Source: Eubacteriales bacterium (GTDB taxonomy: Bacteria > Bacillota > Clostridia > Lachnospirales > Lachnospiraceae). Taken from it: a stretch of 64,000 bases of DNA. Under the pieces are notes generated by a model. The model saw nothing but the letters and a program-made list of their open reading frames with translations, was not told the DNA's origin and ran no database searches. Position numbers and translations under genes: made by a program. The stretch's first letter is position 1; each line of letters opens with the position of its first letter. The DNA lies in NCBI GenBank assembly GCA_030524175.1, contig JAUNHC010000023.1:19954-83953 (forward strand). The letters are read 5' to 3'. Of this stretch, positions 1 to 64,000 are shown in pieces.

Positions 1-814
1 TGCTGTTCATCTGCGGAAAAAAGATTCCTGTGATAACAGAATCCATGCTTTTCATTGTACCGCAGCCGGCCTTGTGTTTCAAATCATCAATCTGTCCAAG
101 ATAGTTTTGATCAAATGTTACTGTTCCATCCTCATGCTTATTAGACCACTTATCCAGTCTTTTCAACGAAGGGATGTCATTACGGGATGAAAAAACATCA
201 GTCATAAAATGATAAGTGAGAGTATTTGAAGCACTTCCCACAAGGTCATTCCCAACTGCCTGTGCCATTCCGATATAAGCGCAATATAAGTCGGGGCGTT
301 CGGCAGCGGCCCGTATGCCGATAAGCGTACCAAACGAATGCCCCATCAGGTAAACTCTGTCTTTACCAAATCTGTTGTTTAGATACTCTGTAACCGATAT
401 GGTATCATCGATCAACTGTCTGGTTGACAAGCTGCTGCCATCAAGATCACTGCTATAAGACAGACCAGAACCCCTGGCTTCCCACCAACAAACAGTAAAG
501 TGATTTTCTAAGTCCGTTGGATAAGTTTCATTCAGAAAGTATTCCGGCACACCCGGTCCGCCGTGTATAAACAGTAGGACTGGATTATTTGTATTTTTAC
601 CTCGAAGGAACATTCCCTGTTCAATACCGCCTATTTCCACTTTGATCTTTTCTGTAATACTGTTGGGAATGATAGTTCCGTTCTTGTCAGTAAAAGATTG
701 TATTTGCCCTTTGCTGATAATTATAAGATAGACAGGAGCGATAACCATAGCTGCTAAAATAAAAGTTGCTAAAGCCAAAAATAAATTCATCAGTTTTTTA
801 CCTTTCTTTTGCAT
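1..814 (-). CDS. Alpha/beta-fold hydrolase, S33/prolyl-aminopeptidase-like (partial, runs off left edge)
   Basis: Reads leftwards off the window, so the C-terminus is missing; about 271 residues are visible. The ATG at 814-812 follows a GAGGTG ribosome site. A lysine-rich start (MQKKGKK) and one hydrophobic segment at about residues 9-32 suggest a membrane anchor with the enzyme domain outside the cell. The oxyanion-hole motif HGGPG starts near residue 84 and the nucleophile elbow GHSFG has its serine near residue 160, the usual order and spacing for alpha/beta hydrolases of the prolyl aminopeptidase group. The catalytic Asp/His region is not in the window. Substrate cannot be told. It points away from the cassette genes and has its own regulated promoter. 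Confidence 0.85.
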   Translation of the reverse strand, partial: MQKKGKKLMNLFLALATFILAAMVIAPVYLIIISKGQIQSFTDKNGTIIPNSITEKIKVEIGGIEQGMFLRGKNTNNPVLLFIHGGPGVPEYFLNETYPTDLENHFTVCWWEARGSGLSYSSDLDGSSLSTRQLIDDTISVTEYLNNRFGKDRVYLMGHSFGTLIGIRAAAERPDLYCAYIGMAQAVGNDLVGSASNTLTYHFMTDVFSSRNDIPSLKRLDKWSNKHEDGTVTFDQNYLGQIDDLKHKAGCGTMKSMDSVITGIFFPQMNS

Positions 815-837
815 AAATAAACACCTCGACACTATAC

Positions 838-906
838 TGAACTTTAGTTCATTTTAATTATATGTTATCAAAGACGCACTGTCAATAAAAACTGAAATAC
901 AGTTCA
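838..906 (-). promoter_or_regulatory. Consensus promoter of the hydrolase flanked by two operator-like inverted repeats
   Basis: On the minus strand a perfect TTGACA (885-880) is separated by 17 bases from a perfect TATAAT (862-857). One inverted repeat, TGAACT-TT-AGTTCA (838-851), lies where transcription should start. A second, AACTG-N5-CAGTT (890-904), lies just upstream of the -35 box. Both contain the half-site AACTG/AACT. This arrangement is typical of repression by a dimeric TetR- or MarR-type regulator. No intact regulator gene is seen next to it, so the repressor identity is open. Confidence 0.7.
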
Positions 907-1428
907 CTTTTTAGAAAAGAAATATCCGAATAGGCAGGATAATTTCTATAATAGAGCAAGAACAATATATGTTATCACCAGTGAAGCTGCTAAAGATATT
1001 TTTGTGTTTAGAATGTATCTCAAAGAGAGGATTATATAGAAATTTTCGTAAACGAAAAAATTCCTCGTTCATTTGATCAATGATCAGCTCCAGAAGAAAA
1101 TACACGGTGGTATTATCCTGGATACGCCCATGTCTTAATTGAGTAAAAGGGTGACTGTAGGTATTCGCAATTAAAATGGCTCTTTAAAGAAGTACCAATG
1201 CTGGTAAATGACAGAACGATATGTTAGTATAGAAACAGAATAAAGAAACAGGGAGGAGTTTTCGATGGAATGAGGATAAATGCATAGCAAGGGCTATTGC
1301 ATACGGTGACAAAAATATCACTTACAATCCTGCTTGAAGAGTAATGTATTAGTATTAAGAAAAATGAAGTGTGCCCTATTTTATAGGTAAGGCGCAGAAC
1401 GACAAATGAAGCTTGTGAGGGAGAAAAA
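907..1428. other. Gene-poor stretch with degenerate cassette remnants
   Basis: No convincing gene. Two short open tails remain on the plus strand. One ends near 1140 and reads ...WYYPGYAHVLIE before a stop. The other ends near 1337 and reads ...ARAIAYGDKNITYNPA before a stop, after a GGAGGAG ribosome-like site at 1253 with an immediately closed ATG-GAA-TGA. They look like 3' ends of decayed genes. A 64-codon minus-strand frame (911-1105) has no ribosome site and was not accepted. Confidence 0.4.
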
Positions 1429-1902
1429 ATGTTTATCATTAAAAAGATTGTTGTTTTTTTAGTTGGCATTATTAGTATTTTGAGTTTGACGGCGTGTCAA
1501 AAGGCTAATACTGATCAATCAAATGCAGCAGATACTGAGAGAACTCAAAAAACTGTTCTTGAAATGGAAATGAATGCAAATTACAATAATTCAGATTTGT
1601 TTGAGAATGGACGCCTATTTTGTGTGACTGAGGATATAGAAACTTTAAACTTAGAGGTTTATTTTCAGATGGATGGTGAAAGTAGTCTTGTAGAAATAAA
1701 AGACAGAAATTCGGACGAGGTTTTGTGGAGCAATACATGGGATGAAAACGTCAGCGGTGATACCGTTACAGTTTCGCTCAATAATCTGCAAAAAGAGAAA
1801 GAGTATGTTGTACAGTTTACTGGAACGAAAATAAATTATGCTGATGTAAAAGTTACTTTTGAAAGTGAATTGGTTCAAGAGAAATCAAGACCCTCAAAAT
1901 AA
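1429..1902 (+). CDS. Predicted lipoprotein of unknown function
   Basis: 157 residues. The N-terminus MFIIKKI, a hydrophobic core and the lipobox LTAC (Cys near residue 23) show export and lipid anchoring on the outer face of the membrane. The mature part is a small beta-rich-looking domain with conserved-looking patches (EMEMNANYNNSD, VLWSNTWD, KEKEYVVQFTGTKI). It is clearly homologous to the lipoprotein at 57391-57825 inside the GC-rich element: LEMEMNANY/IQMEMTSNY, VLWSNTWDENV/VLWSDTWDGDV, VQFTGTKINYADV/IRFIGTKIEYAKV. The ribosome site GAGGGAG precedes the ATG. Function unknown. First intact gene of the rightward cassette row. Confidence 0.85.
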   Translation: MFIIKKIVVFLVGIISILSLTACQKANTDQSNAADTERTQKTVLEMEMNANYNNSDLFENGRLFCVTEDIETLNLEVYFQMDGESSLVEIKDRNSDEVLWSNTWDENVSGDTVTVSLNNLQKEKEYVVQFTGTKINYADVKVTFESELVQEKSRPSK

Positions 1903-1907
1903 ACTTC

Positions 1908-2047
1908 CGGCTTGCCGGACTGGATGGGACAGGTATCACAAGGCGGTAGAAATGCTTGAAAATAAAAGTGAGGACTTTAATGTTACGGATTGTTTCGAAA
2001 TTCTAAGGCACACTTATATTTTCCTGTTATTGAGAGAAAGTGAGTAA
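1908..2047 (+). pseudogene. C-terminal remnant, possibly of an NTN/choloylglycine-type hydrolase
   Basis: About 45 codons starting without a start codon right after the lipoprotein stop, reading WDRYHKAVEMLENKSEDFN then VTDCFEILRHTY. Patterns of this kind end linear-amide C-N hydrolases of the penicillin V acylase group, but that assignment is from memory of the family and weak. An ATG at 1859 gives the same frame only by running antiparallel to nothing and overlapping the lipoprotein, so it is not taken as a real start. Best read as the 3' end of a lost cassette gene. Confidence 0.35.
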
Positions 2048-2053
2048 AGTAAA

Positions 2054-2500
2054 ATGAAAAAAAGAAATTATATCCTACCTTTAGTACTTTTGCTAATATG
2101 GTTCTTTCTTGATATGACCGGCTTATATGTGGGAGATAACTGTTTGGTAGAGAGAGCGTACAAAGAAGATTCTTTATTCTTTATAATATATCTTGCCACA
2201 TTTATTCTGTTTCTTGTCAAAGAAAAAGTAGGAAAATGGACAACGTTGATATGGCTGTCTTTGTGGTTTGTTACGCAATTTTTAAATCATGAATGGTATA
2301 CCATATTTGATCATGGGTTTATGGGTACAACAGAAAGTAAAATACAATACTTTTCCAATACAATTAAATGGATTCATGTAGAAGGAAGATATGTGCTGGA
2401 TTTGTATCATGTTATTTTACATCTGTTGTTGCTCATAGCAATATGCTCTACTTGTGTATATATAATCAGAACCAGGAAAAAAATTAATCAGTTTGGATAA
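2054..2500 (+). CDS. Small integral membrane protein, unknown family
   Basis: 148 residues with four hydrophobic segments (about residues 5-25, 42-57, 65-80 and 115-138) and a basic C-terminal tail (RTRKKINQFG). No enzyme motif is visible. It begins seven bases after the upstream remnant, and no strong Shine-Dalgarno is seen beyond GAGAAAGTGAG at 2034-2044. Function unknown. Fits the pattern of one-gene accessory cassettes here. Confidence 0.7.
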   Translation: MKKRNYILPLVLLLIWFFLDMTGLYVGDNCLVERAYKEDSLFFIIYLATFILFLVKEKVGKWTTLIWLSLWFVTQFLNHEWYTIFDHGFMGTTESKIQYFSNTIKWIHVEGRYVLDLYHVILHLLLLIAICSTCVYIIRTRKKINQFG

Positions 2501-2553
2501 ATTCCGTTTTAGTCAGAGTAGTTGAGTTTCGAGTTGGAAGGGTGGATGCAGTG

Positions 2554-3159
2554 ATGAAAGAAATTATTGACTTTATCGAATCAAATGTGAATGGTAAAAC
2601 GCTGTTTACAAAGGAATTAGTTTATGAACTGGAGAATGGAACATTACAGGGAGTATACTCTGATCAGATATCTTTTTCTAATCTGAAGTATTCGCAAAGC
2701 GGATTTCAGTTGGATATGTTTATTGTGTCCAACGAGAAGATATGGGTTATTGGTCAGGATGGGCAGCGTGAGGAATTACGGAAAGATTTCAGCGCTGTAT
2801 CCTTGTTTCGTTATGAAATGGCAGAGCGAAAAAGCACAAATGATATTACAGGCTGTTTTCGCTTTATATCTGCTTCGGGGAAACATGTGGCAGCGGAGGC
2901 TGTCATAAGTGGTATTTATGATGTGCGTCTTGAACATGATGTGTTGAAGTTATCGGAAGATCAGGTTTTGTACCGTGATCAGCCTATACAAGGTGAAGGG
3001 TTCAAGCCTGTAGCATTTCAATCGCAGCATCGTTTTTATAATAAAGACGGAAAGCTGCACTATGAGTATGATGGCAGGTGTTTTGATGTAGATACAAAGA
3101 CGCTGCAGCGACGGGATAGCTCCGATACATTTCCTCCGTTTATCTCAATTGAAAAGTAA
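2554..3159 (+). CDS. Hypothetical soluble protein
   Basis: 201 residues from the ATG at 2554, which sits about ten bases after GGAAGGG (2536-2542). An in-frame GTG at 2542 lies inside the ribosome site and is unlikely. No signal peptide or membrane span. The composition is that of a folded cytoplasmic protein (alternating beta-like stretches, e.g. FQLDMFIVSNEKIWVIGQDG). I do not recognise the family. Intact and in line with the cassette genes on both sides. Confidence 0.7.
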   Translation: MKEIIDFIESNVNGKTLFTKELVYELENGTLQGVYSDQISFSNLKYSQSGFQLDMFIVSNEKIWVIGQDGQREELRKDFSAVSLFRYEMAERKSTNDITGCFRFISASGKHVAAEAVISGIYDVRLEHDVLKLSEDQVLYRDQPIQGEGFKPVAFQSQHRFYNKDGKLHYEYDGRCFDVDTKTLQRRDSSDTFPPFISIEK

Positions 3160-3200
3160 ATGTATAACGACATGTATTTGAATTTTGGAAGGATATAACG

Positions 3201-3365
3201 ATGAAGAAAGATGTTATTTTTTTATTGATAGCAGTAGTAGTATTATTGAGTTTTATTTTACCAAAACCGGCAGGTACAATAGTAGCTTTGGTAACTTTAA
3301 TTCCCGCAGCCATTTATCTCATTATAGATATATTTAGGAATGGCAATAAGTGGAGAAAGAATTAA
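3201..3365 (+). CDS. 54-residue two-span membrane protein
   Basis: ATG at 3201 follows TTTTGGAAGGATATAACG, a good ribosome site that also resembles the 3' half of the cassette leader (GAATTTTGGAAGG). The product has hydrophobic stretches at about residues 4-20 and 24-42 and a basic tail (RNGNKWRKN). Ends at TAA 3363-3365. No known family recognised. Followed by 180 bases holding only a 14-codon start fragment (MAEIKVNT... at about 3454) that looks like the front end of a lost gene. Confidence 0.65.
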   Translation: MKKDVIFLLIAVVVLLSFILPKPAGTIVALVTLIPAAIYLIIDIFRNGNKWRKN

Positions 3366-3546
3366 GATTCAGTGTATTGCATTGGAAATTTTCCGTTAGC
3401 ACAGATTCAGATAAACCCAATGGAGGGTCACATGCTCCAAAGAGGTGGATTATATGGCAGAGATCAAGGTAAATACAATTCAGAGTAAACACAATTAAAT
3501 TTTTACTTGTAAGATAGGGAAAACTGGAAGTTGCAGAGGTAATGGA

Positions 3547-4149
3547 ATGGATGCAAAGGTATTTTGGAATGTTATCGGACAATATAATGAGCAGACAAAT
3601 ATAATTCAAATTGGCTTATTTATATTTGTGATTTCAGCGATTATATTATCTTATACGCATAAAGTAAACTGGGCGGCGAAATTTGCATTAGGAGTTGCAA
3701 ATTTATTTATAGGTATTGTCTTCTTTGCATGGTATGGAATAGAGCCTATCCAAAAATATTTTGCCATGCCACTGTATTTATTGTGTGGAGCTTTGTTTTT
3801 ATTTGAAAGTTGGTATAACAGAAATGATGTGTTTAAGAAGCCTAATGTGTTACAAACAATATTATTGTTATTCTATTTATCATATCCGTTTGTTTCCTTA
3901 CTTTTAGGGAACTCTTTCCCACAAATGGTAACATATATCATGCCTTGTCCTATTGTCAGTTTAAGTATAGTTATTTATGCGTGCTACCAAAGGAAAAACA
4001 AATTGCTTCTTACTTTGTTAACCATATGGGGATTAACAGGTATAAAATCAGTGATTTTTAATGCTTATGAAGATATTATACTTTTGATCTGCGGTTTATA
4101 TGGCGTTGTCCTGTTTATGAATGAAATAAAGGTAACTCAAAAGAAATAA
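3547..4149 (+). CDS. DUF6064-like integral membrane protein
   Basis: 200 residues, six or so hydrophobic spans separated by short loops; begins MDAKVFWNVIGQYNEQTNII. The opening (FW-x-VIG-x-YNE) and the string of membrane spans resemble the DUF6064 family, an assignment from memory. The ribosome site is GCAGAGG, about four bases before the ATG. Function of the family is unknown. A GGAAAACTGGAAG segment upstream may be a decayed cassette leader. Confidence 0.65.
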   Translation: MDAKVFWNVIGQYNEQTNIIQIGLFIFVISAIILSYTHKVNWAAKFALGVANLFIGIVFFAWYGIEPIQKYFAMPLYLLCGALFLFESWYNRNDVFKKPNVLQTILLLFYLSYPFVSLLLGNSFPQMVTYIMPCPIVSLSIVIYACYQRKNKLLLTLLTIWGLTGIKSVIFNAYEDIILLICGLYGVVLFMNEIKVTQKK

Positions 4150-4259
4150 TCAAATTCCACATTTTTCGTGAATTTATGCCGATGGACGATATAGCGATAA
4201 AATTTGCGAAGTAAGTTTGGGTGAGTGGATTAACCCATTTAAGTTATGGGGATTTTTAT

Positions 4260-4286
4260 TTAATGCAACATGTGGTGTTGCATTAA
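4260..4286. other. Perfect 10-bp inverted repeat
   Basis: TTAATGCAAC-N7-GTTGCATTAA, ten paired bases with a seven-base loop, in the 200-base gap before the XRE regulator. T-rich sequence precedes it and A-rich sequence follows. It could be a terminator for transcription from the right, or an operator. Direction not certain. Confidence 0.5.
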
Positions 4287-4421
4287 AATGCAAAAAAGCA
4301 CACCTTGGTTGATGGTTTTGCGACGCTCCATATGCCATAATTAAAAATGAAACCCCACAGTGTACTGACTAAAACAAACAGGTCAGAACACCGGATTAAA
4401 ATGTATATGGAGATGAGAAAT

Positions 4422-5159
4422 ATGAGTTTAGGAACAAATATCAGTTATTTGAGAAAACAAAAAAAGTTAACACAAGAACAGCTTGCAGAAAAAATGAATG
4501 TTACCAGACAGACGGTTTCAAGATGGGAAACGGATGAAGTGGTTCCGGAACTGGCAAAGCTGGTTGATATGAGCTCAGTCTTTGCATGTAAATTAGATAT
4601 GCTTGTCAAAGAAGAACTTTCTGCACAAGGAGAGATATATTCAGACATAAAGATAAAAAGAGTGGCCTCATTTAAGATGGCAAGTTATGTTATTATTTCT
4701 CCGAATCCGGAAGATGACGTAAACGGATACATGGAAAGGTGGGCTGTAAACAGTGGGCTTAAGGCGGCTTGTCCGGATGCAAAGCTTATTGGATGGGATT
4801 TTCCTTTCGTATCTTTGGAACAGCAAAACAGGTTTGGAATGCGCGGATATGCGGCTGCTTATGTGATCCCGGAGAGATTTGAAACGGAATGTCCGGGAGT
4901 ACACTATTTAGAAAATATAGAAGCAGATTATGCGGTAATAACAATTACAGAGCCTTTTGTGCAGGCTTTTGAAAGAATTCCGGCTGCATATAAAATGATT
5001 ATGGAATACCTTCAGGCCAACAATTTTAAAGAGAAACAGCAGGATAATATTATTAGTTGTTTTGAGCATGTATATGAAAAAGATGAAGTGACGTTTATGG
5101 ATGTATATATTCATGTGGATGGCGTAACGAAAGCGGACGCATTTTCACAATTTATCTAG
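4422..5159 (+). CDS. XRE-family regulator with C-terminal effector-binding (GyrI/AraC_E_bind-like) domain
   Basis: 245 residues from the ATG at 4422, preceded by TATGGAGATGAG. An upstream in-frame ATG at 4347 has no ribosome site and would add an unrelated tail. Residues about 4-58 form a classic HTH_3 (YLRKQKKLTQEQLAEKM, VTRQTVSRWET). The rest looks like an effector-binding domain of the GyrI-like superfamily, with beta strands such as ADYAVITITEP and a closing VDVYIHV-type strand. Such proteins usually sense small molecules or bind partners; the target genes are unknown. It stands alone among the cassettes. Confidence 0.75.
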   Translation: MSLGTNISYLRKQKKLTQEQLAEKMNVTRQTVSRWETDEVVPELAKLVDMSSVFACKLDMLVKEELSAQGEIYSDIKIKRVASFKMASYVIISPNPEDDVNGYMERWAVNSGLKAACPDAKLIGWDFPFVSLEQQNRFGMRGYAAAYVIPERFETECPGVHYLENIEADYAVITITEPFVQAFERIPAAYKMIMEYLQANNFKEKQQDNIISCFEHVYEKDEVTFMDVYIHVDGVTKADAFSQFI

Positions 5160-5167
5160 CAAATCAG

Positions 5168-5566
5168 TTAATCGATTTCAACCTGTGCAATGAGTTTTTC
5201 GTCAGCGTTCTCAGTGATTTGAAGTATGTTTGAAGCTGAGCTTAGCAGATAATATATCCATTCTTCATTATAGTAGTTGATTTCCAAAAGTTTCTTTTTG
5301 AAATATGGCCAGTTAGCAAGGCGTGCAGTGAACCATTTTATATATGCAATTTTCTCATCAGCTGCATCAGGATATTCAAAACATTTATTGCATTCATTAT
5401 ACAGTTCGATTAGTCTGTCTAAGCTGCATAATCGTTCTGGTGGCTCCTGCTCAAATTGTTTAATGCTCTGATATATATTATTTACTGTCTGATAATGTTC
5501 ATCATCAATAAAATCAAACCCAATATTTAAAGTAGTATTTATTATCTGCCAGTAAGTAATTCTCCT
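5168..5566 (-). pseudogene. Orphan 3' gene fragment on the opposite strand
   Basis: An open stretch of about 132 codons on the minus strand, from just after a TAG (5569-5567) to a TAA at 5170-5168, with no start codon. The translation is protein-like and well spread in composition (e.g. IKWFTARLANWPYFKKKLLE and EEWIYYLLSSASNILQ), so it is probably the C-terminal part of a real, unrecognised gene. Nearly every other gene of the array reads the other way. Confidence 0.45.
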
Positions 5567-5935
5567 CTATAAAATTCAGATTCGAATACAGCCAGTTTAA
5601 AGAACATTTGCTGTATTTATCATCTGTTATATTGGTTTACCTGTTCGCATTGCTTCGGTGCAGTCGCAAACCCCGCTGCTGTCACATAAAATGCTTAGAT
5701 ACTGGAAACAGCCCAAAAAGAATACGAAAACATTCCGGCGGTGATTCTTGCAGAGAGGGTTATAATTTATTTCTAAGAATGAAGAAATATATTTGCCAGA
5801 AACACGATGCTGATGGTATACTGGTCATGTATACTTATTGTGTTGTACAAGATAACTTTGGGTGGTTGTATTTATATATATTATTTGGCAATGAAGACAA
5901 TAACTAAAGCCCAGTTTTTACGAGGAGGGCCAGGT
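5567..5935. other. Gap with decayed sequence
   Basis: No supported gene. A plus-strand frame of 99 codons (5608-5907) lacks a ribosome site and looks like chance plus a remnant ending in a hydrophobic stretch. The last 30 bases (5907-5935, CCCAGTTTTTACGAGGAGGGCC) resemble a shortened cassette leader and supply the ribosome site of the next gene. Confidence 0.4.
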
Positions 5936-6088
5936 ATGAAAAACAATAAAAATGAAAATTCAAATAATAATTTAGCGATAGGAATAAGTTTAGGACTGTT
6001 ATTTGGGGTGTTGTGGGATAATTTAGCATTAGGTTTGGCTTTGGGAGTTGCAATTGGTGCATTGACCAACACTTATAAAAAGAAATAG
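5936..6088 (+). CDS. 50-residue glycine-zipper-like membrane protein
   Basis: ATG 5936 with CGAGGAGGG eight bases before it. An Asn/Lys-rich head (MKNNKNENSNNN) is followed by a hydrophobic segment with spaced glycines (LAIGISLGLLFGVLWDNLAL then GLALGVAIGAL) and a basic tail. The G-x3-G spacing suggests helix packing in the membrane. Small proteins like this recur in clostridial accessory islands; no function is known to me. Confidence 0.65.
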   Translation: MKNNKNENSNNNLAIGISLGLLFGVLWDNLALGLALGVAIGALTNTYKKK

Positions 6089-6092
6089 TAAG

Positions 6093-6137
6093 ATTCCAGT
6101 TTACCAAAGAGGAAAATTTGAATTTGTAACTGGAATT
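6093..6137 (+). repeat. Cassette leader repeat, copy 1
   Basis: ATTCCAGTTTAC (6093-6104), then AGAGG, GAATTTG, and GTAACTGGAAT (6126-6136), which is nearly the reverse complement of the start. So this copy can fold on itself with one bulge. Lies between the 50-residue gene and the gene at 6170. Confidence 0.6.
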
Positions 6138-6169
6138 TTTTGTGTTTTGCGAAGGGAGAATATTGATTT

Positions 6170-6544
6170 ATGCTTTCAATATTAGCTGCAGTATTATTTG
6201 GAGTTATAGCAACTATGACAGTTCTTGTTGCTTGCGGTTTGCCTTTGGGCGAATTTACAATGGGTGGACAACATAAAATCTTACCTAAGAAATTTAGAGT
6301 TATGGCAGTCATCTCATTTGCTGTCCAAATTTTTGCAATGATAATTGTTTTGCAAGCCGGAGGTTTGATTTCCTTGTGGTTGTCTTTTAAGGTTACTAAA
6401 TATATTTGTTTCTTTTTTGCCGCTTACCTATCTTTGAATACTATTATGAACATGATTTCAAAAAGTAGGAAAGAAAAATATGTTATGACTCCGCTTTCAC
6501 TTATAGCCGGAATATGTTTTTGGATAACGGCATTTCAGATGTAG
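6170..6544 (+). CDS. Four-span membrane protein, unknown
   Basis: 124 residues with four hydrophobic segments (about residues 3-24, 42-62, 74-92 and 105-122). A charged loop after span 1 reads GEFTMGGQHKILPKKFR. The ribosome site GAAGGGAG precedes the ATG. Similar small membrane proteins are common in Firmicutes but I cannot name the family safely. Confidence 0.7.
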   Translation: MLSILAAVLFGVIATMTVLVACGLPLGEFTMGGQHKILPKKFRVMAVISFAVQIFAMIIVLQAGGLISLWLSFKVTKYICFFFAAYLSLNTIMNMISKSRKEKYVMTPLSLIAGICFWITAFQM

Positions 6545-6577
6545 TATGTAAAATGAGGATAATCTACAGTGCGTCAT

Positions 6578-6617
6578 ATTCCAGTTTATGGTAGAAAAAA
6601 TATAATTTGGAGAAAAA
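6578..6617 (+). repeat. Cassette leader repeat, copy 2
   Basis: ATTCCAGTTTATGG, A-rich spacer, then ATAATTTGGAGAAAAA directly before the GNAT start at 6618. The GGAG is the ribosome site. Confidence 0.65.
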
Positions 6618-6989
6618 ATGAAACTAACATATAGAAAAGCGATAAAAGATGATTCGGATTTACTGATTGAGATTTATAACGCTTCATTTTATGATGATTA
6701 TGTCCGGTACGGGGAATGTCCTGGTTATGGAAAAACAAAAGAAGAAATGGAATCTTCTCTTGAGGATTCTGCCGAATATATCTTGATTTATGATACGGTT
6801 CCTGTTGGGGTGATTTCTGTTTCCGAAGAGAAAAAAGGATACTATCATCTTGGCTGTCTGTGTGTTATACCTAAATATCAAGGAATGGGAATAGGCACGC
6901 AGGCATTTTAATATATGTTATCTGTTTGTCCTGACTGGAGACAGATTACACTGGTTACGCCTGCTGACAAAGAAAATTTGAAGCTTTAG
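6618..6989 (+). pseudogene. GNAT acetyltransferase, broken
   Basis: 97 codons read as a GNAT N-terminal two thirds: MKLTYRKAIKDDSDLLIEIY, then the acetyl-CoA loop region VIPKYQGMGIGTQAF, where the P-loop-like Q/R-x-x-G-x-G/A sits. It is cut by TAA at 6909-6911. The same frame continues as YMLSVCPDWRQITLVTPADKEN, which is what a GNAT strand 5/helix 4 should look like, so a CAA-to-TAA change is the simplest reading. A second stop and loss of the C-terminus follow. Probably inactive. Confidence 0.75.
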
Positions 6990-7019
6990 GGCTGAATAAA
7001 TTGAAAGGTAATTATTGTT

Positions 7020-7481
7020 ATGGAAAAGACGGAATTAAATTTTGTGTGTACCGGAATGAAAACGGGTAAAAAAATCCCGATTGAATATACTGGGCGAGGA
7101 CAAAACATATCGCCAGAGTTTATTATTAAAAATTTGTTGCCCAATGCCAAAACCTTAGCCATTACGTTGGAGGATTTGACACATCCAATAAAAAAATTCA
7201 CCCATTGGATTATTTGGAATATTCCTGCAACTGATAAAATCGAGAAAGGAATTCCAGCGGGTAAGATAGTGTTGGGAAATGCAGTTCAAGGGGTTGGATA
7301 TGGTTTCCATCAATATGCTGGGCCTAAACCTCCGAAAGGGAAAAAGCATATCTACCTCTTTACTATCTATGCTTTGGATTGTGAATTAAATTTAAGTGCT
7401 AATTCTATGAAAGGAACTTTTTTAAGAAGGGCAAAAGGTCATATTATTCAAAGCGGTAATGTAATAGGTGAATTTGAGTAG
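7020..7481 (+). CDS. YbhB/YbcL family (PEBP, Raf-kinase-inhibitor-like) protein
   Basis: 153 residues, the normal length for bacterial PEBP-like proteins. Family features in order: G-x-x-ISPEF near residue 30, the TLAITLED-x-x-HP segment (residues about 45-58), FTHWIIWNIPA near residue 65, and the GGYG-like GVGYGFHQYAGPKPPKGKKH at about 92-111 that forms the ligand-binding pocket with HIYLF. Intracellular, with no signal peptide. Family members bind phosphorylated or anionic ligands; the role in bacteria is unclear. AAAGG upstream is a modest ribosome site. Confidence 0.85.
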   Translation: MEKTELNFVCTGMKTGKKIPIEYTGRGQNISPEFIIKNLLPNAKTLAITLEDLTHPIKKFTHWIIWNIPATDKIEKGIPAGKIVLGNAVQGVGYGFHQYAGPKPPKGKKHIYLFTIYALDCELNLSANSMKGTFLRRAKGHIIQSGNVIGEFE

Positions 7482-7485
7482 CACA

Positions 7486-7557
7486 CCGACAGATGATTTT
7501 TGGGATGATAATATCGGAGGGAAAGAATTGCGGGAAGTCCGATATATCTACAAATAA
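7486..7557 (+). pseudogene. Duplicated tail of a GNAT gene
   Basis: About 72 bases nearly identical to the last 72 bases of the GNAT at 8360-8848 (8777-8848), with about four differences, including the shared ends ACCGACAGATGATTTTT and GTCCGATATATCTACAAATAA. It has no gene body in front of it. This is a leftover 3' end from a lost or recombined copy. Confidence 0.85.
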
Positions 7558-7574
7558 TTTGTTGGAGGAGATGT

Positions 7575-8297
7575 ATGAAAATATATAATGCAGGAAACAG
7601 AGTTATGAATACATATCTTTACCAGATTAATGATGGGTTTGTAATGATTGATACAGGCTATGAAAATAGTTATACAAAATGCACTTCGTCTATGAAACGA
7701 AAAGGAATTTCTTGGGCCAATATTAAATATATTTTTCTAACACATGCCCATGATGACCATGCCGGTTTTCTGAAAGAGGCATTGGATAAGCATCCCAATA
7801 TTACTTGTATTATAAGTGATAAGGCATTTTCAGTTTTGGCAAGAGGACAAAATTCCTTTGAGGGTGGCTGCAGTAGCAGGCTTGCACTGTTCTTTTGTCG
7901 CATTATGAAGTTATTGGGCAATGGAAAACATCTTTTTCCTGCAATAGATGAAACCTATAAAAAAAGATTTATAGAGATAACCAAAAATAATGTTTCTGGA
8001 ATTGAAAAATTATTATCTGGCAAAATATTATTCACACCAGGACATACAGCGGATTCTATTTCCTTAAAAGTGGAAAATCAGATATTTTGTGGAGATGCCG
8101 CAATGAAGGGTTTGCCGAGCTTACATAGGATAACGATATGGGTAGAGAATAAAAAAGAATTTGAAAATTCATGGGAAATATTGTTGGATGAAAATGTAGA
8201 TTATATTTACCCAGCACATGGACAACGATTTAAAAGTAATGATTTGTATAAGTTCAAAACTGAAATTAGTAAGCTTAAGTTATATCTTTTGAGGTGA
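7575..8297 (+). CDS. Metallo-beta-lactamase-fold hydrolase
   Basis: 240 residues, full length. The zinc ligands are clear: THAHDDH at residues about 56-62, a later TPGHT with its His near residue 157, FCGDA with its Asp near 174, and a final PAHGQR with its His near 215. The N-terminus MKIYNAGNRVMNTYLY and VMIDTGYE fit the fold. Family members hydrolyse thioesters, lactones or phosphoesters; the substrate here is unknown. GTTGGAGGAGATGT gives a strong ribosome site at 7560-7572. Intact cassette gene. Confidence 0.9.
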   Translation: MKIYNAGNRVMNTYLYQINDGFVMIDTGYENSYTKCTSSMKRKGISWANIKYIFLTHAHDDHAGFLKEALDKHPNITCIISDKAFSVLARGQNSFEGGCSSRLALFFCRIMKLLGNGKHLFPAIDETYKKRFIEITKNNVSGIEKLLSGKILFTPGHTADSISLKVENQIFCGDAAMKGLPSLHRITIWVENKKEFENSWEILLDENVDYIYPAHGQRFKSNDLYKFKTEISKLKLYLLR

Positions 8298-8312
8298 CAA
8301 CAATATCTTCAA

Positions 8313-8359
8313 ATCCCAGTTTAACAGAGAGGAGAATTAGAATTTATAGAGGGGAGAAA
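8313..8359 (+). repeat. Cassette leader repeat, copy 3
   Basis: AATCCCAGTTTAAC, AGAGAGGAG, then TAGAATTTATAGAGGGGAG ending next to the GNAT start at 8360. Same order of blocks as the other copies. Confidence 0.65.
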
Positions 8360-8848
8360 ATGGAAATTCGATATATTACACCTACCCATAATAGAATGGC
8401 AATAAGCAAGATATAAGAGGAAAGTTGGAAATGTGCATATAAAGGAATAATACCTCAAGCCTATCTTGATTCGATTCCTAAGGGTCGCTGGTCGTCAACC
8501 TTAGATAACCCAAACTGGAAAACATTGATTTGTATTGATAATTGCAAAATTGTGGGAACAAGCAGTTTTTGTAAATCCCGTTTTGAGCAGTTTCAATACT
8601 GGGGTGAAGTTATTTCGATATATCTGCTACAGGATTATATGGGTAAAGGCTATGGAAAAACTCTTATGAAATCTACCCTTTCAGATTTAAAAATGCAAGG
8701 ATACGAAAATATCTTTTTATGGGTTCTTGAAGAAAACATCAGAGCAAGGTATTTTTATGAACAATTTGGTTTTTTACCGACAGATGATTTTTTAGATGAT
8801 AATATCGGGGGGAAAGAATTGCGAGAAGTCCGATATATCTACAAATAA
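8360..8848 (+). pseudogene. GNAT acetyltransferase with one in-frame stop at codon 19
   Basis: 163 codons in one frame from ATG 8360 to TAA 8848. The only fault is TAA at 8414-8416, inside a stretch that reads ISKI-stop-EESWKCAYKG; related GNATs usually have Tyr there, so TAT-to-TAA is likely. Downstream the family signature is intact: YLLQDYMGKGYGKTLMKSTL (acetyl-CoA loop G-x-G-x-G/A) and VLEENIRARYFYEQFGF. Re-initiation seems unlikely without a nearby start. Its last 72 bases are duplicated at 7486-7557. Confidence 0.8.
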
Positions 8849-9038
8849 CGATAAATTCGAATTGACCGAGCAGGGAGAAGGATGCTTCTTGACTTACCGG
8901 CAACTCGGAAGTTAGTAAGGTCTTAATGAATGATTTGATTGCGCATATAGATTGCGTTCAAATAACGGTGAATGCTTATGGCTATCTAATTATATCTCAC
9001 AAGAATTAATGACTAAAAATAATTAAGGAGGAACAGAT

Positions 9039-9446
9039 ATGATTGAATATAAACATATAAAGGATTTTGAAGAAGCGCAAATAAAAGCTCTCTTTAAATC
9101 TGTTGAGTGGTTTTCTGGAAATTTTCCTGAAAAAATAAGATTAGCGTTACATAACTCAAGTAAAGTAATTTCAGCTTGGGACAATGATACACTGATTGGA
9201 TTGATTAGAGGATTGGACGATGGAATATGGCAGGCTAGCATTGATTGTTTGTTGGTTCATCCAGACTATCAGGGAAAAGGAATTGCCTCTACTCTGTTAA
9301 AACAGCTTGTAACAGAATATGAGAATTTCTTATATATTGTCGTTGTGCCGGACGAAAAGAAAAACATAACTTTCTATGAAAAAAATGGTTTTACAATCAT
9401 GCCAGAAGGGACACCGCTGCAAATTCGGGGGAAAGCTTGGATTTGA
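9039..9446 (+). CDS. GNAT family N-acetyltransferase
   Basis: 135 residues, intact. The acetyl-CoA motif VHPDYQGKGIASTLLKQL lies at about residues 76-93 and the closing KNITFYEKNGF near 107-117. The substrate is unknown. TTAAGGAGGAACAGAT is an excellent ribosome site. The 190 bases before it hold only scraps, one reading like another acetyltransferase tail. Confidence 0.88.
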   Translation: MIEYKHIKDFEEAQIKALFKSVEWFSGNFPEKIRLALHNSSKVISAWDNDTLIGLIRGLDDGIWQASIDCLLVHPDYQGKGIASTLLKQLVTEYENFLYIVVVPDEKKNITFYEKNGFTIMPEGTPLQIRGKAWI

Positions 9447-9499
9447 GTTTTTTGGTCAACAAAAAGCAGTAGTACGCTTTATAAGCATAAGCCTAACAA

Positions 9500-9547
9500 A
9501 TTCCAGTTTGTCAAACTGAAAAAATCGCAGTTTTGAAAGGGGAAAGT
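9500..9547 (+). repeat. Cassette leader repeat, copy 4 (best preserved)
   Basis: ATTC then CAGTTTG-T-CAAACTG (9504-9518, perfect inverted repeat), A-run, TCGCAGTTTTGAAAGGGGAAAG, then ATG 9548. The exact 15-base palindromic block recurs at 63686-63700. Confidence 0.75.
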
Positions 9548-9886
9548 ATGGAAAAGAGTATTGCATTTTGTGGTTTGGTGTGTTCGCAATGTCCTGTATA
9601 CATTGCAACCAAGACGAATAATGAAGAACTAAAAGAGAAATTAGCAATCGAATATTCTACAGACACATTTGAGTTTGTAAAAGAAGATATGAATTGTACG
9701 GGGTGTCACTCAGTAGTTGGAGTAAATGAGAAAATGTGTAAAGAATGTCTTATGAGAAACTGTGGTATGCACAAAAGCATTTCTCATTGTGCAGAATGTA
9801 ATGAATACCCATGTCAGTACATAAACAGTTATGTGCCAACTGGAAGTGATAATCGCAAAATGTTAGATGAACTGGTAAAGAAATAA
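9548..9886 (+). CDS. DUF3795 cysteine-rich protein
   Basis: 112 residues from ATG 9548, with GAAAGGGG just upstream. The opening IAFCGLVCSQCPVYIAT and the repeated Cys pairs (CTGCH, CKECLMRNC, CAECNEYPC) are characteristic of DUF3795, which probably binds metal; the biological role is unknown. Cytoplasmic, intact, with its own leader repeat. Confidence 0.88.
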   Translation: MEKSIAFCGLVCSQCPVYIATKTNNEELKEKLAIEYSTDTFEFVKEDMNCTGCHSVVGVNEKMCKECLMRNCGMHKSISHCAECNEYPCQYINSYVPTGSDNRKMLDELVKK

Positions 9887-9934
9887 ATCCTAGTTTAGTC
9901 AATTGAAAAAACAAGATTTGGAGAGGAAACACTT
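9886..9934 (+). repeat. Cassette leader repeat, copy 5
   Basis: AATCCTAGTTTAGTCAATTG, A-run, CAAGATTTGGAGAGG, then ATG 9935. The palindrome is weakened to AGTTTAGTCAATTG but block order and distance to the start are kept. Confidence 0.6.
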
Positions 9935-10177
9935 ATGTTTTTTATATAGAAAGAACAAACATTAGACATGCAAATAGATTACATCACCTTTGGCAGAGGA
10001 AAGAAAAATCTGATAATGATTCAAGGGCTTAGTACGAGCGGTATTAAAGGAGCGGAGCTATCTCTTGCATTTATGTATCGCATTTTTGCAAATGATTATA
10101 AGATTTATTTGTTTGACCGTACACGGTATTTGGCAAATTTGAAATCGCCCTTTGGCTATCAAATTTTGCTGAGGTAG
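9935..10177 (+). pseudogene. Alpha/beta hydrolase N-terminal fragment with early amber stop
   Basis: From ATG 9935, five bases or so after the leader repeat, the frame reads MFFI-stop (TAG 9947-9949) and then continues in the same frame as KEQTLDMQIDYITFGRGKKN, LIMIQGLSTS and IYLFDR. This is the first third of an alpha/beta hydrolase up to strand beta-4. After about 10120 the sequence is foreign. Doubly broken: premature stop and truncation. Confidence 0.7.
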
Positions 10178-10318
10178 ATTTGGAGTATGAGCGTCTGTCA
10201 ATGCTAAGTGTGCAGTTTCCTACGGGAGAACCCATCACTTATCCTTTCGGTATCCGCAATTTTTATGTAGCTGACCCAGAGGGGAATTTGCTTGAAATTG
10301 GAAGTACAAGTGAAACAT
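10122..10318 (+). pseudogene. VOC/glyoxalase-family C-terminal fragment
   Basis: In another frame the sequence becomes GKFEIALWLSNFAEVDLEYE, then GIRNFYVADPEGNLLEIGS to a TAG at 10316-10318. The YVADPEGNLLE-type strand is the hallmark metal-ligand end (Glu) of vicinal-oxygen-chelate proteins. It has no start and is joined out of frame to the hydrolase fragment, so two cassettes have recombined here. Confidence 0.75.
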
Positions 10319-10335
10319 AGGCTAGAAACTCTACA

Positions 10336-10380
10336 AATTTCAGCTTGTAGTGGGAAGATTTGAATTTAGAGGATAAGAAT
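10336..10380 (+). repeat. Cassette leader repeat, copy 6
   Basis: AATTTCAGCTTGTAGTGGGAAG then ATTTGAATTTAGAGG, followed by ATG 10381 whose frame (MWIILV) stops at once. Leader of a lost gene; about 170 bases of decayed sequence follow before the DUF1349 gene. Confidence 0.5.
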
Positions 10381-10558
10381 ATGTGGATAATATTGGTCTA
10401 GTTTATTTGGGGAAAGTAAGCATAAAAAAATGGATTTATAACATCATTGATAATAGTTCTTGGTAACAAAACTACATCAAAATTTAAGCAATTAAAAAGA
10501 ATCATTATGGAAGAATTAAAATCTATTATGAAAGTATGAATTTATGGAGGAAGAAATT

Positions 10559-11161
10559 ATGGACTTAAGTAAGTTTCAGTGGACGAGAGAACCGCTCGAT
10601 TATGAAATCATTGACTGCAGAGTTGAAATCACTACAAAACCTCATACTGATTTATGGCAGAGAACATATTATCATTTTCAAAACGATAATGCACCAGTAT
10701 TTCAAATGGAAACAGATGAAAAGTTCTTCAGTTTTGTGGTCAAGACGGAATTTGATGATAGTCATCATAGGTTTGACCAATGTGGAATTGTAATGTATTT
10801 AGACAGCGAAAATTGGTTGAAAGCTTCTATAGAATATGAAAATGAAGATTTTCAACACTTGGGCAGCGTGGTTACAAATCATGGATATTCCGATTGGGCG
10901 ACGACAGAAATCAACACTAACATAAAGTCAATGTGGTATCGGTTTAGTCGAAGAGAAGATGACTATTGTATAGAATGTTCAGAGGATGGAGTTGTATATA
11001 AACAGATGAGAATTTGCCATATACACAAAGGAAATGAAGCTATAAAGTTTGGCATTTATGCGTGTTCTCCCGAAGAATCATCATTCAAGGCGATTTTCTC
11101 AAATATGGAAATTACAGAATGCATGTGGAAAGCACATGGTGGTCAACAACCTGACGATTAG
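10559..11161 (+). CDS. DUF1349 domain protein (YesU/regulation-of-enolase-like beta sandwich)
   Basis: 200 residues from ATG 10559; the upstream ATGGAGGAAG at 10544 is the ribosome site, not the start. The body is a jelly-roll/concanavalin-like beta sandwich as in DUF1349: FVVKTEF, QCGIVMYLDSENWLKASIEY, the SxWA-like DWATTEIN and a final EESSFKAIFSNMEI strand. The related fold binds carbohydrate; no catalytic site is evident. Cytoplasmic. Function not established. Confidence 0.85.
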   Translation: MDLSKFQWTREPLDYEIIDCRVEITTKPHTDLWQRTYYHFQNDNAPVFQMETDEKFFSFVVKTEFDDSHHRFDQCGIVMYLDSENWLKASIEYENEDFQHLGSVVTNHGYSDWATTEINTNIKSMWYRFSRREDDYCIECSEDGVVYKQMRICHIHKGNEAIKFGIYACSPEESSFKAIFSNMEITECMWKAHGGQQPDD

Positions 11162-11199
11162 ACCGCCTTCTGTTAGTCTAAAAAAGCGAGGTCTGTAAA

Positions 11200-11607
11200 A
11201 TGAATATAATAGAAGAAGTACATGAGTTATATTGGAATAATGATATAAATTGTGCAAGAACCATTTTGATTTGCCTGGGTAGACTCTTTAATATTGAATA
11301 TAATGCACAAACACTCCATTCGGCTATCGGTTTGCATGGCGCTGGAGGATTCCGAGCGCAGTGTGGGCTGGTTGAGGGCGGATTAATGTTTATTGGAATC
11401 TATTATAGCCAGCTTGGCAAAACTGAGGAAACAATTGTGTCTGTCTGCTACGATTATGCAGAAGCATTTAAACAGCGGTTTGGTTCATTAAGCTGTTACC
11501 ATTTACGTCCTGATGGATTTTCTGAAAACGACCCACCGCATATGTGTGAAAAACTAACTTGTGAAGCAGTATCTTTCGCATACGAGTTTATAAGAAAACA
11601 GCCGTGA
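11200..11607 (+). CDS. C_GCAxxG_C_C family protein
   Basis: 135 residues. It has a spaced Cys and a glycine-rich motif resembling the family core (residues about 46-64, GLHGAGGFRAQCGLVEGGLM), then CYDYAEAFKQRFGSLSCYHL. Two further Cys (MCEKLTC) follow. The family is thought to bind a metal or redox centre; the role is unknown. AAAGCGAGGTCTG upstream is a fair ribosome site. It is the last intact rightward gene of the array. Confidence 0.82.
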   Translation: MNIIEEVHELYWNNDINCARTILICLGRLFNIEYNAQTLHSAIGLHGAGGFRAQCGLVEGGLMFIGIYYSQLGKTEETIVSVCYDYAEAFKQRFGSLSCYHLRPDGFSENDPPHMCEKLTCEAVSFAYEFIRKQP

Positions 11608-11630
11608 CATCATGTTACGACTGTTCATCA

Positions 11631-11930
11631 TCATAATAATATAAAAACAATAAATAGAGTAATCAATGCTATTAAAATTATAATCAAAAAAGAAAGAGCT
11701 ACTAATTTCCCGATTCTTTTTACCTGGGCACGCCCTTCTGCCTCTAAGTTATCCATGTCCCCTTAGATATGCCGCAGATTTCAACTTTTCCATTCTTTTT
11801 CATCTGCTGATATACTTTTTTCTGATTACTGGTAACAAAGTACAGTTTCCCCTCAAAACTGCATACTGCTCCAAATGGACGGACATGCGGCTGTCCGTTT
11901 TCCTCGGTAGAAAGATAAAATGTACCACAA
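11631..11930 (-). pseudogene. Pyridoxamine 5'-phosphate oxidase-family fragment, with a 41-codon overlapping tail
   Basis: On the minus strand 11930-11740 reads FYLSTEENGQPHVRPFGAVC, then EGKLYFVTSNQKKVYQQM and KVEICGISKGTW, the N-terminal half of a PPOX-type flavin-binding protein, without a start. It stops at TAG right after GTWIT. A one-base shift continues as LEAEGRAQVKR, and an ATG at 11756 could start a 41-residue peptide in that frame ending in one hydrophobic segment (stop 11633-11631). I read it as a frameshifted, chimeric remnant; a real micro-protein is possible but less likely. Confidence 0.6.
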
Positions 11931-12053
11931 GAATAGAAAAAGGGTTCCAGATACGTTTTGGATAAGAGGGCAGGGGGAAAGCAGGCTTGAAAAGGCAGAA
12001 TGAAACTGGGTGCATTCCATTAAAAATATATTTACTCGTCAGAGCTGGGTACC

Positions 12054-12082
12054 TTGACTTTTTATACAATGCTAAGTATGAT
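12054..12082 (+). promoter_or_regulatory. Promoter of the ABC exporter
   Basis: TTGACT (12054-12059), 17 bases, TATGAT (12077-12082). Between it and the gene lies a pair of direct repeats (core AAATGAACAG, near 12120-12131 and 12141-12151) that could be an operator. Confidence 0.6.
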
Positions 12083-12162
12083 AAATTTATGCTGTACATG
12101 AGAGGTTTAAATGTGCCATGAAATGAACAGAAATGTGTCATAAATGAACAGAGGTGAGAAGT

Positions 12163-13917
12163 GTGAAAACGAAACAGATTTTATTAAATGTATATCGATT
12201 ACTGGATCGGAAACAGAAAATAACTTTTGTAGTCATCGTGTTTATTATGGCCATCTCCTCCATATTAACTCAAATCACTCCCAAAGCAATCGGCTGGTTA
12301 ACGGATGATATTCTTTCTCAGACAGAACTTTACTTTTATAAAATCATTCCAATCCTGCTTATCATTATGATTGTCAATGTGATAAATGAACTTATAAAAA
12401 TCTTGCGGAGGATCCTGGTTGAAGATATTGCAACCAAAACTGAAAAAAAGGCAAGAGGAATGGCCATTTCTTCCTTGCTCAAAGCACCTTTAACCTATTT
12501 CAAGGAGCATATGACAGGAAATATCCATGGAAGATTAAATCGGTGTTTAGAAGGCACCGTGAAACTTGAAAAACTAATCTTTATGGATTTGGCTCCCGCT
12601 GTATTCAATAGTGTGGCAGCCATCGTTGTCATCTTTACTACATTGCCGGCAAGTCTGGCAATCCTAATGCTTCTGGTTGTACCTATTGGGATCATCATCG
12701 TTTTTAGACAGATCAGTACGCAAAAAGGAATCCGAGTAGAATTATTGGAAACAAAAGCAAACATGGACGGGGCGATTGTTGAACTGCTTAATGGAATAGA
12801 AGTTATCCGAATGACAGACAGCAATACCTTAGAAGAAAAAAGATTTAACACGAAATCAGAATATCTGAGACGGAAAGAAATGAAACACCATTTGCAAATG
12901 GCCAAATACGATACTTTGAAATTCATGAACGAAATCTTTTTTACGGTTCTGATGATTGGTACTTCAGCATATCTAGCGACACAAGGCATCATTAGTGTTG
13001 GAGCTGTTTTGACATCCTATCTTTGTTTTTCCCAGCTGATCAAGCCCTTGCAGGAACTTCATAGAATTCTGGATGAACTTTCAGAGAGTTTGATTTTGGC
13101 AGAAGATTTTTTCAAAATGACTGTAATTTCTTGTGATTTTTCTTATTCCTATAGTTTAAGCAATATGCAAAGGCCAGTGGATTGTCCGTATATTGTCAAC
13201 ATACATAATCTGAATTTCTCTTACAATGAGGAGAAAAACATATTAAAAAATATAGACTTGTCCATCGAAAAGGGGGCCTTTTGGGGGATCGCCGGACCCA
13301 GCGGCTGCGGGAAATCATCGCTGATAAAAGCCATATGCAAACTGGAACCGTGTGAGGGGTCTATCCATATTGATGGTACGAATATTAATTCCCTATCAAG
13401 AAAAGAGTTGTCACAAATCATCGCACTGGTGCCCCAAAATCCGTTCTTGATTGCTGGGACTATATTGGAGAATATCTGCTATGGTTTGGAAGACAAGCCA
13501 ACTGAAAAAGACGTCAGGGAAGCTATCATCAAGGCAAATCTTTATGATTTCATTAACAGCTTACCAGATGGGATTAACACTAACATAAGTGAAGGCGGCA
13601 GTAACTTATCGGGCGGTCAAAGACAGCGGATTGCAATTGCCCGGGTTTTTTTAAGAAAGCCTAAAATCCTGATTTTAGATGAAGCAACCTCTGCACTGGA
13701 TAATACCTCTGAACGATATATTCAAAATGAAATCGAGGTGTTAAAAAACAAAGATAACATGACAATCCTATCCATTGCACATAGGCTTACCACATTGAAA
13801 AACTGTGATAAGATTATTGTTATGAACCATGGACAGATTGTGCAGGTGGGAAATTATACGGACTTAATCGAAAAAGAAGGAATATTTAGCGATATGTATT
13901 ATGGAAAACTGAAATAA
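12163..13917 (+). CDS. ABC exporter half-transporter (fused membrane and ATPase domains)
   Basis: 584 residues from the GTG at 12163, seven bases after GAGGTG; an in-frame GTG at 12154 overlaps the ribosome site. Residues about 1-310 hold six membrane spans of a type IV (B-family) exporter. The ATPase domain follows: Walker A GPSGCGKSS near residue 378, Q-loop LVPQNPF near 420, signature LSGGQ near 481, Walker B ILILDEATSALD near 502 and the H-loop AHRL near 538. It should act as a homo- or heterodimer exporting a lipid, drug or peptide. No peptidase domain is present, and the substrate is unknown. Confidence 0.92.
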   Translation: MKTKQILLNVYRLLDRKQKITFVVIVFIMAISSILTQITPKAIGWLTDDILSQTELYFYKIIPILLIIMIVNVINELIKILRRILVEDIATKTEKKARGMAISSLLKAPLTYFKEHMTGNIHGRLNRCLEGTVKLEKLIFMDLAPAVFNSVAAIVVIFTTLPASLAILMLLVVPIGIIIVFRQISTQKGIRVELLETKANMDGAIVELLNGIEVIRMTDSNTLEEKRFNTKSEYLRRKEMKHHLQMAKYDTLKFMNEIFFTVLMIGTSAYLATQGIISVGAVLTSYLCFSQLIKPLQELHRILDELSESLILAEDFFKMTVISCDFSYSYSLSNMQRPVDCPYIVNIHNLNFSYNEEKNILKNIDLSIEKGAFWGIAGPSGCGKSSLIKAICKLEPCEGSIHIDGTNINSLSRKELSQIIALVPQNPFLIAGTILENICYGLEDKPTEKDVREAIIKANLYDFINSLPDGINTNISEGGSNLSGGQRQRIAIARVFLRKPKILILDEATSALDNTSERYIQNEIEVLKNKDNMTILSIAHRLTTLKNCDKIIVMNHGQIVQVGNYTDLIEKEGIFSDMYYGKLK

Positions 13918-14370
13918 AAACGCTTGTTCCATGATCTTCCATGATCAGGCTTCTTTCTCTTATTTTTATACATGGAGAATACCAGCAAAATTCCGCTCAC
14001 TGCCCCTGAAAATAAATAGGACTGAATCATTGGCGTAAAATTATAGGTTCCTCCTGTCCTGAAATCAATAAAATCACTGCTGATATAACTCATGGGCAGC
14101 AGGGCTGCAATGGATTGCAGAAATGCAGGAAGCGGGTGGGTCTGAATGCCTATCATCCCACACAGGATCATGGATCCAAAGTACAGGACCATTGCCACTA
14201 CGTAGGTAGGACCGAATTTTTTCAACAAGCTGGACAGCCCATGGGCAATGGCGAAAAACATGGCTTCCAGCAGGTAGATGCATCCAAGGAGGCAAAGGGC
14301 TGAGGACAGCTTTGGTATCTTAACTACTTGAAGTTCTTCCTCAAAATGTATATAATGTCTAAGATTGCAT
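13899..14370 (-). pseudogene. ABC-2-type membrane permease, 5'-truncated remnant
   Basis: On the minus strand an open frame without a start runs from about 14370 to TAA at 13899, overlapping the exporter end by 19 bases tail-to-tail. It reads KIPKLSSALCLLGCIYLLEA, AMVLYFGSMILCGMIGIQTH, PAFLQSIAALLPMSYISSDF and GAVSGILLVFSMY. These are hydrophobic spans and the LP-x-SY region typical of ABC-2 permeases such as lantibiotic-immunity or multidrug types. The N-terminal half is gone. Confidence 0.65.
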
Positions 14371-14488
14371 CAATACAGACTTTACGAAAAATCATCTTTC
14401 TGTATCAGGCAATGTTGCATAATACTGTATAATTATGTATAGCAGCGCAGATTTGAAAAAAGCGCTATTTGTGACCTAACCCCTGTTT

Positions 14489-14517
14489 TTGACCCGTTAT
14501 ATATCAAAGTGTATAAA
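14489..14517 (+). promoter_or_regulatory. Promoter upstream of the radical SAM fragment
   Basis: TTGACC (14489-14494), 17 bases, TATAAA (14512-14517), about 105 bases before the ATG at 14623. The TTGTGACC word occurs nearby at about 14469, 14879 and 14895. Confidence 0.5.
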
Positions 14518-14622
14518 CATACAGTGCAAATAAGGGCTTAAAATGCATATAAAGAGGGGTATTTTATCTTTACAAGGCAACTTCAAATTTGTGAATCAGC
14601 TACAAAAAACGAGAGGAAAAAC

Positions 14623-14793
14623 ATGAGAAAATTAGCTTTAAGTGATGAAATATTACTAAAAATTGATAAATCCGCACGCTATATCGGCGGTGAAGTTAAT
14701 TCGGTAAATAAGGATGTAAACGAAGTGGACGTGCGGTTTGCTATGTGCTTTCCGGATGTCAACGAACATATGTTTCTGCATAATGCAATATAA
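14623..14793 (+). pseudogene. N-terminal fragment of a B12-binding radical SAM protein (TIGR03960-like)
   Basis: 56 codons: MRKLALSDEILLKIDKSARY then IGGEVNSVNKDVNEVDVRFA and MCFPDV, after a GAGAGG ribosome site. From memory this is how TIGR03960-family proteins begin (PARYIGGE-N-S-V-x-KD, VRFAFCFPDVYEIG). After CFPDVNEHMF the sequence diverges and stops, so only about a tenth of the gene remains. It may mark where chromosomal sequence was broken near the left end of the big element. Confidence 0.7.
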
Positions 14794-15104
14794 CAATATA
14801 TAGTTATTTCTGATGATGGATAATACTACATGTAGGGAATGCACATAACAAAATAGTACCATCCATCATAAAAAAGTATTGTGACCCAAGCTGATTTGTG
14901 ACCCAAATATAGCATTTTTGAAATATGATTTATGCAACTTATACAATGAAAATGAATAGTCAAGCGCTTAATCCCAATTTAAAATAAATGGAGGCTGTAG
15001 CATATCATTATGATGTGAAACGGTCTCTTTTTTATAAGATGTTACAGTTGATAAAATGGTCATAAGATTTATAGTATATATATATTAGGCAGAAGGGAAG
15101 TGAA
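14794..15104. other. Non-coding junction zone at the left end of the conjugative element
   Basis: No gene seen. It contains two of the three TTGTGACC words (about 14879 and 14895) and AT-rich sequence. The left boundary of the element should lie here or slightly to the right, but I found no matching direct repeat at the right side (63.5-63.7 kb). Confidence 0.4.
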
Positions 15105-15335
15105 ATATCGTTAGAAAGTGTTAAAATCAATCCATCTTCAACGGATGTGTTGGATCCACTGAAGACCCATCAAATTACGGAAGACGATATTGTGAACAAA
15201 ATTCGTGATTTGCAGAAGGCTGATGAAGTTTTCACAGAGGATGCAACAGAGTTACTGAATAAAATAATAAGAGAAAATAAGATGGATCTTGATATCGAGA
15301 CTCAAAATCGTATTTTGAAACAAATAAATGTCTGA
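15105..15335 (+). CDS. Small soluble protein, apparent AUA start
   Basis: The frame is fully open upstream of the GTG at 15147. The best start by ribosome-site spacing is ATA at 15105, six bases after AAGGGA (15093-15098), giving 76 residues; GTG 15147 would give 62 and has no ribosome site. Acidic and helical (ITEDDIVNKIRDLQKADEVF, TEDATELLNKII). No known family. Ends just before a strong terminator, so it is its own unit. Confidence 0.55.
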   Translation: MSLESVKINPSSTDVLDPLKTHQITEDDIVNKIRDLQKADEVFTEDATELLNKIIRENKMDLDIETQNRILKQINV

Positions 15336-15402
15336 TTAAAAATTTGATTTATATCTCCTAATCCAGGAAATTTTAATTCTACAATTTACAATTAACCTAA
15401 AG

Positions 15403-15439
15403 GGTGCTGTTTCACACTTCGTGTGGCAGCACCTTTTTT
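15403..15439 (+). terminator. Intrinsic terminator
   Basis: GGTGCTG (15403-15409) pairs with CAGCACC (15427-15433), with an inner CACAC-TTC-GTGTG stem, then six T. Ends the preceding small gene. Confidence 0.9.
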
Positions 15440-15763
15440 CTGTAGAGCCTGAGCAATAGTTCTGAAGACTCAATCTTACAACATTTCTAAAAAAATAAAA
15501 AAAATTCTCTTTTTTTATAGAAATCCACGTAAACCAAAAAAGTTATTACATGTACTTCGAACCTTGACAACAAAATATTGAATTTCGTATCAACCGTCAG
15601 CCAGAAGTGATATATCGTAGGGGCATCCATAGCATCCGCTTGATATAATTTACTGCATGGTTAGGAAAGAGGAATACAGCTTTATGCTGAGATATGCTTC
15701 AGGTGGTGTATCTTGATATCCGATAGGGATGTTTTGACATAGTAGAGATAAGGAGATAACAGG
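15440..15763. other. Intergenic, AT-rich, before the next unit
   Basis: No gene. TTGACA occurs at 15563, without a good -10 partner, and TATAAT at about 15643. GATAAGGAGATAAC at 15746-15759 is the ribosome site of the 51-residue gene. Could hold a regulatory or transfer site; nothing decisive is seen. Confidence 0.3.
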
Positions 15764-15919
15764 ATGATTATTTTGGGATTAGCGGGCATTATAAGTGCAT
15801 TTGTTTTATGGTGCTGCATTAAAGTGGGAAAAGAAAGTGATAGAGAATTGGAAGGATTATGGGAGGAAGAAGGCCCTGATCGTGACCGGGATAATCTGTG
15901 CAGAAAGGATGATAAGTAA
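15764..15919 (+). CDS. 51-residue protein with one N-terminal membrane span
   Basis: MIILGLAGIISAFVLWCC is a single hydrophobic span, followed by a highly charged tail (KVGKESDRELEGLWEEEGPD...). GATAAGGAGATAAC precedes the ATG. It may belong with the small DUF3789-like proteins of clostridial conjugative elements, but that is a guess. It ends three bases before the next gene, so they are co-transcribed. Confidence 0.6.
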   Translation: MIILGLAGIISAFVLWCCIKVGKESDRELEGLWEEEGPDRDRDNLCRKDDK

Positions 15920-15921
15920 AA

Positions 15922-16470
15922 ATGGGCAGGAATGGTGTTTTAACGGAAAGATACGTGGGAGAAGAGAATACGGTTTACCATGATATTATATCTTTATTTA
16001 AGATTTATCGTGCGGTAAATTGGAGGATGCAGATAAAGATAAATCAAGTGAAACATCGAATCCAGAGTGAATATGGCACCGATATTGATACTTTTTTGGA
16101 TAGTGTGTATCAGGCCGGCATGGATATTAATCAGGACCTGGAAGATGTACAGGATACAATAGAGTCGATTAATCGGTCAAATAAATTTTTGAAACTGATT
16201 GATGAAGCAGTAGAATTAATGAGAAAGTACCATCCGCAGGGAGAGCGGTATTATTGGGTTTTATATTATAGTTATATGTCAGCTTATAAAGCAGAGAACG
16301 TTGAAGAAATTTTAGACAAGCTGGAACCCCATTTTCCAAGAATACATAGGGCAACTTATTTCCGGTGGCGTGAGCAGGCTTTTGCGGCTGTGAATGACAT
16401 TTTATGGGGCTGTGAGGAGGAAAGCCAAAGGATTATGGAATACTTTATGAAGAATTTTGAACAATCCTAG
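15922..16470 (+). CDS. Putative ArpU/sigma-like transcription regulator
   Basis: 182 residues. The N-terminal half is helical (INQVKHRIQSEYGTDIDTFL...). The C-terminal part reads LEPHFPRIHRATYFRWREQA then FAAVNDILWG, resembling the helix-turn-helix of phage ArpU/RinA-type late regulators (a serine- or arginine-rich helix followed by TYYRW-K/R-x-A). DNA binding is thus inferred. Encoded just upstream of the ParM operon promoter, it may control it. Confidence 0.5.
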   Translation: MGRNGVLTERYVGEENTVYHDIISLFKIYRAVNWRMQIKINQVKHRIQSEYGTDIDTFLDSVYQAGMDINQDLEDVQDTIESINRSNKFLKLIDEAVELMRKYHPQGERYYWVLYYSYMSAYKAENVEEILDKLEPHFPRIHRATYFRWREQAFAAVNDILWGCEEESQRIMEYFMKNFEQS

Positions 16471-16478
16471 AAATACTG

Positions 16479-16535
16479 TTGACTTAGCAAATTCAAAATC
16501 TTTATAGTTAAATTAACTAATGCGCATAGTATGCG
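16479..16535 (+). promoter_or_regulatory. parM promoter with two adjacent palindromes
   Basis: TTGACT (16479-16484), 18 bases, TATAGT (16503-16508). Overlapping the -10 and start point is TAGTTAA-A-TTAACTA (16505-16519), and three bases further CGCATA-G-TATGCG (16523-16535), both perfect. The first 16 bases, AAATACTGTTGACTTA (16471-16486), are repeated exactly at 37504-37519. Likely autoregulation by ParR, or a small centromere-like site. Confidence 0.65.
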
Positions 16536-16579
16536 TAATAACAATTTGCTTAAGGTTTAGTACCGGAAAGGAGTTCATT

Positions 16580-17521
16580 ATGATGATACCTATTGATACA
16601 GGAAATAAAGCAATTAAGACAGAACATTATGAATTTAATGCTGGTTTGGCTGTATTAGAGAAAGCCCCTGCCGAAAAAGAGGAGGCAATCTATTATAAAG
16701 GAGAGTATTACAGGTTAAGCGAAAGCAGAGGGGTATACTTGGAGGATAAGACAGAAGATGAGCGCTATTATGTTTTAACATTATTTGCCATTGCAAAAGA
16801 ACTTAAATTTATGCAAAGCACCAGAATGATATTGTCAGGAGAATTATTGAACTTAGATTTAGTGGTCGGGCTGCCACCTCTGTATTACCGGGGAGAGCGT
16901 AGGAAATTTGCAGAATATTTTTACAGAGGAGGGCAGATAAATGAGATAGGATATATGGATAATACCTATAAAATCGGGATTTCTAAAGTGTATGTACATA
17001 TGCAGACGTATGCAGCGTATTTTTTACTTGCCGGCAGACTTAGATTGTCTACGCATCCAAAAGTCTTGATATTAGATATCGGTGGTTTTACTTTTGACTA
17101 TATGCTCCTGAGATATGGAAAGGTAGACTGGGATATTGTCGATTCTATGCCGCTTGGAGTGATTCCAATGTATCGGAGTATTAACCGAGGCATAAGGGAA
17201 AAATTCAATATGGATCTCGAAGAAAGTGATATTGACAATATCATCCTCGGATATGCATCAAAGCATAAGCAAGAGGTCATTGAGCGAACAATTGAATTGG
17301 CTACGGACCATATAAATAAATGCCTTGGTCGATTTCGCGAATGCGGGATTGACTTAAGGACAACTCTGACGGTCTTCACTGGTGGGGGAACTGCCTTATT
17401 GTATAAAATCATAGAGAAAGAGTGGAAACGCTATCAGGGAGAATATTATATTATTAATGACACAAAAGCAAACGTAAAGGGATATAAGCAAAAATATCTG
17501 GCAGATAAAGGACTGCTTTAA
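16580..17521 (+). CDS. parM: ParM/StbA-family actin-like segregation ATPase
   Basis: 313 residues from ATG 16580, after GGAAAGGAG; an upstream in-frame ATG at 16520 lies in the operator region. An early phosphate-loop segment (IPIDTGNKAIKT, residues about 3-14) pairs with phosphate-2 VLILDIGGFTFDY near residues 161-173 and an adenosine motif FTGGGTALL near 280. This is the actin-superfamily order. Polymerises to push apart DNA copies bound by ParR. Followed after 12 bases by the parR-like gene. Implies that the element has an extrachromosomal, plasmid-like phase. Confidence 0.85.
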   Translation: MMIPIDTGNKAIKTEHYEFNAGLAVLEKAPAEKEEAIYYKGEYYRLSESRGVYLEDKTEDERYYVLTLFAIAKELKFMQSTRMILSGELLNLDLVVGLPPLYYRGERRKFAEYFYRGGQINEIGYMDNTYKIGISKVYVHMQTYAAYFLLAGRLRLSTHPKVLILDIGGFTFDYMLLRYGKVDWDIVDSMPLGVIPMYRSINRGIREKFNMDLEESDIDNIILGYASKHKQEVIERTIELATDHINKCLGRFRECGIDLRTTLTVFTGGGTALLYKIIEKEWKRYQGEYYIINDTKANVKGYKQKYLADKGLL

Positions 17522-17533
17522 GGGGGCGTCTAT

Positions 17534-17857
17534 ATGGGAAAACAGAATCCGTATCGCTTTCACCTGATGTTTGACGAATCAGATATAGATCATAGACGTG
17601 TGGCTGAGTATTTGAATGCATGTGGCAGAAAAAAAGCAAGATATGTTGTAAAAGCAATTCTTGCTTATTGGGCATTACAGGATGGGAGATATACATCAAA
17701 GGAACCGGAGCTGGAACAGTTTAATAAACATGATTCTCAGCAGGATTTGAGTGTGGTACAAAGCAGGGTGATTGACCTTGATGATGATTATAAGATTGAC
17801 TCGTCTGAAGCTGAGTTAATGAAGCAAAATTATTCAGTTTTCGACATTGAGGAGTAG
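17534..17857 (+). CDS. parR: ParR-like DNA-binding partner of ParM
   Basis: 107 residues, 12 bases after parM. The N-terminal 45 residues (YRFHLMFDESDIDHRRVAEY, then LNACGRKKARYVVKAILAY) look like a ribbon-helix-helix protein. The acidic C-terminal tail (VIDLDDDYKIDSSEAEL...) would suit contact with ParM. Assignment rests on size, position and the N-terminal pattern, not on a clear signature. Ends in TAG, which shows TAG is a normal stop here. Confidence 0.7.
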   Translation: MGKQNPYRFHLMFDESDIDHRRVAEYLNACGRKKARYVVKAILAYWALQDGRYTSKEPELEQFNKHDSQQDLSVVQSRVIDLDDDYKIDSSEAELMKQNYSVFDIEE

Positions 17858-17863
17858 AAAGGA

Positions 17864-18328
17864 GTGGTAAACACGCGGACTAAAACAAAACGTAACGCGA
17901 AGAAAATAACACAGGCTATAATTATTTCATTTTTTATAATGGTAATCTTCCAGGCTTTTCTGGGGATTGCCTATGTAACTGGTGAGTCTATGCAGCCAAC
18001 TTATGAAAACGGAGATATTATCCTGTTTAAAAAGTGGGCTGCTCCCCGCAAGGGGGACATAGTAACAGCATATGTAGACGAAATAGATGCGGTTGTGATA
18101 AAAAGAGTTTTTGCAACGGAAGGAGATCATCTAAAGTTTGCTCAAAATGCGGTTTATATAAATGGTAAGTATATGGAAATTAAAAATACAAAGGAAACAG
18201 AACTTACTGTACCTGCAAACCACTATTTCCTGATAGGAGATAATGGTGCATATTCTCAGGACAGCAGAAATTTTGGCTGTGTCGGGAAAAGCAGTATACA
18301 GGGAATTGTGATCCGAAAAATATTATAG
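17864..18328 (+). CDS. lepB: Signal peptidase I
   Basis: 154 residues counted from the GTG at 17864. A single membrane anchor at about residues 15-38 is followed by GESMQPTYENGD with the catalytic serine near 42, then VVIKRVFATEGD with the catalytic lysine near 80, and the late GDNGAYSQDSRNFG box. The short form is typical of Gram-positive enzymes. It probably processes the element's own exported proteins (pilin, adhesin). The start is uncertain: AAAGGAG touches GTG 17864, and an in-frame ACG at 17873 has better spacing. Confidence 0.88.
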   Translation: MVNTRTKTKRNAKKITQAIIISFFIMVIFQAFLGIAYVTGESMQPTYENGDIILFKKWAAPRKGDIVTAYVDEIDAVVIKRVFATEGDHLKFAQNAVYINGKYMEIKNTKETELTVPANHYFLIGDNGAYSQDSRNFGCVGKSSIQGIVIRKIL

Positions 18329-18343
18329 GCAGGGGGATAAAAA

Positions 18344-18754
18344 TTGAAGATTAGAAAAAGTATATTTTGTTGCTTTTGTACAAGTGAGGTTTTGGGAATT
18401 GCAGTGTTGTTTTTTTCATGGAAAGCGGGAATCGCTATTATATCTGCAGGAATCGTCCTGCTCTTAGCTTCTATCATAAAAAAAGACCGGCAAATGGCTG
18501 ACACAAAAAAATGCCCACAATGTAAAGCTGTCAATCCGTTAAAAGCTCGGATCTGTGCAGAGTGTGGATATGCATATGCTGCTGAAACTAAAGAAGAGGA
18601 ACTCATGGAAATCATAGAAGAAGAGCGAGAAGAAGTAGACAAGATGACTTCTGAACAGATTGACTGCAATTTTGAAAAAATTGAGGAAATCATAGTGGAT
18701 GAAGTGAGAGTATGTGACAGGGAAATCGAAGAATTCCTAAAAGAACAAGAATAA
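18344..18754 (+). CDS. Membrane-anchored zinc-ribbon protein
   Basis: 136 residues from a TTG start at 18344 after CAGGGGG. Two hydrophobic spans at about residues 10-45 are followed by a zinc ribbon, CPQCKAVNPLKARICAECGY (residues about 58-77), then an acidic helical tail (EEELMEIIEEEREEVDKM...). Zinc-ribbon plus membrane anchors of this type often serve as scaffolds. Function unknown; last gene of the parM operon. Confidence 0.7.
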   Translation: MKIRKSIFCCFCTSEVLGIAVLFFSWKAGIAIISAGIVLLLASIIKKDRQMADTKKCPQCKAVNPLKARICAECGYAYAAETKEEELMEIIEEEREEVDKMTSEQIDCNFEKIEEIIVDEVRVCDREIEEFLKEQE

Positions 18755-18980
18755 ATCTATGAAAATAGTATTAGGAGGTCGATTAGTGTAAATATAAGTA
18801 AAAAGTAAGAATTTTTGGGATAAGACCTGATATTATCAAGTTAATGCTATGTAGTGTTAAAGTGATATAGAAAGGATAATAATCTCAGGGCACAAAAATT
18901 CTTTTTTGGTAATAGTTTGAGGTTTGGGTTAGCTTTATTCGAGGAGTAATAAAATCAAAACAAAAATGTATTCCGTTTCA

Positions 18981-19014
18981 AGACTGTTGTAGATATTATA
19001 CAACGGTCTTTTTT
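18981..19014 (+). terminator. Intrinsic terminator before the sigma-like gene
   Basis: AGAC-T-GTTGTA (from 18981) pairs with TACAAC-G-GTCT (ending 19009), then a T run. The 378 bases between 18755 and 19132 hold no gene; a T-rich and A-rich leader precedes this hairpin. Confidence 0.8.
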
Positions 19015-19132
19015 ATTTCCTCATGTCTAAAAATAAGGGATTTTATAAAAAAATGTCGAAGCTCCCATCCGCAAAGAGCACCGCCTGAAGTTTTTCTACA
19101 GGAACATTGAAAAATTTCAGGAGGTAATAAAG

Positions 19133-19573
19133 ATGAAAAATCATGATGAAGAATTAAAGGATCATTTTAGTGCATATGTGAAGAGAGCAATTGAGAATAA
19201 TACATACGCATATTTTAAGAAAAAGTGCAAAATATCAGAGGCAGAAGCTATTTATGAGAATTGTTCGGAACTGGCAAAAGTTGATACAGAAGATATTCTA
19301 CTGCAAATTGATAAAATATCCGAGAACTTTTCGGAAGGGGTAATCGAAATCAAGCAACTTTTGGGACAGATTGAAAACTACCACTTATTTATTGCCATTA
19401 AGGAACTTAATATCCTGCAGAAAAATGTAATTGTACTCAGGATTTTACATGAAAAGTCCTTTGGCGAGATTGGGGTAATTTTAAGGATTGATGCGAAGAA
19501 GGCAGAATATACATACTACAATGCAATCGCAAAAATCAGGAAGATGTTGGGAGGAAAAGGGTATGAAATTTGA
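19133..19573 (+). CDS. RNA polymerase sigma-70-like regulator (region 4)
   Basis: 146 residues after AGGAGGTAATAAAG. The C-terminal 50 residues read LNILQKNVIVLRILHEKSFG then EIGVILRIDAKKAEYTYYNA and IAKIRKML, a sigma region-4 helix-turn-helix. The N-terminal part is less typical. It recalls the small sigma-like proteins upstream of transfer operons in Tn916-like elements, where such a pair controls transfer. Overlaps the next gene by 11 bases. Confidence 0.75.
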   Translation: MKNHDEELKDHFSAYVKRAIENNTYAYFKKKCKISEAEAIYENCSELAKVDTEDILLQIDKISENFSEGVIEIKQLLGQIENYHLFIAIKELNILQKNVIVLRILHEKSFGEIGVILRIDAKKAEYTYYNAIAKIRKMLGGKGYEI

Positions 19574-19766
19574 AGAGACCTTGCAAAGAGCTAAGGAATA
19601 TGATAAAAAAGCAATGCTGCAAATCGTGGAGATGTACCGACCATTAATGATCAAATACTCCAAGGTTCATGAAGTATTCGATGAAGACTTATACCAGGAG
19701 CATGTTTATACAATGTTGAAGTGCATCCGGACTTTTTCCGAAGATAAATATACAAAAGATAAATAG
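19563..19766 (+). CDS. Helix-turn-helix partner of the sigma-like protein (Tn916 Orf8-like)
   Basis: 67 residues from ATG 19563, inside the end of the previous gene; GGAGGAAAAGGGT supplies the ribosome site. The sequence (YDKKAMLQIVEMYRPLMIKY, DEDLYQEHVYTMLKCIRTF) matches the helical domain that accompanies the sigma-like protein in conjugative transposons. Probably an accessory subunit resembling sigma region 2. Acts with the preceding protein on transfer promoters (inference). Confidence 0.65.
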   Translation: MKFEETLQRAKEYDKKAMLQIVEMYRPLMIKYSKVHEVFDEDLYQEHVYTMLKCIRTFSEDKYTKDK

Positions 19767-19832
19767 AAATACCAACATGTTCTGTGTGTGGTTGCCTAAG
19801 TACCCTGATATTCTGGGACTACGTTTATACGT

Positions 19833-19921
19833 GGTATTTGTACAGTATACTGTTCAATAGTTGGTAAAATACTATATACTGTATATTGAAGATTGACAAA
19901 TACCATATATAGATATATAAT
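19833..19921 (+). promoter_or_regulatory. Perfect consensus promoter with stacked palindromes
   Basis: TTGACA (19893-19898), 17 bases, TATAAT (19916-19921). Upstream lie ACAGTATACTGT (19842-19853) and ATATAC-T-GTATAT (19874-19886), both perfect. An outer GGTATTTGT (19833-19841) pairs with ACAAATACC (19896-19904), which covers the -35 box. A strong promoter this heavily decorated must be tightly controlled. Confidence 0.8.
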
Positions 19922-19927
19922 GAAGGA

Positions 19928-20064
19928 GATATAAAATCTTTTTCAGTTTAACGCTGAAAGTAAATTTTAATCTGGCATATGGTCAGAGTTAAAAATTAAG
20001 GCAGATACTGTCTGAAATTACACGGAAAGGCATTGATTATTTTGGGATAATCAGTGCCTTTTTT
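19928..20064 (+). ncRNA. Structured leader or small RNA, copy A
   Basis: From the expected start point to an intrinsic terminator is about 137 nt with no usable reading frame. Hairpin I: TTTCAG/CTGAAA (19941-19959), then TAAATT. Hairpin II: TCTGGC-N5-GTCAGA (19971-19987). Hairpin III: CAGA/TCTG (20002-20014). Terminator: GGCATTGATTAT/ATAATCAGTGCC (20029-20058) plus T6. The order matches the RNA at 40353. Read-through would feed the gene at 20142. Confidence 0.7.
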
Positions 20065-20141
20065 GCGTGCTGAAAAAGAAAGATATCTGGAAGGAGGAAT
20101 GAAGATACATTTTTCTAATATGGAAGAAAGGAGGATAACGA

Positions 20142-20363
20142 ATGAAAGGAAAGAAAATAGTCCTGATTTATGGAAGTATACTTCTTCCTATAGAAGAGGG
20201 AAAAACAGCAAAATATTATAATAATGGTCAATGGAAAGAAACCGACAGGATTGTAAAAATTCATGAAGTAAATAGTGAGTTTGTAAAATTTGAGACTGAA
20301 AAATTAAAATACTGTATAAGATTCCAGAAAGCAGAGGCAGGAATTTTGAATCTTGCAGCTTAA
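20142..20363 (+). CDS. Hypothetical 73-residue protein
   Basis: GAAAGGAGGATAACG before the ATG is an ideal ribosome site. Short beta-rich sequence (KIVLIYGSILLPIEEGK, FVKFETEKLKYCIRFQ), no motif recognised. First gene after the structured leader; probably co-transcribed with the two genes that follow. Confidence 0.7.
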   Translation: MKGKKIVLIYGSILLPIEEGKTAKYYNNGQWKETDRIVKIHEVNSEFVKFETEKLKYCIRFQKAEAGILNLAA

Positions 20364-20383
20364 AGAGTCTAATATAGGGGTTC

Positions 20384-20418
20384 TGGCGGGAGAAGTAGAT
20401 TTTCCTTCTGCCCGCCAT
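20384..20418 (+). other. Strong hairpin between two genes
   Basis: TGGCGGG-AGAAG pairs with CTTCT-G-CCCGCCA with one bulge and a nine-base loop. No T run follows, so it is more likely an RNA-processing or stabilising stem than a terminator. Confidence 0.55.
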
Positions 20419-20436
20419 GTATAGGAGGATTCGGAA

Positions 20437-21051
20437 ATGGGATGGACATCCTATCATTTGAACGGTGAATTAAAAGATGGTAAATATATCATCAATATAA
20501 AGTCAGAATGCGACCGTTTACTGACACAAAAGGCACATGAGAGTCATGGAGTATGGTATAAGGAGATGACAGTATTAAAATCCTCTATGGTGGGTCGGAC
20601 CTATTATGCAGCTGTCAAAACGACTGACCGGGATGGAAACTATCATATTTGGGCAGCAGTTTTTCTTACCAGTACAGATCAGAGAAACTATAATAATTTT
20701 GCTTATAAAGATATGGATGAGACCTGTGGGCCGATGCAATGCAAATGCCCAAAAGGTATTTTAAATCTTTTGACAGATACGGACTCTGAATATGCAAAAA
20801 AATGGAGGGAACAGTGTTGGGCGTACCATGAATCAAAAAAGAGTCCAAATTCGCTGGAGAACCTTCCAATAGGAAGTAAAATTACGTTTATTAATCAATA
20901 TACGTTAAGCAACGGTACAAAGCCAGGGGATACGATTGTCCTGACAAAAGTTAAAAAACCTGGAAAGAAGCGTGAGCGGAAATACTGGACCGATGGGATA
21001 TATAGGTGGGGATCTGGTTTAATACCAAAAGATTTTAAAGTGATAGCTTAA
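20437..21051 (+). CDS. DUF6927-like protein
   Basis: 204 residues, beginning MGWTSYHLNGELKDGKYIIN. The MGWTSY start and the later GMW/YYAA-VKT, WAAVFLTSTD, CDE/TCGPM-CKCP pattern resemble DUF6927, an assignment from memory. Contains the cluster CGPMQCKCPKGIL and a C-terminal basic beta part (KVKKPGKKRERKYW). The function is unknown; such proteins are frequent on clostridial conjugative elements. Ribosome site ATAGGAGGATTCGGAA. Confidence 0.65.
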   Translation: MGWTSYHLNGELKDGKYIINIKSECDRLLTQKAHESHGVWYKEMTVLKSSMVGRTYYAAVKTTDRDGNYHIWAAVFLTSTDQRNYNNFAYKDMDETCGPMQCKCPKGILNLLTDTDSEYAKKWREQCWAYHESKKSPNSLENLPIGSKITFINQYTLSNGTKPGDTIVLTKVKKPGKKRERKYWTDGIYRWGSGLIPKDFKVIA

Positions 21052-21083
21052 AGAAAAAAGAGATAACAGTAGGAGGAATCCAT

Positions 21084-21401
21084 ATGGAGATACAGGGTAC
21101 AGTAAAAGTGGAAATGGGAACAATATATGTTTGCTACCATGAAAATTCTTTAGAACTTGAACCAGAAGAAGGTAAGATCAGTAAAATGATTGCAACAACT
21201 GATATAAGGGGGGCGTTGGAATGGATGAATGAGAGTATAAGAAAGGCAAAGGAAGAAAATTACCAATTTACAGGGGCGGAGGATGTAGTTTTACTTTACG
21301 AGGCATTAGCAGCAAACAGTAACTCTGTGTCCACAGTTTATAAAAATGGTGATAAAAATAGCAAAGAATATTATCGTATATGTGTCAATAGTTATTCATA
21401 A
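21084..21401 (+). CDS. Hypothetical 105-residue acidic protein
   Basis: GTAGGAGGAATCCAT precedes the ATG. No membrane span, no motif recognised; acidic (LELEPEEGKISKM, WMNESIRKAKEENY). Third gene of the unit that starts at 20142, and followed by a hairpin. Confidence 0.6.
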   Translation: MEIQGTVKVEMGTIYVCYHENSLELEPEEGKISKMIATTDIRGALEWMNESIRKAKEENYQFTGAEDVVLLYEALAANSNSVSTVYKNGDKNSKEYYRICVNSYS

Positions 21402-21423
21402 AAGTGCAGACATTGTCAAGATG

Positions 21424-21449
21424 TGGCAGGGATGGAAGTGTCCCTGCCA
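21424..21449 (+). terminator. Perfect 9-bp hairpin after the gene
   Basis: TGGCAGGGA-N8-TCCCTGCCA. Only a weak T-rich stretch follows, so termination may be partial. No gene lies between 21402 and 21808. Confidence 0.5.
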
Positions 21450-21652
21450 TAGAAATTTATCATTTTACTTCGAAATCTATCCGGCTTTGCCGGTTCTATA
21501 TAGTTCTTTCGTATCTGAACAATTAACTTTCCCTATTTATAAAGAGTATTTTAAAATCGAAGAATATACTAACGATTGAGGTTCAAAAAGCAGTGCCTTT
21601 TCATGAGATGAAATTGCGATGCTTTTCCTACAGTATTGCGTTATTGATGATA

Positions 21653-21681
21653 TTGACATATGATAACAGAGTATATACAAT
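21653..21681 (+). promoter_or_regulatory. Promoter of the transfer operon
   Basis: TTGACA (21653-21658), 17 bases, TACAAT (21676-21681). ACAGTAT, the inverse of the ATACTGT word found at other promoters of the element, lies at 21630-21636. Transcription runs into the terminator at 21746 before the pilin gene. Confidence 0.75.
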
Positions 21682-21745
21682 GATAGAGTAAATTCTTGTG
21701 CATGCAGGACATGTGCATGGAGAGCCGCAAGTTTTACAAAGCCAG

Positions 21746-21772
21746 AGGCAGCCATAATCGGCTGCTTTTTTT
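21746..21772 (+). terminator. Leader terminator (attenuator) of the transfer operon
   Basis: GCAGCC (21748-21753), six-base loop, GGCTGC (21760-21765), then seven T. It sits between the promoter at 21653 and the first gene at 21809, so the operon needs read-through or antitermination to be expressed. Confidence 0.85.
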
Positions 21773-21808
21773 GTGCGAAAAAATATGGGACAGAAAGGAG
21801 GGAAATGC

Positions 21809-22210
21809 TTGACAGGAAAATTGAAGTGTGAAAATAAGGAAAAAGGCAATATCAAACTGGGGAATCAGCGGACCGAGCTGGTTCCCCAGTTTGCATTCAT
21901 TGTATTTTTGACAGTTTTAATGATTTGTGCGACTGCTATGCCGGCATATGCTGCCGGCGATATTTTCGAAACAGCGAAAAATGCCATGCAGACGGTATAC
22001 AAGGACGTGGCGGGAATCGCTACGGTAGCGGCGGTTGTATGTGCTGCTGTGTGCCTGTTTTTAATGAATTTTTCAAAATCCGGTCGAACCGTAGATGAAT
22101 CCAGGTCATGGCTGAAAAGAATTGTAGTCTGCTGGGCAGCACTTATGACACTTGGAGCAATTGTTACCTACTTCGAAAAAATAATTCCACAGAGTCTGTT
22201 CGGAGGTTAA
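21809..22210 (+). CDS. VirB2-like pilin, DUF3852-type
   Basis: 133 residues from TTG 21809, six bases after AAAGGAGGG; an upstream ATG at 21785 lies before that site. A signal-peptide hydrophobic core ends in AYA, with AGDIFETAKNAM as the likely mature start, followed by two spans (about residues 68-88 and 107-125). This is the size and layout of VirB2/TrbC pilins. It should form the transfer channel or pilus subunit. First gene of the type IV secretion operon. Confidence 0.7.
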   Translation: MTGKLKCENKEKGNIKLGNQRTELVPQFAFIVFLTVLMICATAMPAYAAGDIFETAKNAMQTVYKDVAGIATVAAVVCAAVCLFLMNFSKSGRTVDESRSWLKRIVVCWAALMTLGAIVTYFEKIIPQSLFGG

Positions 22211-22274
22211 CGAAAAATAACTTATAGAAATATGCCGGTGCTCTCCCGGCTGAAAGGAGGGTATCCTTACCAGT

Positions 22275-24203
22275 TTGAGTTGGTTATTAGAATTATTAAT
22301 AGAAGGCATTAGAGAACTATGCTCACAGTTTATCGTCGACATGATGGAGATTGTGACCGATATGTTTACGGAACTGCTTTCGTGCGACTTAACCCTATTT
22401 GAAGAATTATTTGGAGTGGTAGGAGATTTATATAAGAATGTGATGGTACCTATGGGAATTGCAATTCTATTGCTGGTCTGTACCTGGCAGCTTTTTAAGA
22501 GCATGTTTGGTAAGGCAGGGCTTGCAAGCGAAGACCCGATAGAACTGGTTTGTAGAAGTGGAATGTGCCTGTTTCTTATTGTGTCCGCCAAATATGTTGT
22601 GAACTATATTCTGGATATTGCCGGTACTCCATATCAATGGGTGGCAGGGACAGAAATCAAGGTTGAGAGTTTCAGCGGATATGTTTCGGCTTTGGAAGGT
22701 GTTACCGGTTCACTCGGAATTGACAGCTTAAGTATTGCGTTGCTTATGCTCATCATGCAGTTTGTAGTTGCCTGGAATTATTTTAAGATGCTGTTTGTGA
22801 TAGCAGAACGATATGTTTTGCTTGGAGTTTTTTCTTACACATCGCCTCTGGCATTTGCGACCGGTGGATCAAAATCGACCAACAACATACTGGCATCGTG
22901 GGCCAAAATGTTTGGTGGTCAGGTCGTTTTGATTATATTGAATTCCTGGTGTCTGAAGATGTTTCTTTCGGGATATGGAAATTTAATGGCAAGCAGTTAT
23001 GGATTTACGAAGTTTTTTGTTGCAACGCTATGTTTGGTTGGATTTTGCAAAATTACATTCAAACTGGATTCGTACATGTCTTCTCTTGGAGTTAATTTGG
23101 GCAGACCGAGCAACGGTCTGGGTGCAATGGGTCTCATGATGGCAGCAGGCAGGATTTTTTCGCATGTCAAAGGTGCGGCAGGTGGTGGAGAATCAGGCAC
23201 AGGTGCAGCAACAGGCGGACAAGCGTATGGAAATGCAGCAAACATGACAGAGGGTTCTGGAGGACCAATTCCTATGGCAGCTGGAACAATGGCAGGAGAT
23301 GCTATGGATATGGAAAATTCTGCAAATGCATTTGGCAATCCACAAGAGAATTCAGCAGATGCCGAAATGCAGCAGGGAGATTTCGATAGTGATGGCCTGA
23401 CAGAAGATTCCGGGGTGCTGGATGAACTTGGCATGATGCCGTCAGATATGTCGGAAAGTAATGCATCAACCGGTGATATGAATATGGATACAGGCGATTT
23501 CACCAATACAAATGGAGAAATGGAGCCACAAGGTTCCACGGAAGCATCTTCAGAAGCTTTCCAGACGGAAGCATCAAATGGCGATATGAATAATTCAGAA
23601 GTTGTTTTAGGAAGCGATTCCAACACAATTGGAGAAATGGGCGATTATCCAGTGGAAGAGGATGATTTTGATACAGAGTCCTCAGACGGAACTGCAATGG
23701 ATCTGGAGGGAGGAAATATTGACAGCTCAGGTGCGGACAATGAAACCGGGGCGGGAGGTATGGAGTCATCTTATGGAGACTCTTCTTCAGGTAGTAATAT
23801 TGCGGGAGATAATGCAGCTGGTCAGGATGACGGAATCATTAATGAAATCGGAAGTCAAACGACGGCAGGTGCAATGGATTCCTACACTGAAGGTATACAT
23901 ACAGGAGATAGTTTGCCCCATCATACATCAGGTGAAAAGCCAGGAATGGAAGGACAACCAAACCCAGATATGGGATTGTACCATGACTTTAATGATAACG
24001 GGAATGACACAATGTTTAATCTGGATGGAAATGGCAATGAAACAATGCCAAATCTGGATGCCGGAGGTATATCGTCGGAGAAATCAGAAAGAGAAGTCCG
24101 CAGCACTAGCAGAGAGGAAAGAGTCCGGGAAGTACCGAAGTCTAGGGATGAGATTAAAAAGAGGAAGGGTAGTCCGAAAAAACATGATGAAGAAATAAAA
24201 TGA
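22275..24203 (+). CDS. VirB6/TrbL-like polytopic transfer protein
   Basis: 642 residues from a TTG at 22275, whose spacing of 13 from AAAGGAGGG is long. The first 275 residues have six to seven membrane spans (e.g. MVPMGIAILLLVCTWQLFKS and LSIALLMLIMQFVVAWNYF). The rest is a long, low-complexity, Gly/Asn/Asp/Glu/Met-rich tail, ending in a basic stretch (EVPKSRDEIKKRKGSPKKHD). VirB6 homologues form the inner-membrane channel; long hydrophilic tails occur in Gram-positive versions. The stop overlaps the next ATG region. Confidence 0.75.
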   Translation: MSWLLELLIEGIRELCSQFIVDMMEIVTDMFTELLSCDLTLFEELFGVVGDLYKNVMVPMGIAILLLVCTWQLFKSMFGKAGLASEDPIELVCRSGMCLFLIVSAKYVVNYILDIAGTPYQWVAGTEIKVESFSGYVSALEGVTGSLGIDSLSIALLMLIMQFVVAWNYFKMLFVIAERYVLLGVFSYTSPLAFATGGSKSTNNILASWAKMFGGQVVLIILNSWCLKMFLSGYGNLMASSYGFTKFFVATLCLVGFCKITFKLDSYMSSLGVNLGRPSNGLGAMGLMMAAGRIFSHVKGAAGGGESGTGAATGGQAYGNAANMTEGSGGPIPMAAGTMAGDAMDMENSANAFGNPQENSADAEMQQGDFDSDGLTEDSGVLDELGMMPSDMSESNASTGDMNMDTGDFTNTNGEMEPQGSTEASSEAFQTEASNGDMNNSEVVLGSDSNTIGEMGDYPVEEDDFDTESSDGTAMDLEGGNIDSSGADNETGAGGMESSYGDSSSGSNIAGDNAAGQDDGIINEIGSQTTAGAMDSYTEGIHTGDSLPHHTSGEKPGMEGQPNPDMGLYHDFNDNGNDTMFNLDGNGNETMPNLDAGGISSEKSEREVRSTSREERVREVPKSRDEIKKRKGSPKKHDEEIK

Positions 24204-24217
24204 AGGGGGTGAAAACC

Positions 24218-26368
24218 ATGAAGGATGACAGAACGGATTCCACCCCTCTTGATCAAGCTCCCAATGCGGCTTTGCAGGCTGCTCAGACAGCACAGCAGGT
24301 CCAGAATATCACAGGAATGGCAAAAAAGGGGGCAGATGCGGCAAATACAGCTGCTCATGCGACGCAGGCAGCTTATGCAGCAACTGCCTCAGCACAAGGT
24401 GGAGCGGCAGCAGCAGGTGCAACAGCAGGAACTGCACTAGGTGGTCCGTTGGGTACTATTGTGGGTACGATAGTTACAAGCAAAACTTTTTGGAAAGTTA
24501 TAGCTGCAATTACTGCAAGTATTATCCTGTTCATGTTTTTAATAGCCAATATGGTAGGTATTATCTTGTCCTATCTTGGCTTTGCAAATGCGGATTCTTT
24601 TGCAAACGAAGCACAATCTGCTCAACTGTCTAATACAAAAATCAGGATTGAGAAGATTTTGAATAATGAGGAGTATAAAAATGAAATCCTGAAAATCATT
24701 GAGCAGGGGCGGGATATCAAATTACAGGAAATCAATGCAGATAAAGCCCAGAACTATGCAGCACATGAACTCTCAGTTATAGACGAATATGAAACAAAAT
24801 TGAAACGGAACCTGAGTTATTATCTAGCCATATTGCTGATTGAAAATATGGATTCCAGCCAGATCCAGTCATTTCTGGGATATCCAAATGCACTTGGGCT
24901 GGATATGACCACAGATTTAACAAGTACATACGACGCCATCTTCCGTGAAGCCGCTCAGACATATGGAGTGCCAGAAGCATTGCTGAAAGCGATTGCCAAA
25001 GCAGAATCGGATTTTAATCCCAATGTGATTTCTTATGCCGGTGCGATTGGAATTATGCAGCTGATGCCGGGGACAGCAGCCTCTCTTGGTGTAGATCCGT
25101 ATGACCCCAGACAAAATATCATGGGTGGAGCAAAATACATAGCAGGCAATATAGAACAGTTTAAAGGCTATCCAAATGGTCTGGAACTTGCTATCGCTGC
25201 TTATAATGCCGGTCCAGGGGCAGTAATTCAATATGGTTATCAGATTCCCCCTTATCCAGAAACACAAAACTACGTTAAAAAAGTATTAGGTTACGTCAGT
25301 ATTCAAGAGGCGGGAGCTTCCTCTGGAACGATATCTGCGGAAGGGGATGAAAATGAGGACTTGAGTGGTGCTTATGAGCAGTTAAAAACAGTAGTTACGG
25401 ATAATATAGACCGTTTTTATTCATGGTCTGTGACAAACGAGAAAGAAACGGATGCAACGGAAACTGCTTACTATTTTCTGTCAGAATCAGGAAAAACAGA
25501 GATTGAGAAAACAACTTATGAACAACTGAAACAAGAAGGGGGAAACGTCACTACCGAGGCATTTCAGACAAAGGCCAAGTCTGTGGAGTATACGCTGGCC
25601 TTGATGCTGCACTCTCAGATGGAAGGCGGAGGAAGTGGGTACGAGTATAAGTATGTTACTGACCAAAACACATTCGAGCTGGTACTAAAAATACTGAGAC
25701 TATTGCAGGATGGGCTGCAGTCTCTGAAAGAGTCGTTCTTTTCCCTTTTTTCCTGGGCTGATTTTGTTACCGGAGGAGGAAATGCCAGTGATTCCTACAT
25801 AGGAAACATCGATGTGACAGGTGATATCATTGCTTATGATACTGTGGGAAGAGGTGTGAAAAATGTGGTCTACTATAACCAGACAGAAGAACCGTGGCGT
25901 AGTATGCCGTATGGTTCAAGCACTATCAGTGCATCAGGTTGTGGTCCGACCTCTATGGCGATTATCATTTCCACGTTGACCAGGCAGACAGTAACTCCAC
26001 AGATGACATGCGCTTATTCTATCAATAATGGAGAATATGTTCCGGGAGCTGGAACTGCCCATTCCTTTCCAACAAATGCCGCGCACCATTGGGGGCTGAC
26101 ATCAGAAAGAGTTGGAAAAGACCGGATGGATTACGTGGTGCAATCACTGAAGGAGGGAAAGATGGTGATAGAAATCTGCGAAGCGTATACAATAACTGGC
26201 AGCGGGAGCGGACATTTTATAGTTTTAACAGGAGTAACCAGAGATGGATACATAACTATTGCAGATTGTGCCAGCCGGGAGCGGACGGGAAAGGTATATA
26301 GTGTGGAGACAATCAGATCTTTCGGACGTGATCTCTCCGATGGAGCATTTTGGATTATCGGAAAATAA
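24218..26368 (+). CDS. VirB1-like cell-wall hydrolase: SLT transglycosylase plus C39-like peptidase
   Basis: 716 residues from ATG 24218 after GAAGGGGGTG. An Ala/Gln-rich cytoplasmic head is followed by one membrane span at about residues 91-123. A lytic transglycosylase domain has its catalytic glutamate in AKAESDFNP near residue 262, with IGIMQLMPGTA and AIAAYNAGPGAV following. The C-terminal domain resembles C39_2 peptidases: Cys in SGCGPTS near 573, His in GHFIVLTGV near 664, Asp in ADCAS near 682. Together they open the peptidoglycan for the transfer channel, as expected of VirB1-type proteins. Confidence 0.88.
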   Translation: MKDDRTDSTPLDQAPNAALQAAQTAQQVQNITGMAKKGADAANTAAHATQAAYAATASAQGGAAAAGATAGTALGGPLGTIVGTIVTSKTFWKVIAAITASIILFMFLIANMVGIILSYLGFANADSFANEAQSAQLSNTKIRIEKILNNEEYKNEILKIIEQGRDIKLQEINADKAQNYAAHELSVIDEYETKLKRNLSYYLAILLIENMDSSQIQSFLGYPNALGLDMTTDLTSTYDAIFREAAQTYGVPEALLKAIAKAESDFNPNVISYAGAIGIMQLMPGTAASLGVDPYDPRQNIMGGAKYIAGNIEQFKGYPNGLELAIAAYNAGPGAVIQYGYQIPPYPETQNYVKKVLGYVSIQEAGASSGTISAEGDENEDLSGAYEQLKTVVTDNIDRFYSWSVTNEKETDATETAYYFLSESGKTEIEKTTYEQLKQEGGNVTTEAFQTKAKSVEYTLALMLHSQMEGGGSGYEYKYVTDQNTFELVLKILRLLQDGLQSLKESFFSLFSWADFVTGGGNASDSYIGNIDVTGDIIAYDTVGRGVKNVVYYNQTEEPWRSMPYGSSTISASGCGPTSMAIIISTLTRQTVTPQMTCAYSINNGEYVPGAGTAHSFPTNAAHHWGLTSERVGKDRMDYVVQSLKEGKMVIEICEAYTITGSGSGHFIVLTGVTRDGYITIADCASRERTGKVYSVETIRSFGRDLSDGAFWIIGK

Positions 26369-26386
26369 GTAGTGAGGAGAGCAGAT

Positions 26387-27178
26387 ATGCGGACATATGT
26401 GAAAATAGCATTTTGTATTCTTTTCCTCTTATGTACTTTTCAGCCAGTAAAAATTTATGCTGAGAGTACAGATGGGAATAACCTGCCAGAGATTGTAAAG
26501 TGGGAAAATGGGAATGGATTTGATGCAAAGGGGACCATGCTCAAAGACTGTTGGGCTTATGACATGGTAAATACTGCCGGGAGATATGTACTGTTTTCAG
26601 AGGCAGGTTCTGTGCTGGAAAAAACGGAGACATGGAATGATAGAGGTTCTGTCAATGAAAACTTTACTCCTACTGAACAGGAGACGGCTACAATAGCATT
26701 GCGTGTGGAACCCTTTTCTGGATTCGATGGAAAAGTTATTGTGATAATAGAAAAAAGTGGTTTACAAAACAGATACACATTAAACCAGGAGAATCTATAT
26801 GTACTCAATGTATCTGTAAACAGTGGTGATTATAGGATTCAGGCAGCAGAAGCATATGATGATCATTATGTCTATGAAACTATATTTTCGCCTGAGCAAA
26901 AACATATCCAAGAAAAAGGATTGTTGTTGTTACAGATTGAAGTTACAGACCATATAGAAGGGGAAGTAGGTGATGTACTAAAAGCAGAAGAGCAGTTGGA
27001 TGTGCCAGAAGGGGAAAGCCAAAGTCAGGTGGAAAATATTGAAGAAAGTGGAGGACAAGAGGAGCCTATGATTTTTGAAACTGGATTGAAGAAATATATG
27101 TTTGTTTTAGGTGGTTTTGCAATAGTAGGTCTTGCTTTTTACCTTCTGTTTAGAAGCAAGCGGAACAAATATAATTAA
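26387..27178 (+). CDS. Exported, C-terminally anchored transfer protein
   Basis: 263 residues from ATG 26387; the GTGAGGAGAG before it is the ribosome site. Signal peptide (VKIAFCILFLLCTFQPVKIY then A), extracellular domain, an acidic linker (ESQSQVENIEESGGQEE), one C-terminal span (YMFVLGGFAIVGLAFYLLF) and a basic stop-transfer tail. The layout suits a surface component of the secretion channel. No family named with confidence. Confidence 0.65.
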   Translation: MRTYVKIAFCILFLLCTFQPVKIYAESTDGNNLPEIVKWENGNGFDAKGTMLKDCWAYDMVNTAGRYVLFSEAGSVLEKTETWNDRGSVNENFTPTEQETATIALRVEPFSGFDGKVIVIIEKSGLQNRYTLNQENLYVLNVSVNSGDYRIQAAEAYDDHYVYETIFSPEQKHIQEKGLLLLQIEVTDHIEGEVGDVLKAEEQLDVPEGESQSQVENIEESGGQEEPMIFETGLKKYMFVLGGFAIVGLAFYLLFRSKRNKYN

Positions 27179-27196
27179 AGCTGGGAGGTGTTACAT

Positions 27197-27667
27197 ATAG
27201 CAAATAAAGAGCGTGTTGACGTATATACCATACCGCCGAATTTTGCCCAGGAAGGAACCATTTTATCAGGTAGGATTGGAATAAGGAATGCCATAGAAAC
27301 TGGCTTTTTAGTTTTTTTCTTACTACAGATATTGCTATCTTTGGATTGGGGGGTGCGGGGAAAAATATATGCAGGTATTATCGTAATTCTGCCGGTTGCA
27401 ATATTCGCACTTATAGGAGTTCAGGGAGAGAGTCTGAGCTCTTTTATTTTTCAATTTTTGAAATATTTAAAAAATAGGAGAATACTTACAGTACCTGATG
27501 GAAGATATCGGTTAAAAAGGAACAGGCGGCTGAGAAAGCAACAACGTCGGCGGGAAAGGGAAGGAGGAGCAGACAATCGAAAGCGAAGTAAGAGAGTTAA
27601 AACAAAAGCTCAAAGAGGCAAAAAGGGCAGAGAAGCAGAGCCTGAGGGAAGAAAAGAGGCGTCGTAA
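27197..27667 (+). CDS. PrgI/VirB3-like transfer protein, apparent AUA start
   Basis: The protein should begin (M)ANKERVDVYTIPPNFAQEGT, which places the start at ATA 27197, six bases after GGGAGGTG. The only canonical alternative, GTG 27188, is inside the ribosome site. About 156 residues: a Y-x-IPPNF head typical of Firmicute PrgI proteins, two hydrophobic spans (about residues 37-50 and 58-76) and a very basic tail. It couples the channel to VirB4. The 3' part overlaps the probable start of virB4. Confidence 0.75.
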   Translation: MANKERVDVYTIPPNFAQEGTILSGRIGIRNAIETGFLVFFLLQILLSLDWGVRGKIYAGIIVILPVAIFALIGVQGESLSSFIFQFLKYLKNRRILTVPDGRYRLKRNRRLRKQQRRREREGGADNRKRSKRVKTKAQRGKKGREAEPEGRKEAS

Positions 27668-30374
27668 AGATATGTCTGAAGCTGACCGCAAGAGAGAGAA
27701 GGAAGAAGAACAGCTTAAAAAGCAACAGCTCAAGGAGGAGGAGCGACTGAGGAAGGAGCAGGTCAGGGAAGAGAAAATATTAAAACGGGAACTTAATAAG
27801 GCAGAGCATATCAGCGATAATCAGGTTGCTTCCGAACCGCAGAAATATCAGAAGAAACATAGGGTAGAAAAAGAGGCTCCTCTGGACTTGCTCCCTATGA
27901 CCTGGGCATCTCCCTATCTCCCAATCAGGCAGATAAAGCATGGGATCATCTATACCACAGATAACCGGTATGTAAAACTGGTGGAGGTTCTTCCCATTAA
28001 TTTTCTACTCCGGTCAGCAGCAGAGCAGAGGAATATAATCTCGTCTTTTATGAGTTATCTCAAAATTGCCCCAATCAGAATGCAGTTTAAGATTGTGTCC
28101 AAAAAAGCGGATTTAGCGGAATATATAGCAAAAATCAGGCAGGAAGCCAGGAAGGAACCCGATGAGCGGTGCAGGCTGTTGCAGGAGGATTATGCACAAC
28201 TGATTCAAAATTTAGGAAAAAAAGAAGCGATTACAAGACGTTTCTATTTAATTTTTGAATATCAATCCTATAATAACAGAAAAAACCCGGATGAAAAAGA
28301 TGTAAATTTATATATGCAGTCAGCAGTACAAACGGTAAAGAAATACCTCTCTTTGTGCGGGAACGGAATTTTGGAATATGAGAATGATACGAGGTTTATT
28401 GTAGAAGCTTTCTACCAACTGCTGAACAGGAAGACAAGCATGTATGAGACATTAGATACACGCATCCAGAAGGTAGTGGACTATTATCGTCGAGAAAATG
28501 GAGAAGAAAGCATCAAGCATATTCCCGTAACAGAATTGATTGCCCCAAAGACTATTGAACTGAAACATCGAAATTATGTTGTGATTGATGGCGTGTACCA
28601 CAGCTATCTTCTGATCCCATCGCACAGGTATCGTACTAAGGTTCCGGCTGGATGGCTTTCTCTGCTTATAAACGCGGGGGAAGGAATTGATGTGGATGTC
28701 TATTATTTCCGGCAGGACAAAGGCAAAACAATGGACCGGATTGGAAGACGAATCCGGCTGAACAGGTCAAAAATCAAGGATACTTATGATACGAATACTG
28801 ATTTTGACGATCTAAGTGAATCTATCCAAGCAGGATATTATCTGAAACGAGGCCTGAGCGGTAGTGAAGAGTTTTATTATATGGCTGTCCTAATCACAGT
28901 TACAGGCAACAGTGCAAAAGAAGTGGAGTGGCGAACAAAAGAAATGGGAAAGCTTTTGAATTCCCAGGATATAGGAACGATGAGCTGCCTGTTCCGAGAG
29001 GAACAGGCATTTTTATCGTCTTTGCCGCTGCTAGGTTTGGATGAAAAATTATATGAGCGTTCAAAACGGAATGTCCTGACTTCAGGGGTTGCGGCATGTT
29101 ATCCATTCACAGCGTATGAGATGTCCGATAAAGACGGAATCATGATGGGAGTAAATAAAGCAAATAATTCCCTGGTAATTGTAGATATTTTTAATTCTCA
29201 ATTATATAAGAATGCAAATATTGCCATACTCGGTACATCTGGTGCAGGAAAAACATTCACGATGCAGTTAATGGCACTGCGGATGCGGAGAAAAAATATT
29301 CAGGTTTTCATTATTGCACCAGATAAAGGGCATGAGTTTGCCCGGGCCTGTAATAACATTGGCGGAGAGTTTATTCAAATTTCTCCAGCTTCTCCTAACT
29401 GTATCAATATCATGGAAATCCGCCAGACAGATACAACTACCAGTGAAATATTAGATGGATATATGTCAGAGCGATCAGAGCTGGCTATGAAAATTCAGAG
29501 CCTTCATATTTTCTTTTCTCTTTTAATACCAGACATGACATATGAGGAAAAGCAATTGCTCGATGAATCTATGGTCATTACCTATAATGAGAAAAAAATT
29601 ACGCATGACAATAATAGTTTGGTGGATCCGGAACATCCTGAGAGATACAAAGAAATGCCTATCCTTGGTGATCTGCATGAGGTGCTGCTCAGAAAAGCCG
29701 AATGCAGGCGAATTGCAAACATCCTAAACCGTCTGGTAAATGGTTCTGCATCTACTTTTAACCAGCAAACCAATGTTGATTTGAATAACAAATATGTTGT
29801 ACTTGATATATCGGAGCTTTCTGGAGACCTACTGCTTGGCATGTTTGTTGCATTGGATTTTGTTTGGGCTAAAGCGAAGGAAGACCGGACAGTAGAAAAG
29901 ACTATTTTTATTGATGAGGCGTGGAAACTTTTAATGACAAACGAATTGGCAGGTGAATACCTGTTGGAGATATTTAAAGTGATACGTGCCTATGGTGGGT
30001 CTGCGGTATGTGCTACGCAGGATTTGGTCGATTTTTTTGCCCTGAAAGGAGGAAAGCTTGGTCGGGGTATTTTAAATAACTCTAAAACAAAAATCATCTT
30101 GAATATGGAGACCAGCGAAGCAGAGCACATAAAAGAGGAACTGGATTTATCTGAGGCAGAAATGACCGCTATTACACGGTTCGAACGTGGTACAGGCCTC
30201 GTATCAACGAACAATAATAATCTGGTTGTTGAGTTTAAGGCAAGCCGTCTGGAAAAAGATCTAATCACTACGGACCGGCAAGACTTACAGGAACTAAAAC
30301 AACGCCTGAAGGAGCATGGAACACAGGCATATGGAAAGAAAGGAGGCTTGACGGAGATGCGTACTGGAACTTAG
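27576..30374 (+). CDS. virB4: VirB4 conjugation ATPase, apparent AUC start
   Basis: The ATG at 27672 has no ribosome site. The same frame is open back to 27534, and ATC 27576 lies six bases after AAGGAGGAG, giving a continuous charged coiled-coil (ESEVRELKQKLKEAKRAEKQ...) and 932 residues. Using ATG 27672 gives 900. The body is a VirB4/TraE ATPase: IKHGIIYTTDNRYVKLVEVL at the front, Walker A GTSGAGKT (519 residues after the ATG) and Walker B KTIFIDEAW (about 743). Powers pilus assembly and substrate transport at the membrane. Confidence 0.9.
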   Translation: MESEVRELKQKLKEAKRAEKQSLREEKRRRKDMSEADRKREKEEEQLKKQQLKEEERLRKEQVREEKILKRELNKAEHISDNQVASEPQKYQKKHRVEKEAPLDLLPMTWASPYLPIRQIKHGIIYTTDNRYVKLVEVLPINFLLRSAAEQRNIISSFMSYLKIAPIRMQFKIVSKKADLAEYIAKIRQEARKEPDERCRLLQEDYAQLIQNLGKKEAITRRFYLIFEYQSYNNRKNPDEKDVNLYMQSAVQTVKKYLSLCGNGILEYENDTRFIVEAFYQLLNRKTSMYETLDTRIQKVVDYYRRENGEESIKHIPVTELIAPKTIELKHRNYVVIDGVYHSYLLIPSHRYRTKVPAGWLSLLINAGEGIDVDVYYFRQDKGKTMDRIGRRIRLNRSKIKDTYDTNTDFDDLSESIQAGYYLKRGLSGSEEFYYMAVLITVTGNSAKEVEWRTKEMGKLLNSQDIGTMSCLFREEQAFLSSLPLLGLDEKLYERSKRNVLTSGVAACYPFTAYEMSDKDGIMMGVNKANNSLVIVDIFNSQLYKNANIAILGTSGAGKTFTMQLMALRMRRKNIQVFIIAPDKGHEFARACNNIGGEFIQISPASPNCINIMEIRQTDTTTSEILDGYMSERSELAMKIQSLHIFFSLLIPDMTYEEKQLLDESMVITYNEKKITHDNNSLVDPEHPERYKEMPILGDLHEVLLRKAECRRIANILNRLVNGSASTFNQQTNVDLNNKYVVLDISELSGDLLLGMFVALDFVWAKAKEDRTVEKTIFIDEAWKLLMTNELAGEYLLEIFKVIRAYGGSAVCATQDLVDFFALKGGKLGRGILNNSKTKIILNMETSEAEHIKEELDLSEAEMTAITRFERGTGLVSTNNNNLVVEFKASRLEKDLITTDRQDLQELKQRLKEHGTQAYGKKGGLTEMRTGT

Positions 30375-30389
30375 AACTGGCAAGGCGCA

Positions 30390-30545
30390 ATGATTGCGTC
30401 ATTTATTGTGTCATTCATTGCGTCATATAAAGAACTGGGGATGAGTGAGAACGGTTATGCGGCATATATTGTGTTTTTAATGTGTCGTTATGAATTAAAA
30501 ACAATCTATGAAGGAGAGGATGCAGACTATGGAAATACAGAATAA
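30390..30545 (+). CDS. Possible 51-residue membrane peptide
   Basis: ATG 30390, after AAGGCG, opens a frame to TAA 30543-30545 that overlaps the next gene start by 17 bases. The first residues (MIASFIVSFIASYKELG) are encoded by a threefold tandem repeat of ATTG[C/T]GTCATT. A second hydrophobic patch reads YAAYIVFLMC. The coupling to the next gene argues for translation, but the ribosome site is weak. Confidence 0.45.
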   Translation: MIASFIVSFIASYKELGMSENGYAAYIVFLMCRYELKTIYEGEDADYGNTE

Positions 30546-31080
30546 ACAGAAGGCTGTGGAGAAAGAAGTCAAGGAATTGGTACAGAGATATAACGTACTT
30601 TTGAAAAGCCAGTTATATGCCTACTTTGAGAAGGATGGCAGAGATAAATTCGTTGGGCGTGCTTTGAAAGCATTGGAAAAGGAACGCAGTATCTGTATCA
30701 ATCAGGAGACAAAAGAGGTTGCAGCCAATGAGACTGGATTTTCAGCGTGGGAACGGGGAACTATGCAGGCATTTTGGGTGCTGATTGACATCATGGGTAA
30801 GAAGAAAGTAGAACAGCATTTCTTGGCTGCAAAAGAGGAATACCCAATCAGAATTATTTTTGTTGCTGATGCAGATATCTTTGATATTTCCTACATAGCT
30901 GAGACGGATATCCAGCTGGCCAATAATCTGTTTACACGGAGGAAGATAGAAGGATGCGGCCATATTGTAATTGTTGAGCAGCCAAAAGACATTGCAGGCA
31001 TCCAGATCCCGGATACTATAGGATATTGTACTGTAGCAAAGGAGGATGGTCACATCGAATATTATCGAAAAGACGACTGA
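30529..31080 (+). CDS. DUF5697-like protein
   Basis: 183 residues from ATG 30529, nine bases after GGAGAGG. An N-terminal winged-helix-like part (VKELVQRYNVLLKSQLYAYF, ALKALEKERSI) is followed by a compact alpha/beta domain (PIRIIFVADADIFDISYIAE). Matches my memory of DUF5697, found on clostridial conjugative elements next to virB4. A DNA-binding accessory role is possible. Overlaps the following gene. Confidence 0.6.
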   Translation: MEIQNKQKAVEKEVKELVQRYNVLLKSQLYAYFEKDGRDKFVGRALKALEKERSICINQETKEVAANETGFSAWERGTMQAFWVLIDIMGKKKVEQHFLAAKEEYPIRIIFVADADIFDISYIAETDIQLANNLFTRRKIEGCGHIVIVEQPKDIAGIQIPDTIGYCTVAKEDGHIEYYRKDD

Positions 31081-31762
31081 CGATAAAGGGCTTCAAAAAA
31101 TAAAACTGCAGCTTGATGCAGCACAAAGGATGGCAGGCAGTACAGAGCACTGTCTTGCAGAGGCCAGAAGCATTTTGTTGTCATATTCCAGAAATACTAC
31201 AAATGTAAGATATACAAACTTTGGGGATATGGTATTGGATGCTTCAAAAAGTGCGGAACGCCTGACAGAGCAGCTGAGGCGGCTGTCATTGGAAGTAACT
31301 CTGGATTCGCAAAAATATGAAAAATATAAGTCAGATTTGGTACGCATACATGGGATTGAGCTTTCATATTTCGATGGAATCCTTGAGGTGAAGATGCCAG
31401 TTTTAGTACCTCACAGGAAGGAAAGCTATACAGATTATCTGTATAAGCCGTTGTATACGGCATGCAGACATTGGTGCCTAAAACAGAGTGAAGAGCATGG
31501 CAGTATACCAGTTTTTGAAAAATGTACGGTCTGCTTTCTTCACGTGTATGATGAAACATTACCTCTTGGCAGAGTTAGGGATCATGACAATTACGAAGAA
31601 AAACATGTCTTGGATGTATTGACCAATTTTTTCTTATTATCAGACAGCGGCATAAATGTAGATACCTATCATTTGACGAGGATGGCGGAACAAGACGGCA
31701 CGCAAATTTTTATCATGGATTCCAGTCAGTTTTGTAAGTGGCTGGAGCAGTTCCACCTGTAA
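31046..31762 (+). CDS. DUF6100-like protein
   Basis: Up to 238 residues. The ATG 31046 directly abuts AAAGGAGG, so the true start may lie further in; the frame overlaps the previous gene by 35 bases. The start of the fold, KIKLQLDAAQRMAGSTEHCL then AEARSILLSY, is a helical hairpin seen in DUF6100 proteins of these elements. The C-terminal half carries HVYDETLPLGRVRDHDNYEE, similar to pieces of core phage-like proteins. Function unknown. Confidence 0.6.
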   Translation: MVTSNIIEKTTDDKGLQKIKLQLDAAQRMAGSTEHCLAEARSILLSYSRNTTNVRYTNFGDMVLDASKSAERLTEQLRRLSLEVTLDSQKYEKYKSDLVRIHGIELSYFDGILEVKMPVLVPHRKESYTDYLYKPLYTACRHWCLKQSEEHGSIPVFEKCTVCFLHVYDETLPLGRVRDHDNYEEKHVLDVLTNFFLLSDSGINVDTYHLTRMAEQDGTQIFIMDSSQFCKWLEQFHL

Positions 31763-31937
31763 AACAGGTATCGAAAAATGGAATGAAAATACAACTGGCA
31801 TTTTCGATGGAAGATATATCTGGAAAACCTTACAAATTAAAAGGAATTTGTGGTCCAAGAACAGATTAAGTACCCAGGTATCCATCGTATAGGGTAATAA
31901 CATCGGAAAAATAGAACAGCGGAAAGGATGTAGCTGT

Positions 31938-33005
31938 ATGAAGAAACAAGATGAGTTGTTGCTGTTGATTGCGGTCAGCGGTGAGCTGCCAACTGACTTA
32001 GCAGGTGTAATAATCGGCTCTGATTCTTATGCCGCAACTATCATAACGCTGCTTAAGAAGGAGGGCTATATTTCTGTCAGGAATAAATCTGGATGTAAAG
32101 GTTATGTTCTGCGGATGAAGGGAAAGCGTTATCTGCTTCAGGAGTATGAGACAGAGGTTGGCTATTTTTTACAAGGAGCTATTGAAACAAACCATGTGAA
32201 AAGTGAAGTGCAAAAGAGAATACGGCTGCATAGGATGAGCAAGGCATGGGTCTTCCACTGGAAGATGGGTATCCCGATTTTCAGGAATAAAAAACCGAAA
32301 TTATTCGGGAACCACTCTGAGATACGGGAGGGGGAAATAACAGCATACTATGGGAGCTTGGAGTACAAAAATGGTGTTGATGCCATCAAGGGATCCAGAG
32401 CCTGTGGGATACTGATTACCGGGGAATCTGTGTATATCGTATATCATACACTTTCACAGAGAATGAAATGGGCAAAAAAAATGGAACGTGCTATGCGGAG
32501 CTGGACTGAAAAACAGGAGATGCGAAGCGGAAGCATGCGCCCAACTGAGGCAGTCATTATTGGTGACAGTATGGATTTTATTGGAGCATTGTTGGAAAGT
32601 GATGGTGGTATCCGCAAAAATCTGTTTCTGGTTGATGATGTATATGATAAATATTACTATTTGCCTATGTCTGAAGAATCCTATGTGCAAATGATGCTCC
32701 TGACAAGTCAGAGTAAAAGGAAAATGCTCTGTCAGTTTTTAAACAGGATTTTGTATAAAAAGGAGAATAAGGAATACGCTGTCAATGCAGGAACTGATGA
32801 AAATGGACATCCAGTGTATTTCTGTTATGAATTGGAGCTGCACCATTTGCTCCGTATAAAACAAGATATGGGATGGAACCGAAAGGGAAGCATCCTATGT
32901 CTGGAATATCAAAGAAAAGCATTGGGGGCTTTTTTTGGAGAGGAGGTGAAGTATATTGAAATCGCATCACATAAAGTAATGCAGTATCTGAAACAGGAAG
33001 GGTAG
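31938..33005 (+). CDS. Winged-helix protein, replication-relaxation-like
   Basis: 355 residues after GGAAAGGATGTAGCTGT. The N-terminal 65 residues form a winged helix (LPTDLAGVIIGSDSYAATII then TLLKKEGYISVRNKSGCKGY). The middle and C-terminal parts are alpha/beta and hold no motif I can name. The position between transfer genes and the replication initiator is the one occupied by replication-relaxation-type proteins on related elements. Probably DNA-binding. Confidence 0.6.
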   Translation: MKKQDELLLLIAVSGELPTDLAGVIIGSDSYAATIITLLKKEGYISVRNKSGCKGYVLRMKGKRYLLQEYETEVGYFLQGAIETNHVKSEVQKRIRLHRMSKAWVFHWKMGIPIFRNKKPKLFGNHSEIREGEITAYYGSLEYKNGVDAIKGSRACGILITGESVYIVYHTLSQRMKWAKKMERAMRSWTEKQEMRSGSMRPTEAVIIGDSMDFIGALLESDGGIRKNLFLVDDVYDKYYYLPMSEESYVQMMLLTSQSKRKMLCQFLNRILYKKENKEYAVNAGTDENGHPVYFCYELELHHLLRIKQDMGWNRKGSILCLEYQRKALGAFFGEEVKYIEIASHKVMQYLKQEG

Positions 33006-33047
33006 TAATGACTGCCCCTCCAAAACCGGCCGGAGGAGGTGTCTGCT

Positions 33048-34067
33048 ATGCAAAATCCTAATCCATTTGAAACCGGCAGCCCTGCAGTTGACAAAATGAG
33101 CCGCCTGCACATATCTGGAAATATCATACCAGTCACGTGGTACAAGACAATCCGGAAAGATACGGGAAAACCAAACCTGAATGCTATCATTATTCTTGCA
33201 GACGTCGTATATTGGTACCGTGCGGTAGAAGTCAGGGATGAATTAACTGGACAACTAATAGGCCTAAAGAAAAAATTTCATTCTGACCTTTTGCAGAGGA
33301 GCTATCAGCAGATATCCGATCAGTTTGGTATATCGAAACGGGACGCCACCAATGCAGTGGTCGAACTAGAGAAGATTGGGGTGATCCGGCGTGTTTTCAG
33401 GACTTTGGAAATTGGAGGGCAATTAGTCCCAAATGTTCTGTTTCTGGAATTGAATGTAGAGATACTGGAGCAGCTGACATTTCTGGAACAGGATGCAGGG
33501 AGTGGAAGACTGCAGGAAAAAAGCAGGTATCCACCGGAAATGAAAGGGGTATCCCCTAAATGGGGGAGGGGTATCACTGAAATAAGTGAGACGGTCTCCC
33601 CGCAATCTGTGAGAGGTACCACTCAAATCAGAGAAACAAATACAGAGACTACTAACAAAGAATATGATACACAGAGTCCTATCATCTCTTTTCAGGAAAC
33701 GGTAGCAGGGATAAAGCAGCAGGTAGCCTATGATGCTTTGAAACATGACCATCCACATGACCAAAGGCTTGATGAAATCGTTGGAATCATAGCGGACATT
33801 ATGGTATCTACTGCTGGGAACATACGAGTCAATAAGGAAGATAAACCAGCTGAAATAGTGAAAGCACAATTTGCAAAGCTGGATATGCAGCATATCGAAT
33901 ATGTGCTTAGATGTATGGAAGAGGCAAACACGAAAGCCCGCAACATCCGGGCAGTGCTGATCACTGCATTATATAATTCAGTTAATACAATCAGCAATTA
34001 TTACGAAAATCTGGTTCAGTATCATATGAGGTGTGGGATAGAGGAGGAGGTGAAAGAAGAGAATTAG
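33048..34067 (+). CDS. Replication initiator A-type protein with DUF6017 C-terminus
   Basis: 339 residues from ATG 33048 after GGAGGAGGTG. The N-terminal RepA_N-like winged-helix region reads VTWYKTIRKDTGKPNLNAII and QISDQFGISKRDATNAVVEL. A variable linker follows. The C-terminal DUF6017-like part (YDALKHDHPHDQRLDEIVGI then MVSTAGNIRVNKEDKPAEIV) is typical. It should start replication of the excised circle, consistent with ParM/ParR and the primase. Confidence 0.85.
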   Translation: MQNPNPFETGSPAVDKMSRLHISGNIIPVTWYKTIRKDTGKPNLNAIIILADVVYWYRAVEVRDELTGQLIGLKKKFHSDLLQRSYQQISDQFGISKRDATNAVVELEKIGVIRRVFRTLEIGGQLVPNVLFLELNVEILEQLTFLEQDAGSGRLQEKSRYPPEMKGVSPKWGRGITEISETVSPQSVRGTTQIRETNTETTNKEYDTQSPIISFQETVAGIKQQVAYDALKHDHPHDQRLDEIVGIIADIMVSTAGNIRVNKEDKPAEIVKAQFAKLDMQHIEYVLRCMEEANTKARNIRAVLITALYNSVNTISNYYENLVQYHMRCGIEEEVKEEN

Positions 34068-35976
34068 TCAAAAAAATACACAAGTATGGGAGAAATCGGT
34101 AGGAATTTTTGGGTTGCTGCTCTTGGCTTTGTTTGTCGGAGGATTTTTGGAACAGCTTTTTTCTGATTCTACGATTACGCTGAATCCCCTTAATTGCATA
34201 TACCATGGTTTAGCATCGGCAAACGGGCTGAAATGGTCTTGCAGTGCTCTTGTATTGTTTGGCGGCGTTGCAGGAATGATCATTTGGCAGGGGAAAGGTA
34301 AAGGGAACCATGATGAGCGGAATTTTGACGTTTCTGAGCAGGGAACCTATGGAACCTCTGGATTTATGGAAAAAGAGGAGCGGGACAGGGTCTTACAATC
34401 TGATAAGACAGCAGATAAGGTAGAAGGGGTTATTTTTGGAAAAGATTTGCAGGATGACACGATCCTTAGCCTGCCGACAAATTCAAGACTCAATCGAAAT
34501 TTTGCAGTATGCGGCTCACAAGGCAGCATGAAGTCCCGAGCATTCGCAAGAGTGATGGCGCTTCAGTGTATCAGACGTGGGGAAAGCATTTTTGTAACAG
34601 ACCCCAAGAGTGAATTGTATGAGGATCTGGCAGCCTATTTAAGAAGTCAGGAGTATGTTGTCAAGCAACTGAATCTGATTGACCTGATCCATTCGGATGC
34701 CTGGGACTGTTTGGCAGAAATAGACGATGGAAACTTAATTGATGTCTTTTGTGATGTTGTCATTCGGAATACCACCGACAAATTTGATCATTTTTATGAT
34801 AATACTGAAATGGACCTGTTAAAAGCACTGTGTCTGTATGTGTATACGGAGTATCCGCCAGAGAAGCGTACCTTTCCAGAGGCTTATAAGTTACTGATCA
34901 ATAAAAGTGTTGAGATGTTGGATTCCATTTTTGAGCGGTTGCCTGTAGACCATCCGGCGAGAGGACCGTATCAATTATTTGCAAAGGCAGAAAAAGTAAA
35001 AGGTAATGCTGTGCTGGGTTTGGGAACCAGACTCCAGATTATACAGAATAAATTGGTGCAGCAGATCATCAGCCATAAGGATATTGATTTAACCCTGCCG
35101 GGGAAGAAAAGAAGCGCGTATTTTTGTATTACATCCGATCAGGATTCTACATTTGATGTACTCGCGACTTTGTTTACGTCATTTTTGATCATTAAACTGG
35201 TAAGGTTTGCAGATCGGACCAAAGAGCGCAAATTGCCAATCCCAATGAATCTTATTTTGGACGAGTTCCCGAATATCGGCGTAGTGCCTGATTTTAAGAA
35301 AAAGTTGGCAACGGCAAGAAGCAGGGCCATTGGGATTGCAATTCTATTTCAAAACATTCCCCAAATGCAAAACAGATATCCTGACAACCAATGGGAAGAA
35401 ATCCTTGGAGGCTGTGATTTTTCCATCTTTCTTGGATGCAATGACATGACCACTGCAGAGTATTATAGTGCACGAACTGGGGGGATCACAGTGGAAGTTT
35501 CTTCTATCCGAAAAAATTACAATACCATAAGAGCTACCAATTATGTACCAGAGTATACGGAATCCTCTTCTGTGGGAAAAAGAGAGCTCTTAATGCCGGA
35601 TGAGGTGCTCCGATATCCACTAGACCAGGGCCTGCTCATCATAAGAGGGCAGAAAGTGTGTAGATTTCGCAAAATGGATTATACACTGCATCCGGACGCA
35701 AAACATTTAGTGATGGAAAAAGTGGAGGAGTATATTCCAAAATGGTATGAACCGTGGGTCAATAGCCAGAAAACTACTCTCCATCCGATTCAAAAAGAGG
35801 GGGAGACAGAATTAGTAGAAACACCAGACGAACAGGACATAAGAGAAGAAAAAGAGAGTCCACCACTTATGCTGGATGTTGAAGTAAAAAAGACAAATAA
35901 AAGAACCATGACTGGCAGGCAGGACCATGAGGAAGGGAAGATAACAAAAGTAGAAGATTTGTTTCTCAACATGTAA
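34063..35976 (+). CDS. traG: TraG/VirD4 type IV coupling protein, apparent AUU start
   Basis: Homologues begin (M)-S/N-QKNTQ-x-WEK; that places the start at ATT 34063, 12 bases after GGAGGAGG and overlapping the previous stop. The first canonical codon, TTG 34114, would cut into the first membrane span. About 637 residues: two N-terminal spans, Walker A CGSQGSMKS (with Met-Lys-Ser as in Firmicute TraG), FVTDPKSELYEDLA, and Walker B NLILDEFPNIGVVPDF. Brings the relaxase-DNA complex to the channel. Confidence 0.9.
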   Translation: MSQKNTQVWEKSVGIFGLLLLALFVGGFLEQLFSDSTITLNPLNCIYHGLASANGLKWSCSALVLFGGVAGMIIWQGKGKGNHDERNFDVSEQGTYGTSGFMEKEERDRVLQSDKTADKVEGVIFGKDLQDDTILSLPTNSRLNRNFAVCGSQGSMKSRAFARVMALQCIRRGESIFVTDPKSELYEDLAAYLRSQEYVVKQLNLIDLIHSDAWDCLAEIDDGNLIDVFCDVVIRNTTDKFDHFYDNTEMDLLKALCLYVYTEYPPEKRTFPEAYKLLINKSVEMLDSIFERLPVDHPARGPYQLFAKAEKVKGNAVLGLGTRLQIIQNKLVQQIISHKDIDLTLPGKKRSAYFCITSDQDSTFDVLATLFTSFLIIKLVRFADRTKERKLPIPMNLILDEFPNIGVVPDFKKKLATARSRAIGIAILFQNIPQMQNRYPDNQWEEILGGCDFSIFLGCNDMTTAEYYSARTGGITVEVSSIRKNYNTIRATNYVPEYTESSSVGKRELLMPDEVLRYPLDQGLLIIRGQKVCRFRKMDYTLHPDAKHLVMEKVEEYIPKWYEPWVNSQKTTLHPIQKEGETELVETPDEQDIREEKESPPLMLDVEVKKTNKRTMTGRQDHEEGKITKVEDLFLNM

Positions 35977-35995
35977 TGATATGGGAGGTGTATTG

Positions 35996-36328
35996 TTGGA
36001 AGTAACTGTTAATTCCTTGGTCAGATATGGATTTTTAAAGATTTTAAAAGAGGAATTCAATATCCATATAAAAGAAGAGGAATTGGATAGGATAGAGCTG
36101 GCCAGATGCTGTATTTTTATATATGACAGTCCAGAGGACTTTTATGAATCTACCGGCTGGGCAAGGGATAATCCGGATGCCAGTGATTTTTCTTATCTTT
36201 TGGAACAAAAAATCTGTAGTGTGATACAAGGAAAGGTTTGGTATTTTTCACAGCTTTATTATGAAGACGGGGTAAAAAGGCTGTTATCAAATCGAGCTGG
36301 AAATGCGACTACATTGCGGCAGCAATGA
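35996..36328 (+). CDS. Hypothetical 110-residue protein
   Basis: Start taken as TTG 35996, seven bases after GGGAGG; ATG 35981 is upstream of that site. Reads (M)EVTVNSLVRYGFLKILKEEF then IHIKEEELDRIELARC. No membrane span. Family not recognised. Last gene of the transfer operon. Confidence 0.6.
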   Translation: MEVTVNSLVRYGFLKILKEEFNIHIKEEELDRIELARCCIFIYDSPEDFYESTGWARDNPDASDFSYLLEQKICSVIQGKVWYFSQLYYEDGVKRLLSNRAGNATTLRQQ

Positions 36329-36330
36329 AA

Positions 36331-36359
36331 TTGACAATATACATTGTATAATTTAGAAT
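36331..36359 (+). promoter_or_regulatory. Promoter of the S1-protein unit with internal palindrome
   Basis: TTGACA (36331-36336), 17 bases, TAGAAT (36354-36359). The spacer holds the perfect palindrome TATACA-T-TGTATA (36338-36350), and CATTGC-N4-GCAATG (36312-36327) lies just upstream, inside the end of the previous gene. Operator binding in the spacer would block polymerase. Confidence 0.7.
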
Positions 36360-36379
36360 AGTATCTGTAAAATAATGAC

Positions 36380-36423
36380 AAGGCACAGAAGGCAGCCAGA
36401 GGGCTGTTTTTTTGTGCCTTTTT
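36380..36423 (+). terminator. Nested leader terminator (attenuator)
   Basis: Inner stem CAGCC/GGCTG followed by seven T, nested in an outer stem AAGGCACA (36380-36387)/TGTGCCTT (36413-36420) followed by more T. Lies about 20 bases after the expected transcript start and 16 before the gene at 36439. Confidence 0.85.
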
Positions 36424-36438
36424 CTAAGGAGGAGATTT

Positions 36439-37416
36439 ATGGCAGAAGTGAAGAAAACAAAAAAAGGAAGTGCGGCCGTGGATACAGAGACCAGCATCCC
36501 AAAAGCAGCCCTGGCAAATGGAATCCTGACCATTGAGGTGGATACTCATGTGGAGACGTTGGAAGAAAAGGAAGATGCCAGATGGCACCAATTACTAAAC
36601 GCGCACCGTACCAGAAAAATCCTGACCGGGCAGCTGGGCGGTATTGAACGGCTGGAGAGCGGCTGGGTGGTGGCGATTACCTATTATAATGGCTTTCGGA
36701 TCATCATCCCAATGGATGAGATGATGATTAACCTGACTAGAGACGGCAGAGAAAATGCGGATACACTGAACCGGCAGACGAGAATCGCGAACAATATGCT
36801 GGGATGCGAACTGGATTTTATCATCAAGGACCTGGACAGTGAGACCAGGAGTGTGGTGTCATCCAGAAAGGACGCCATGCTTAAAAAGCGGCAGACCTTT
36901 TATCTTCCGGAAAATGAAGGAGAAGAGCCGATGCTCTATCCGGGAAGAATCGTAGAGGCAAGGGTGATTGCCGTGGCACAGAAAGTGGTCCGGCTGGAGG
37001 TGTTTGGTGTGGAGATTTCAGTTAGGTCCCGTGACATGTCTTGGGAGTGGATGTCTGATGCCAGTGAAAAATTCCATGTAGGTGATCTGGTGTTAGTATC
37101 CGTCAATAAAATCAATATCCACTCCGTTGAGGATATTGACATAGCGGTAGATGCAAAAAGTGCGACGGCAAACATTAATAAAGATAATTTGAAGAAATGC
37201 GTCCGTCAGGGTAAATATGTAGGAACCATTACAGATGTGTATAAAGGTACTTATTTTATGCGGCTCAATATCGGGGTCAATGCAGTTGCACATTCCTGCA
37301 ATATGTCATCACTTCCAGTTAAAAACGATGAGGTTGGGTTTGTTGTTACACGGATCAATGATAATTATGAGGTGGCGGAAGGAATCATCACCCGATTGAT
37401 CAAGCATAATGGATAA
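36439..37416 (+). CDS. S1 RNA-binding domain protein
   Basis: 325 residues from ATG 36439 after AAGGAGGAGATTT. An N-terminal domain (RTRKILTGQLGGIERLESGW, YYNGFRIIIPMDEMM) is followed by two S1-type OB folds: LYPGRIVEARVIAVAQKVVR, and GKYVGTITDVYKGTYFMRLN with VGFVVTRINDNYEV. It resembles ribosomal S1-like proteins encoded on clostridial conjugative elements. Likely binds RNA, perhaps the element's own leaders (speculation). It stands as a single-gene unit behind an attenuator. Confidence 0.8.
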   Translation: MAEVKKTKKGSAAVDTETSIPKAALANGILTIEVDTHVETLEEKEDARWHQLLNAHRTRKILTGQLGGIERLESGWVVAITYYNGFRIIIPMDEMMINLTRDGRENADTLNRQTRIANNMLGCELDFIIKDLDSETRSVVSSRKDAMLKKRQTFYLPENEGEEPMLYPGRIVEARVIAVAQKVVRLEVFGVEISVRSRDMSWEWMSDASEKFHVGDLVLVSVNKINIHSVEDIDIAVDAKSATANINKDNLKKCVRQGKYVGTITDVYKGTYFMRLNIGVNAVAHSCNMSSLPVKNDEVGFVVTRINDNYEVAEGIITRLIKHNG

Positions 37417-37511
37417 AATGCAGATTTTTAGCATTCTGAGTTTAGAACTGGGGCAGAAATCAGGCAAAGAGGTCGTAAAAGAAAAATATTTTTTGTTAAC
37501 CCGAAATACTG

Positions 37512-37541
37512 TTGACTTATAAAAACCAGATTGTTTACAAT
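37512..37541 (+). promoter_or_regulatory. Promoter of the zinc-finger/membrane gene unit
   Basis: TTGACT (37512-37517), 18 bases, TACAAT (37536-37541). It shares the exact 16-mer AAATACTGTTGACTTA with the parM promoter, which suggests the same regulator. Confidence 0.65.
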
Positions 37542-37589
37542 ACAGGGACAGAAGCAGAGATGGGACGAATTGAGAAAGAAGGGATATAT

Positions 37590-38021
37590 ATGAAAAAAAA
37601 GAAAAATCCTCGTAATGGTATGCGTTGCCCCTATTGTGGTCGTCCAGTTCAGATTCGCCCTGCATCCTATGTTTATGGGAAGGACAATCTGGACCCAGAG
37701 AGCTATCTTTATGTTTGCAATGGATACCCGGCTTGCGACGCCTATGTTGGAGCTCACAAGTCCTCATTACAACCTATGGGGACATTAGCAGACAGTGAGC
37801 TTCGTCATAAGCGGATTGAAGCCCACCGGGCACTGGATGAAATCTGGAAATCAGGGTGCATGACAAGATACGGAGCATATGAGTGGCTGCAAAATAAATT
37901 ATGCCTTAGAAAAAAAGATATGCACATAGCCATGTTCTCTATCTATTTTTGTCAGGAAACAATTAAAGAGTGCAGAAAATTCATGGAAATGAAGCAGAAG
38001 GGAGGTGGTATAGGTACATGA
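37590..38021 (+). CDS. Zinc-finger-containing protein (DUF3268-like)
   Basis: 143 residues from ATG 37590 after GAAAGAAGGGATATAT. The head MRCPYCGRPVQIRPASYVYG, then YVCNGYPACDAYVGAH, is the CxxC...C-x-x-x-x-C zinc finger of DUF3268-type proteins, including the final YVG. A helical C-terminal part follows (HRALDEIWKSGCMTRYGAYE). Probably a nucleic-acid-binding accessory protein. A 15-codon frame (38018 on) overlaps its stop and may couple the next gene. Confidence 0.75.
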   Translation: MKKKKNPRNGMRCPYCGRPVQIRPASYVYGKDNLDPESYLYVCNGYPACDAYVGAHKSSLQPMGTLADSELRHKRIEAHRALDEIWKSGCMTRYGAYEWLQNKLCLRKKDMHIAMFSIYFCQETIKECRKFMEMKQKGGGIGT

Positions 38022-38055
38022 GAACAGTAAACAGTATAAAAAAGAGGGGGAGAAG

Positions 38056-38706
38056 ATGCGGCTAAAAGCGAAAGAAGATGATATTTTCAATATGATGGAC
38101 AGACGTGATCTGTATCTGATTGGTATCGTACTTTGCTGTATTGCCGCTGGAGTTACTGGTTATCTGCTGTCAAGATACATCTGCTGGGATCTTTTATACT
38201 TATCTGCAGCACTCTTTTTTGGAATCCTCTTTCTGATGGTCAATACGATACGCATCAGCCGAAGGATCATGGAAGCAAACCAGTGCTATATGCAGTTAGA
38301 AGAAAACTGTCTGGTTGTGCTTCAGCCGGAAAAAAATGGACATTATGAGTCCTGCCGCATCTACTACGATGAAATGGACAAAATTGTTGAGGGCAGCAGG
38401 AGAGGAATTCCAGAATTTTATATTGTCATCAAAGATGTAGAAAACAGAAAAAGCTTTATGCTTCTGGATGACGAGGAGGAAGAGAGGCTCATTTTTTGTG
38501 TCCGCTCTTTAGGATATGATATTAATGAATTCCGGGAGTTTTATCGAAAACTAAGATGGCAGGTTCCTGGTAAGGTACGGATCATAGGAACCAAAAGACA
38601 AGAAACATGGGATTTGAGAAAATCACATGTAGGAATCTGTATCGTTATGGGGATGGCGTTCACCTACATTGTTCCTAAAATCATCGAGGTCATGGGATTA
38701 TTTTAG
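38056..38706 (+). CDS. Two-span membrane protein with cytosolic domain
   Basis: 216 residues after AAAGAGGGGGAGAAG. Spans at about residues 20-38 and 45-62, then a PH/YcxB-like beta domain (YMQLEENCLVVLQPEKNGHY, FYIVIKDVENRKSFMLL), and a last span near 193-212. I cannot name the family. It belongs to the unit 37590-39856, whose products look like a small membrane complex. Confidence 0.65.
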   Translation: MRLKAKEDDIFNMMDRRDLYLIGIVLCCIAAGVTGYLLSRYICWDLLYLSAALFFGILFLMVNTIRISRRIMEANQCYMQLEENCLVVLQPEKNGHYESCRIYYDEMDKIVEGSRRGIPEFYIVIKDVENRKSFMLLDDEEEERLIFCVRSLGYDINEFREFYRKLRWQVPGKVRIIGTKRQETWDLRKSHVGICIVMGMAFTYIVPKIIEVMGLF

Positions 38707-38718
38707 AGGAGGATTAAA

Positions 38719-39363
38719 ATGAGATGGTACACAGCAATTGGAATGAAAACTGTCCGTGGGGATGGGAAATTTTATGTAAAGACAGACGGTGAAGAAAAGA
38801 TGCTTACAGATATGGAAGCTTATCTGTGGTGTGCTCTTTTATGGTCAATTGTTCCAGAAGATACGATCTATAAAAGAATGAGAAAGATCCTGTGTCTTAC
38901 CTTTCCTGGAGAAAATAAAGGAGGAGACCAGGAGGAGTTTCGGTATTGTCTCCGCAGGCTTTGCACCCGTGGGCTAGTTGCCTGGGTAGAAACGGAAAAT
39001 AAGAAAGAGGCAGAAATCAGTTTATTTAAGGAAGCATTGGTCGAAACGCGGCTTTCCTCATTCAGGGAACGCCTTTCAATGTTTCTAGTAAGTCTGATCA
39101 GCGGATATGGCGTCCCTCTTTCCTTACGGGCATTAAGAGGCGACCCGCTAAAGAAACAGAATAAAAATTTACTAAATAACCTGCGTGAGCGTGGTGAAAT
39201 AGCTGTATATCTGGAAGATATTCGAAAAGACGGTTTGGATTCAGGAAAAAATAATACTGAAATTATAAATCTACAAAGAAAGTTCATATCAGATATTGCA
39301 GAACTACATACCAAAAAAGTTCTGTTGATCCAAACCGTCAAAAAGGAGGGGTATGAAATCTGA
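38719..39363 (+). CDS. Hypothetical helical protein
   Basis: 214 residues after AGAGGAGGATTAAA. No signal or clear span; one mildly hydrophobic stretch (LSMFLVSLISGYGVPLSLRA). Possible winged-helix pieces (FRYCLRRLCTRGLVAWVETE) would be consistent with DNA binding. Overlaps the next gene by 11 bases. Unknown family. Confidence 0.6.
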   Translation: MRWYTAIGMKTVRGDGKFYVKTDGEEKMLTDMEAYLWCALLWSIVPEDTIYKRMRKILCLTFPGENKGGDQEEFRYCLRRLCTRGLVAWVETENKKEAEISLFKEALVETRLSSFRERLSMFLVSLISGYGVPLSLRALRGDPLKKQNKNLLNNLRERGEIAVYLEDIRKDGLDSGKNNTEIINLQRKFISDIAELHTKKVLLIQTVKKEGYEI

Positions 39364-39856
39364 TCAAAAATGGATAGAAAAGGCAGTGGCTTTTATCAAC
39401 AGGAAGCTGGACAGCATCCATAATATACCGCCCGTCTTAGCAGACAGGACACTTAAAACAAGTGCCCTGTCTTTTCTTTTTCTGTTTGTAGGATGTTACA
39501 TGGGCAAGCAGATGAAATCTACACAATTTCTAATCTGCTCTGTTGCAATCAGCATCTACGGGTTTGTACAGGCGTACCGGATGCTGCGGACTGCAGAGAA
39601 AAAAGAGTATGAGACGCTCATTGGAACCATCTATGAAATAAAAGGACGGCACCTGCCTGGCAGGACATATAAAGTCCGAATCAGGATGGAGGATGGTAAT
39701 GTGTCCCAGCTTCTGATGGATAAGCGGCATAAACTGCAGGTAGGGAAGAAATACCGTTTTTATTTTAGTAACAGACAAGAGGTACTGACTGGAATCAAAG
39801 ACATTGATGCTGCATTAAACATAGATTCCTTTTACGGTTTCGAAGAAATTGAATAG
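39353..39856 (+). CDS. Membrane protein with two spans and an OB-like tail
   Basis: 167 residues after AAAGGAGGGGT. Hydrophobic spans at about residues 39-53 and 60-76, then a beta-rich cytosolic part (YKVRIRMEDGNVSQLLMDKR, KYRFYFSNRQEVLTG). Translationally coupled to the gene before it. Unknown family. Confidence 0.6.
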   Translation: MKSDQKWIEKAVAFINRKLDSIHNIPPVLADRTLKTSALSFLFLFVGCYMGKQMKSTQFLICSVAISIYGFVQAYRMLRTAEKKEYETLIGTIYEIKGRHLPGRTYKVRIRMEDGNVSQLLMDKRHKLQVGKKYRFYFSNRQEVLTGIKDIDAALNIDSFYGFEEIE

Positions 39857-39961
39857 GGTGGGGAGATACAGGCATGGTTCGATTCCATGCCGCCTTATTT
39901 CGTGTGGCGCCAACACGAATTATTGAAAACAATTAACTAAGTTTAGAAAAGGAGAGACATT

Positions 39962-40204
39962 ATGGCAGACAAAAAGGGAACAGTAAAATGGTTCAGCGCA
40001 AGAAGAGGATATGGTTTTATAGAAGATGAAGAAGGCATGGATTACTTTGCCCATTTTTCGGAAATCCAAACGGATGGTTTCCGGAAGTTAAGAGCCGGGC
40101 AGCAGGTCACGTTTGAGGAAGGGGAAGATGCGAATGGCCGAAGCCTGGCGAAATGCATACAGCCAGAACCTGTGGAGTCAGAGGAAGCACCTGCGGAAAT
40201 GTAA
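39962..40204 (+). CDS. Cold-shock-domain protein
   Basis: 80 residues after [37 protein letters not shown] is the CSD opening with RNP1 as RGYGFI (usually KGFGFI). RNP2 is YFAHFS (usually VFVHFS). An acidic tail ([12 protein letters not shown]) is added. It binds single-stranded RNA or DNA. Together with the S1 protein, ERF protein and primase this gives the element a nucleic-acid-handling set. About 100 bases of untranslated leader precede it. Confidence 0.9.
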
Positions 40205-40243
40205 AAATGCCATCAGTAAGCGCTTAAAGATTTAATATCAAAT

Positions 40244-40279
40244 AATGCTGGGGTCTTTGTAAAGCCAGGCTCCAGCATT
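40244..40279 (+). terminator. Hairpin after the cold-shock gene
   Basis: AATGCTGG (40244-40251) pairs with CCAGCATT (40272-40279). No T run follows, so it may be a weak terminator or a stabilising stem. Confidence 0.45.
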
Positions 40280-40295
40280 CCAATTGGAAAATAAT

Positions 40296-40346
40296 ACTAT
40301 ATATAGTGATTGATTTGTTGACAATGGCTATATATTGTGATAATCT
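40296..40346 (+). promoter_or_regulatory. Promoter with upstream palindrome, sister of the one at 19.9 kb
   Basis: ACTATATATAGT (40296-40307, perfect palindrome), TTGACA (40318-40323), 17 bases, TAATCT (40341-40346). The order palindrome, ATTGA/TTGACA, TATATA-rich spacer repeats that of 19874-19921, and both are followed by similar structured RNAs. Confidence 0.7.
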
Positions 40347-40352
40347 TATAGT

Positions 40353-40518
40353 GAATTAAATTTATACAGGCTTTCCGGAAAAACGGCAGCCGGTAAATTA
40401 ATTTTGTTCTGGCATTTGCCGGAAGACAATATTTAGCGCAAGACGCTGCAAACAGTAAAAGTCATAAAAATTAGGAAGACACAAAAAGTAGAAAGAATCT
40501 TTTTGGGTCTTTTTTTTG
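40353..40518 (+). ncRNA. Structured leader or small RNA, copy B
   Basis: About 165 nt with no usable frame. Hairpin I: CCGG/CCGG (40375-40393), then TAAATT. Hairpin II: TTCTGGC-ATTT-GCCGGAA (40407-40424). Hairpin III: AGCG/CGCT (40435-40447). Terminator: AAGAC-A-CAAAAAG with CTTTTTG-G-GTCTT (40476-40511) plus a long T run. Same element order and the same TAAATT and TCTGGCAT words as copy A at 19928. Read-through would feed the gene at 40563. Confidence 0.7.
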
Positions 40519-40562
40519 TGCTTTTACGAAAAAAAAAGAAAAGAAAGGAGGAAACGAATGAA

Positions 40563-41120
40563 ATGAAGGATTTTACACAAATGGTATTACGATTGAAAGG
40601 AAGACTTCCATCAAAGCAGGTAGATGTTCTGGATACCGTTTTTCAGGAAATGACGGGTCAAACGGAGAAAAAGAATCCGGGAGTAGGTGAGCAGATGCTC
40701 AGCATGTTTAGGAAAACAAGAGAAAAAGAAATATTTCTACAGTTGTTTAGGCTTACCACAGGATTTTCTTTTCAGGACTACCTTCTCCAGTGTTTGGAGA
40801 CAATCGGGCAAGAAATGTCATCAGAAAAGGTAAAGAGCTTCCAATATATGGGATTCACTTTTATTCCCTATAAGACACTTCCGTCAAATATGCATTTACG
40901 CACATTGGGAAGCCACCTGTTTTCTGAAAATGAATTGAAGATGGGAACACAGCAGCCAGACGTAGATAAACGCTCTTGGAACTATGGCGATTTTTGCGAG
41001 GCAAGTAAAAATACGGATGCGGTGATCTTCATATGCAAGGAAACTGGAAAATTGTATTTCCCGACAGAGCATGAATTATTTGGTTGGAAGGAGGATCCAA
41101 ATGAAGAAGAGGTGCTATAA
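40563..41120 (+). CDS. Hypothetical 185-residue protein
   Basis: ATG 40563 lies ten bases after AAAGGAGG. An overlapping ATG-AAA-TGA at 40558 may tune initiation. Helical first part (MVLRLKGRLPSKQVDVLDTV) and a compact end (NYGDFCEASKNTDAVIFICK, TGKLYFPTEHELFG). No family recognised. First gene of a five-gene unit behind structured RNA B. Confidence 0.6.
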   Translation: MKDFTQMVLRLKGRLPSKQVDVLDTVFQEMTGQTEKKNPGVGEQMLSMFRKTREKEIFLQLFRLTTGFSFQDYLLQCLETIGQEMSSEKVKSFQYMGFTFIPYKTLPSNMHLRTLGSHLFSENELKMGTQQPDVDKRSWNYGDFCEASKNTDAVIFICKETGKLYFPTEHELFGWKEDPNEEEVL

Positions 41121-41250
41121 AATCAAATGGTATGGTGTTAATGAACTGGATTTGTTAACCATTGAAAGTATGTGGCGTGATGGGTATCGTTTTTGTATCA
41201 ACGATGGAAAAATACAAAGGCTCATGCTGGTGACAAAGCAGCAGGTGTAA
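41101..41250 (+). CDS. 49-residue basic protein
   Basis: GGAAGGAGGATCCAA precedes ATG 41101, and the frame ends at TAA 41248-41250, overlapping the previous gene by 20 bases. MKKRCYKIKWYGVNELDLLT... then FCINDGKIQRLMLVTKQQV. Strong ribosome site and coupling make it a likely real gene. Unknown function. Confidence 0.6.
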   Translation: MKKRCYKIKWYGVNELDLLTIESMWRDGYRFCINDGKIQRLMLVTKQQV

Positions 41251-41268
41251 ACCTGGAAGGGAGTGCTT

Positions 41269-42384
41269 ATGTATTATGAAGACGATTTCTATAAAGAGTT
41301 TAAAAAGGAGATTGAATTTCATGAATGGTTATATGATGTGGGAAGCCGTGCAGAGTGGGTCCGTGAATCATCAAAAAAACTGAAGATTTTAGAAACTTCA
41401 GAAGGAGAAGCACTGTGTACGCCAATCGAAGATGCTGATATGGAACAGATCATGGATGATACAAGGAAAAATGCCGGTCTGTACCTGCAGTATCAAAATA
41501 AAGTTGTTCCAATTGGAATGACTGCAATCGGTACCTTGAAAGCAAGGGCAAGGATCAATGGTAATGCACTATCGGATGTAACCAAGCAGGTGCTTGCAGA
41601 TATCCTGAACGAATGCCTGAAGGTTTCAAAGGGTGATGCACTGCTCCGCATTTTTGAAGGAAAAGTCCGGGCGGTATTATCTGGAGACCAAAAAGATTAT
41701 GCCATTATTGAGATGCCGGATCTGTTCATGGTAGCATCAGCCTATGTGAATGATTACCGTGAAAATGAGTTCCTGTACGGATATGTAGACCATTACATAG
41801 CGACGCTTGCTTGGAAGATTGCAGACGATAAGCTGACAAAAGCCTATAAAGATTTACTGGAACAGCATGGACGCAAGCAGACCGGAGATCTATCGGCATA
41901 TATTCGTGTCACAACCTCAGATGTCGGAGCATCTGGTGCCAATATTTTTTATTCCTTATGGGAAGGCGGACATACAGTGGTCCTTGGTGAAGCTATGAAG
42001 ATCCGACATGAACATAGTAATGGGATTGAGGATTTTACCAGTAATATGGAACATGTCTTTGATTATTATAAAGAAGTCTTAAATGACATGGGCAGGCTTT
42101 ATGACATCCATATCAGCTATCCGGCAAATGCCATGGCACGCGTCATGAATAAGCAGGGTTTTTCAAAAAAGCTGATCGGAGAGGCCGTAGAAAATTTTAA
42201 AACGGTCTTTGGAGAAAAGCCGTGTACAGCCTATGAGGTGTACTGCGGGATCTGCGAATCCATATTTTTAGCGAAGCGTGACGGCGGTAATATCAAAGCT
42301 ATGATCCAGCTGGAGGAAAAGGCAGCACGATGCATTTCCATACGTTGGCATGACTACGATATTCCCGGAGATTTTACATATTAA
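41269..42384 (+). CDS. Hypothetical 371-residue protein
   Basis: ATG 41269 after GGAAGGGAG; GTG 41263 is upstream in frame. Cytoplasmic, alpha/beta. Patches look functional (DKLTKAYKDLLEQHGRKQTG, TTSDVGASGANIFYSL, RHEHSNGIEDFTSNMEHVFD, YPANAMARVMNKQGFSKKLI), but I do not recognise the family. Largest member of the 40.56-43.94 kb unknown unit. Confidence 0.6.
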   Translation: MYYEDDFYKEFKKEIEFHEWLYDVGSRAEWVRESSKKLKILETSEGEALCTPIEDADMEQIMDDTRKNAGLYLQYQNKVVPIGMTAIGTLKARARINGNALSDVTKQVLADILNECLKVSKGDALLRIFEGKVRAVLSGDQKDYAIIEMPDLFMVASAYVNDYRENEFLYGYVDHYIATLAWKIADDKLTKAYKDLLEQHGRKQTGDLSAYIRVTTSDVGASGANIFYSLWEGGHTVVLGEAMKIRHEHSNGIEDFTSNMEHVFDYYKEVLNDMGRLYDIHISYPANAMARVMNKQGFSKKLIGEAVENFKTVFGEKPCTAYEVYCGICESIFLAKRDGGNIKAMIQLEEKAARCISIRWHDYDIPGDFTY

Positions 42385-42436
42385 GCAGAAAGGCAGGAAT
42401 ACCTGTCTTTTTTGCTGCCAAACAGGAGGAAAGAAA

Positions 42437-42964
42437 TTGAAGAGAAAAATCATGGTGACAGATGGAATGGATGTGGCCGGCGTATTTATGTCCAGCTACA
42501 TCAATGTCCTCGGTTTTAAGGAAGAACCTTTTCTGCATGGCATGCAGAGACAGAGCCAGGAGATCCAGGGAAATATGACGTATCTGGCATTTGAGTGGAT
42601 GCATCAGCTGAGCAAGATAAAGGATTTCGATGGCCGTAACGAAGCATCGGTCCTGATGGCGAGGGATGTGTGTCTGCATGTCCCTGAAATGCCTAAGCTG
42701 CATGTGATCCCATACAGTGGAGAGACATACATGGAAGTAGAGATAAGCGATGACGGGCAGGTCGTGGAAATGATGACGGCTTACCTGGCAGCAGACAGCA
42801 AAAATGCATACCAGGACTTCCTATTATATGCAACGATTGAGGAAGGAACCTTGCAGCAGACAATGGCTCGGCTGTTTCGGATGTGGTTGGGCATGGAACG
42901 GGAATGTCCTCTCGCACAGAGGGCCAGCAGCTATTGTGAACAGCATACCCTTCCTTATATTTAG
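42437..42964 (+). CDS. Hypothetical 175-residue protein
   Basis: TTG 42437, seven bases after AGGAGG, is the best start; ATG 42452 is the alternative. Body: VAGVFMSSYINVLGFKEEPF, YLAFEWMHQLSKIKDFDGRN, YMEVEISDDGQVVEMMTAYL. Acidic and soluble. Unknown family. Twelve bases separate it from the next gene. Confidence 0.6.
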   Translation: MKRKIMVTDGMDVAGVFMSSYINVLGFKEEPFLHGMQRQSQEIQGNMTYLAFEWMHQLSKIKDFDGRNEASVLMARDVCLHVPEMPKLHVIPYSGETYMEVEISDDGQVVEMMTAYLAADSKNAYQDFLLYATIEEGTLQQTMARLFRMWLGMERECPLAQRASSYCEQHTLPYI

Positions 42965-42975
42965 GAGGTGAGGGC

Positions 42976-43944
42976 ATGAAACTGACACAGGAAGACCTGG
43001 AGATGATGCCGGCTTGGGTACAGTCCGGCACTCATACAGTCCATTTTCTGGAATGGCTGTTGGGGGATTCCTCTCTGGAGGAAGTATCAGGGCATGTCCT
43101 AATCAAAGTACCGCAAAAGGATTTCCTGTTTTTGTACACTGCAGAAGACCGGTGCTTAAGCATCAAAGAACCCTTGAATTTCTGTGGAATGTTTTACAAA
43201 AACAGCTATTCCTTGCACGACGTACAGGAACCACTTCGGGAGATGCTTGGTATACCCAGAGATATCGTATTCCCGTCGAAGGAAGAAACAGAAAGAATCC
43301 TGGAGCAGGAGATTTCAGAAAAGGTTTTTGATATCATCCAGAACCACTGGGACGAGGTACTCCTAAAAAAGAAATTTAAAACCGTGCAGTTAATCCCGGC
43401 TTTAAAGCGTGAGGATGTCCGAAACATGGCGGAGGAATTTTACCTGGAAGGCAGAACTGCGGAAGACGTAGTATACCGGCCGAAGTTTACCTTACAAGGA
43501 CAGCTTCCAGACCGCTATTATCTTTTATATCTGGAACAGGGCTCTCACGTGGTAAATGCCATGGCGAGACAATGGATCTACAAACGGATTCCAGAAATCT
43601 CAAAACAAAGGATTCTCTACGGATGCATCCGGGAGGAGATGCGTGAGATATCTGGCAGTGGATGTTTATCAAAAGTCCGGCAGATGCAAAATTGTCTGGA
43701 AGGGCTAAAAGAGGAGTCTGTTCAGGTGGAAATCTGTAAAAAAGGGAAAACCTTATGTATCCGGATGCGGGCATCGGATCTGTTGGGCGGTAAGGGAAGA
43801 TATCTTTTAGAAGTGCTTCCACCAAGAGAACGGATGCAGTACGAAAGGATATTTGGGAAATCCGCTGCCCTGCGGATTGAGGATATCCAACGCGTTGTAC
43901 ATAACCGGAGACTTCTGTATGCACAGGAACAGGAAGCAGCATAG
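42976..43944 (+). CDS. DUF5688-like or unknown 322-residue protein
   Basis: After TTAGGAGGTGAGGGC. The central part, YAEDRCLSIKEP-like front then MFYKNSYSLHDVQEPLREML and LREM/RDIVFPSKEETERILE, is not clearly any family. The C-terminal part (VVNAMARQWIYKRIPEISKQ RILYG) is helical. I note a loose similarity to DUF5688-type proteins of gut Clostridia without being able to defend it. Ends the unknown unit. Confidence 0.5.
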   Translation: MKLTQEDLEMMPAWVQSGTHTVHFLEWLLGDSSLEEVSGHVLIKVPQKDFLFLYTAEDRCLSIKEPLNFCGMFYKNSYSLHDVQEPLREMLGIPRDIVFPSKEETERILEQEISEKVFDIIQNHWDEVLLKKKFKTVQLIPALKREDVRNMAEEFYLEGRTAEDVVYRPKFTLQGQLPDRYYLLYLEQGSHVVNAMARQWIYKRIPEISKQRILYGCIREEMREISGSGCLSKVRQMQNCLEGLKEESVQVEICKKGKTLCIRMRASDLLGGKGRYLLEVLPPRERMQYERIFGKSAALRIEDIQRVVHNRRLLYAQEQEAA

Positions 43945-43971
43945 AACGATTGAGATGGAGGAAATGAATCT

Positions 43972-45174
43972 ATGAAAAATTACCAATATATGAATCTGGA
44001 ACAGAAAATAATTAAAATAAGGAAGAAAATACCGGCTCTGACCAAAAAATTCTACAGTGAGGAGGTCAATTATGACTTTTCTAAGCTGGATGATATTTAT
44101 GAGCTGATGACGCCGGCTCTGAACAAATATAATGTCAACTTCGATATTATTGATGAGAAGCCGACACAGTATGATGCAGAAGGAAAACAGGTCTACCTGA
44201 CGGTGGACAAGGATGGATACTGGAAGTATGAGGCTGACTTGGAGCTTTGCTGGGTCAATGCGGATCGGCCAGAAGAGAGAAGGACTGTCACAATCCATGC
44301 CATCGGAACCCATGAAATTCCGGATAAGGCAAAGGGGGTCGCATGGACTTATGCGCTAAAGGTGTATTTTCGAAACAAATTCAGCATCCCGCAGGACAGC
44401 GAGTCTGAGGACCCTGACATGAGAGGCCGTGAACTTCCGGATATAGAGCAGCCAAAGGCAGAAGAGAAGAGTGAGAGATCTGGAAGTTCTGTTAATAGAA
44501 AGGCATCGGAGAGCCAAGTGAAGACCGGACAGGGGCAAAAGAAGAACTCCAGAAAGGAGGCTTCTGTTCAGGATAGCCCGGGGGCCAAGGAGCCGAAACC
44601 AGATGGGGGCAAGAAGTCAGAGGCAGTATTTGAAAAGCCAGAAGTTTCTTTTTATGAGAAGAAGGAGAAACCGGAGACCGGAATAAAAGAGCAGAAAGCA
44701 AAGGAACTCGAATCACAGGAAAAGACTTCTACTGCAAAAGCATGTGAACCAAAAGAGAAGGTAGAGGCAACAGGTGAGAAGATTTCTGAAAAAGAGGCTG
44801 CAACAAAAACTGTGGAAGAAACTGGAGCAGTGTCTGGGAAACAGCAGGCAGGCGGATTTGAGACGCTGGCCGAAGATGATGAGGTTCCGTTCGATGAGTT
44901 CGATGAGGACAGCTTCATGGCCGCTTTAAAAGAAGATTCGGAGAAAGAGGAGGAGCAGGACAATTCAGCATATGAGAAGGCACGTAATCATATGTGTAAT
45001 TTTGGTATTTACCAGAACAAGACACTTGGAGAAATACTGGATTCCGGGCCGAAGGGAAAGGAAGGGCTGAAATGGATTGCGAAAAGTTATAAGGGTTCTG
45101 ACAAGGAACTGAAGGAGGCAGCAAATTATCTTTTAGAACATCAAAGTATGGGTTCTGGTGCAAAAGCAGCATAA
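43972..45174 (+). CDS. ERF-family single-strand annealing protein with ExoX-like C-terminal domain
   Basis: 400 residues. Residues 1-135 are an ERF core: QKIIKIRKKIPALTKKFYSE, ELMTPALNKYNVNFDIIDEK, a beta part ending ERRTVTIHAIGTHE, then DKAKGVAWTYALKVYFRNKF and Asp/Glu-rich SEDPD. A 180-residue low-complexity Lys/Glu linker follows. The last 60 residues (HMCNFGIYQNKTLGEILDSG, EGLKWIAKSY) look like the small C-terminal domain found in exonuclease X-type proteins. Promotes strand annealing during repair or integration of transferred DNA. Confidence 0.85.
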   Translation: MKNYQYMNLEQKIIKIRKKIPALTKKFYSEEVNYDFSKLDDIYELMTPALNKYNVNFDIIDEKPTQYDAEGKQVYLTVDKDGYWKYEADLELCWVNADRPEERRTVTIHAIGTHEIPDKAKGVAWTYALKVYFRNKFSIPQDSESEDPDMRGRELPDIEQPKAEEKSERSGSSVNRKASESQVKTGQGQKKNSRKEASVQDSPGAKEPKPDGGKKSEAVFEKPEVSFYEKKEKPETGIKEQKAKELESQEKTSTAKACEPKEKVEATGEKISEKEAATKTVEETGAVSGKQQAGGFETLAEDDEVPFDEFDEDSFMAALKEDSEKEEEQDNSAYEKARNHMCNFGIYQNKTLGEILDSGPKGKEGLKWIAKSYKGSDKELKEAANYLLEHQSMGSGAKAA

Positions 45175-45190
45175 GGCTTCATATGGAACA

Positions 45191-45221
45191 ACATGGTCCT
45201 GGTAACAGGGCCATGTTTTTT
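45191..45221 (+). terminator. Intrinsic terminator after the ERF gene
   Basis: ACATGG-T-CCTG (45191-45201), GTAA loop, CAGG-G-CCATGT (45206-45216), then T6. It may cut down transcription into the primase gene. Confidence 0.88.
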
Positions 45222-45261
45222 ATCCAGACTGACCGATCCATAACAAGAAGGAGGAAAATCT

Positions 45262-46503
45262 ATGCGTCCAGCACCATTTACAATCTCTGATGTAGCGGAC
45301 TTGCTGAGGATCCAGCGTCTGGAAGGGGGAAATGACAATGCATTCAATGTCGAATGTCCTTTTTGCGGTGACAGGCGCGGAAAGTGCAATTTTTGTGTAG
45401 TCAAGGATGGAGAGATCAAGAACGTCTACCACTGTTTTGCCTGTGGAGCCTCGGGCAATATGCTTACTTTGTATGCGGATATCATGGGGCTTCGTGGGAA
45501 GGAACGGTATAAGGATGCTTATTGGGAAATCCGGGACAACATGCCCCAGGATCCCAAAGAAACACGGCGTCATCAGAGGAAAATAGAAGTGCAGGCACAG
45601 AAACAGAAGGAAACATCCGCTGAGCCGGTAGATTATCAGAAGCGGAATGAAGTATACGGTGCCTTGATCAAAATGCTGCACCTGTCGGAAACGCACCGCA
45701 ATGACCTGCGCAGGCGGGGGCAGACAGAAGATGAGATCAGGCGCATGGAGCAGCGGGGATATGTAAGCACGGATTCCAGTAATTCTGTTGCCATCGCAAG
45801 GCGGCTGATCAAGCAGGGATACGATCTGGAGGGCATTCCGGGGTTCTATGTGAATCGAAACGGTGACTGGGAAATCGCTTTTTATAAAAAAAGTAATGGT
45901 TATCTTTGCCCGGTCTGGTCAGAAGACAGGCTTTTGGTTGCATTTCAGATCCGGTTAGACCAACCTTACAAAAAACGTAAGTATATATGGCTCACTAGCG
46001 CGGGATTAGAAAAGGGGTGCTCAAGCGGCAGCCCGGTCGGTGTCTCCGGAAGCAGTTATGCGAAGCGGGTATATGTGACAGAGGGCATTTCAAAAGCTGA
46101 AATCACCTATCAGCGGACTGGCAGGACACATTTGGGGAATCCCGGGGTGTCAAACCATAAGGAATTAAGGCAGGTATTGATCCATTTGAAAGAAAGAGGT
46201 CTGGAAGAGGTCATCGAGGAAGCGGACATGGACAAACTCATGGTGCTTCACTGTCAGGAGGATTATGATGAAGCATGCAGGATGTGCGAATGCAAAGGAG
46301 CAGAAGAATGCCCCAAAAAACGGATCAAGCGTGACAATATCCGGAAAGGCTGCCTTAAGCTCTACCAAATCTGTGAAGAACTGGGTATCCCCTGCAAGCG
46401 CAGGATATGGGATTTTGATGAAAATGGCATGTGGCTGGGGAATTACAAAGGAATTGATGACTGGGAATTAAGAGAAGAAAAACCAGAAACAATGGCTGCA
46501 TAG
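45262..46503 (+). CDS. CHC2 zinc-finger DNA primase-like protein
   Basis: 413 residues after AAGAAGGAGGAAAATC. Zinc finger CPFCGD near residue 32 and YHCFACGASGN near 56, with an extra CNFC, is the DnaG N-terminal fold. A central region (VYVTEGISKAEITYQRTGRT then HLGNPGV) resembles a degenerate TOPRIM glutamate-first motif. The C-terminal third has a second Cys set (CRMCECKGAEECPKK). Should prime replication of transferred single strands. Follows the ERF gene. Confidence 0.82.
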   Translation: MRPAPFTISDVADLLRIQRLEGGNDNAFNVECPFCGDRRGKCNFCVVKDGEIKNVYHCFACGASGNMLTLYADIMGLRGKERYKDAYWEIRDNMPQDPKETRRHQRKIEVQAQKQKETSAEPVDYQKRNEVYGALIKMLHLSETHRNDLRRRGQTEDEIRRMEQRGYVSTDSSNSVAIARRLIKQGYDLEGIPGFYVNRNGDWEIAFYKKSNGYLCPVWSEDRLLVAFQIRLDQPYKKRKYIWLTSAGLEKGCSSGSPVGVSGSSYAKRVYVTEGISKAEITYQRTGRTHLGNPGVSNHKELRQVLIHLKERGLEEVIEEADMDKLMVLHCQEDYDEACRMCECKGAEECPKKRIKRDNIRKGCLKLYQICEELGIPCKRRIWDFDENGMWLGNYKGIDDWELREEKPETMAA

Positions 46504-46597
46504 TAAGAGCGTCAGATGGCTGGTCGAAAGGAACTGCCCCAGTAGGGGAAGATAAGAAATTTATAAAAAGTCAGATTCTGAGTAAAGGAGAGACCAA

Positions 46598-47143
46598 ATG
46601 TTTATTAGAAAGAAAAGATATAGAGAATTGGAAAAACTGCAGTCAGAGCTGGAAGATGTTAAGTGTCATTTGGAAGAAACCCAAAATGATATGATTCGGG
46701 AGCGGGATAAAGCAGAGGATTTGATGTTTGAAAATATGGAGTTAGAAGAAAAATGCCGGGAACAGGGGAGCATCATCAGCTGCCTTAAAAAAGTGTTACT
46801 TCAACTGGTTTCAGAAGGTGCAAACTATGAAGGGGTTTACCATGAAGTGTCAACTGCATTAGACCCAGAGGGAGATCAGCTTTACGATGTGGCAAAAAAA
46901 ATAACGCATATTGATGTATGCAGCTTCTTTCCTACCGAAGATAATCTTGGCTACTTTACGGAAGCTAATGGATATGTCTTATTGGATTGGATCATCAAAG
47001 CCAAATTCGGGGATATTGACTGGGAACCGCTTAATCCACCTTATGAAATTGCGGGAAAAGTGTCTTATGAGGGACAGGAGGAAAACATTTCTGATTTTTA
47101 TAAAGAGCTGTACAAGGAGACGGTCCTGCAAATGCTATCCTAA
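46598..47143 (+). CDS. Coiled-coil protein
   Basis: 181 residues after AAAGGAGAGACCAA. Residues about 8-70 form a charged coiled coil (RELEKLQSELEDVKCHLEET...), then a small globular domain (KKITHIDVCSFFPTEDNLGY, FTEANGYVLLDWIIKAKFGD). No family known to me. Possibly structural or a regulator partner. Confidence 0.6.
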   Translation: MFIRKKRYRELEKLQSELEDVKCHLEETQNDMIRERDKAEDLMFENMELEEKCREQGSIISCLKKVLLQLVSEGANYEGVYHEVSTALDPEGDQLYDVAKKITHIDVCSFFPTEDNLGYFTEANGYVLLDWIIKAKFGDIDWEPLNPPYEIAGKVSYEGQEENISDFYKELYKETVLQMLS

Positions 47144-47197
47144 GCAATAGGAATCCGTGGATTTGTGTTGTCGAAAAGATGAGGTATGATTTGGGTG

Positions 47198-47226
47198 GAA
47201 TATCTGCTATAATATAGTAGATATTC
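47198..47226 (+). promoter_or_regulatory. Extended -10 promoter inside a large palindrome
   Basis: GAATATCT (47198-47205) and AGATATTC (47219-47226) are a perfect 8-bp pair around an inner CTAT/ATAG, enclosing TGC-TATAAT (-10 at 47208-47213). No good -35 is present, which fits an extended -10 promoter. The palindrome would let a dimer repress directly. Start about 65 bases before the AAA gene. Confidence 0.65.
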
Positions 47227-47279
47227 TATCTGGATTTTTAGAAAAAACTGCAGGGTGCAGCGGAAAGTGAGCGTGAATT

Positions 47280-48896
47280 ATGGGTATTTATTTAAACGGC
47301 ACGAGTGCATATGCTTTATATAAGGGAGAAACCACCAAACCTTATTTTGTAGATAAATCGCAGATACTGGAAAAGTTATTTCCGTTAGTTGACAGCGGAA
47401 ACAGCCATATTTGTATTACAAGACCGCGGAGATTTGGAAAGACGGTCATGGCAAATATGATCGCGTCTTTTTTCTCTAAGGGATGTGATGCGCAGGATGT
47501 GTTCAAAAATCTTGAAATCTCTAACAATGAGAAATACAGCCTTTATCGGAATCAGTTTTCTGTTATCCATATTTCTCTTAATGATATATCAGAAGACTGT
47601 TCTTCCTATCAGGAGTATATAGGAAGAATACGTGAACGCCTAGCAGAAGATTTAAGGGCAGAATACCCTGAGGTGAAATCATATGGCGAAGGAAAGGTCA
47701 TTGATATATTGATGGATATTTATGGAAAAGACCCCTCCGCGCGGTTTATATTTGTGTTGGATGAATGGGATTTTATTTTCCATCAGGATTTTGTGACAGA
47801 AGAAGAGAAAAAAGCATATTTACGGTTTTTAAGAAGCCTGTTGAAAGACAGGCCATATGTGCTTATGGCATATATGACAGGGATACTCCCTATCGCAAAA
47901 TATTCCAGTGGTTCTGAACTGAATATGTTTGTAGAATTCACCATGGCAAAATCCCCAGCCTTTGCGGATTATTTTGGTTTTACAGAGGCGGAGGTGGCAA
48001 ATCTGTATGGACAGTACCAGCAGAAATGTGAGAATGGAAGGATTACCATGGAAGGATTGCAGACCTGGTATAACGGATACCATACAGCATCTGGAGAACG
48101 TGTATATAATCCACGCTCTGTTGTTTTAGCATTGAGCTATGACAGTCTGGAAAGTTATTGGACAAGTGCAGGGCCATATGATGAAATATATTATTATATT
48201 GAACATAACGTGGATGCAGTCAGGGATGATCTGGCACTTATGATTTCAGGTGCGTCGATTCCAGCGAAGATTGAAGAGTATGCGGCAACCTCAATGAATA
48301 TGCAGACCAAAGATGAAATCTTTTCTGCAATGGTAGTTTACGGTTTCTTGAGTTATAAGAATGGAAAAGTGTGTATTCCGAATAAAGAGCTATTGGAAAA
48401 GTTTGCAGATATGCTGCAAAAAGAGCCATCTCTGGGATATGTATACCGTTTAGCCAAAGCTTCTGACCGTATGCTTCGTGCTACATTAGAGGGAGATACG
48501 GAAACCATGGCACAGATTCTGGAAGATGCCCATGACAAGGAAACACCAATTCTCAGTTACAATCATGAGACAGAACTGACAGCGGTAGTAAACCTTGTAT
48601 ACCTGGCTGCCCGGGACTCCTACCGTGTGGAACGGGAAGACAAGGCAGGAAAGGGATATGTGGACTTTATATTCTACCCGGAAACGGACAAGACTGCGGA
48701 CTGTATCCTTTTGGAGTTAAAAGTGGATGCTACGCCTGAGGAGGCAATCCAGCAAATCAGGGATAAGAAGTATGCCTTAAAATTCCAAGGAAAGATTGGG
48801 GAGGAGCCAAGGTATACCGGCCGAATCCTTGCAGTTGGGATCAGCTATGACCGGGAAAAGAAAGAACATAGCTGCATAATTGAGGTTTTATCTTAG
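47280..48896 (+). CDS. AAA-ATPase-like / PD-(D/E)XK nuclease protein (DUF1703 family)
   Basis: 538 residues. Opening YFVDKSQILEKLFPLVDSGN, P-loop RPRRFGKTVMANMI near residue 48 (RPRRFGK is the family form), Walker B-like RFIFVLDEWDFIF near 156, LTGY-type switch YMTGILPI near 194. The C-terminal PD-(D/E)XK domain has KGYVDFIFYP, CILLELKVD and a helix with Q-I-x-x-KKYA. Common in Clostridia and Bacteroidetes; function unclear, possibly defence or mobile-DNA related. It has its own palindromic promoter and a weak ribosome site. Confidence 0.9.
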   Translation: MGIYLNGTSAYALYKGETTKPYFVDKSQILEKLFPLVDSGNSHICITRPRRFGKTVMANMIASFFSKGCDAQDVFKNLEISNNEKYSLYRNQFSVIHISLNDISEDCSSYQEYIGRIRERLAEDLRAEYPEVKSYGEGKVIDILMDIYGKDPSARFIFVLDEWDFIFHQDFVTEEEKKAYLRFLRSLLKDRPYVLMAYMTGILPIAKYSSGSELNMFVEFTMAKSPAFADYFGFTEAEVANLYGQYQQKCENGRITMEGLQTWYNGYHTASGERVYNPRSVVLALSYDSLESYWTSAGPYDEIYYYIEHNVDAVRDDLALMISGASIPAKIEEYAATSMNMQTKDEIFSAMVVYGFLSYKNGKVCIPNKELLEKFADMLQKEPSLGYVYRLAKASDRMLRATLEGDTETMAQILEDAHDKETPILSYNHETELTAVVNLVYLAARDSYRVEREDKAGKGYVDFIFYPETDKTADCILLELKVDATPEEAIQQIRDKKYALKFQGKIGEEPRYTGRILAVGISYDREKKEHSCIIEVLS

Positions 48897-49056
48897 CTTC
48901 TGCTGTATGGATGTGTGATACAGCAGAAATGGAAATAAACAAACGGATTGTTAAAACATTATAAGTATGATGTAAAGACCCTGACTATATCTATGGTTGG
49001 GGTTTTTTTATGCCCAAAAGAGGCATGAGAATAAGAAAACCAGTCTGTACAAAAAG

Positions 49057-49080
49057 GGAGCTGAGCGCAGCTCCTTTTTT
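49057..49080 (+). terminator. Intrinsic terminator before the adhesin leader
   Basis: GGAGCTG-AGCG-CAGCTCC followed by T6. A second stem, TATGGTCT-N5-AGACCATA (49082-49102), follows directly and lies just before the ribosome site of the leader ORF. The 48897-49056 interval holds no gene. Confidence 0.85.
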
Positions 49081-49118
49081 GTATGGTCTGGATTAGACCA
49101 TAAGAAAGGAGGCTGCCT

Positions 49119-49276
49119 ATGCGGATACGGGACGAACCGTAATGGATGAAACAAACAGGTTGGGAACATGCAGGGAACAAGCGGGAAAAGGTCGGATATG
49201 GGTATTCCACGAGATTGTTGGAAAACAAATATCCGGATCCGCTTGTACCAGTGGAAAAGCGAAAGGAGATGTGTGA
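49119..49276 (+). CDS. Two overlapping leader ORFs coupled to the adhesin start
   Basis: AAGAAAGGAGG then ATG 49119 opens a 7-codon peptide MRIRDEP that ends in TAA 49140-49142. The TAATG overlap starts a second frame at 49142 (MDETNRLGTCREQAGKGRIW..., 44 residues), which ends in TGA 49274-49276 directly against the adhesin TTG at 49277. Stop-start contacts of this kind normally mean translational coupling. The products themselves may be incidental. Confidence 0.45.
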
Positions 49277-52200
49277 TTGAAGAAGTGGAAAAGAAGAGGG
49301 CTGGCTGGTATGCTGGCATTTGTGCTGACCTGCTCGGCATTACTTTCCAGCGGCAGCGCGGCATTTGCTGCAACGGAAACTGCTGCAGGGGAGACAGAGG
49401 GAGCAGCCTCCACGACGGAGGCTTCTGAAACAGAGGCTATGGAAACACAGATAGCCATTGCGGAAGATATAGAAATTCTGCAAGGAGAAGCATTTGAGGT
49501 CGAACTGGATTTTAAGGGTATCACCCTTCACGAAAAAGAAAGTATCACACTCAAAGAAGCAGTCAGGGAGGACAGCAAAGTAGCAAAATTTGATGTGAAT
49601 CAGCCCGGTACTTACAGGTGTGTGTATCAGGTGACAACAGCAAATAATGAGACCTATGAAATTTCCAGAAACATTACGGTCACTCCCAGAGAATCGGAAA
49701 CGGCAGGACAGGAGCAGGGAACTAAGGGTTCCGGTTCTGAAGATGGGGAGGAAGACTCGGAGAGGGAAACCGAAGAGATGGCAGAAGAAGTGTCAGACAA
49801 CGGAGTGTTTTTGGCCGTGGTACCTGCATCTGCACAGTACAGCAGGGCATCTGCTACTTTAGTAAAAGGGGATAACATCTATTATCCCTCAGATCTGGGT
49901 GACTATTTGACCGCATGGTTCCACGTAAACGGGAAAATTGCCTATTGTGTGGAATCCAACAAGTCATCGCCGCCTTCCTCGGACTACGTTGCCAATGTCT
50001 ATGAGTCTAATCTGCAACTGCAGAAAGTCCTGTATTATGGCTACGGCGGGCCGGGGGACCTTACAGGCACGTACCTAAAGAAATATGATGATTCCGTGAA
50101 GTATATCTTAACGCATCTGGCGGCATCGTATGCCTATGCAGGTGCAGAAGCTGCTTTTACCGGATGCTATCAGTCTGGTCTTGAAACATATGGGGTGATG
50201 GATTATATCAATTATTTAAACAGTCAGGATGCACCCCCAAAAGCAGCGCTTAACCTGGCACCGGAAAAGCTGGATGCATATGAAAGCGGGGACATACAGC
50301 GCACAGATAAATTGAAGTTGACCGGAGATAAGAGAAATTATGTGACACTCTCTCTTCCAAAAGATGTGACCTACCACAGCGGCAGCACCAGCACCACCGG
50401 GGGAAAAGTGAAAATATCCGGAGGCACCAGCTTTTATTTCAGCGCACCCAAGACCGTGACTGGTACCTGGAAGAGCGGCACCCTGAAGGGGCAGATAGGA
50501 AGCCAATGGAAGACATTGGTTGTCAGCACTGGGGGTACCACACAGGATATCAGTTACGGAGAGTTTTATGATGAACCGGAATCTGATGTCTCGTTCTCTG
50601 TGAAGTGGATGGATTTGGCAAAGGTTAAGATCATCAAAGCGGACGATGCAACTGGGGTAAATCTTTCCGGTGCTGTGTTTGGTATCTATGCAGACAAGGA
50701 ATGCAAAACGCTCATTACTAAGATGCCGGCTACGGATGCAGAAGGAAAATCCGAAGTGGAGATCACGAAAACACAGGATACGGTATACCTGAAAGAAATT
50801 TCAGTGCCAAGCGGCTATAAGCTAAGCACTTCTGTTACCAATGTAAAAATAGAGGCGGGAAAGACAACGACACAAAAAATCACGAATCAGGAACAGCAGG
50901 GCAGGATCACAGTCCGAAAGACCGGTGAAGTGCTGACCGGGGTGACGGGTGAGGAGGGCAGCCTTGTATTTGTATATACTCCGTCCGCATATGAAGGTGC
51001 CCAGTATAAAATCTATGCGGCAGAAAAAATCATGAGCCAAGATAAGAAAACACAGATTTACGCTGCAGGTGACCTGGTGGAGGACCTGACCACAGGAACA
51101 GACGGAAGCGCTACATCAAAAGAGTTGCATTTGGGCAAGTATAAGATTGTGGAACAAAAAGCTCCGGCAGATCTTGTTATCGGAAAGACGGAGGCGGACC
51201 GGACCCAGTATGTGACACTTGCTTATGCAGGCCAGACTGTGGACCTGGCAGCTGGTGAAGTCAGCTATGTAAATGACAGGCCGGATGTGCAGGTGCAGGC
51301 AGTTAAAAAATCAGAAAACGATAACGTAACCCTGAAGGATGCTGTCTTTGGTCTGTATGCGGCAGAGGATATCAAAATAAAGGATGGTACGGTTCTGGTA
51401 AAAGCAGGTACCCTGATCGAGCAGGCAAACTCAGATGGGGAAGGGTTAGCAAAATTTCAGGCAGATATCCCCCTGAATTACCGCTATATGATCCGTGAGA
51501 TACAGGCACCGCCGCTTTATTTCATGGGTACGGGTAGTTATGAATTTGACTATACCTATAAAGATGATAAGACCTACACCTATACATTCGCACATACCTT
51601 TACGAACAAAGAAGTACGGGGGGAAGTACATGTATCAAAGATTGACCGTGATGCAGAGGATTATATCAGCCAGGGAGATGCCAGTTTAGATGGTGCTACC
51701 TATGGATTGTTTGCCGCAGAGGATATCCAGCACCCGAACGGAAAATCAGGAACCGTCCATAAAAAGGATGAGCTGGTGGCACAGGCAATTATCGCAGACG
51801 GCAAAGCGGATTTTACGGACCTTTATCTAGGGAAATATTATGTCAAAGAGTTGGCAGCAGGAGAAGGGTATCTGTGTGATAGTGAGACAACTTACCCCGT
51901 AAATGTTGGGTATGAAGGGCAGGAAGTTGCCATCGTCCATCGGAATGTCACAGTCAAGGAAGTGGTCAAGAAACAGGCCTTTGAGCTGATCAAGATTTCT
52001 GAAGACGGCGAACAGACAGAGACTGACCTGATCGAAGGTGCAGGATTCAAAGTCTATCTGATCAGCCAGTTAAAAGGAGTCAAGGACGGCAGCCTGAAGC
52101 CGGCGAATGGAACATCGTTCGTGCCGGAGGATTTTATTGGTTATGATTACAGTGAGGATGCAACTGCATCTTATTATGAGGAAGGAAAGAAGATCACGGT

Positions 52201-53398
52201 AGAAGAATTGTTTACAGATAAAAAAGGCTATCTGTGTTCTCCGGAACTCCCATATGGTAGATATGTGATCTTTGAGTCTACAACGCCCGAAAACCTGCAG
52301 ACTATAACCCCATTTTTAGTGACTGTCAATGAGGACAGCAGGGAGCCGCAGCCGTGGCGGATCTTCGATGATCGGCCGATCCAGTTTTATTTCAAGATCA
52401 TCAAGGAGGACGCTCAGACCCACCTTCCGGTTTTAGAAAACCATGCAAAATATAAGATTTTTGACGTTGAAAAAGAAGCTTATGTCTCCATGCAGGTACG
52501 TTATCCGGAAGTCGAGACAATTGATGTTTTTGAGACCAACGATGAGGGATATCTGCAGACGCCAGAGCAGTTAAAAATGGGTACATACCGAATTGAAGAG
52601 GTAGAAGCCCCTGTTTTGTATGTGAAACCAGGTTTTGAAACTTCCCTTGTGGATGGTGAGACTGTGATCCCTTTGAATCAGGTAAGCACAAATGGAACAT
52701 ATGAGGAGGCTCCAAGAGAATCCATCACGATCACGGTGGATTCCAATACCGCCCATGAGGTAGAGGATGGCACCGGCAAATATATCGTGGTAGTGCGTCA
52801 GGAAAATGATGAGGCAGTCGGAAGCCTGACCATCCAGAAAACAGGTGAGTTTTTGTCGGGAGCACAAAAAGCAGGGGAAACACTTTTTGCAAACGTTAAG
52901 AACGGTCTTGCCAATGCAGTCAACGCCAAGTGTAGCGGTTGCGGACATACGATACAGTATAAATCCATAGGGAAATTTGGTTGCATAGTTACAAAGCCTG
53001 TAATCGTACAGATTTTCCAAGGCTGTCAGTCAGGAATTGTATTGCGGAAATTTAGGGCATATCTGAGATATGACCAGGAAAATTATCAGAATCCGGATAT
53101 CTATTGCATGGAGCAGGAGAGGCTGTTCTATGACAAGGAATGGAATTGTGCCCCCTATTATTTTGGGAAATTTAAGCACAGAGAATTTCGATGGATAGCT
53201 GGTAACAGGAGTTTCTTTTCGTATCATAGTGAGATACATGGGCGTACCTATGACAAGAATCTGCCATATTTAGAACAGAACGAACTGAAGAAGACCGGAC
53301 TTGTGCCTGCAATGCGACAGGTGGAGATCAATCCGGAGTATTCAGACAGTGTCCGAAAGGGAGCAAGCAAACTCATGGCGGGCGGCGGCGTATTGTAA
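49277..53398 (+). CDS. SpaA-type surface adhesin fused to a PcfJ middle fragment
   Basis: 1373 codons from TTG 49277. Signal peptide (KKWKRRGLAGMLAFVLTCSA... ending AFA). A thioester-type domain follows, with Cys in AYCVESNKS near residue 224, then about six CNA-B/SpaA repeats (residues about 450-1160). A seventh repeat starts (LTIQKTGEFLSGAQKAGETL) and breaks at residue 1217, where KCSGCGHTIQYKSIGKF continues with PcfJ sequence matching residues about 125-250 of the gene at 61315. It then ends in an unrelated tail. No LPxTG or wall anchor remains. Confidence 0.85.
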   Translation: MKKWKRRGLAGMLAFVLTCSALLSSGSAAFAATETAAGETEGAASTTEASETEAMETQIAIAEDIEILQGEAFEVELDFKGITLHEKESITLKEAVREDSKVAKFDVNQPGTYRCVYQVTTANNETYEISRNITVTPRESETAGQEQGTKGSGSEDGEEDSERETEEMAEEVSDNGVFLAVVPASAQYSRASATLVKGDNIYYPSDLGDYLTAWFHVNGKIAYCVESNKSSPPSSDYVANVYESNLQLQKVLYYGYGGPGDLTGTYLKKYDDSVKYILTHLAASYAYAGAEAAFTGCYQSGLETYGVMDYINYLNSQDAPPKAALNLAPEKLDAYESGDIQRTDKLKLTGDKRNYVTLSLPKDVTYHSGSTSTTGGKVKISGGTSFYFSAPKTVTGTWKSGTLKGQIGSQWKTLVVSTGGTTQDISYGEFYDEPESDVSFSVKWMDLAKVKIIKADDATGVNLSGAVFGIYADKECKTLITKMPATDAEGKSEVEITKTQDTVYLKEISVPSGYKLSTSVTNVKIEAGKTTTQKITNQEQQGRITVRKTGEVLTGVTGEEGSLVFVYTPSAYEGAQYKIYAAEKIMSQDKKTQIYAAGDLVEDLTTGTDGSATSKELHLGKYKIVEQKAPADLVIGKTEADRTQYVTLAYAGQTVDLAAGEVSYVNDRPDVQVQAVKKSENDNVTLKDAVFGLYAAEDIKIKDGTVLVKAGTLIEQANSDGEGLAKFQADIPLNYRYMIREIQAPPLYFMGTGSYEFDYTYKDDKTYTYTFAHTFTNKEVRGEVHVSKIDRDAEDYISQGDASLDGATYGLFAAEDIQHPNGKSGTVHKKDELVAQAIIADGKADFTDLYLGKYYVKELAAGEGYLCDSETTYPVNVGYEGQEVAIVHRNVTVKEVVKKQAFELIKISEDGEQTETDLIEGAGFKVYLISQLKGVKDGSLKPANGTSFVPEDFIGYDYSEDATASYYEEGKKITVEELFTDKKGYLCSPELPYGRYVIFESTTPENLQTITPFLVTVNEDSREPQPWRIFDDRPIQFYFKIIKEDAQTHLPVLENHAKYKIFDVEKEAYVSMQVRYPEVETIDVFETNDEGYLQTPEQLKMGTYRIEEVEAPVLYVKPGFETSLVDGETVIPLNQVSTNGTYEEAPRESITITVDSNTAHEVEDGTGKYIVVVRQENDEAVGSLTIQKTGEFLSGAQKAGETLFANVKNGLANAVNAKCSGCGHTIQYKSIGKFGCIVTKPVIVQIFQGCQSGIVLRKFRAYLRYDQENYQNPDIYCMEQERLFYDKEWNCAPYYFGKFKHREFRWIAGNRSFFSYHSEIHGRTYDKNLPYLEQNELKKTGLVPAMRQVEINPEYSDSVRKGASKLMAGGGVL

Positions 53399-53422
53399 CG
53401 GCACTCGGCCCAATATTCAGTT

Positions 53423-55093
53423 TTACGCGCTGGTGGCGGCGCTCTCATTCAGCCAGCTTTGCAGGTCTACGGCCCCGATTTTGTGGTAGACGATTTCCAC
53501 CTTTTGGCGGCGGTTGCCCCGCGCCTGCTCCGGCTCATGGATGATGATTTTGTCGATGAACTCATGGACGATGGCCGGGGTAAGCGTCTCAATTTCCGTA
53601 TAGCGGCGCACCGTGGCGAGAAAGCTGTCCACGCCGTTTGCCTGTTCCTCCTGGTCGGTCAGTTCCGTTTCCAGCGCGTCCAGCGTGTCAATCAGCGCGG
53701 CCTGTTCCGCCTCGAATTTCGCGGACAGCTTCAAATACCGCTCGTCGGGAACCTTGCCGCTGGCGTTGTCCAGATACAGCTTTTCAATCAGCGTGTCGAT
53801 TTCGGAAATGCGGCGGCGGTGCTTCGCGGCGGCCCGCTTTTTGGCGGAGGCGTCCCGCGCCTGTTCCTGCTTGCTCTTGTCCATCACAAGCCGCACAAAT
53901 TGTTTTTCGTGCCGCGAGATGAACGCCAGCAAGTCCCGCAGTTCTTCCAGCACAAGCTGTTCCAAAACCGCCTCCCGGATAAAGTGACAGGTGCAGCTTC
54001 CGCCCTCCTGATACTGAACGCCCTTGCGGTAACGGGAGCAGGAGTAGGAACCCTCATAGCGGACAACGGTTTTCGCCTTGTTCCAGACGGCGCGGGTGTG
54101 GTAGTACAGCTTTTCGCTGCAGTCGGAGCAGTAGGCCACGCCGGAGAACAGGCCCGGATTGCCGTAGCGCGGGGCGCGGCGCTTGTGTTCCCGCATTTGG
54201 CGGACGATTTCCCATGTCTCCGGGTCGATAATGGCCGGGTGGGTGTCCTCAAATACAAGCTGATTTTCCACGGGGGTCTGCCGCACCTTTTTGTCCTTAT
54301 AGGATTTCGTCCACGTCTTGAAGTTCACCGTTTTACCCGTGTATTCCGGCGCGTCCAGTATCTTATGTACCGTCGTGGTGTTCCAGAAATACGGGTCTTT
54401 GCAGGGCCGCGCCTTTTTCATAATCCCATGCTCGTACTTGTAGGCGCTGGGGTTGAGGACGTGTTCCCCGTTGAGGATTTTTGCGATCTGCGCGGGGCCG
54501 TTCCCGTCCACCGACAGGCGGAAGATACGGCGCACAACCGCCGCGCTCTCCTCGTCGATGACAAGCCGTTTCGGGTCGCCCTCGTCCTTGCGGTAGCCGT
54601 AGGGCGGGATGACCGCGAGGCGTTCCCCGCTCCTGCCCTTGGCCTGCCAGACGGCCCGGATTTTCTTGCTGGTGTTGCGGACGAACCACTCGTTAAACAG
54701 GTTCATCATGGGCGTGAAGTCGTTTTCCCCGCGCTCGGTGTCCACGTTGTCGTTGACCGCAATCAGCCGCACGTCCTTTTCCGGGAACAGGATTTCCGTC
54801 AGAACCCCCACCTTGAGGTAGTCGCGCCCGAAGCGGCTCATGTCCTTGACAATGACCGTCGCCACCTTCCCGGCCTCCACTTCCTCAATCATCCGGGCAA
54901 AGGCGGGCCGCTCAAAATCGGCCCCGGAATAGCCGTCGTCATAGATGAACTCATAGAGCGTGAAGCCGTTTTCCTCGGCGTATTTGGTGAGGATTTTCCG
55001 CTGATTGATAATGGAATTGCTGTCCCCGGCAAGCTCGTCCTCGTGACTCAAGCGTCCATATAAATAATTGATTTTGTCAGGCTGTCTATTCAA
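53423..55093 (-). CDS. Large serine recombinase
   Basis: 556 residues. YLYGRLSHEDE holds the catalytic serine near residue 16. The resolvase core continues with IYDDGYSGADFERPAFARMI and VKDMSRFGRDYLKVG with its catalytic arginines. Recombinase domain from about 190 (VIPPYGYRKDEGDPKRLVID), zinc ribbon CSDCSEKLYYHT ... CSRYRKG near 325-365, coiled coil near 400-480, and an end LQSWLNESAATSA. It moves the GC-rich element in and out. Typical of Tn4451/TndX-like elements of Clostridia. Confidence 0.92.
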   Translation of the reverse strand: MNRQPDKINYLYGRLSHEDELAGDSNSIINQRKILTKYAEENGFTLYEFIYDDGYSGADFERPAFARMIEEVEAGKVATVIVKDMSRFGRDYLKVGVLTEILFPEKDVRLIAVNDNVDTERGENDFTPMMNLFNEWFVRNTSKKIRAVWQAKGRSGERLAVIPPYGYRKDEGDPKRLVIDEESAAVVRRIFRLSVDGNGPAQIAKILNGEHVLNPSAYKYEHGIMKKARPCKDPYFWNTTTVHKILDAPEYTGKTVNFKTWTKSYKDKKVRQTPVENQLVFEDTHPAIIDPETWEIVRQMREHKRRAPRYGNPGLFSGVAYCSDCSEKLYYHTRAVWNKAKTVVRYEGSYSCSRYRKGVQYQEGGSCTCHFIREAVLEQLVLEELRDLLAFISRHEKQFVRLVMDKSKQEQARDASAKKRAAAKHRRRISEIDTLIEKLYLDNASGKVPDERYLKLSAKFEAEQAALIDTLDALETELTDQEEQANGVDSFLATVRRYTEIETLTPAIVHEFIDKIIIHEPEQARGNRRQKVEIVYHKIGAVDLQSWLNESAATSA

Positions 55094-55805
55094 AATACCC
55101 TCTCTTTCCGACAGCCAACAGATGGTACTTATATTATACCATCCCCGCCGCCTGTTGTTAAGGATGTCGCCGCTTTTTATCTATCTTTTGTTGCTATCAT
55201 ACTGCACCAGCCGGGCAAGGGTGGAGACCACGTCCTTTTCCTTTTCGTTACTGAAACCTTGCTTACCTCGGCCTGTTCGTTATGATATGCTTTACTCAAT
55301 AAATCCCTTTCCTTTCCGGCCCGTTGTGGGCCTTAAAAAACGCGGTTAATTTTGAAGCTGAAAATCTCCGTCATTCTGCACAAGAAAAGCACCGTTTACA
55401 GCCTGTTCAAGTCCTTGAAAAGCCTTGAAACCCGCATAAGACCGTGGGCCTCTTTGTGCAGTTTGACGGCGCTCCGCTCTGGAGCGGATAGAAACCTCTG
55501 AAATGATGTAGGGTACGATGGAGGGAACCAAAACGGCCACAGGGCCGCTATACCTATCCGGGCAGTCAAGGGCCGGGTTGTATTTTCTTTGCGGAAAATC
55601 TCCACCCTTAAACCCTTGACAGCCCGGATTTTTGCCGTGGCATTTCGCCGCCGAAAACGGGGAGCAGGATTAAAAATCCTGACCCCGTTTCCGTCCGCTT
55701 CATTCTACGGCAAAACCGGCGCCGCTGGATTGTGCTGGACGGCAGCCTCTGCGGGGGCCAGCCCCCGCGCCCCCGGCCTCCTCCAAAGAGCAGAAAGGGG
55801 ACTTC

Positions 55806-55820
55806 GGGACGTTTTGTCCC
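55806..55820. repeat. GGGAC-N5-GTCCC palindrome 1
   Basis: GGGAC-GTTTT-GTCCC. First of five related palindromes placed between genes of the GC-rich element. Confidence 0.7.
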
Positions 55821-55838
55821 AAGCTGGGCGGCGGCACT

Positions 55839-55857
55839 TCTGGACAAAATGTCCAGA
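55839..55857. repeat. GGAC-N5-GTCC palindrome 2
   Basis: TCTGGAC-AAAAT-GTCCAGA, seven paired bases, a few bases before the relaxase stop. Confidence 0.7.
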
Positions 55858-55860
55858 GCT

Positions 55861-57096
55861 TCAACGCTCGGTTTCCTTGTCCTTCCTTCTTTCGGCGTGG
55901 GCCGTTTCCCGCTGTTCGTGACTGTTGCGGATCGCCTCCTGTAAAAGCGCCTTGACCCGCCCCGGCGCGGCCTTGACCGCCTCCCGGAAAAGCCGTGTTT
56001 CCTCGAACAGGCGGTTGAAAGCGTCCTTTAAGCCCTGTATCTCCTTTTTGGCGGCGGCAAGCTGGCGCTTCAAATCCTTTACCGTGGCTTTTGCGGAGAC
56101 GCCCTCTTTCGCAAGGCCGGACACCGTTTCCCAGTCGGCGGGGGACAGCTCCACCTTGCCGAACACCGTCCGTTTCGCCATCTGCTCAATCTCCGAATGT
56201 GTGACGGCGGCTTGCCTGGTGACGGCGATTTTCTCTTGCAGTCCGGCAAGCTGGCCCTGCCGCTTCTCCACCTGTTTTTCCAGCGCGGCGGCGGTGCTCT
56301 CCCTGTCCGTGATTGCCCCGTCCAGCGCGGCGGCGCGGGCCTCGTCCTGCTGGATTTTGTAGTCCAGCACGCTCAAATGCTCCAACCTGCTGCCGCGCTC
56401 CCCGCGCTCAAAATCGGTGAAGCCCGCCGCCTTCATGTGTTCCAGAAAGCGGTCTTGCAGTAGAGAGTAGGAATTGACCCACGCCCCCGTCTCGTCCTTG
56501 AAGCGGGGCCACTTTTTGGAATGGCTCACCTGTTTCACAGTCTCCCGCACCGTCCCCACCAGCGCCGGGTCTTTACAGCGTTTCGACTATTTGATTTCCT
56601 TGTCCACCACAGGCACATAGACAACGTGCAGATGGTAATGGAACACGTCCCGACCAAGCTGGGCGGACAGGGCGCGGTTGCGCTCGTCGGCGTGCATGAC
56701 CGCCGACAGGATGTACTGTTCGCCCCCGGCCTCCTGAACCGCCAGCCGGTAGGCCTCCGCGAAAAACTCCTTTGCGTAGTCGTAGCCGCCGGAGGCGTCC
56801 CCCGCGCCGTGGCTCTCGAAGTACGCGCTGTTCACGTCGAACACCAATTCATCGAACACCTTTGCGTCGGCCTTCAGCCCCCGCAGGGAGATTGTCCCGT
56901 CCTCCACCATGCGGGAAAACTGCTGTTCATAGGTGCCGGGGCAGGTCTTGAACCGCACGTTGAGGGAAGAACGCGACGGGTCTATGTCCCCATTCCCGTG
57001 GCTGATATTCTTCCGCTCGTTGTGCCGCTCCCGGATGTTGAACTCCCCACGGCGGTATGCCTGATTGCGGACGACGCATCGGTTTGTTCTGGCGAT
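55861..57096 (-). pseudogene. MobV-family relaxase with one in-frame amber codon
   Basis: One frame from ATC 57096-57094 (seven bases after GGAGGG) to 55861, about 411 codons. It reads ARTNRCVVRNQAYRRGEFNI, RERHNER, then the metal-binding motif HADERN...FHYHLHVVYVP. TAG at 56589-56587 breaks it at KEIK-stop-SKRCKDPALVG, where MobV proteins have Trp (KEI-K/R-WSKRCKDPALVG), so TGG-to-TAG is likely. The C-terminal coiled coil (about 232 codons) then runs on undamaged. If the stop is real the relaxase loses its C-terminus but keeps the catalytic motif. Confidence 0.85.
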
Positions 57097-57296
57097 GGTG
57101 TTTCCCTCCTTTCGACGGCGGGGGCGCTCCGGGCCTATCGGCCCGGAGCGGTTCCCCTGATGGTATGATACCAAGAAAATAAGGCCCGTCCCGTATGTCT
57201 CAAAACCGGGTATCGGCCTCTGAAACGGCGCTTTTCCCAGATATGAAAACCTCCGCCCATGCGCGGAAGCCGGTTCCCTTTTGGAAAAAGCTGTGG

Positions 57297-57369
57297 TATA
57301 ATGAAAAAATCAATGGCAGGGCTTTGTACGCATTAGGCGGATAAGGAGTACATGGAACTATTTATATAA
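57297..57369 (+). promoter_or_regulatory. Extended -10 promoter and leader peptide before the lipoprotein
   Basis: TGG-TATAAT with the -10 at 57297-57302. At 57351, ATAAGGAGTAC precedes ATG-GAA-CTA-TTT-ATA-TAA (MELFI), a five-residue leader peptide, followed by AGGAGGG and the lipoprotein ATG 57391. Base composition turns AT-rich here, so the promoter probably came with the cargo. Confidence 0.55.
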
Positions 57370-57390
57370 TGAAATATTAGGAGGGAAATA

Positions 57391-57825
57391 ATGAAAAGAT
57401 TTTTACCATTATTGTTATGTGCTCTACTTTTATTATCGGGCTGTACCGAAATAACTTCCCCAACTTTAATACAAATGGAAATGACGAGTAACTATGATAC
57501 ATCTGACCCGTTTATCAATGAAAAACTATTTTATATGGACAAAAATATTAATGTATTAGAACTAGATATTTCCATTCAGATGAAAGGCGAAAATGGTATT
57601 TTAGAAATAGTGGATAATGAAACAAAACAAGTTTTATGGAGTGATACATGGGATGGAGATGTCGACGAAACTAAGTTCACAGTTTTATTGGACACCATAG
57701 AAACAGAAAAAGAGTACATTATTAGGTTCATTGGCACTAAAATTGAATATGCAAAAGTAGTAATTACGTCTAAAGACAATTTAGTTAAAGAACGAGAAAA
57801 GCCATTGAAACCCGATAGAGACTAG
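57391..57825 (+). CDS. Predicted lipoprotein, homologue of the 1.4-kb cassette gene
   Basis: 144 residues after AGGAGGGAAATA. Signal with lipobox (MKRFLPLLLCALLLLSGC), then the same domain as 1429-1902: TLIQMEMTSNYDTSDPF, VLWSDTWDGDV, EKEYIIRFIGTKIEY. AT-rich inside a GC-rich element, so recently acquired. Function unknown. Two sites for the same family on mobile DNA suggest a transferable trait such as a surface-exposed protective or binding protein (guess). Confidence 0.85.
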   Translation: MKRFLPLLLCALLLLSGCTEITSPTLIQMEMTSNYDTSDPFINEKLFYMDKNINVLELDISIQMKGENGILEIVDNETKQVLWSDTWDGDVDETKFTVLLDTIETEKEYIIRFIGTKIEYAKVVITSKDNLVKEREKPLKPDRD

Positions 57826-57903
57826 CTTTTAACATAAGGTGAAGACAAATAAAATAATCATTTTGCTAATGCGTATTTTTGGACTAAGACGCACATTCAC
57901 TTC

Positions 57904-57918
57904 TGGACAAAATGTCCA
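57904..57918. repeat. GGAC-N5-GTCC palindrome 3
   Basis: TGGAC-AAAAT-GTCCA, about 23 bases before the XRE gene start, in the right place to be its operator. Confidence 0.7.
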
Positions 57919-57940
57919 TAGGTGCCGCAGGAGGTGAACC

Positions 57941-58744
57941 GTGAAAACAAAACTGACCTTGCAGGAAAAGCTCCGGGACTTGCGGGACGAGCGGAAAATG
58001 ACGCTCTCCGATTTGGCCGGGGCCACGGGCATCCCCCTGTCCACCTTACAGCGCATGGAGGGCCGGGACGATATTCGCGTGGGCTATCAGGACGTTGCAG
58101 CCCTTGCCAAGTTCTATGGCGTGTCCACGGATTACCTGTTTGGCCTCACGGATAACCGCCAGTTCCGGCATATTGAGATTGACGCGCTCCGCCTGTCCGA
58201 CGAGGCCGTGGAGACACTGAAAGACGAAAAGCTCAACAACCGCCTTGTCAGTGAACTGCTGGCTCACCCCGATTTTGTGCGGCTCATGCAGGCGGTGGAG
58301 ATTTACATAGACCGCAAGGTTGTGCCGCAGATCGCCGGGATGAACGCCATGTATCAGGCCGCGCAGGACACCATACAGGAACGCTTTGACGGCGGGGACA
58401 ACGAGGAAATTATTGCCTACTTGCAGGAGGCCATGATTGACGAGGACGATTATCTCCGCCACCGCATTTCCGAGCGGTTCAACGACCTGATGAAAAGTCT
58501 GTTCGCCGCCCATAAGTCAGACCCCCTGCCAGCGGAGCAAGCCGCCGCCGTACAGGAAATGAAAGAGCAAATGCAGACCTATCTGGACACGCAGAAAACC
58601 GAGAGCGCCCAGAGGGCAAAGGCCGTTGTACTCTGCAAGCAGTTAGGGTTGAACGCCTCCAAGCTGACCGACGAGGAATGGCGCGTGCTTATCAAGGTTT
58701 TGGAGCGTTCGGAGAAGTTCAAACAGGGCCGCAGACGGCGGTAA
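57941..58744 (+). CDS. XRE-family transcriptional regulator
   Basis: 267 residues from GTG 57941 after AGGAGGTGAACC. HTH_3 at about residues 8-66 (LRDLRDERKMTLSDLAGATG, IPLSTLQRMEG, LAKFYGVSTDYLFGL). A long helical C-terminal part follows (ALRLSDEAVETLKDEKLNNR...KAVVLCKQLGLNASKLTDEE). It likely controls recombinase or relaxase expression. The palindrome just upstream and its four siblings are plausible binding sites. Confidence 0.85.
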   Translation: MKTKLTLQEKLRDLRDERKMTLSDLAGATGIPLSTLQRMEGRDDIRVGYQDVAALAKFYGVSTDYLFGLTDNRQFRHIEIDALRLSDEAVETLKDEKLNNRLVSELLAHPDFVRLMQAVEIYIDRKVVPQIAGMNAMYQAAQDTIQERFDGGDNEEIIAYLQEAMIDEDDYLRHRISERFNDLMKSLFAAHKSDPLPAEQAAAVQEMKEQMQTYLDTQKTESAQRAKAVVLCKQLGLNASKLTDEEWRVLIKVLERSEKFKQGRRRR

Positions 58745-58749
58745 AGTTC

Positions 58750-58764
58750 GGGACATTTTGTCCC
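58750..58764. repeat. GGGAC-N5-GTCCC palindrome 4
   Basis: GGGAC-ATTTT-GTCCC, just after the XRE gene stop. Confidence 0.7.
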
Positions 58765-58830
58765 ATAGCACGGCCAGCCCCGGCGCGGGTTTGCGTAGTG
58801 TCGGCACTGAAGGACGGGGGACGGGGGCGC

Positions 58831-58896
58831 GTCATATACTCCCCCGTGGGAAGTATATGACCCACTCTGACACTTTCCGCTTCGCGGCAAAGTGTC
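58831..58896 (+). other. Candidate origin of transfer (oriT) for the MobV relaxase
   Basis: Two strong hairpins in tandem. GTCATATACT-N11-AGTATATGAC (58831-58861) is followed by GACACTTT-CCGC-TTC-GCGG-C-AAAGTGTC (58869-58896). MobV nick regions, such as that of pMV158, have paired arms around an AAGTATA-like sequence next to a second stem. This non-coding spot in a mobilizable element fits, but the nick site is not proven. Confidence 0.5.
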
Positions 58897-59016
58897 CCGT
58901 GGGCCCTGCCGGGGGCTAAGGTCAAGGGCATGGAAAAGCGGGGTGTGGTGTGGCCACACTCCTGCTTTTGTGGTTGCCGCCTGTCGGCGGCGTTTTGGCA
59001 ATTCTCCACACGTTTC

Positions 59017-59041
59017 ACTTCTGGACATTTTGGCCAGAAGT
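59017..59041. repeat. GGAC-type palindrome 5
   Basis: ACTTCTGG-N9-CCAGAAGT with an inner GGAC...GGCC, at the point where the sequence changes from GC-rich to AT-rich before the GNAT gene. Confidence 0.6.
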
Positions 59042-59152
59042 GGGTTAGTATATTGTAATGAATTGTGTTGGATTTCAGTAGAAAAGTCGAACAAATTACT
59101 TGATTTTGAAGCCGCGGCGCACTTTATAATGGATGCGGAAAGGGAAATATTT

Positions 59153-59602
59153 ATGGTGACTTTTAGAAAAATGAAAAAGCAAGATGTCCCCATGCTTTAT
59201 GAGATAGCATTGCGCGCTTTTCAGCCTGATTATGAGAAGTACGGGGTATATCCGCCACTGCTTAAAACCGAAAAGAAAGGTTTCCTGCCGCCCCTTATGT
59301 TCGGCAAAGTTATTCTTGCCGATGGCAAAGAAGTTGGTGGGACTTTCGTGGTAGCTATGGGAAAAAAGGGAGAGGTAGGCGCAATCTTTATTGACCCCGA
59401 ACAACAGAAAAAAGGCTATGGCAGACAAGTAATGATGGAGATTGAAAAACAATATCCAAAAGTGAAGCGTTGGAAATTGGATACTCCAAGCGCGAACTAT
59501 CATCTTCACCGCTTCTATGAATCCTTGGGCTATGTGAAAACAGGTGAGATAAAAGACCCAAGAAGTGAAATGGCTGGGTTTGTGTATGAAAAGACAATGT
59601 AA
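59153..59602 (+). CDS. GNAT family N-acetyltransferase (element cargo)
   Basis: 149 residues from ATG 59153 after GGAAAGGG. Frames reaching further upstream are just open GC-rich sequence. The acetyl-CoA motif is FIDPEQQKKGYGRQVMMEIE (residues about 78-97), followed by LDTPSANYHLHRFYESLGYV. Full length. The substrate is unknown; relatives modify small amines or proteins. Ends 70 bases before a strong terminator. Confidence 0.88.
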   Translation: MVTFRKMKKQDVPMLYEIALRAFQPDYEKYGVYPPLLKTEKKGFLPPLMFGKVILADGKEVGGTFVVAMGKKGEVGAIFIDPEQQKKGYGRQVMMEIEKQYPKVKRWKLDTPSANYHLHRFYESLGYVKTGEIKDPRSEMAGFVYEKTM

Positions 59603-59672
59603 TCAATTTTTAGAAACATAAGCCTACAAAACCTTCGGGCCAAGTTGACCCGAAGTGCAATAGCAAGCAAAG

Positions 59673-59703
59673 AAAAACGGATGCTTACATGGCATCCGTT
59701 TTT
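59673..59703 (+). terminator. Intrinsic terminator after the GNAT gene
   Basis: AACGGATGC (59676-59684), seven-base loop, GCATCCGTT (59692-59700), flanked by A5 and T5. Works in both directions. Confidence 0.88.
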
Positions 59704-59767
59704 GCTGCATATACCCATCTGTTGACCGTCTTTTTCGTTGATTTTCGCGTGGTAAAGTTGCTCCCTT

Positions 59768-60844
59768 ATGCACCCTGCCCATTATCTTGGTTATTTAAAC
59801 AGCGAGCCTGTATTAGAAAAGATTGTGAAGGCCAATTTATACCAGCTTTCATATGAAATAGTGAAGTATGGATATTATTTGAAGCACGGTCCAAACAGTA
59901 GTTCTTTGACAAAGGCGCTGGAAATCAATAAAGGTCAATTAAGGCGCCTGCGGAATATGAATGGGGGAATACATAGCTTGAACTGGCTTCAGTATGAGAC
60001 AAAGAGTGGAAAGCAGATTGCAAATGATGTGATTGCATGGTATGTCCAACGTAACCTGCCGCCAGAAAAGCTGGCCTTTGTATTAAACCGAATGTCTCCA
60101 GTACAGATAAAGAATTATTTATTGAGACAGTCAGAAGAAAATGAAAGTACAATATCAGACACACTTGTAACATGGAGGGATTACCTATCTATGGCAAAAA
60201 TATGTTGTCACGATGTGACAGATGAAATCATATACAGAACGTCAAAACTTTTCCAGAGGCATCAAGAGCTGATAGACAAGCTGAAACAGCGTGAACGAAA
60301 AAAAAGAGTGGATGAGGTTTCTGCCCTTTATCCAGGTATACAGCAGATTTTACTGAGAATTAAAAACAAATATACATATCAGGATGATGATTATGCAATG
60401 CTCGTGCCAGAATCTATCGAAGATATTGTCCGGGAAGGTGATTCCCTTCATCATTGTGTCGCAACAATGAATATATATTTTAAACAGATTCATGACAGGG
60501 AAGCGTATATATTATTCCTCAGGAAAAGGCAGGCGGTAAAACTGCCATATTATACAATTGAGGCAGAACCGGATGGAACAGTCAGACAGAAACATTCTGA
60601 ATATGACCGGGTAAATAGTGACATCAAACAGATTGAAAAATTTCTTTCTAAATGGCAGAAAGAAGTGTGCAAACGCATTGGTGAAGAAGAACAAAAACTT
60701 GCTGAGGTCAGCAGGCAGGCATGGCAACAGCAGGTGGAAATACTGCGGAATAACCATGCAGTGATTCAGGGCGGCATATACGATGGCAGGCTGATGGCTG
60801 ATGTTTTGGAAGAAGACATTATAGAAAATCAAGAGGCTGCTTAA
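59768..60844 (+). pseudogene. pcfJ: PcfJ-family gene, 3' part separated by the GC-rich element
   Basis: 358 codons that align with residues about 348-717 of the gene at 61315-63468: HYLGYLNSEPVLEKIVKANL matches KYLYQLNVIPILEQIVKAGL, and the PcfJ signature SLHHCVATMNIYFKQIHDRE with YILFLRKR is intact. The PcfJ fragment fused to the adhesin ends at the matching place (LNELKKTGL-type region). The ATG 59768 has no ribosome site, so this half is probably not translated on its own. Confidence 0.8.
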
Positions 60845-60857
60845 TAATTTATGTGCT

Positions 60858-61253
60858 TTGACTCAATACAAAAAAATGGCAATCAGGCAATATGCCAGAA
60901 AGGGAATCATGAGAAGAAAAGTAGATTTACAGGAATTAGCGGAATTTATGAGGGATGCTGCATATGGTGATAACCAGATACATCATATAAACTGGGCATT
61001 AAACGTGATTCATCCGAGAACAAATGAGGGAGATATCGGATATTCCGGAGGGATGTGGAATCCAGGGGCGTTCGTTAGCCTGTCATTTTCGTATAGTCAG
61101 TCTGCAGGTATAACTGACTTCAGGATGTGGATCGACCACAATGAAATCAAACCTTGTTTTGGTGGTAAACCCAATTTTGAAGAGTTCAAAGAAACCGTTA
61201 TAGGGGCATTTGGAATTGAGAAACTATATAGAGCAGAAAACAAACCGGATTGA
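60858..61253 (+). CDS. Hypothetical protein between the two pcfJ genes
   Basis: 131 residues from TTG 60858, or 125 from ATG 60876. No good ribosome site, so it may be coupled to the pcfJ stop 14 bases upstream. Contains RKGIMRRKVDLQELAEFMRD, INWALNVIHPRTNEGDIGYS, GGMWNPGAFVSLSFSYSQSA. Small and soluble. Family not recognised; position suggests a PcfJ-associated role. Confidence 0.55.
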   Translation: MTQYKKMAIRQYARKGIMRRKVDLQELAEFMRDAAYGDNQIHHINWALNVIHPRTNEGDIGYSGGMWNPGAFVSLSFSYSQSAGITDFRMWIDHNEIKPCFGGKPNFEEFKETVIGAFGIEKLYRAENKPD

Positions 61254-61314
61254 GAAACTGGAAGTGATTCAAGAGTAGAAGAATTTCCTTACGAAACATT
61301 CAGTTGGAGGAATT

Positions 61315-63468
61315 ATGAATAAATGTGAATTATTAAAGTTGGCTCCGCCTGAAATCACAGCGGAGATGAAGGAATTTGCCCGGAAGGATATATTAATGAT
61401 GCGTAGGCCTGGAAATAGTCTTACTTATCAATATGGACGTTATTATCGTGTCAAAACCGAAGGAAAATATCTCTTAGTTTCCATTTTTCTGACTGATTAG
61501 CTCAAGAAAGGTAATGAACGGCCTAAATACATTCTTTTTATTGAAAAGGATGCAGATTCCTTTCTTACATATATACCAGAAATTGGTACATGGAGCAACG
61601 CGATGCTGGTAAATTTGGACTGGCCGGAATATGCTTTGGGGGCAGAAACTTATATAAGTCAGGTAGATTTGAAAATGTGCCGAAAATATCTTGATATTTC
61701 AGATATCACAGGACTGAGAGAGTACCAATATCAGGTCAGGGAACGACAACTGATAAAACGGTACAAAAAAATAACAGATCCTTGGGATGAAAAGATGAAG
61801 AGTGTACCAAATGTACCAAAAGACTGGATAAAATGGGTTACAAAAAGTGGAATTCGTGAACATTATATTTTTTACGAATATCAAAAGGGTGGTGCAAAAG
61901 AAGGATATTGCACTCATTGTGGCAGAAATGTCCGTATACAGTCACCGAAATACAACAAAAAAGGAACATGCAGTTCTTGTGGATATCCCATACAATATAA
62001 ATCTATAGGGAAGTTCCGTTCACTTTTCACTGAATGGCATGCAGTCTACCTGTGTCAACGTACCAAAAATGGAGGTATTGTTCTCAGAAGATTTATGGCA
62101 TATGCATGTTATAGGCGGGAAAAGTATAGAGTACCGGAAATCAGCATTAGAGAAACAAAACGAACATTTTATGATCATAGATTAAATAACGAAAGATTCT
62201 ATTATGGAGAGTTTAAACAAAGGGAGTGCCGTTGGATTAAAGACTCCTATGCTTCAGCATACGATTACTGTTACTGCGGTGCGAAAGGAATGGTATACCC
62301 CAGAACAATTTACGATTTGAATAAACATGAGTTAAAGTATACAGGACTGCTGCATATGGTACGAAAGTGTGGGTACATGGATCCGACGAAGTATCTATAC
62401 CAATTAAATGTCATTCCGATTTTAGAGCAGATTGTGAAAGCGGGACTTTATAACCTGGCAAATGAAATATATGATGAGTGGAAATCTCCTGAATTCTATA
62501 ATGAACAAAAAGGCGGACTTGCTAAGATACTTGGAATTGACAAGCAGCGTTTGAAACGCCTGAGGGGATTGAATGGGGGAACGGATATACTGAATTGGCT
62601 TCAGATTGAAAAACAGCTCAATATAAATATGTCGGACGATTTGATTTGTTGGTATATAAAGAATGGACAGTCGCCTAATAATTTCCAGTTCTTATTAGAC
62701 CGAATGAGTTTTGTGCAGATAAAAAATTATTTGGTACGACAACAGAAGGAGAACCACGAAGAAATAGGGGATATTGTGAATACATGGAAGGATTATCTTT
62801 CCATGGCGGATAGACTTCATATGGACGTGTACGATGAAATTGTGTACAGACCTTCTGACTTGTATAAGCGTCATGAAGAAGCAGTATGCTCAATTGAGAA
62901 ATTAGAGTTGTCTGTTACAGCTACAGAATTACTGGAGAAGTATCCATTTACGAACGAGGTGATATCCGGTCTTCAGGAAAAATATGGGTTTCAAGACAGT
63001 ACCTATACAATCCTTGCTCCAAAGGACGTTGAAGACATACTTAAAGAGGGGATGTATTTACACCATTGCATAGATAAAAAAGAAGAATATTTCGAACGCA
63101 TCAACCAAAAAGAAACCTATATCCTCTTCCTTCGGAAAACAGAACAGCCAGATAATCCATATTATACACTGGAAATTGAGCCAGGGGGAGTGATACGCCA
63201 AAAACGAACGGAATATAACAGGCAGAAAAAAGACATTAAAAAGGCAGAGCCATTTCTGAGATCTTGGCAACTTGAAATTCAGAAACGCCTAACAAAAGAA
63301 GACAGGCAGCTAGCAGATCGGAGCAGACGATTAAGATTAGATACATATAAGCAGATGCGAATGAAGCAGGTTGCTATTCATGGTGGACTTTATCAAGGTC
63401 AATTACTGGCCGACGTGCTGGAGGCTGATTTGATGGATGTGCCGCAGGAAGGTTATGCTGCAGCATAA
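61315..63468 (+). pseudogene. pcfJ: PcfJ-family gene, complete except for one amber codon
   Basis: One frame of 717 codons from ATG 61315 (after TTGGAGGAATT) to TAA 63468, broken only by TAG 61498-61500 in the context SIFLTD-stop-LKKGNERPKY. An ATG at 61603 opens the remaining 621 codons but has no ribosome site. Features: zinc ribbon CTHCGRNVRIQ...CSSCGYPIQ near residues 200-225, long helical middle, and the PcfJ signature YLHHCIDKKEEYFERINQKE then YILFLRK near 580-610. PcfJ acts with the relaxase in enterococcal pheromone plasmids; the biochemical role is unknown. Confidence 0.85.
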
Positions 63469-63505
63469 ATATGAATGTTTGATTTTTGAATCTTATACAT
63501 TTAAT

Positions 63506-63531
63506 AGCCGTGACAGTTTTCTGTCACGGCT
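63506..63531 (+). terminator. Perfect 11-bp hairpin after pcfJ
   Basis: AGCCGTGACAG-TTTT-CTGTCACGGCT. Only a weak T-rich tract follows. It probably marks the end of the element's last transcript. The rest of 63532-63681 holds no gene. Confidence 0.65.
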
Positions 63532-63681
63532 GATTAGGTTTTGTGAACTGTACGTCACAAAGCCGGAAGAGGCAGGATGGAGCAATTAGGAACATAGACA
63601 TCAACTGTGTGATATGATATGCTATATGATAGCTTTAGAAAGATGTACTTATGGTATAAGCCAAGGAAAAGCAATGACTAA

Positions 63682-63730
63682 AATACAGTTTGTCAAACTG
63701 GGAAAAAGCAGAATTTGACGGAGGTTTTTA
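63682..63730 (+). repeat. Cassette leader repeat, copy 7, beyond the conjugative element
   Basis: AATA then CAGTTTG-T-CAAACTG (63686-63700, identical to the block at 9504-9518), A-rich spacer, GCAGAATTTGACGGAGG, and ATG 63731. Shows that the cassette array, or the same kind of array, continues on the right. Confidence 0.75.
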
Positions 63731-63928
63731 ATGGATAAAGAAGTGAAAAGAGGCGGAATGGGATTTGTATCTATCTTAACGCTGATATTTATTGTTTTGA
63801 AATTAACGGGGCTAATTGATTGGTCATGGGTATTGGTGTTATCCCCGGTCTGGATTTCGGGACTATTTTTTGCTATTGTATTTGCAATAATTTTGATTGG
63901 AGGGAGAATAAAGAAAGGAAAATGGTAA
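63731..63928 (+). CDS. Small two-span membrane protein (bacterial 'transmembrane Fragile-X-F'-type)
   Basis: 65 residues after GACGGAGG within the leader repeat. MGFVSILTLIFIVLKLTGLI then DWSWVLVLSPVWISGLF and a third hydrophobic run are the hallmark of the small bacterial proteins often annotated as transmembrane Fragile-X-F. Function unknown. A typical one-gene cassette. Confidence 0.8.
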   Translation: MDKEVKRGGMGFVSILTLIFIVLKLTGLIDWSWVLVLSPVWISGLFFAIVFAIILIGGRIKKGKW

Positions 63929-64000
63929 ACCCGAGAGAAAAATTCGAATTGAGATTTCACCTGTTTTAAGAAATTTAATAACTGTTATATTTTGTTATTA

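Follow-up and report, generated by a model that had tools for sequence, protein, structure and literature searches.

To our knowledge, integrons alone are well established as a system for gathering and exchanging single genes; GTTRRRY boxes are the motif of their sites. Passenger elements that carry short inverted repeats and are moved in trans (MITE-like) form another class with which rows of small mobile units can be compared. In Firmicutes, integrons are very rare according to passages of PMC9024848. The locus described here lies in a window (the whole stretch of 64,000 nucleotides that was analysed) in which a preliminary description had placed a conserved repeat at eight positions, ahead of unrelated genes and on both sides of a 48-kb element.

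The repeat and its genes in the window

This repeat is real. All eight places were read directly in the sequence, and seven of the eight were recovered by an independent profile made of 26 copies from other genomes only, five of them at E ≤ 1e-3 (1.7e-7 at 9498, 3.1e-6 at 6093, 4.4e-5 at 9885, 9.6e-5 at 63686, and 8.6e-4 at 8311). The profile comprises 26 of the 54 rows of A4, from which the rows after the first 40 and those of the own genome were dropped; its training copies had originally been located by a model built on copies from the window and the own genome. The copy at 10335 is weak (E = 0.023, 11.5 bits), that at 6578 (E = 0.29, 8.0 bits) falls below the best of ten shuffled windows (8.6 bits), and that at 5907 is absent among the best 30 matches listed. 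In a crude alignment scan, the copies at 6093, 9500, and 63682 clearly exceeded shuffles (scores 49, 48, and 47; best of five shuffles 33), the copy at 10336 scored 33, equal to that best shuffle, and those at 5907, 6578, 8313, and 9886 stayed below the threshold of 32.

The array, all features of which are on the + strand, extends further left than the limit of 5907 first proposed. The profile adds a site at 3507-3538 (E = 0.048, 10.5 bits) that the preliminary description lacked, and here a DUF6064 gene (3547..4149; Pfam) is preceded by a cassette 5′ end with a ribosome site (AAAACTGGAAGTTG, 3516..3540; independent profile and sequence reading) and followed directly after its stop by a cassette 3′ end (CAAATTCCACATTTTTCG, 4152..4170; by eye); CAAATTCC was also read after this stop. 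Further right lie the weak site at 5907..5935 (sequence reading), a site at 6091..6130 that joins the tail of the upstream gene to the head of a 124-aa cassette whose gene has no Pfam match (6170..6544), and a weak site at 6576..6614, on which the model had been trained, ahead of a truncated GNAT gene (6618..6911). A PEBP-family gene (7020..7481) and a metallo-β-lactamase-superfamily gene (7575..8297; homologs in G334 and G381 at 84 and 82%) have no complete site in front. The site at 8310..8352, into the left half of which the identity to G381 extends, precedes a GNAT gene with an early in-frame stop (8361..8848), and a possible minimal site follows (AAATTCGAATTGA, 8849..8867, after the stop; by eye), 13 letters of which were found again by eye at 63940. 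Then come another GNAT gene (9039..9446), a site (9497..9541), a DUF3795 gene (9548..9886; 77.6% identity to an array gene of G306), a site (9885..9926), a glyoxalase-family fragment (10117..10320; Pfam E = 9e-4, below cut-off; 94-95% identity to a G307 cassette), a site in the middle of which the identity to G307 ends (10334..10372), and genes assigned by Pfam to DUF1349 (10544..11161) and C_GCAxxG_C_C (11200..11607). That the genes are often broken is true of those at 6618, 8361, and 9935. On the right of the conjugative element, the supposed array comes down to a single copy (63680..63723) close to the point where contig and window both end, with a 65-aa gene behind it (63731..63928; Pfam match below cut-off). 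No exact direct repeat of at least 12 bases was found between 11000-16500 and 63300-64000.

A junction between cassettes

The repeat is a junction and not a leader: its left half, CAAATTCCAGTTT, closes one cassette, and its right half, AAAATCGGAATTTG with a ribosome site, opens the next. From 5′ to 3′, the unit that recurs consists of (GTAGAAC..)AAAATCGGAATTTG, a ribosome site, a single gene, and CAAATTCCAGTTTATCGAG; its two ends are imperfect inverted repeats. Because the units lie head to tail in one direction, the tail of each cassette is fused to the head of the next, which gives the array its apparent leader. The earlier picture of a conserved leader joined to swapping genes therefore survives for the right half, the only part to move with the gene that it precedes; the left half belongs to the gene upstream as its tail, and lone cassettes retain it with no further cassette after them. 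Such lone cassettes in unrelated flanks were found with both ends kept (partly by eye) at L157, L172, L156, L162, and L109, the last of which has perfect inverted ends of 13 bp.

Of the 130 intergenic stretches in 16 hand-chosen loci, 64 contain both halves, compared with 20.8 upon shuffling, and the ribosome site of the right half lies 11-16 bases ahead of a start codon in 35 of 90 detected cases; in the same loci, covariation of the two halves was not found, and a permutation test gave no signal that the ends match better within a cassette than expected by chance (p 0.92). When at least 11 of 14 letters are required, the 5′ end occurs at 8 of 74 homologs of array genes versus 5 of 244 control ORFs, and the 3′ end at 7 of 74 versus 2 of 244; leaving out the four rows listed from the array of G307 itself gives 6/70 and 4/70. 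Most homologs have neither end, and many intergenic stretches of the arrays, chiefly in the lower half of the G307 array, have no clear site.

Array genes recur singly in other genera, once in Fusobacterium, and several of them switch neighbours in or near the repeat. The 124-aa gene has different neighbours on contig C92 of the own genome (98%), in F. vincentii (92.9%), and in G246 (90%), the shared part beginning inside the site on its left, at 6111, 6119, and 6123, respectively; on its right, the break precedes the next site by about 26 bases in C92 and by 10 bases in G246. Orthologs of its protein in another three genomes from the order showed no cassette ends by eye. The identity between the glyoxalase pieces of the window and G307 ends inside a site, as does that between the window and G381. 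A PNPOx-like gene is common to the B. schinkii array and a conjugative-element slot in G133 (82.6%), and another to the G307 array, the slot in G440, and G405 (82.3 and 80.5%), in each case with both or one of the cassette ends. Gene order was predicted to alter at the repeats, and it does so at or near them in several pairs; in others, the break lies 10-26 bases off the site.

Distribution, element slot, and candidate enzymes

Arrays are present in Blautia and other Lachnospiraceae. The proposed search with a profile model returned further copies, 16 of 244 genomes reaching E ≤ 1e-3 (10 of 64 within the genus); the matches in two of the 16 (G115 and G193) resemble coding sequence by eye. Searching 61 relatives with two mismatches allowed returned mostly background, and exact-pattern scans of species genomes yielded no locus in one and one locus (B. 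schinkii) in the other. The locus L020, from the two-mismatch search, first seemed genuine and turned out to lie inside a transporter gene. In the arrays read, the genes run one way, as co-directional single genes with a site after each, some intergenic stretches having no recognisable site.

One slot in a conjugative element, which we take to resemble the Tn916/Tn1549-type family and in which RepA_N and HTH genes were seen, holds different genes in different genera. Among the 20 loci examined, the inserts of G290, G440, and G133, as well as that of the query G126, have both cassette ends, that of G129 has the 3′ end only, eight loci carry other inserts, and the slot is empty in G429 and G134, with 10 and 21 bases between the flanks. 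Some of the lone units are located here, and by eye this variable or empty slot sits behind promoter-like sequence.

No integron integrase (TIGR02249) exceeds the cut-off in any of 61 relatives including the own genome, where the same search found 14 sub-threshold tyrosine recombinases. PF00589 has no match on the own contigs C12, C92, C49, and C102 (elsewhere it has 15), and the G307 array has none within about 50 kb. An integrase pair divergent from the G061 array was considered as an intI analogue and rejected, since at 11 more loci with its homologs, from 10 genomes, the model places no site nearby. Recombinase trios were seen by eye in some array-bearing genomes. The swapped units, the variable slot, and the count of 0/61 integrases uphold the original proposal of a cassette system without an integron integrase.

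Explanations and related systems

The reading that we favour, at a probability of roughly 0.55, is that these are non-integron gene cassettes moved by a putative recombinase. Support is good for the unit and for its ends; the enzyme and the reaction are inferred. Units would be excised and inserted singly through conservative site-specific recombination, with the exchange at the centre of the site, an excised circle having the junction CAAATTCC..GGAATTTG; the enzyme would act in trans, insertion behind a promoter or another cassette would lead to expression, and conjugative elements may carry cassettes between species. It is also tempting to speculate, with somewhat less than even confidence, that this is a second cassette system independent of integrons: its sites would be double-strand and consist of inverted ends flanking a short crossover core, a putative recombinase would act in trans, Lachnospiraceae would carry chromosomal arrays of up to tens of genes, conjugative elements would provide an exchange platform, and the system would reach into Fusobacteria.

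The absence of ends at most homologs, the genes without clear ends that the element slot also houses, and certain breaks off the site would suit accessory-gene hot spots without dedicated machinery, where illegitimate or short-homology recombination acts and what the ends share amounts to microhomology and a ribosome-binding region under selection. We regard this as unlikely, since lone units in unrelated flanks keep both ends and the 3′ end is conserved behind stops though it plays no part in translating its own gene. Imperfect terminal inverted repeats are found on lone units, and the perfect ones of L109 in particular would fit passenger transposition, in which a transposase supplied in trans mobilises short-inverted-repeat units with a gene and arrays arise from insertions side by side; this is improbable, given that array ends abut and share a short middle, that genes in the arrays read have one direction, and that inspection of lone units by eye showed no target duplication.

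Folding and covariation bear on two further accounts. RNAalifold gave no consensus fold of the sites, pairing was 81.1% versus 80.8% after shuffles (identical rows counted once, 52 of 54), and the mean z for 18 sites folded as DNA was -0.56, so that the conserved fold of attC sites was not found. Given the palindromic consensus, covariation and folding would be expected; as neither emerged, attC-like and RNA readings are both rated low. A worn integron, with decayed attC sites and its integrase elsewhere, would share the identical architecture and explain why copies vary a lot, and 13 of the 18 sites do fold slightly better than shuffles, two of them below -2; the missing integrases and covariation, together with ends that show no GTTRRRY boxes, make it highly improbable. 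The suggested processing or regulatory RNA, or a generic leader unrelated to mobility, could account for the ribosome site in the right half. However, Rfam has no match at gathering scores in the window and none at E ≤ 1 in 5500-11700, folding energies are mostly like those of shuffles, and the left half accompanies the gene before it and persists after lone genes, which largely contradicts this account and leaves it little credence.

If the cassette reading is true, the community of abundant gut Clostridia would have a route for exchanging one gene at a time, there would be a new recombinase to find, and the cassettes would be tied to conjugative elements and, once, to Fusobacterium. A search of the open-access PMC literature found no description of this system, which is no proof of absence.

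The accessory-gene slots of Tn916/Tn1549-type elements likewise hold variable single genes at a fixed element position, but here some inserts have defined ends, which are found again in chromosomal arrays elsewhere. MITE-like passenger elements similarly have short inverted ends around a gene; they differ from the present arrays, in which ends abut with a shared middle and genes have one direction, and target duplication was unseen by eye in lone units. With integrons (IntI, attC, and attI, including CALIN arrays), this system shares one-direction rows of small unrelated genes that are each followed by a site, the occurrence of lone cassettes, a slot that by eye lies behind promoter-like sequence, and typical contents such as GNAT, glyoxalase-like, and DUF genes. 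It differs from them in its hosts, Lachnospiraceae, where integrons are very rare in the terms of those passages (PMC9024848), and in its sites, which measure about 38-60 bases and show neither attC-like folding nor covariation. The system works like an integron but falls outside the class, having no integrase over the cut-off in 61 relatives, no covariation, and little folding.

The two halves of the repeat

The window comes from a 5.95-Mb genome (G000), where it forms the right-hand end of contig C12, which is 83,953 bases long. Direct reading confirmed the eight repeat positions of the preliminary description (5907, 6093, 6578, 8313, 9500, 9886, 10336 and 63682), and in a crude scan three copies clearly exceed shuffles. 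An independent profile, trained on 26 copies that all came from other genomes, recovered seven of the eight, five of them at E<=1e-3; it missed the copy at 5907 and scored the copy at 6578 no better than shuffles (8.0 bits, against 8.6 bits for the best of ten shuffles). The same profile added a site at 3507 (10.5 bits), ahead of a DUF6064 gene that carries CAAATTCC directly past its stop. Behind two stop codons lie short AAATTCGAATTGA stretches (63937-63950 and 8849-8867), which may be sites that have lost their middle.

The repeat had been described as a conserved leader joined to swapping genes, but its two halves go with different genes. The 124-aa gene at 6170 recurs on contig C92 of G000 (98%), in Fusobacterium vincentii (NZ_CP084075; 92.9%) and in genome G246 (90%), and the shared part begins within the repeat each time, at window positions 6111, 6119 and 6123, respectively. 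In Fusobacterium, the shared part stops at the next site, where the sequence runs on as AAATTGGAATTTGTAGAGG; a methyltransferase gene and a second site-like stretch follow. Similarly, a cassette of genome G307 shares 94-95% identity with a glyoxalase-family piece in the window, and this identity ends mid-way through the following repeat. Because these identities start and stop inside the repeat, the left half is the tail of one cassette and the right half the head of the next. The right-hand breaks of the 124-aa gene count against the tail/head reading, since they lie about 26 bases (C92) and 10 bases (G246) ahead of the window's next site.

Sixteen chosen loci supplied 130 intergenic stretches; 64 of these contain both halves (threshold at least 9 of 14 letters), against 20.8 after shuffling. 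Right halves end 11-16 bases upstream of a start codon in 35 of 90 cases and left halves begin at most 9 bases from a stop in 19 of 69, the others being scattered and many of them at chance level.

A degraded copy of the last part (8777-8848) of the GNAT gene at 8361-8848 lies at 7484-7555, ahead of the gene at 7575, and this remnant is the trace of a lost neighbour. In the F. vincentii record, labelled a plasmid but 2.1 Mb long, copies of GTGGTTTAGAAAAGCCAG enclose the two-gene stretch (locus L193, 5780-7470), near a hairpin that resembles an IS605-type end.

Arrays and their distribution

Arrays were read in the window, on contigs C92, C49 and C102 of G000, in Blautia schinkii DSM 10518 (G077, listed in the same genus), on contig C55 of genome G306 and in G307. 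The B. schinkii array (JNKJ01000003.1, Lachnospiraceae lineage) has five genes and four model matches, and that of G307 about 25 short co-directional genes across 14 kb, with six model matches at E<=2. The contents include GNATs, ankyrin, DUF1697, DUF2716, maltose-acetyltransferase-like, hydrolase, PEMT/ICMT, signal peptidase II and PNPOx-like genes. Two genes that look alike by eye, the window copy being DUF6064, occupy two arrays of the same genome (L074 4304-4906 and window 3547-4149), each preceded by a site. Just left of the window array, about 96 bases (5697-5792) have 78-81% matches in several genus genomes, at most three per genome, and no Rfam match.

A model search of relatives found a site at E<=1e-3 in 16 of 244 genomes (10 of 64 in the genus); in two of these genomes the match is probably coding sequence. 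When the best two places per genome were scored in 250 family genomes, DNA in common with the window array occurred in 78 and with the G307 array in 154, mostly as single genes; within the genus, 33 of 64 genomes share array DNA. Much of this sharing is ordinary orthology, DUF1349 foremost.

Lone cassettes and a variable slot

In other genera, genes homologous to those of the arrays are sometimes solitary, with both ends kept and unrelated flanks (partly by eye). Both ends were read, partly by eye, at L157 (G126), L172 (G114) and L156 (G405); at L162 (G337), likewise partly by eye, the 3' end is weak, and L109 (G268) has 13-bp perfect inverted ends. With ends scored at 11 or more of 14 letters, the 5' end was found at 8 of 74 homologs versus 5 of 244 control ORFs from the same loci, and the 3' end at 7 of 74 versus 2 of 244; without four listed rows from G307's own array, these become 6 and 4 of 70. 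Most of the 74 homologs have neither end.

L157 sits in a conjugative element, with a RepA_N gene on one side and an HTH regulator on the other; its 2.2 kb find matches in 94 of 299 family genomes. Twenty loci of the matching element were compared. The left flank ends just past a TGGTAAAATGATAA-like sequence, and on the right the flank picks up again close to the ribosome site of the regulator; five loci (G306, G000, G381 twice and G441) are uninformative, since divergence starts earlier. The slot holds both cassette ends in G290, G440 and G133 (two contigs, a 3' end following the gene as well) and the 3' end alone in G129. Other inserts occupy it in G147, G285, G186, G380, G262, G360, G282 and G411, the last two sharing one gene with a site-like stretch ahead of it. 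The slot is empty in G429 (10 bases between flanks) and G134 (21 bases). Between the pyridoxamine-oxidase-like genes of the G133 slot and the B. schinkii array, identity is 82.6%; between the gene in the G440 slot and one in the G307 array it is 82.3%.

Recombinases and comparison with integrons

Units with recognizable ends and a common orientation change neighbours, and the slot is variable and twice empty. We infer that the units are excised and inserted by a recombinase acting in trans. None of the 15 PF00589 matches of G000 lies on C12, C92, C49 or C102. G307 (loci L127 and L138-L141) has 46 such tyrosine-recombinase matches, many of about 300 aa and scattered, the nearest about 50 kb from the array. 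An integrase fragment adjoins the B. schinkii array, and two integrase genes diverge from that of G061; as a partner of the site this pair was rejected, 11 further loci of its homologs giving no model match. The window's conjugative element encodes a large serine recombinase (53423-55093; Resolvase, Recombinase, Zn ribbon, DUF4368).

The preliminary description had seen no integron-type integrase, and this stands: TIGR02249 gave no match over cut-off in 61 genomes. Because tests for IntI and for attC-like folding of these sites were negative, the system is not classed as an integron, although it appears to work like one.
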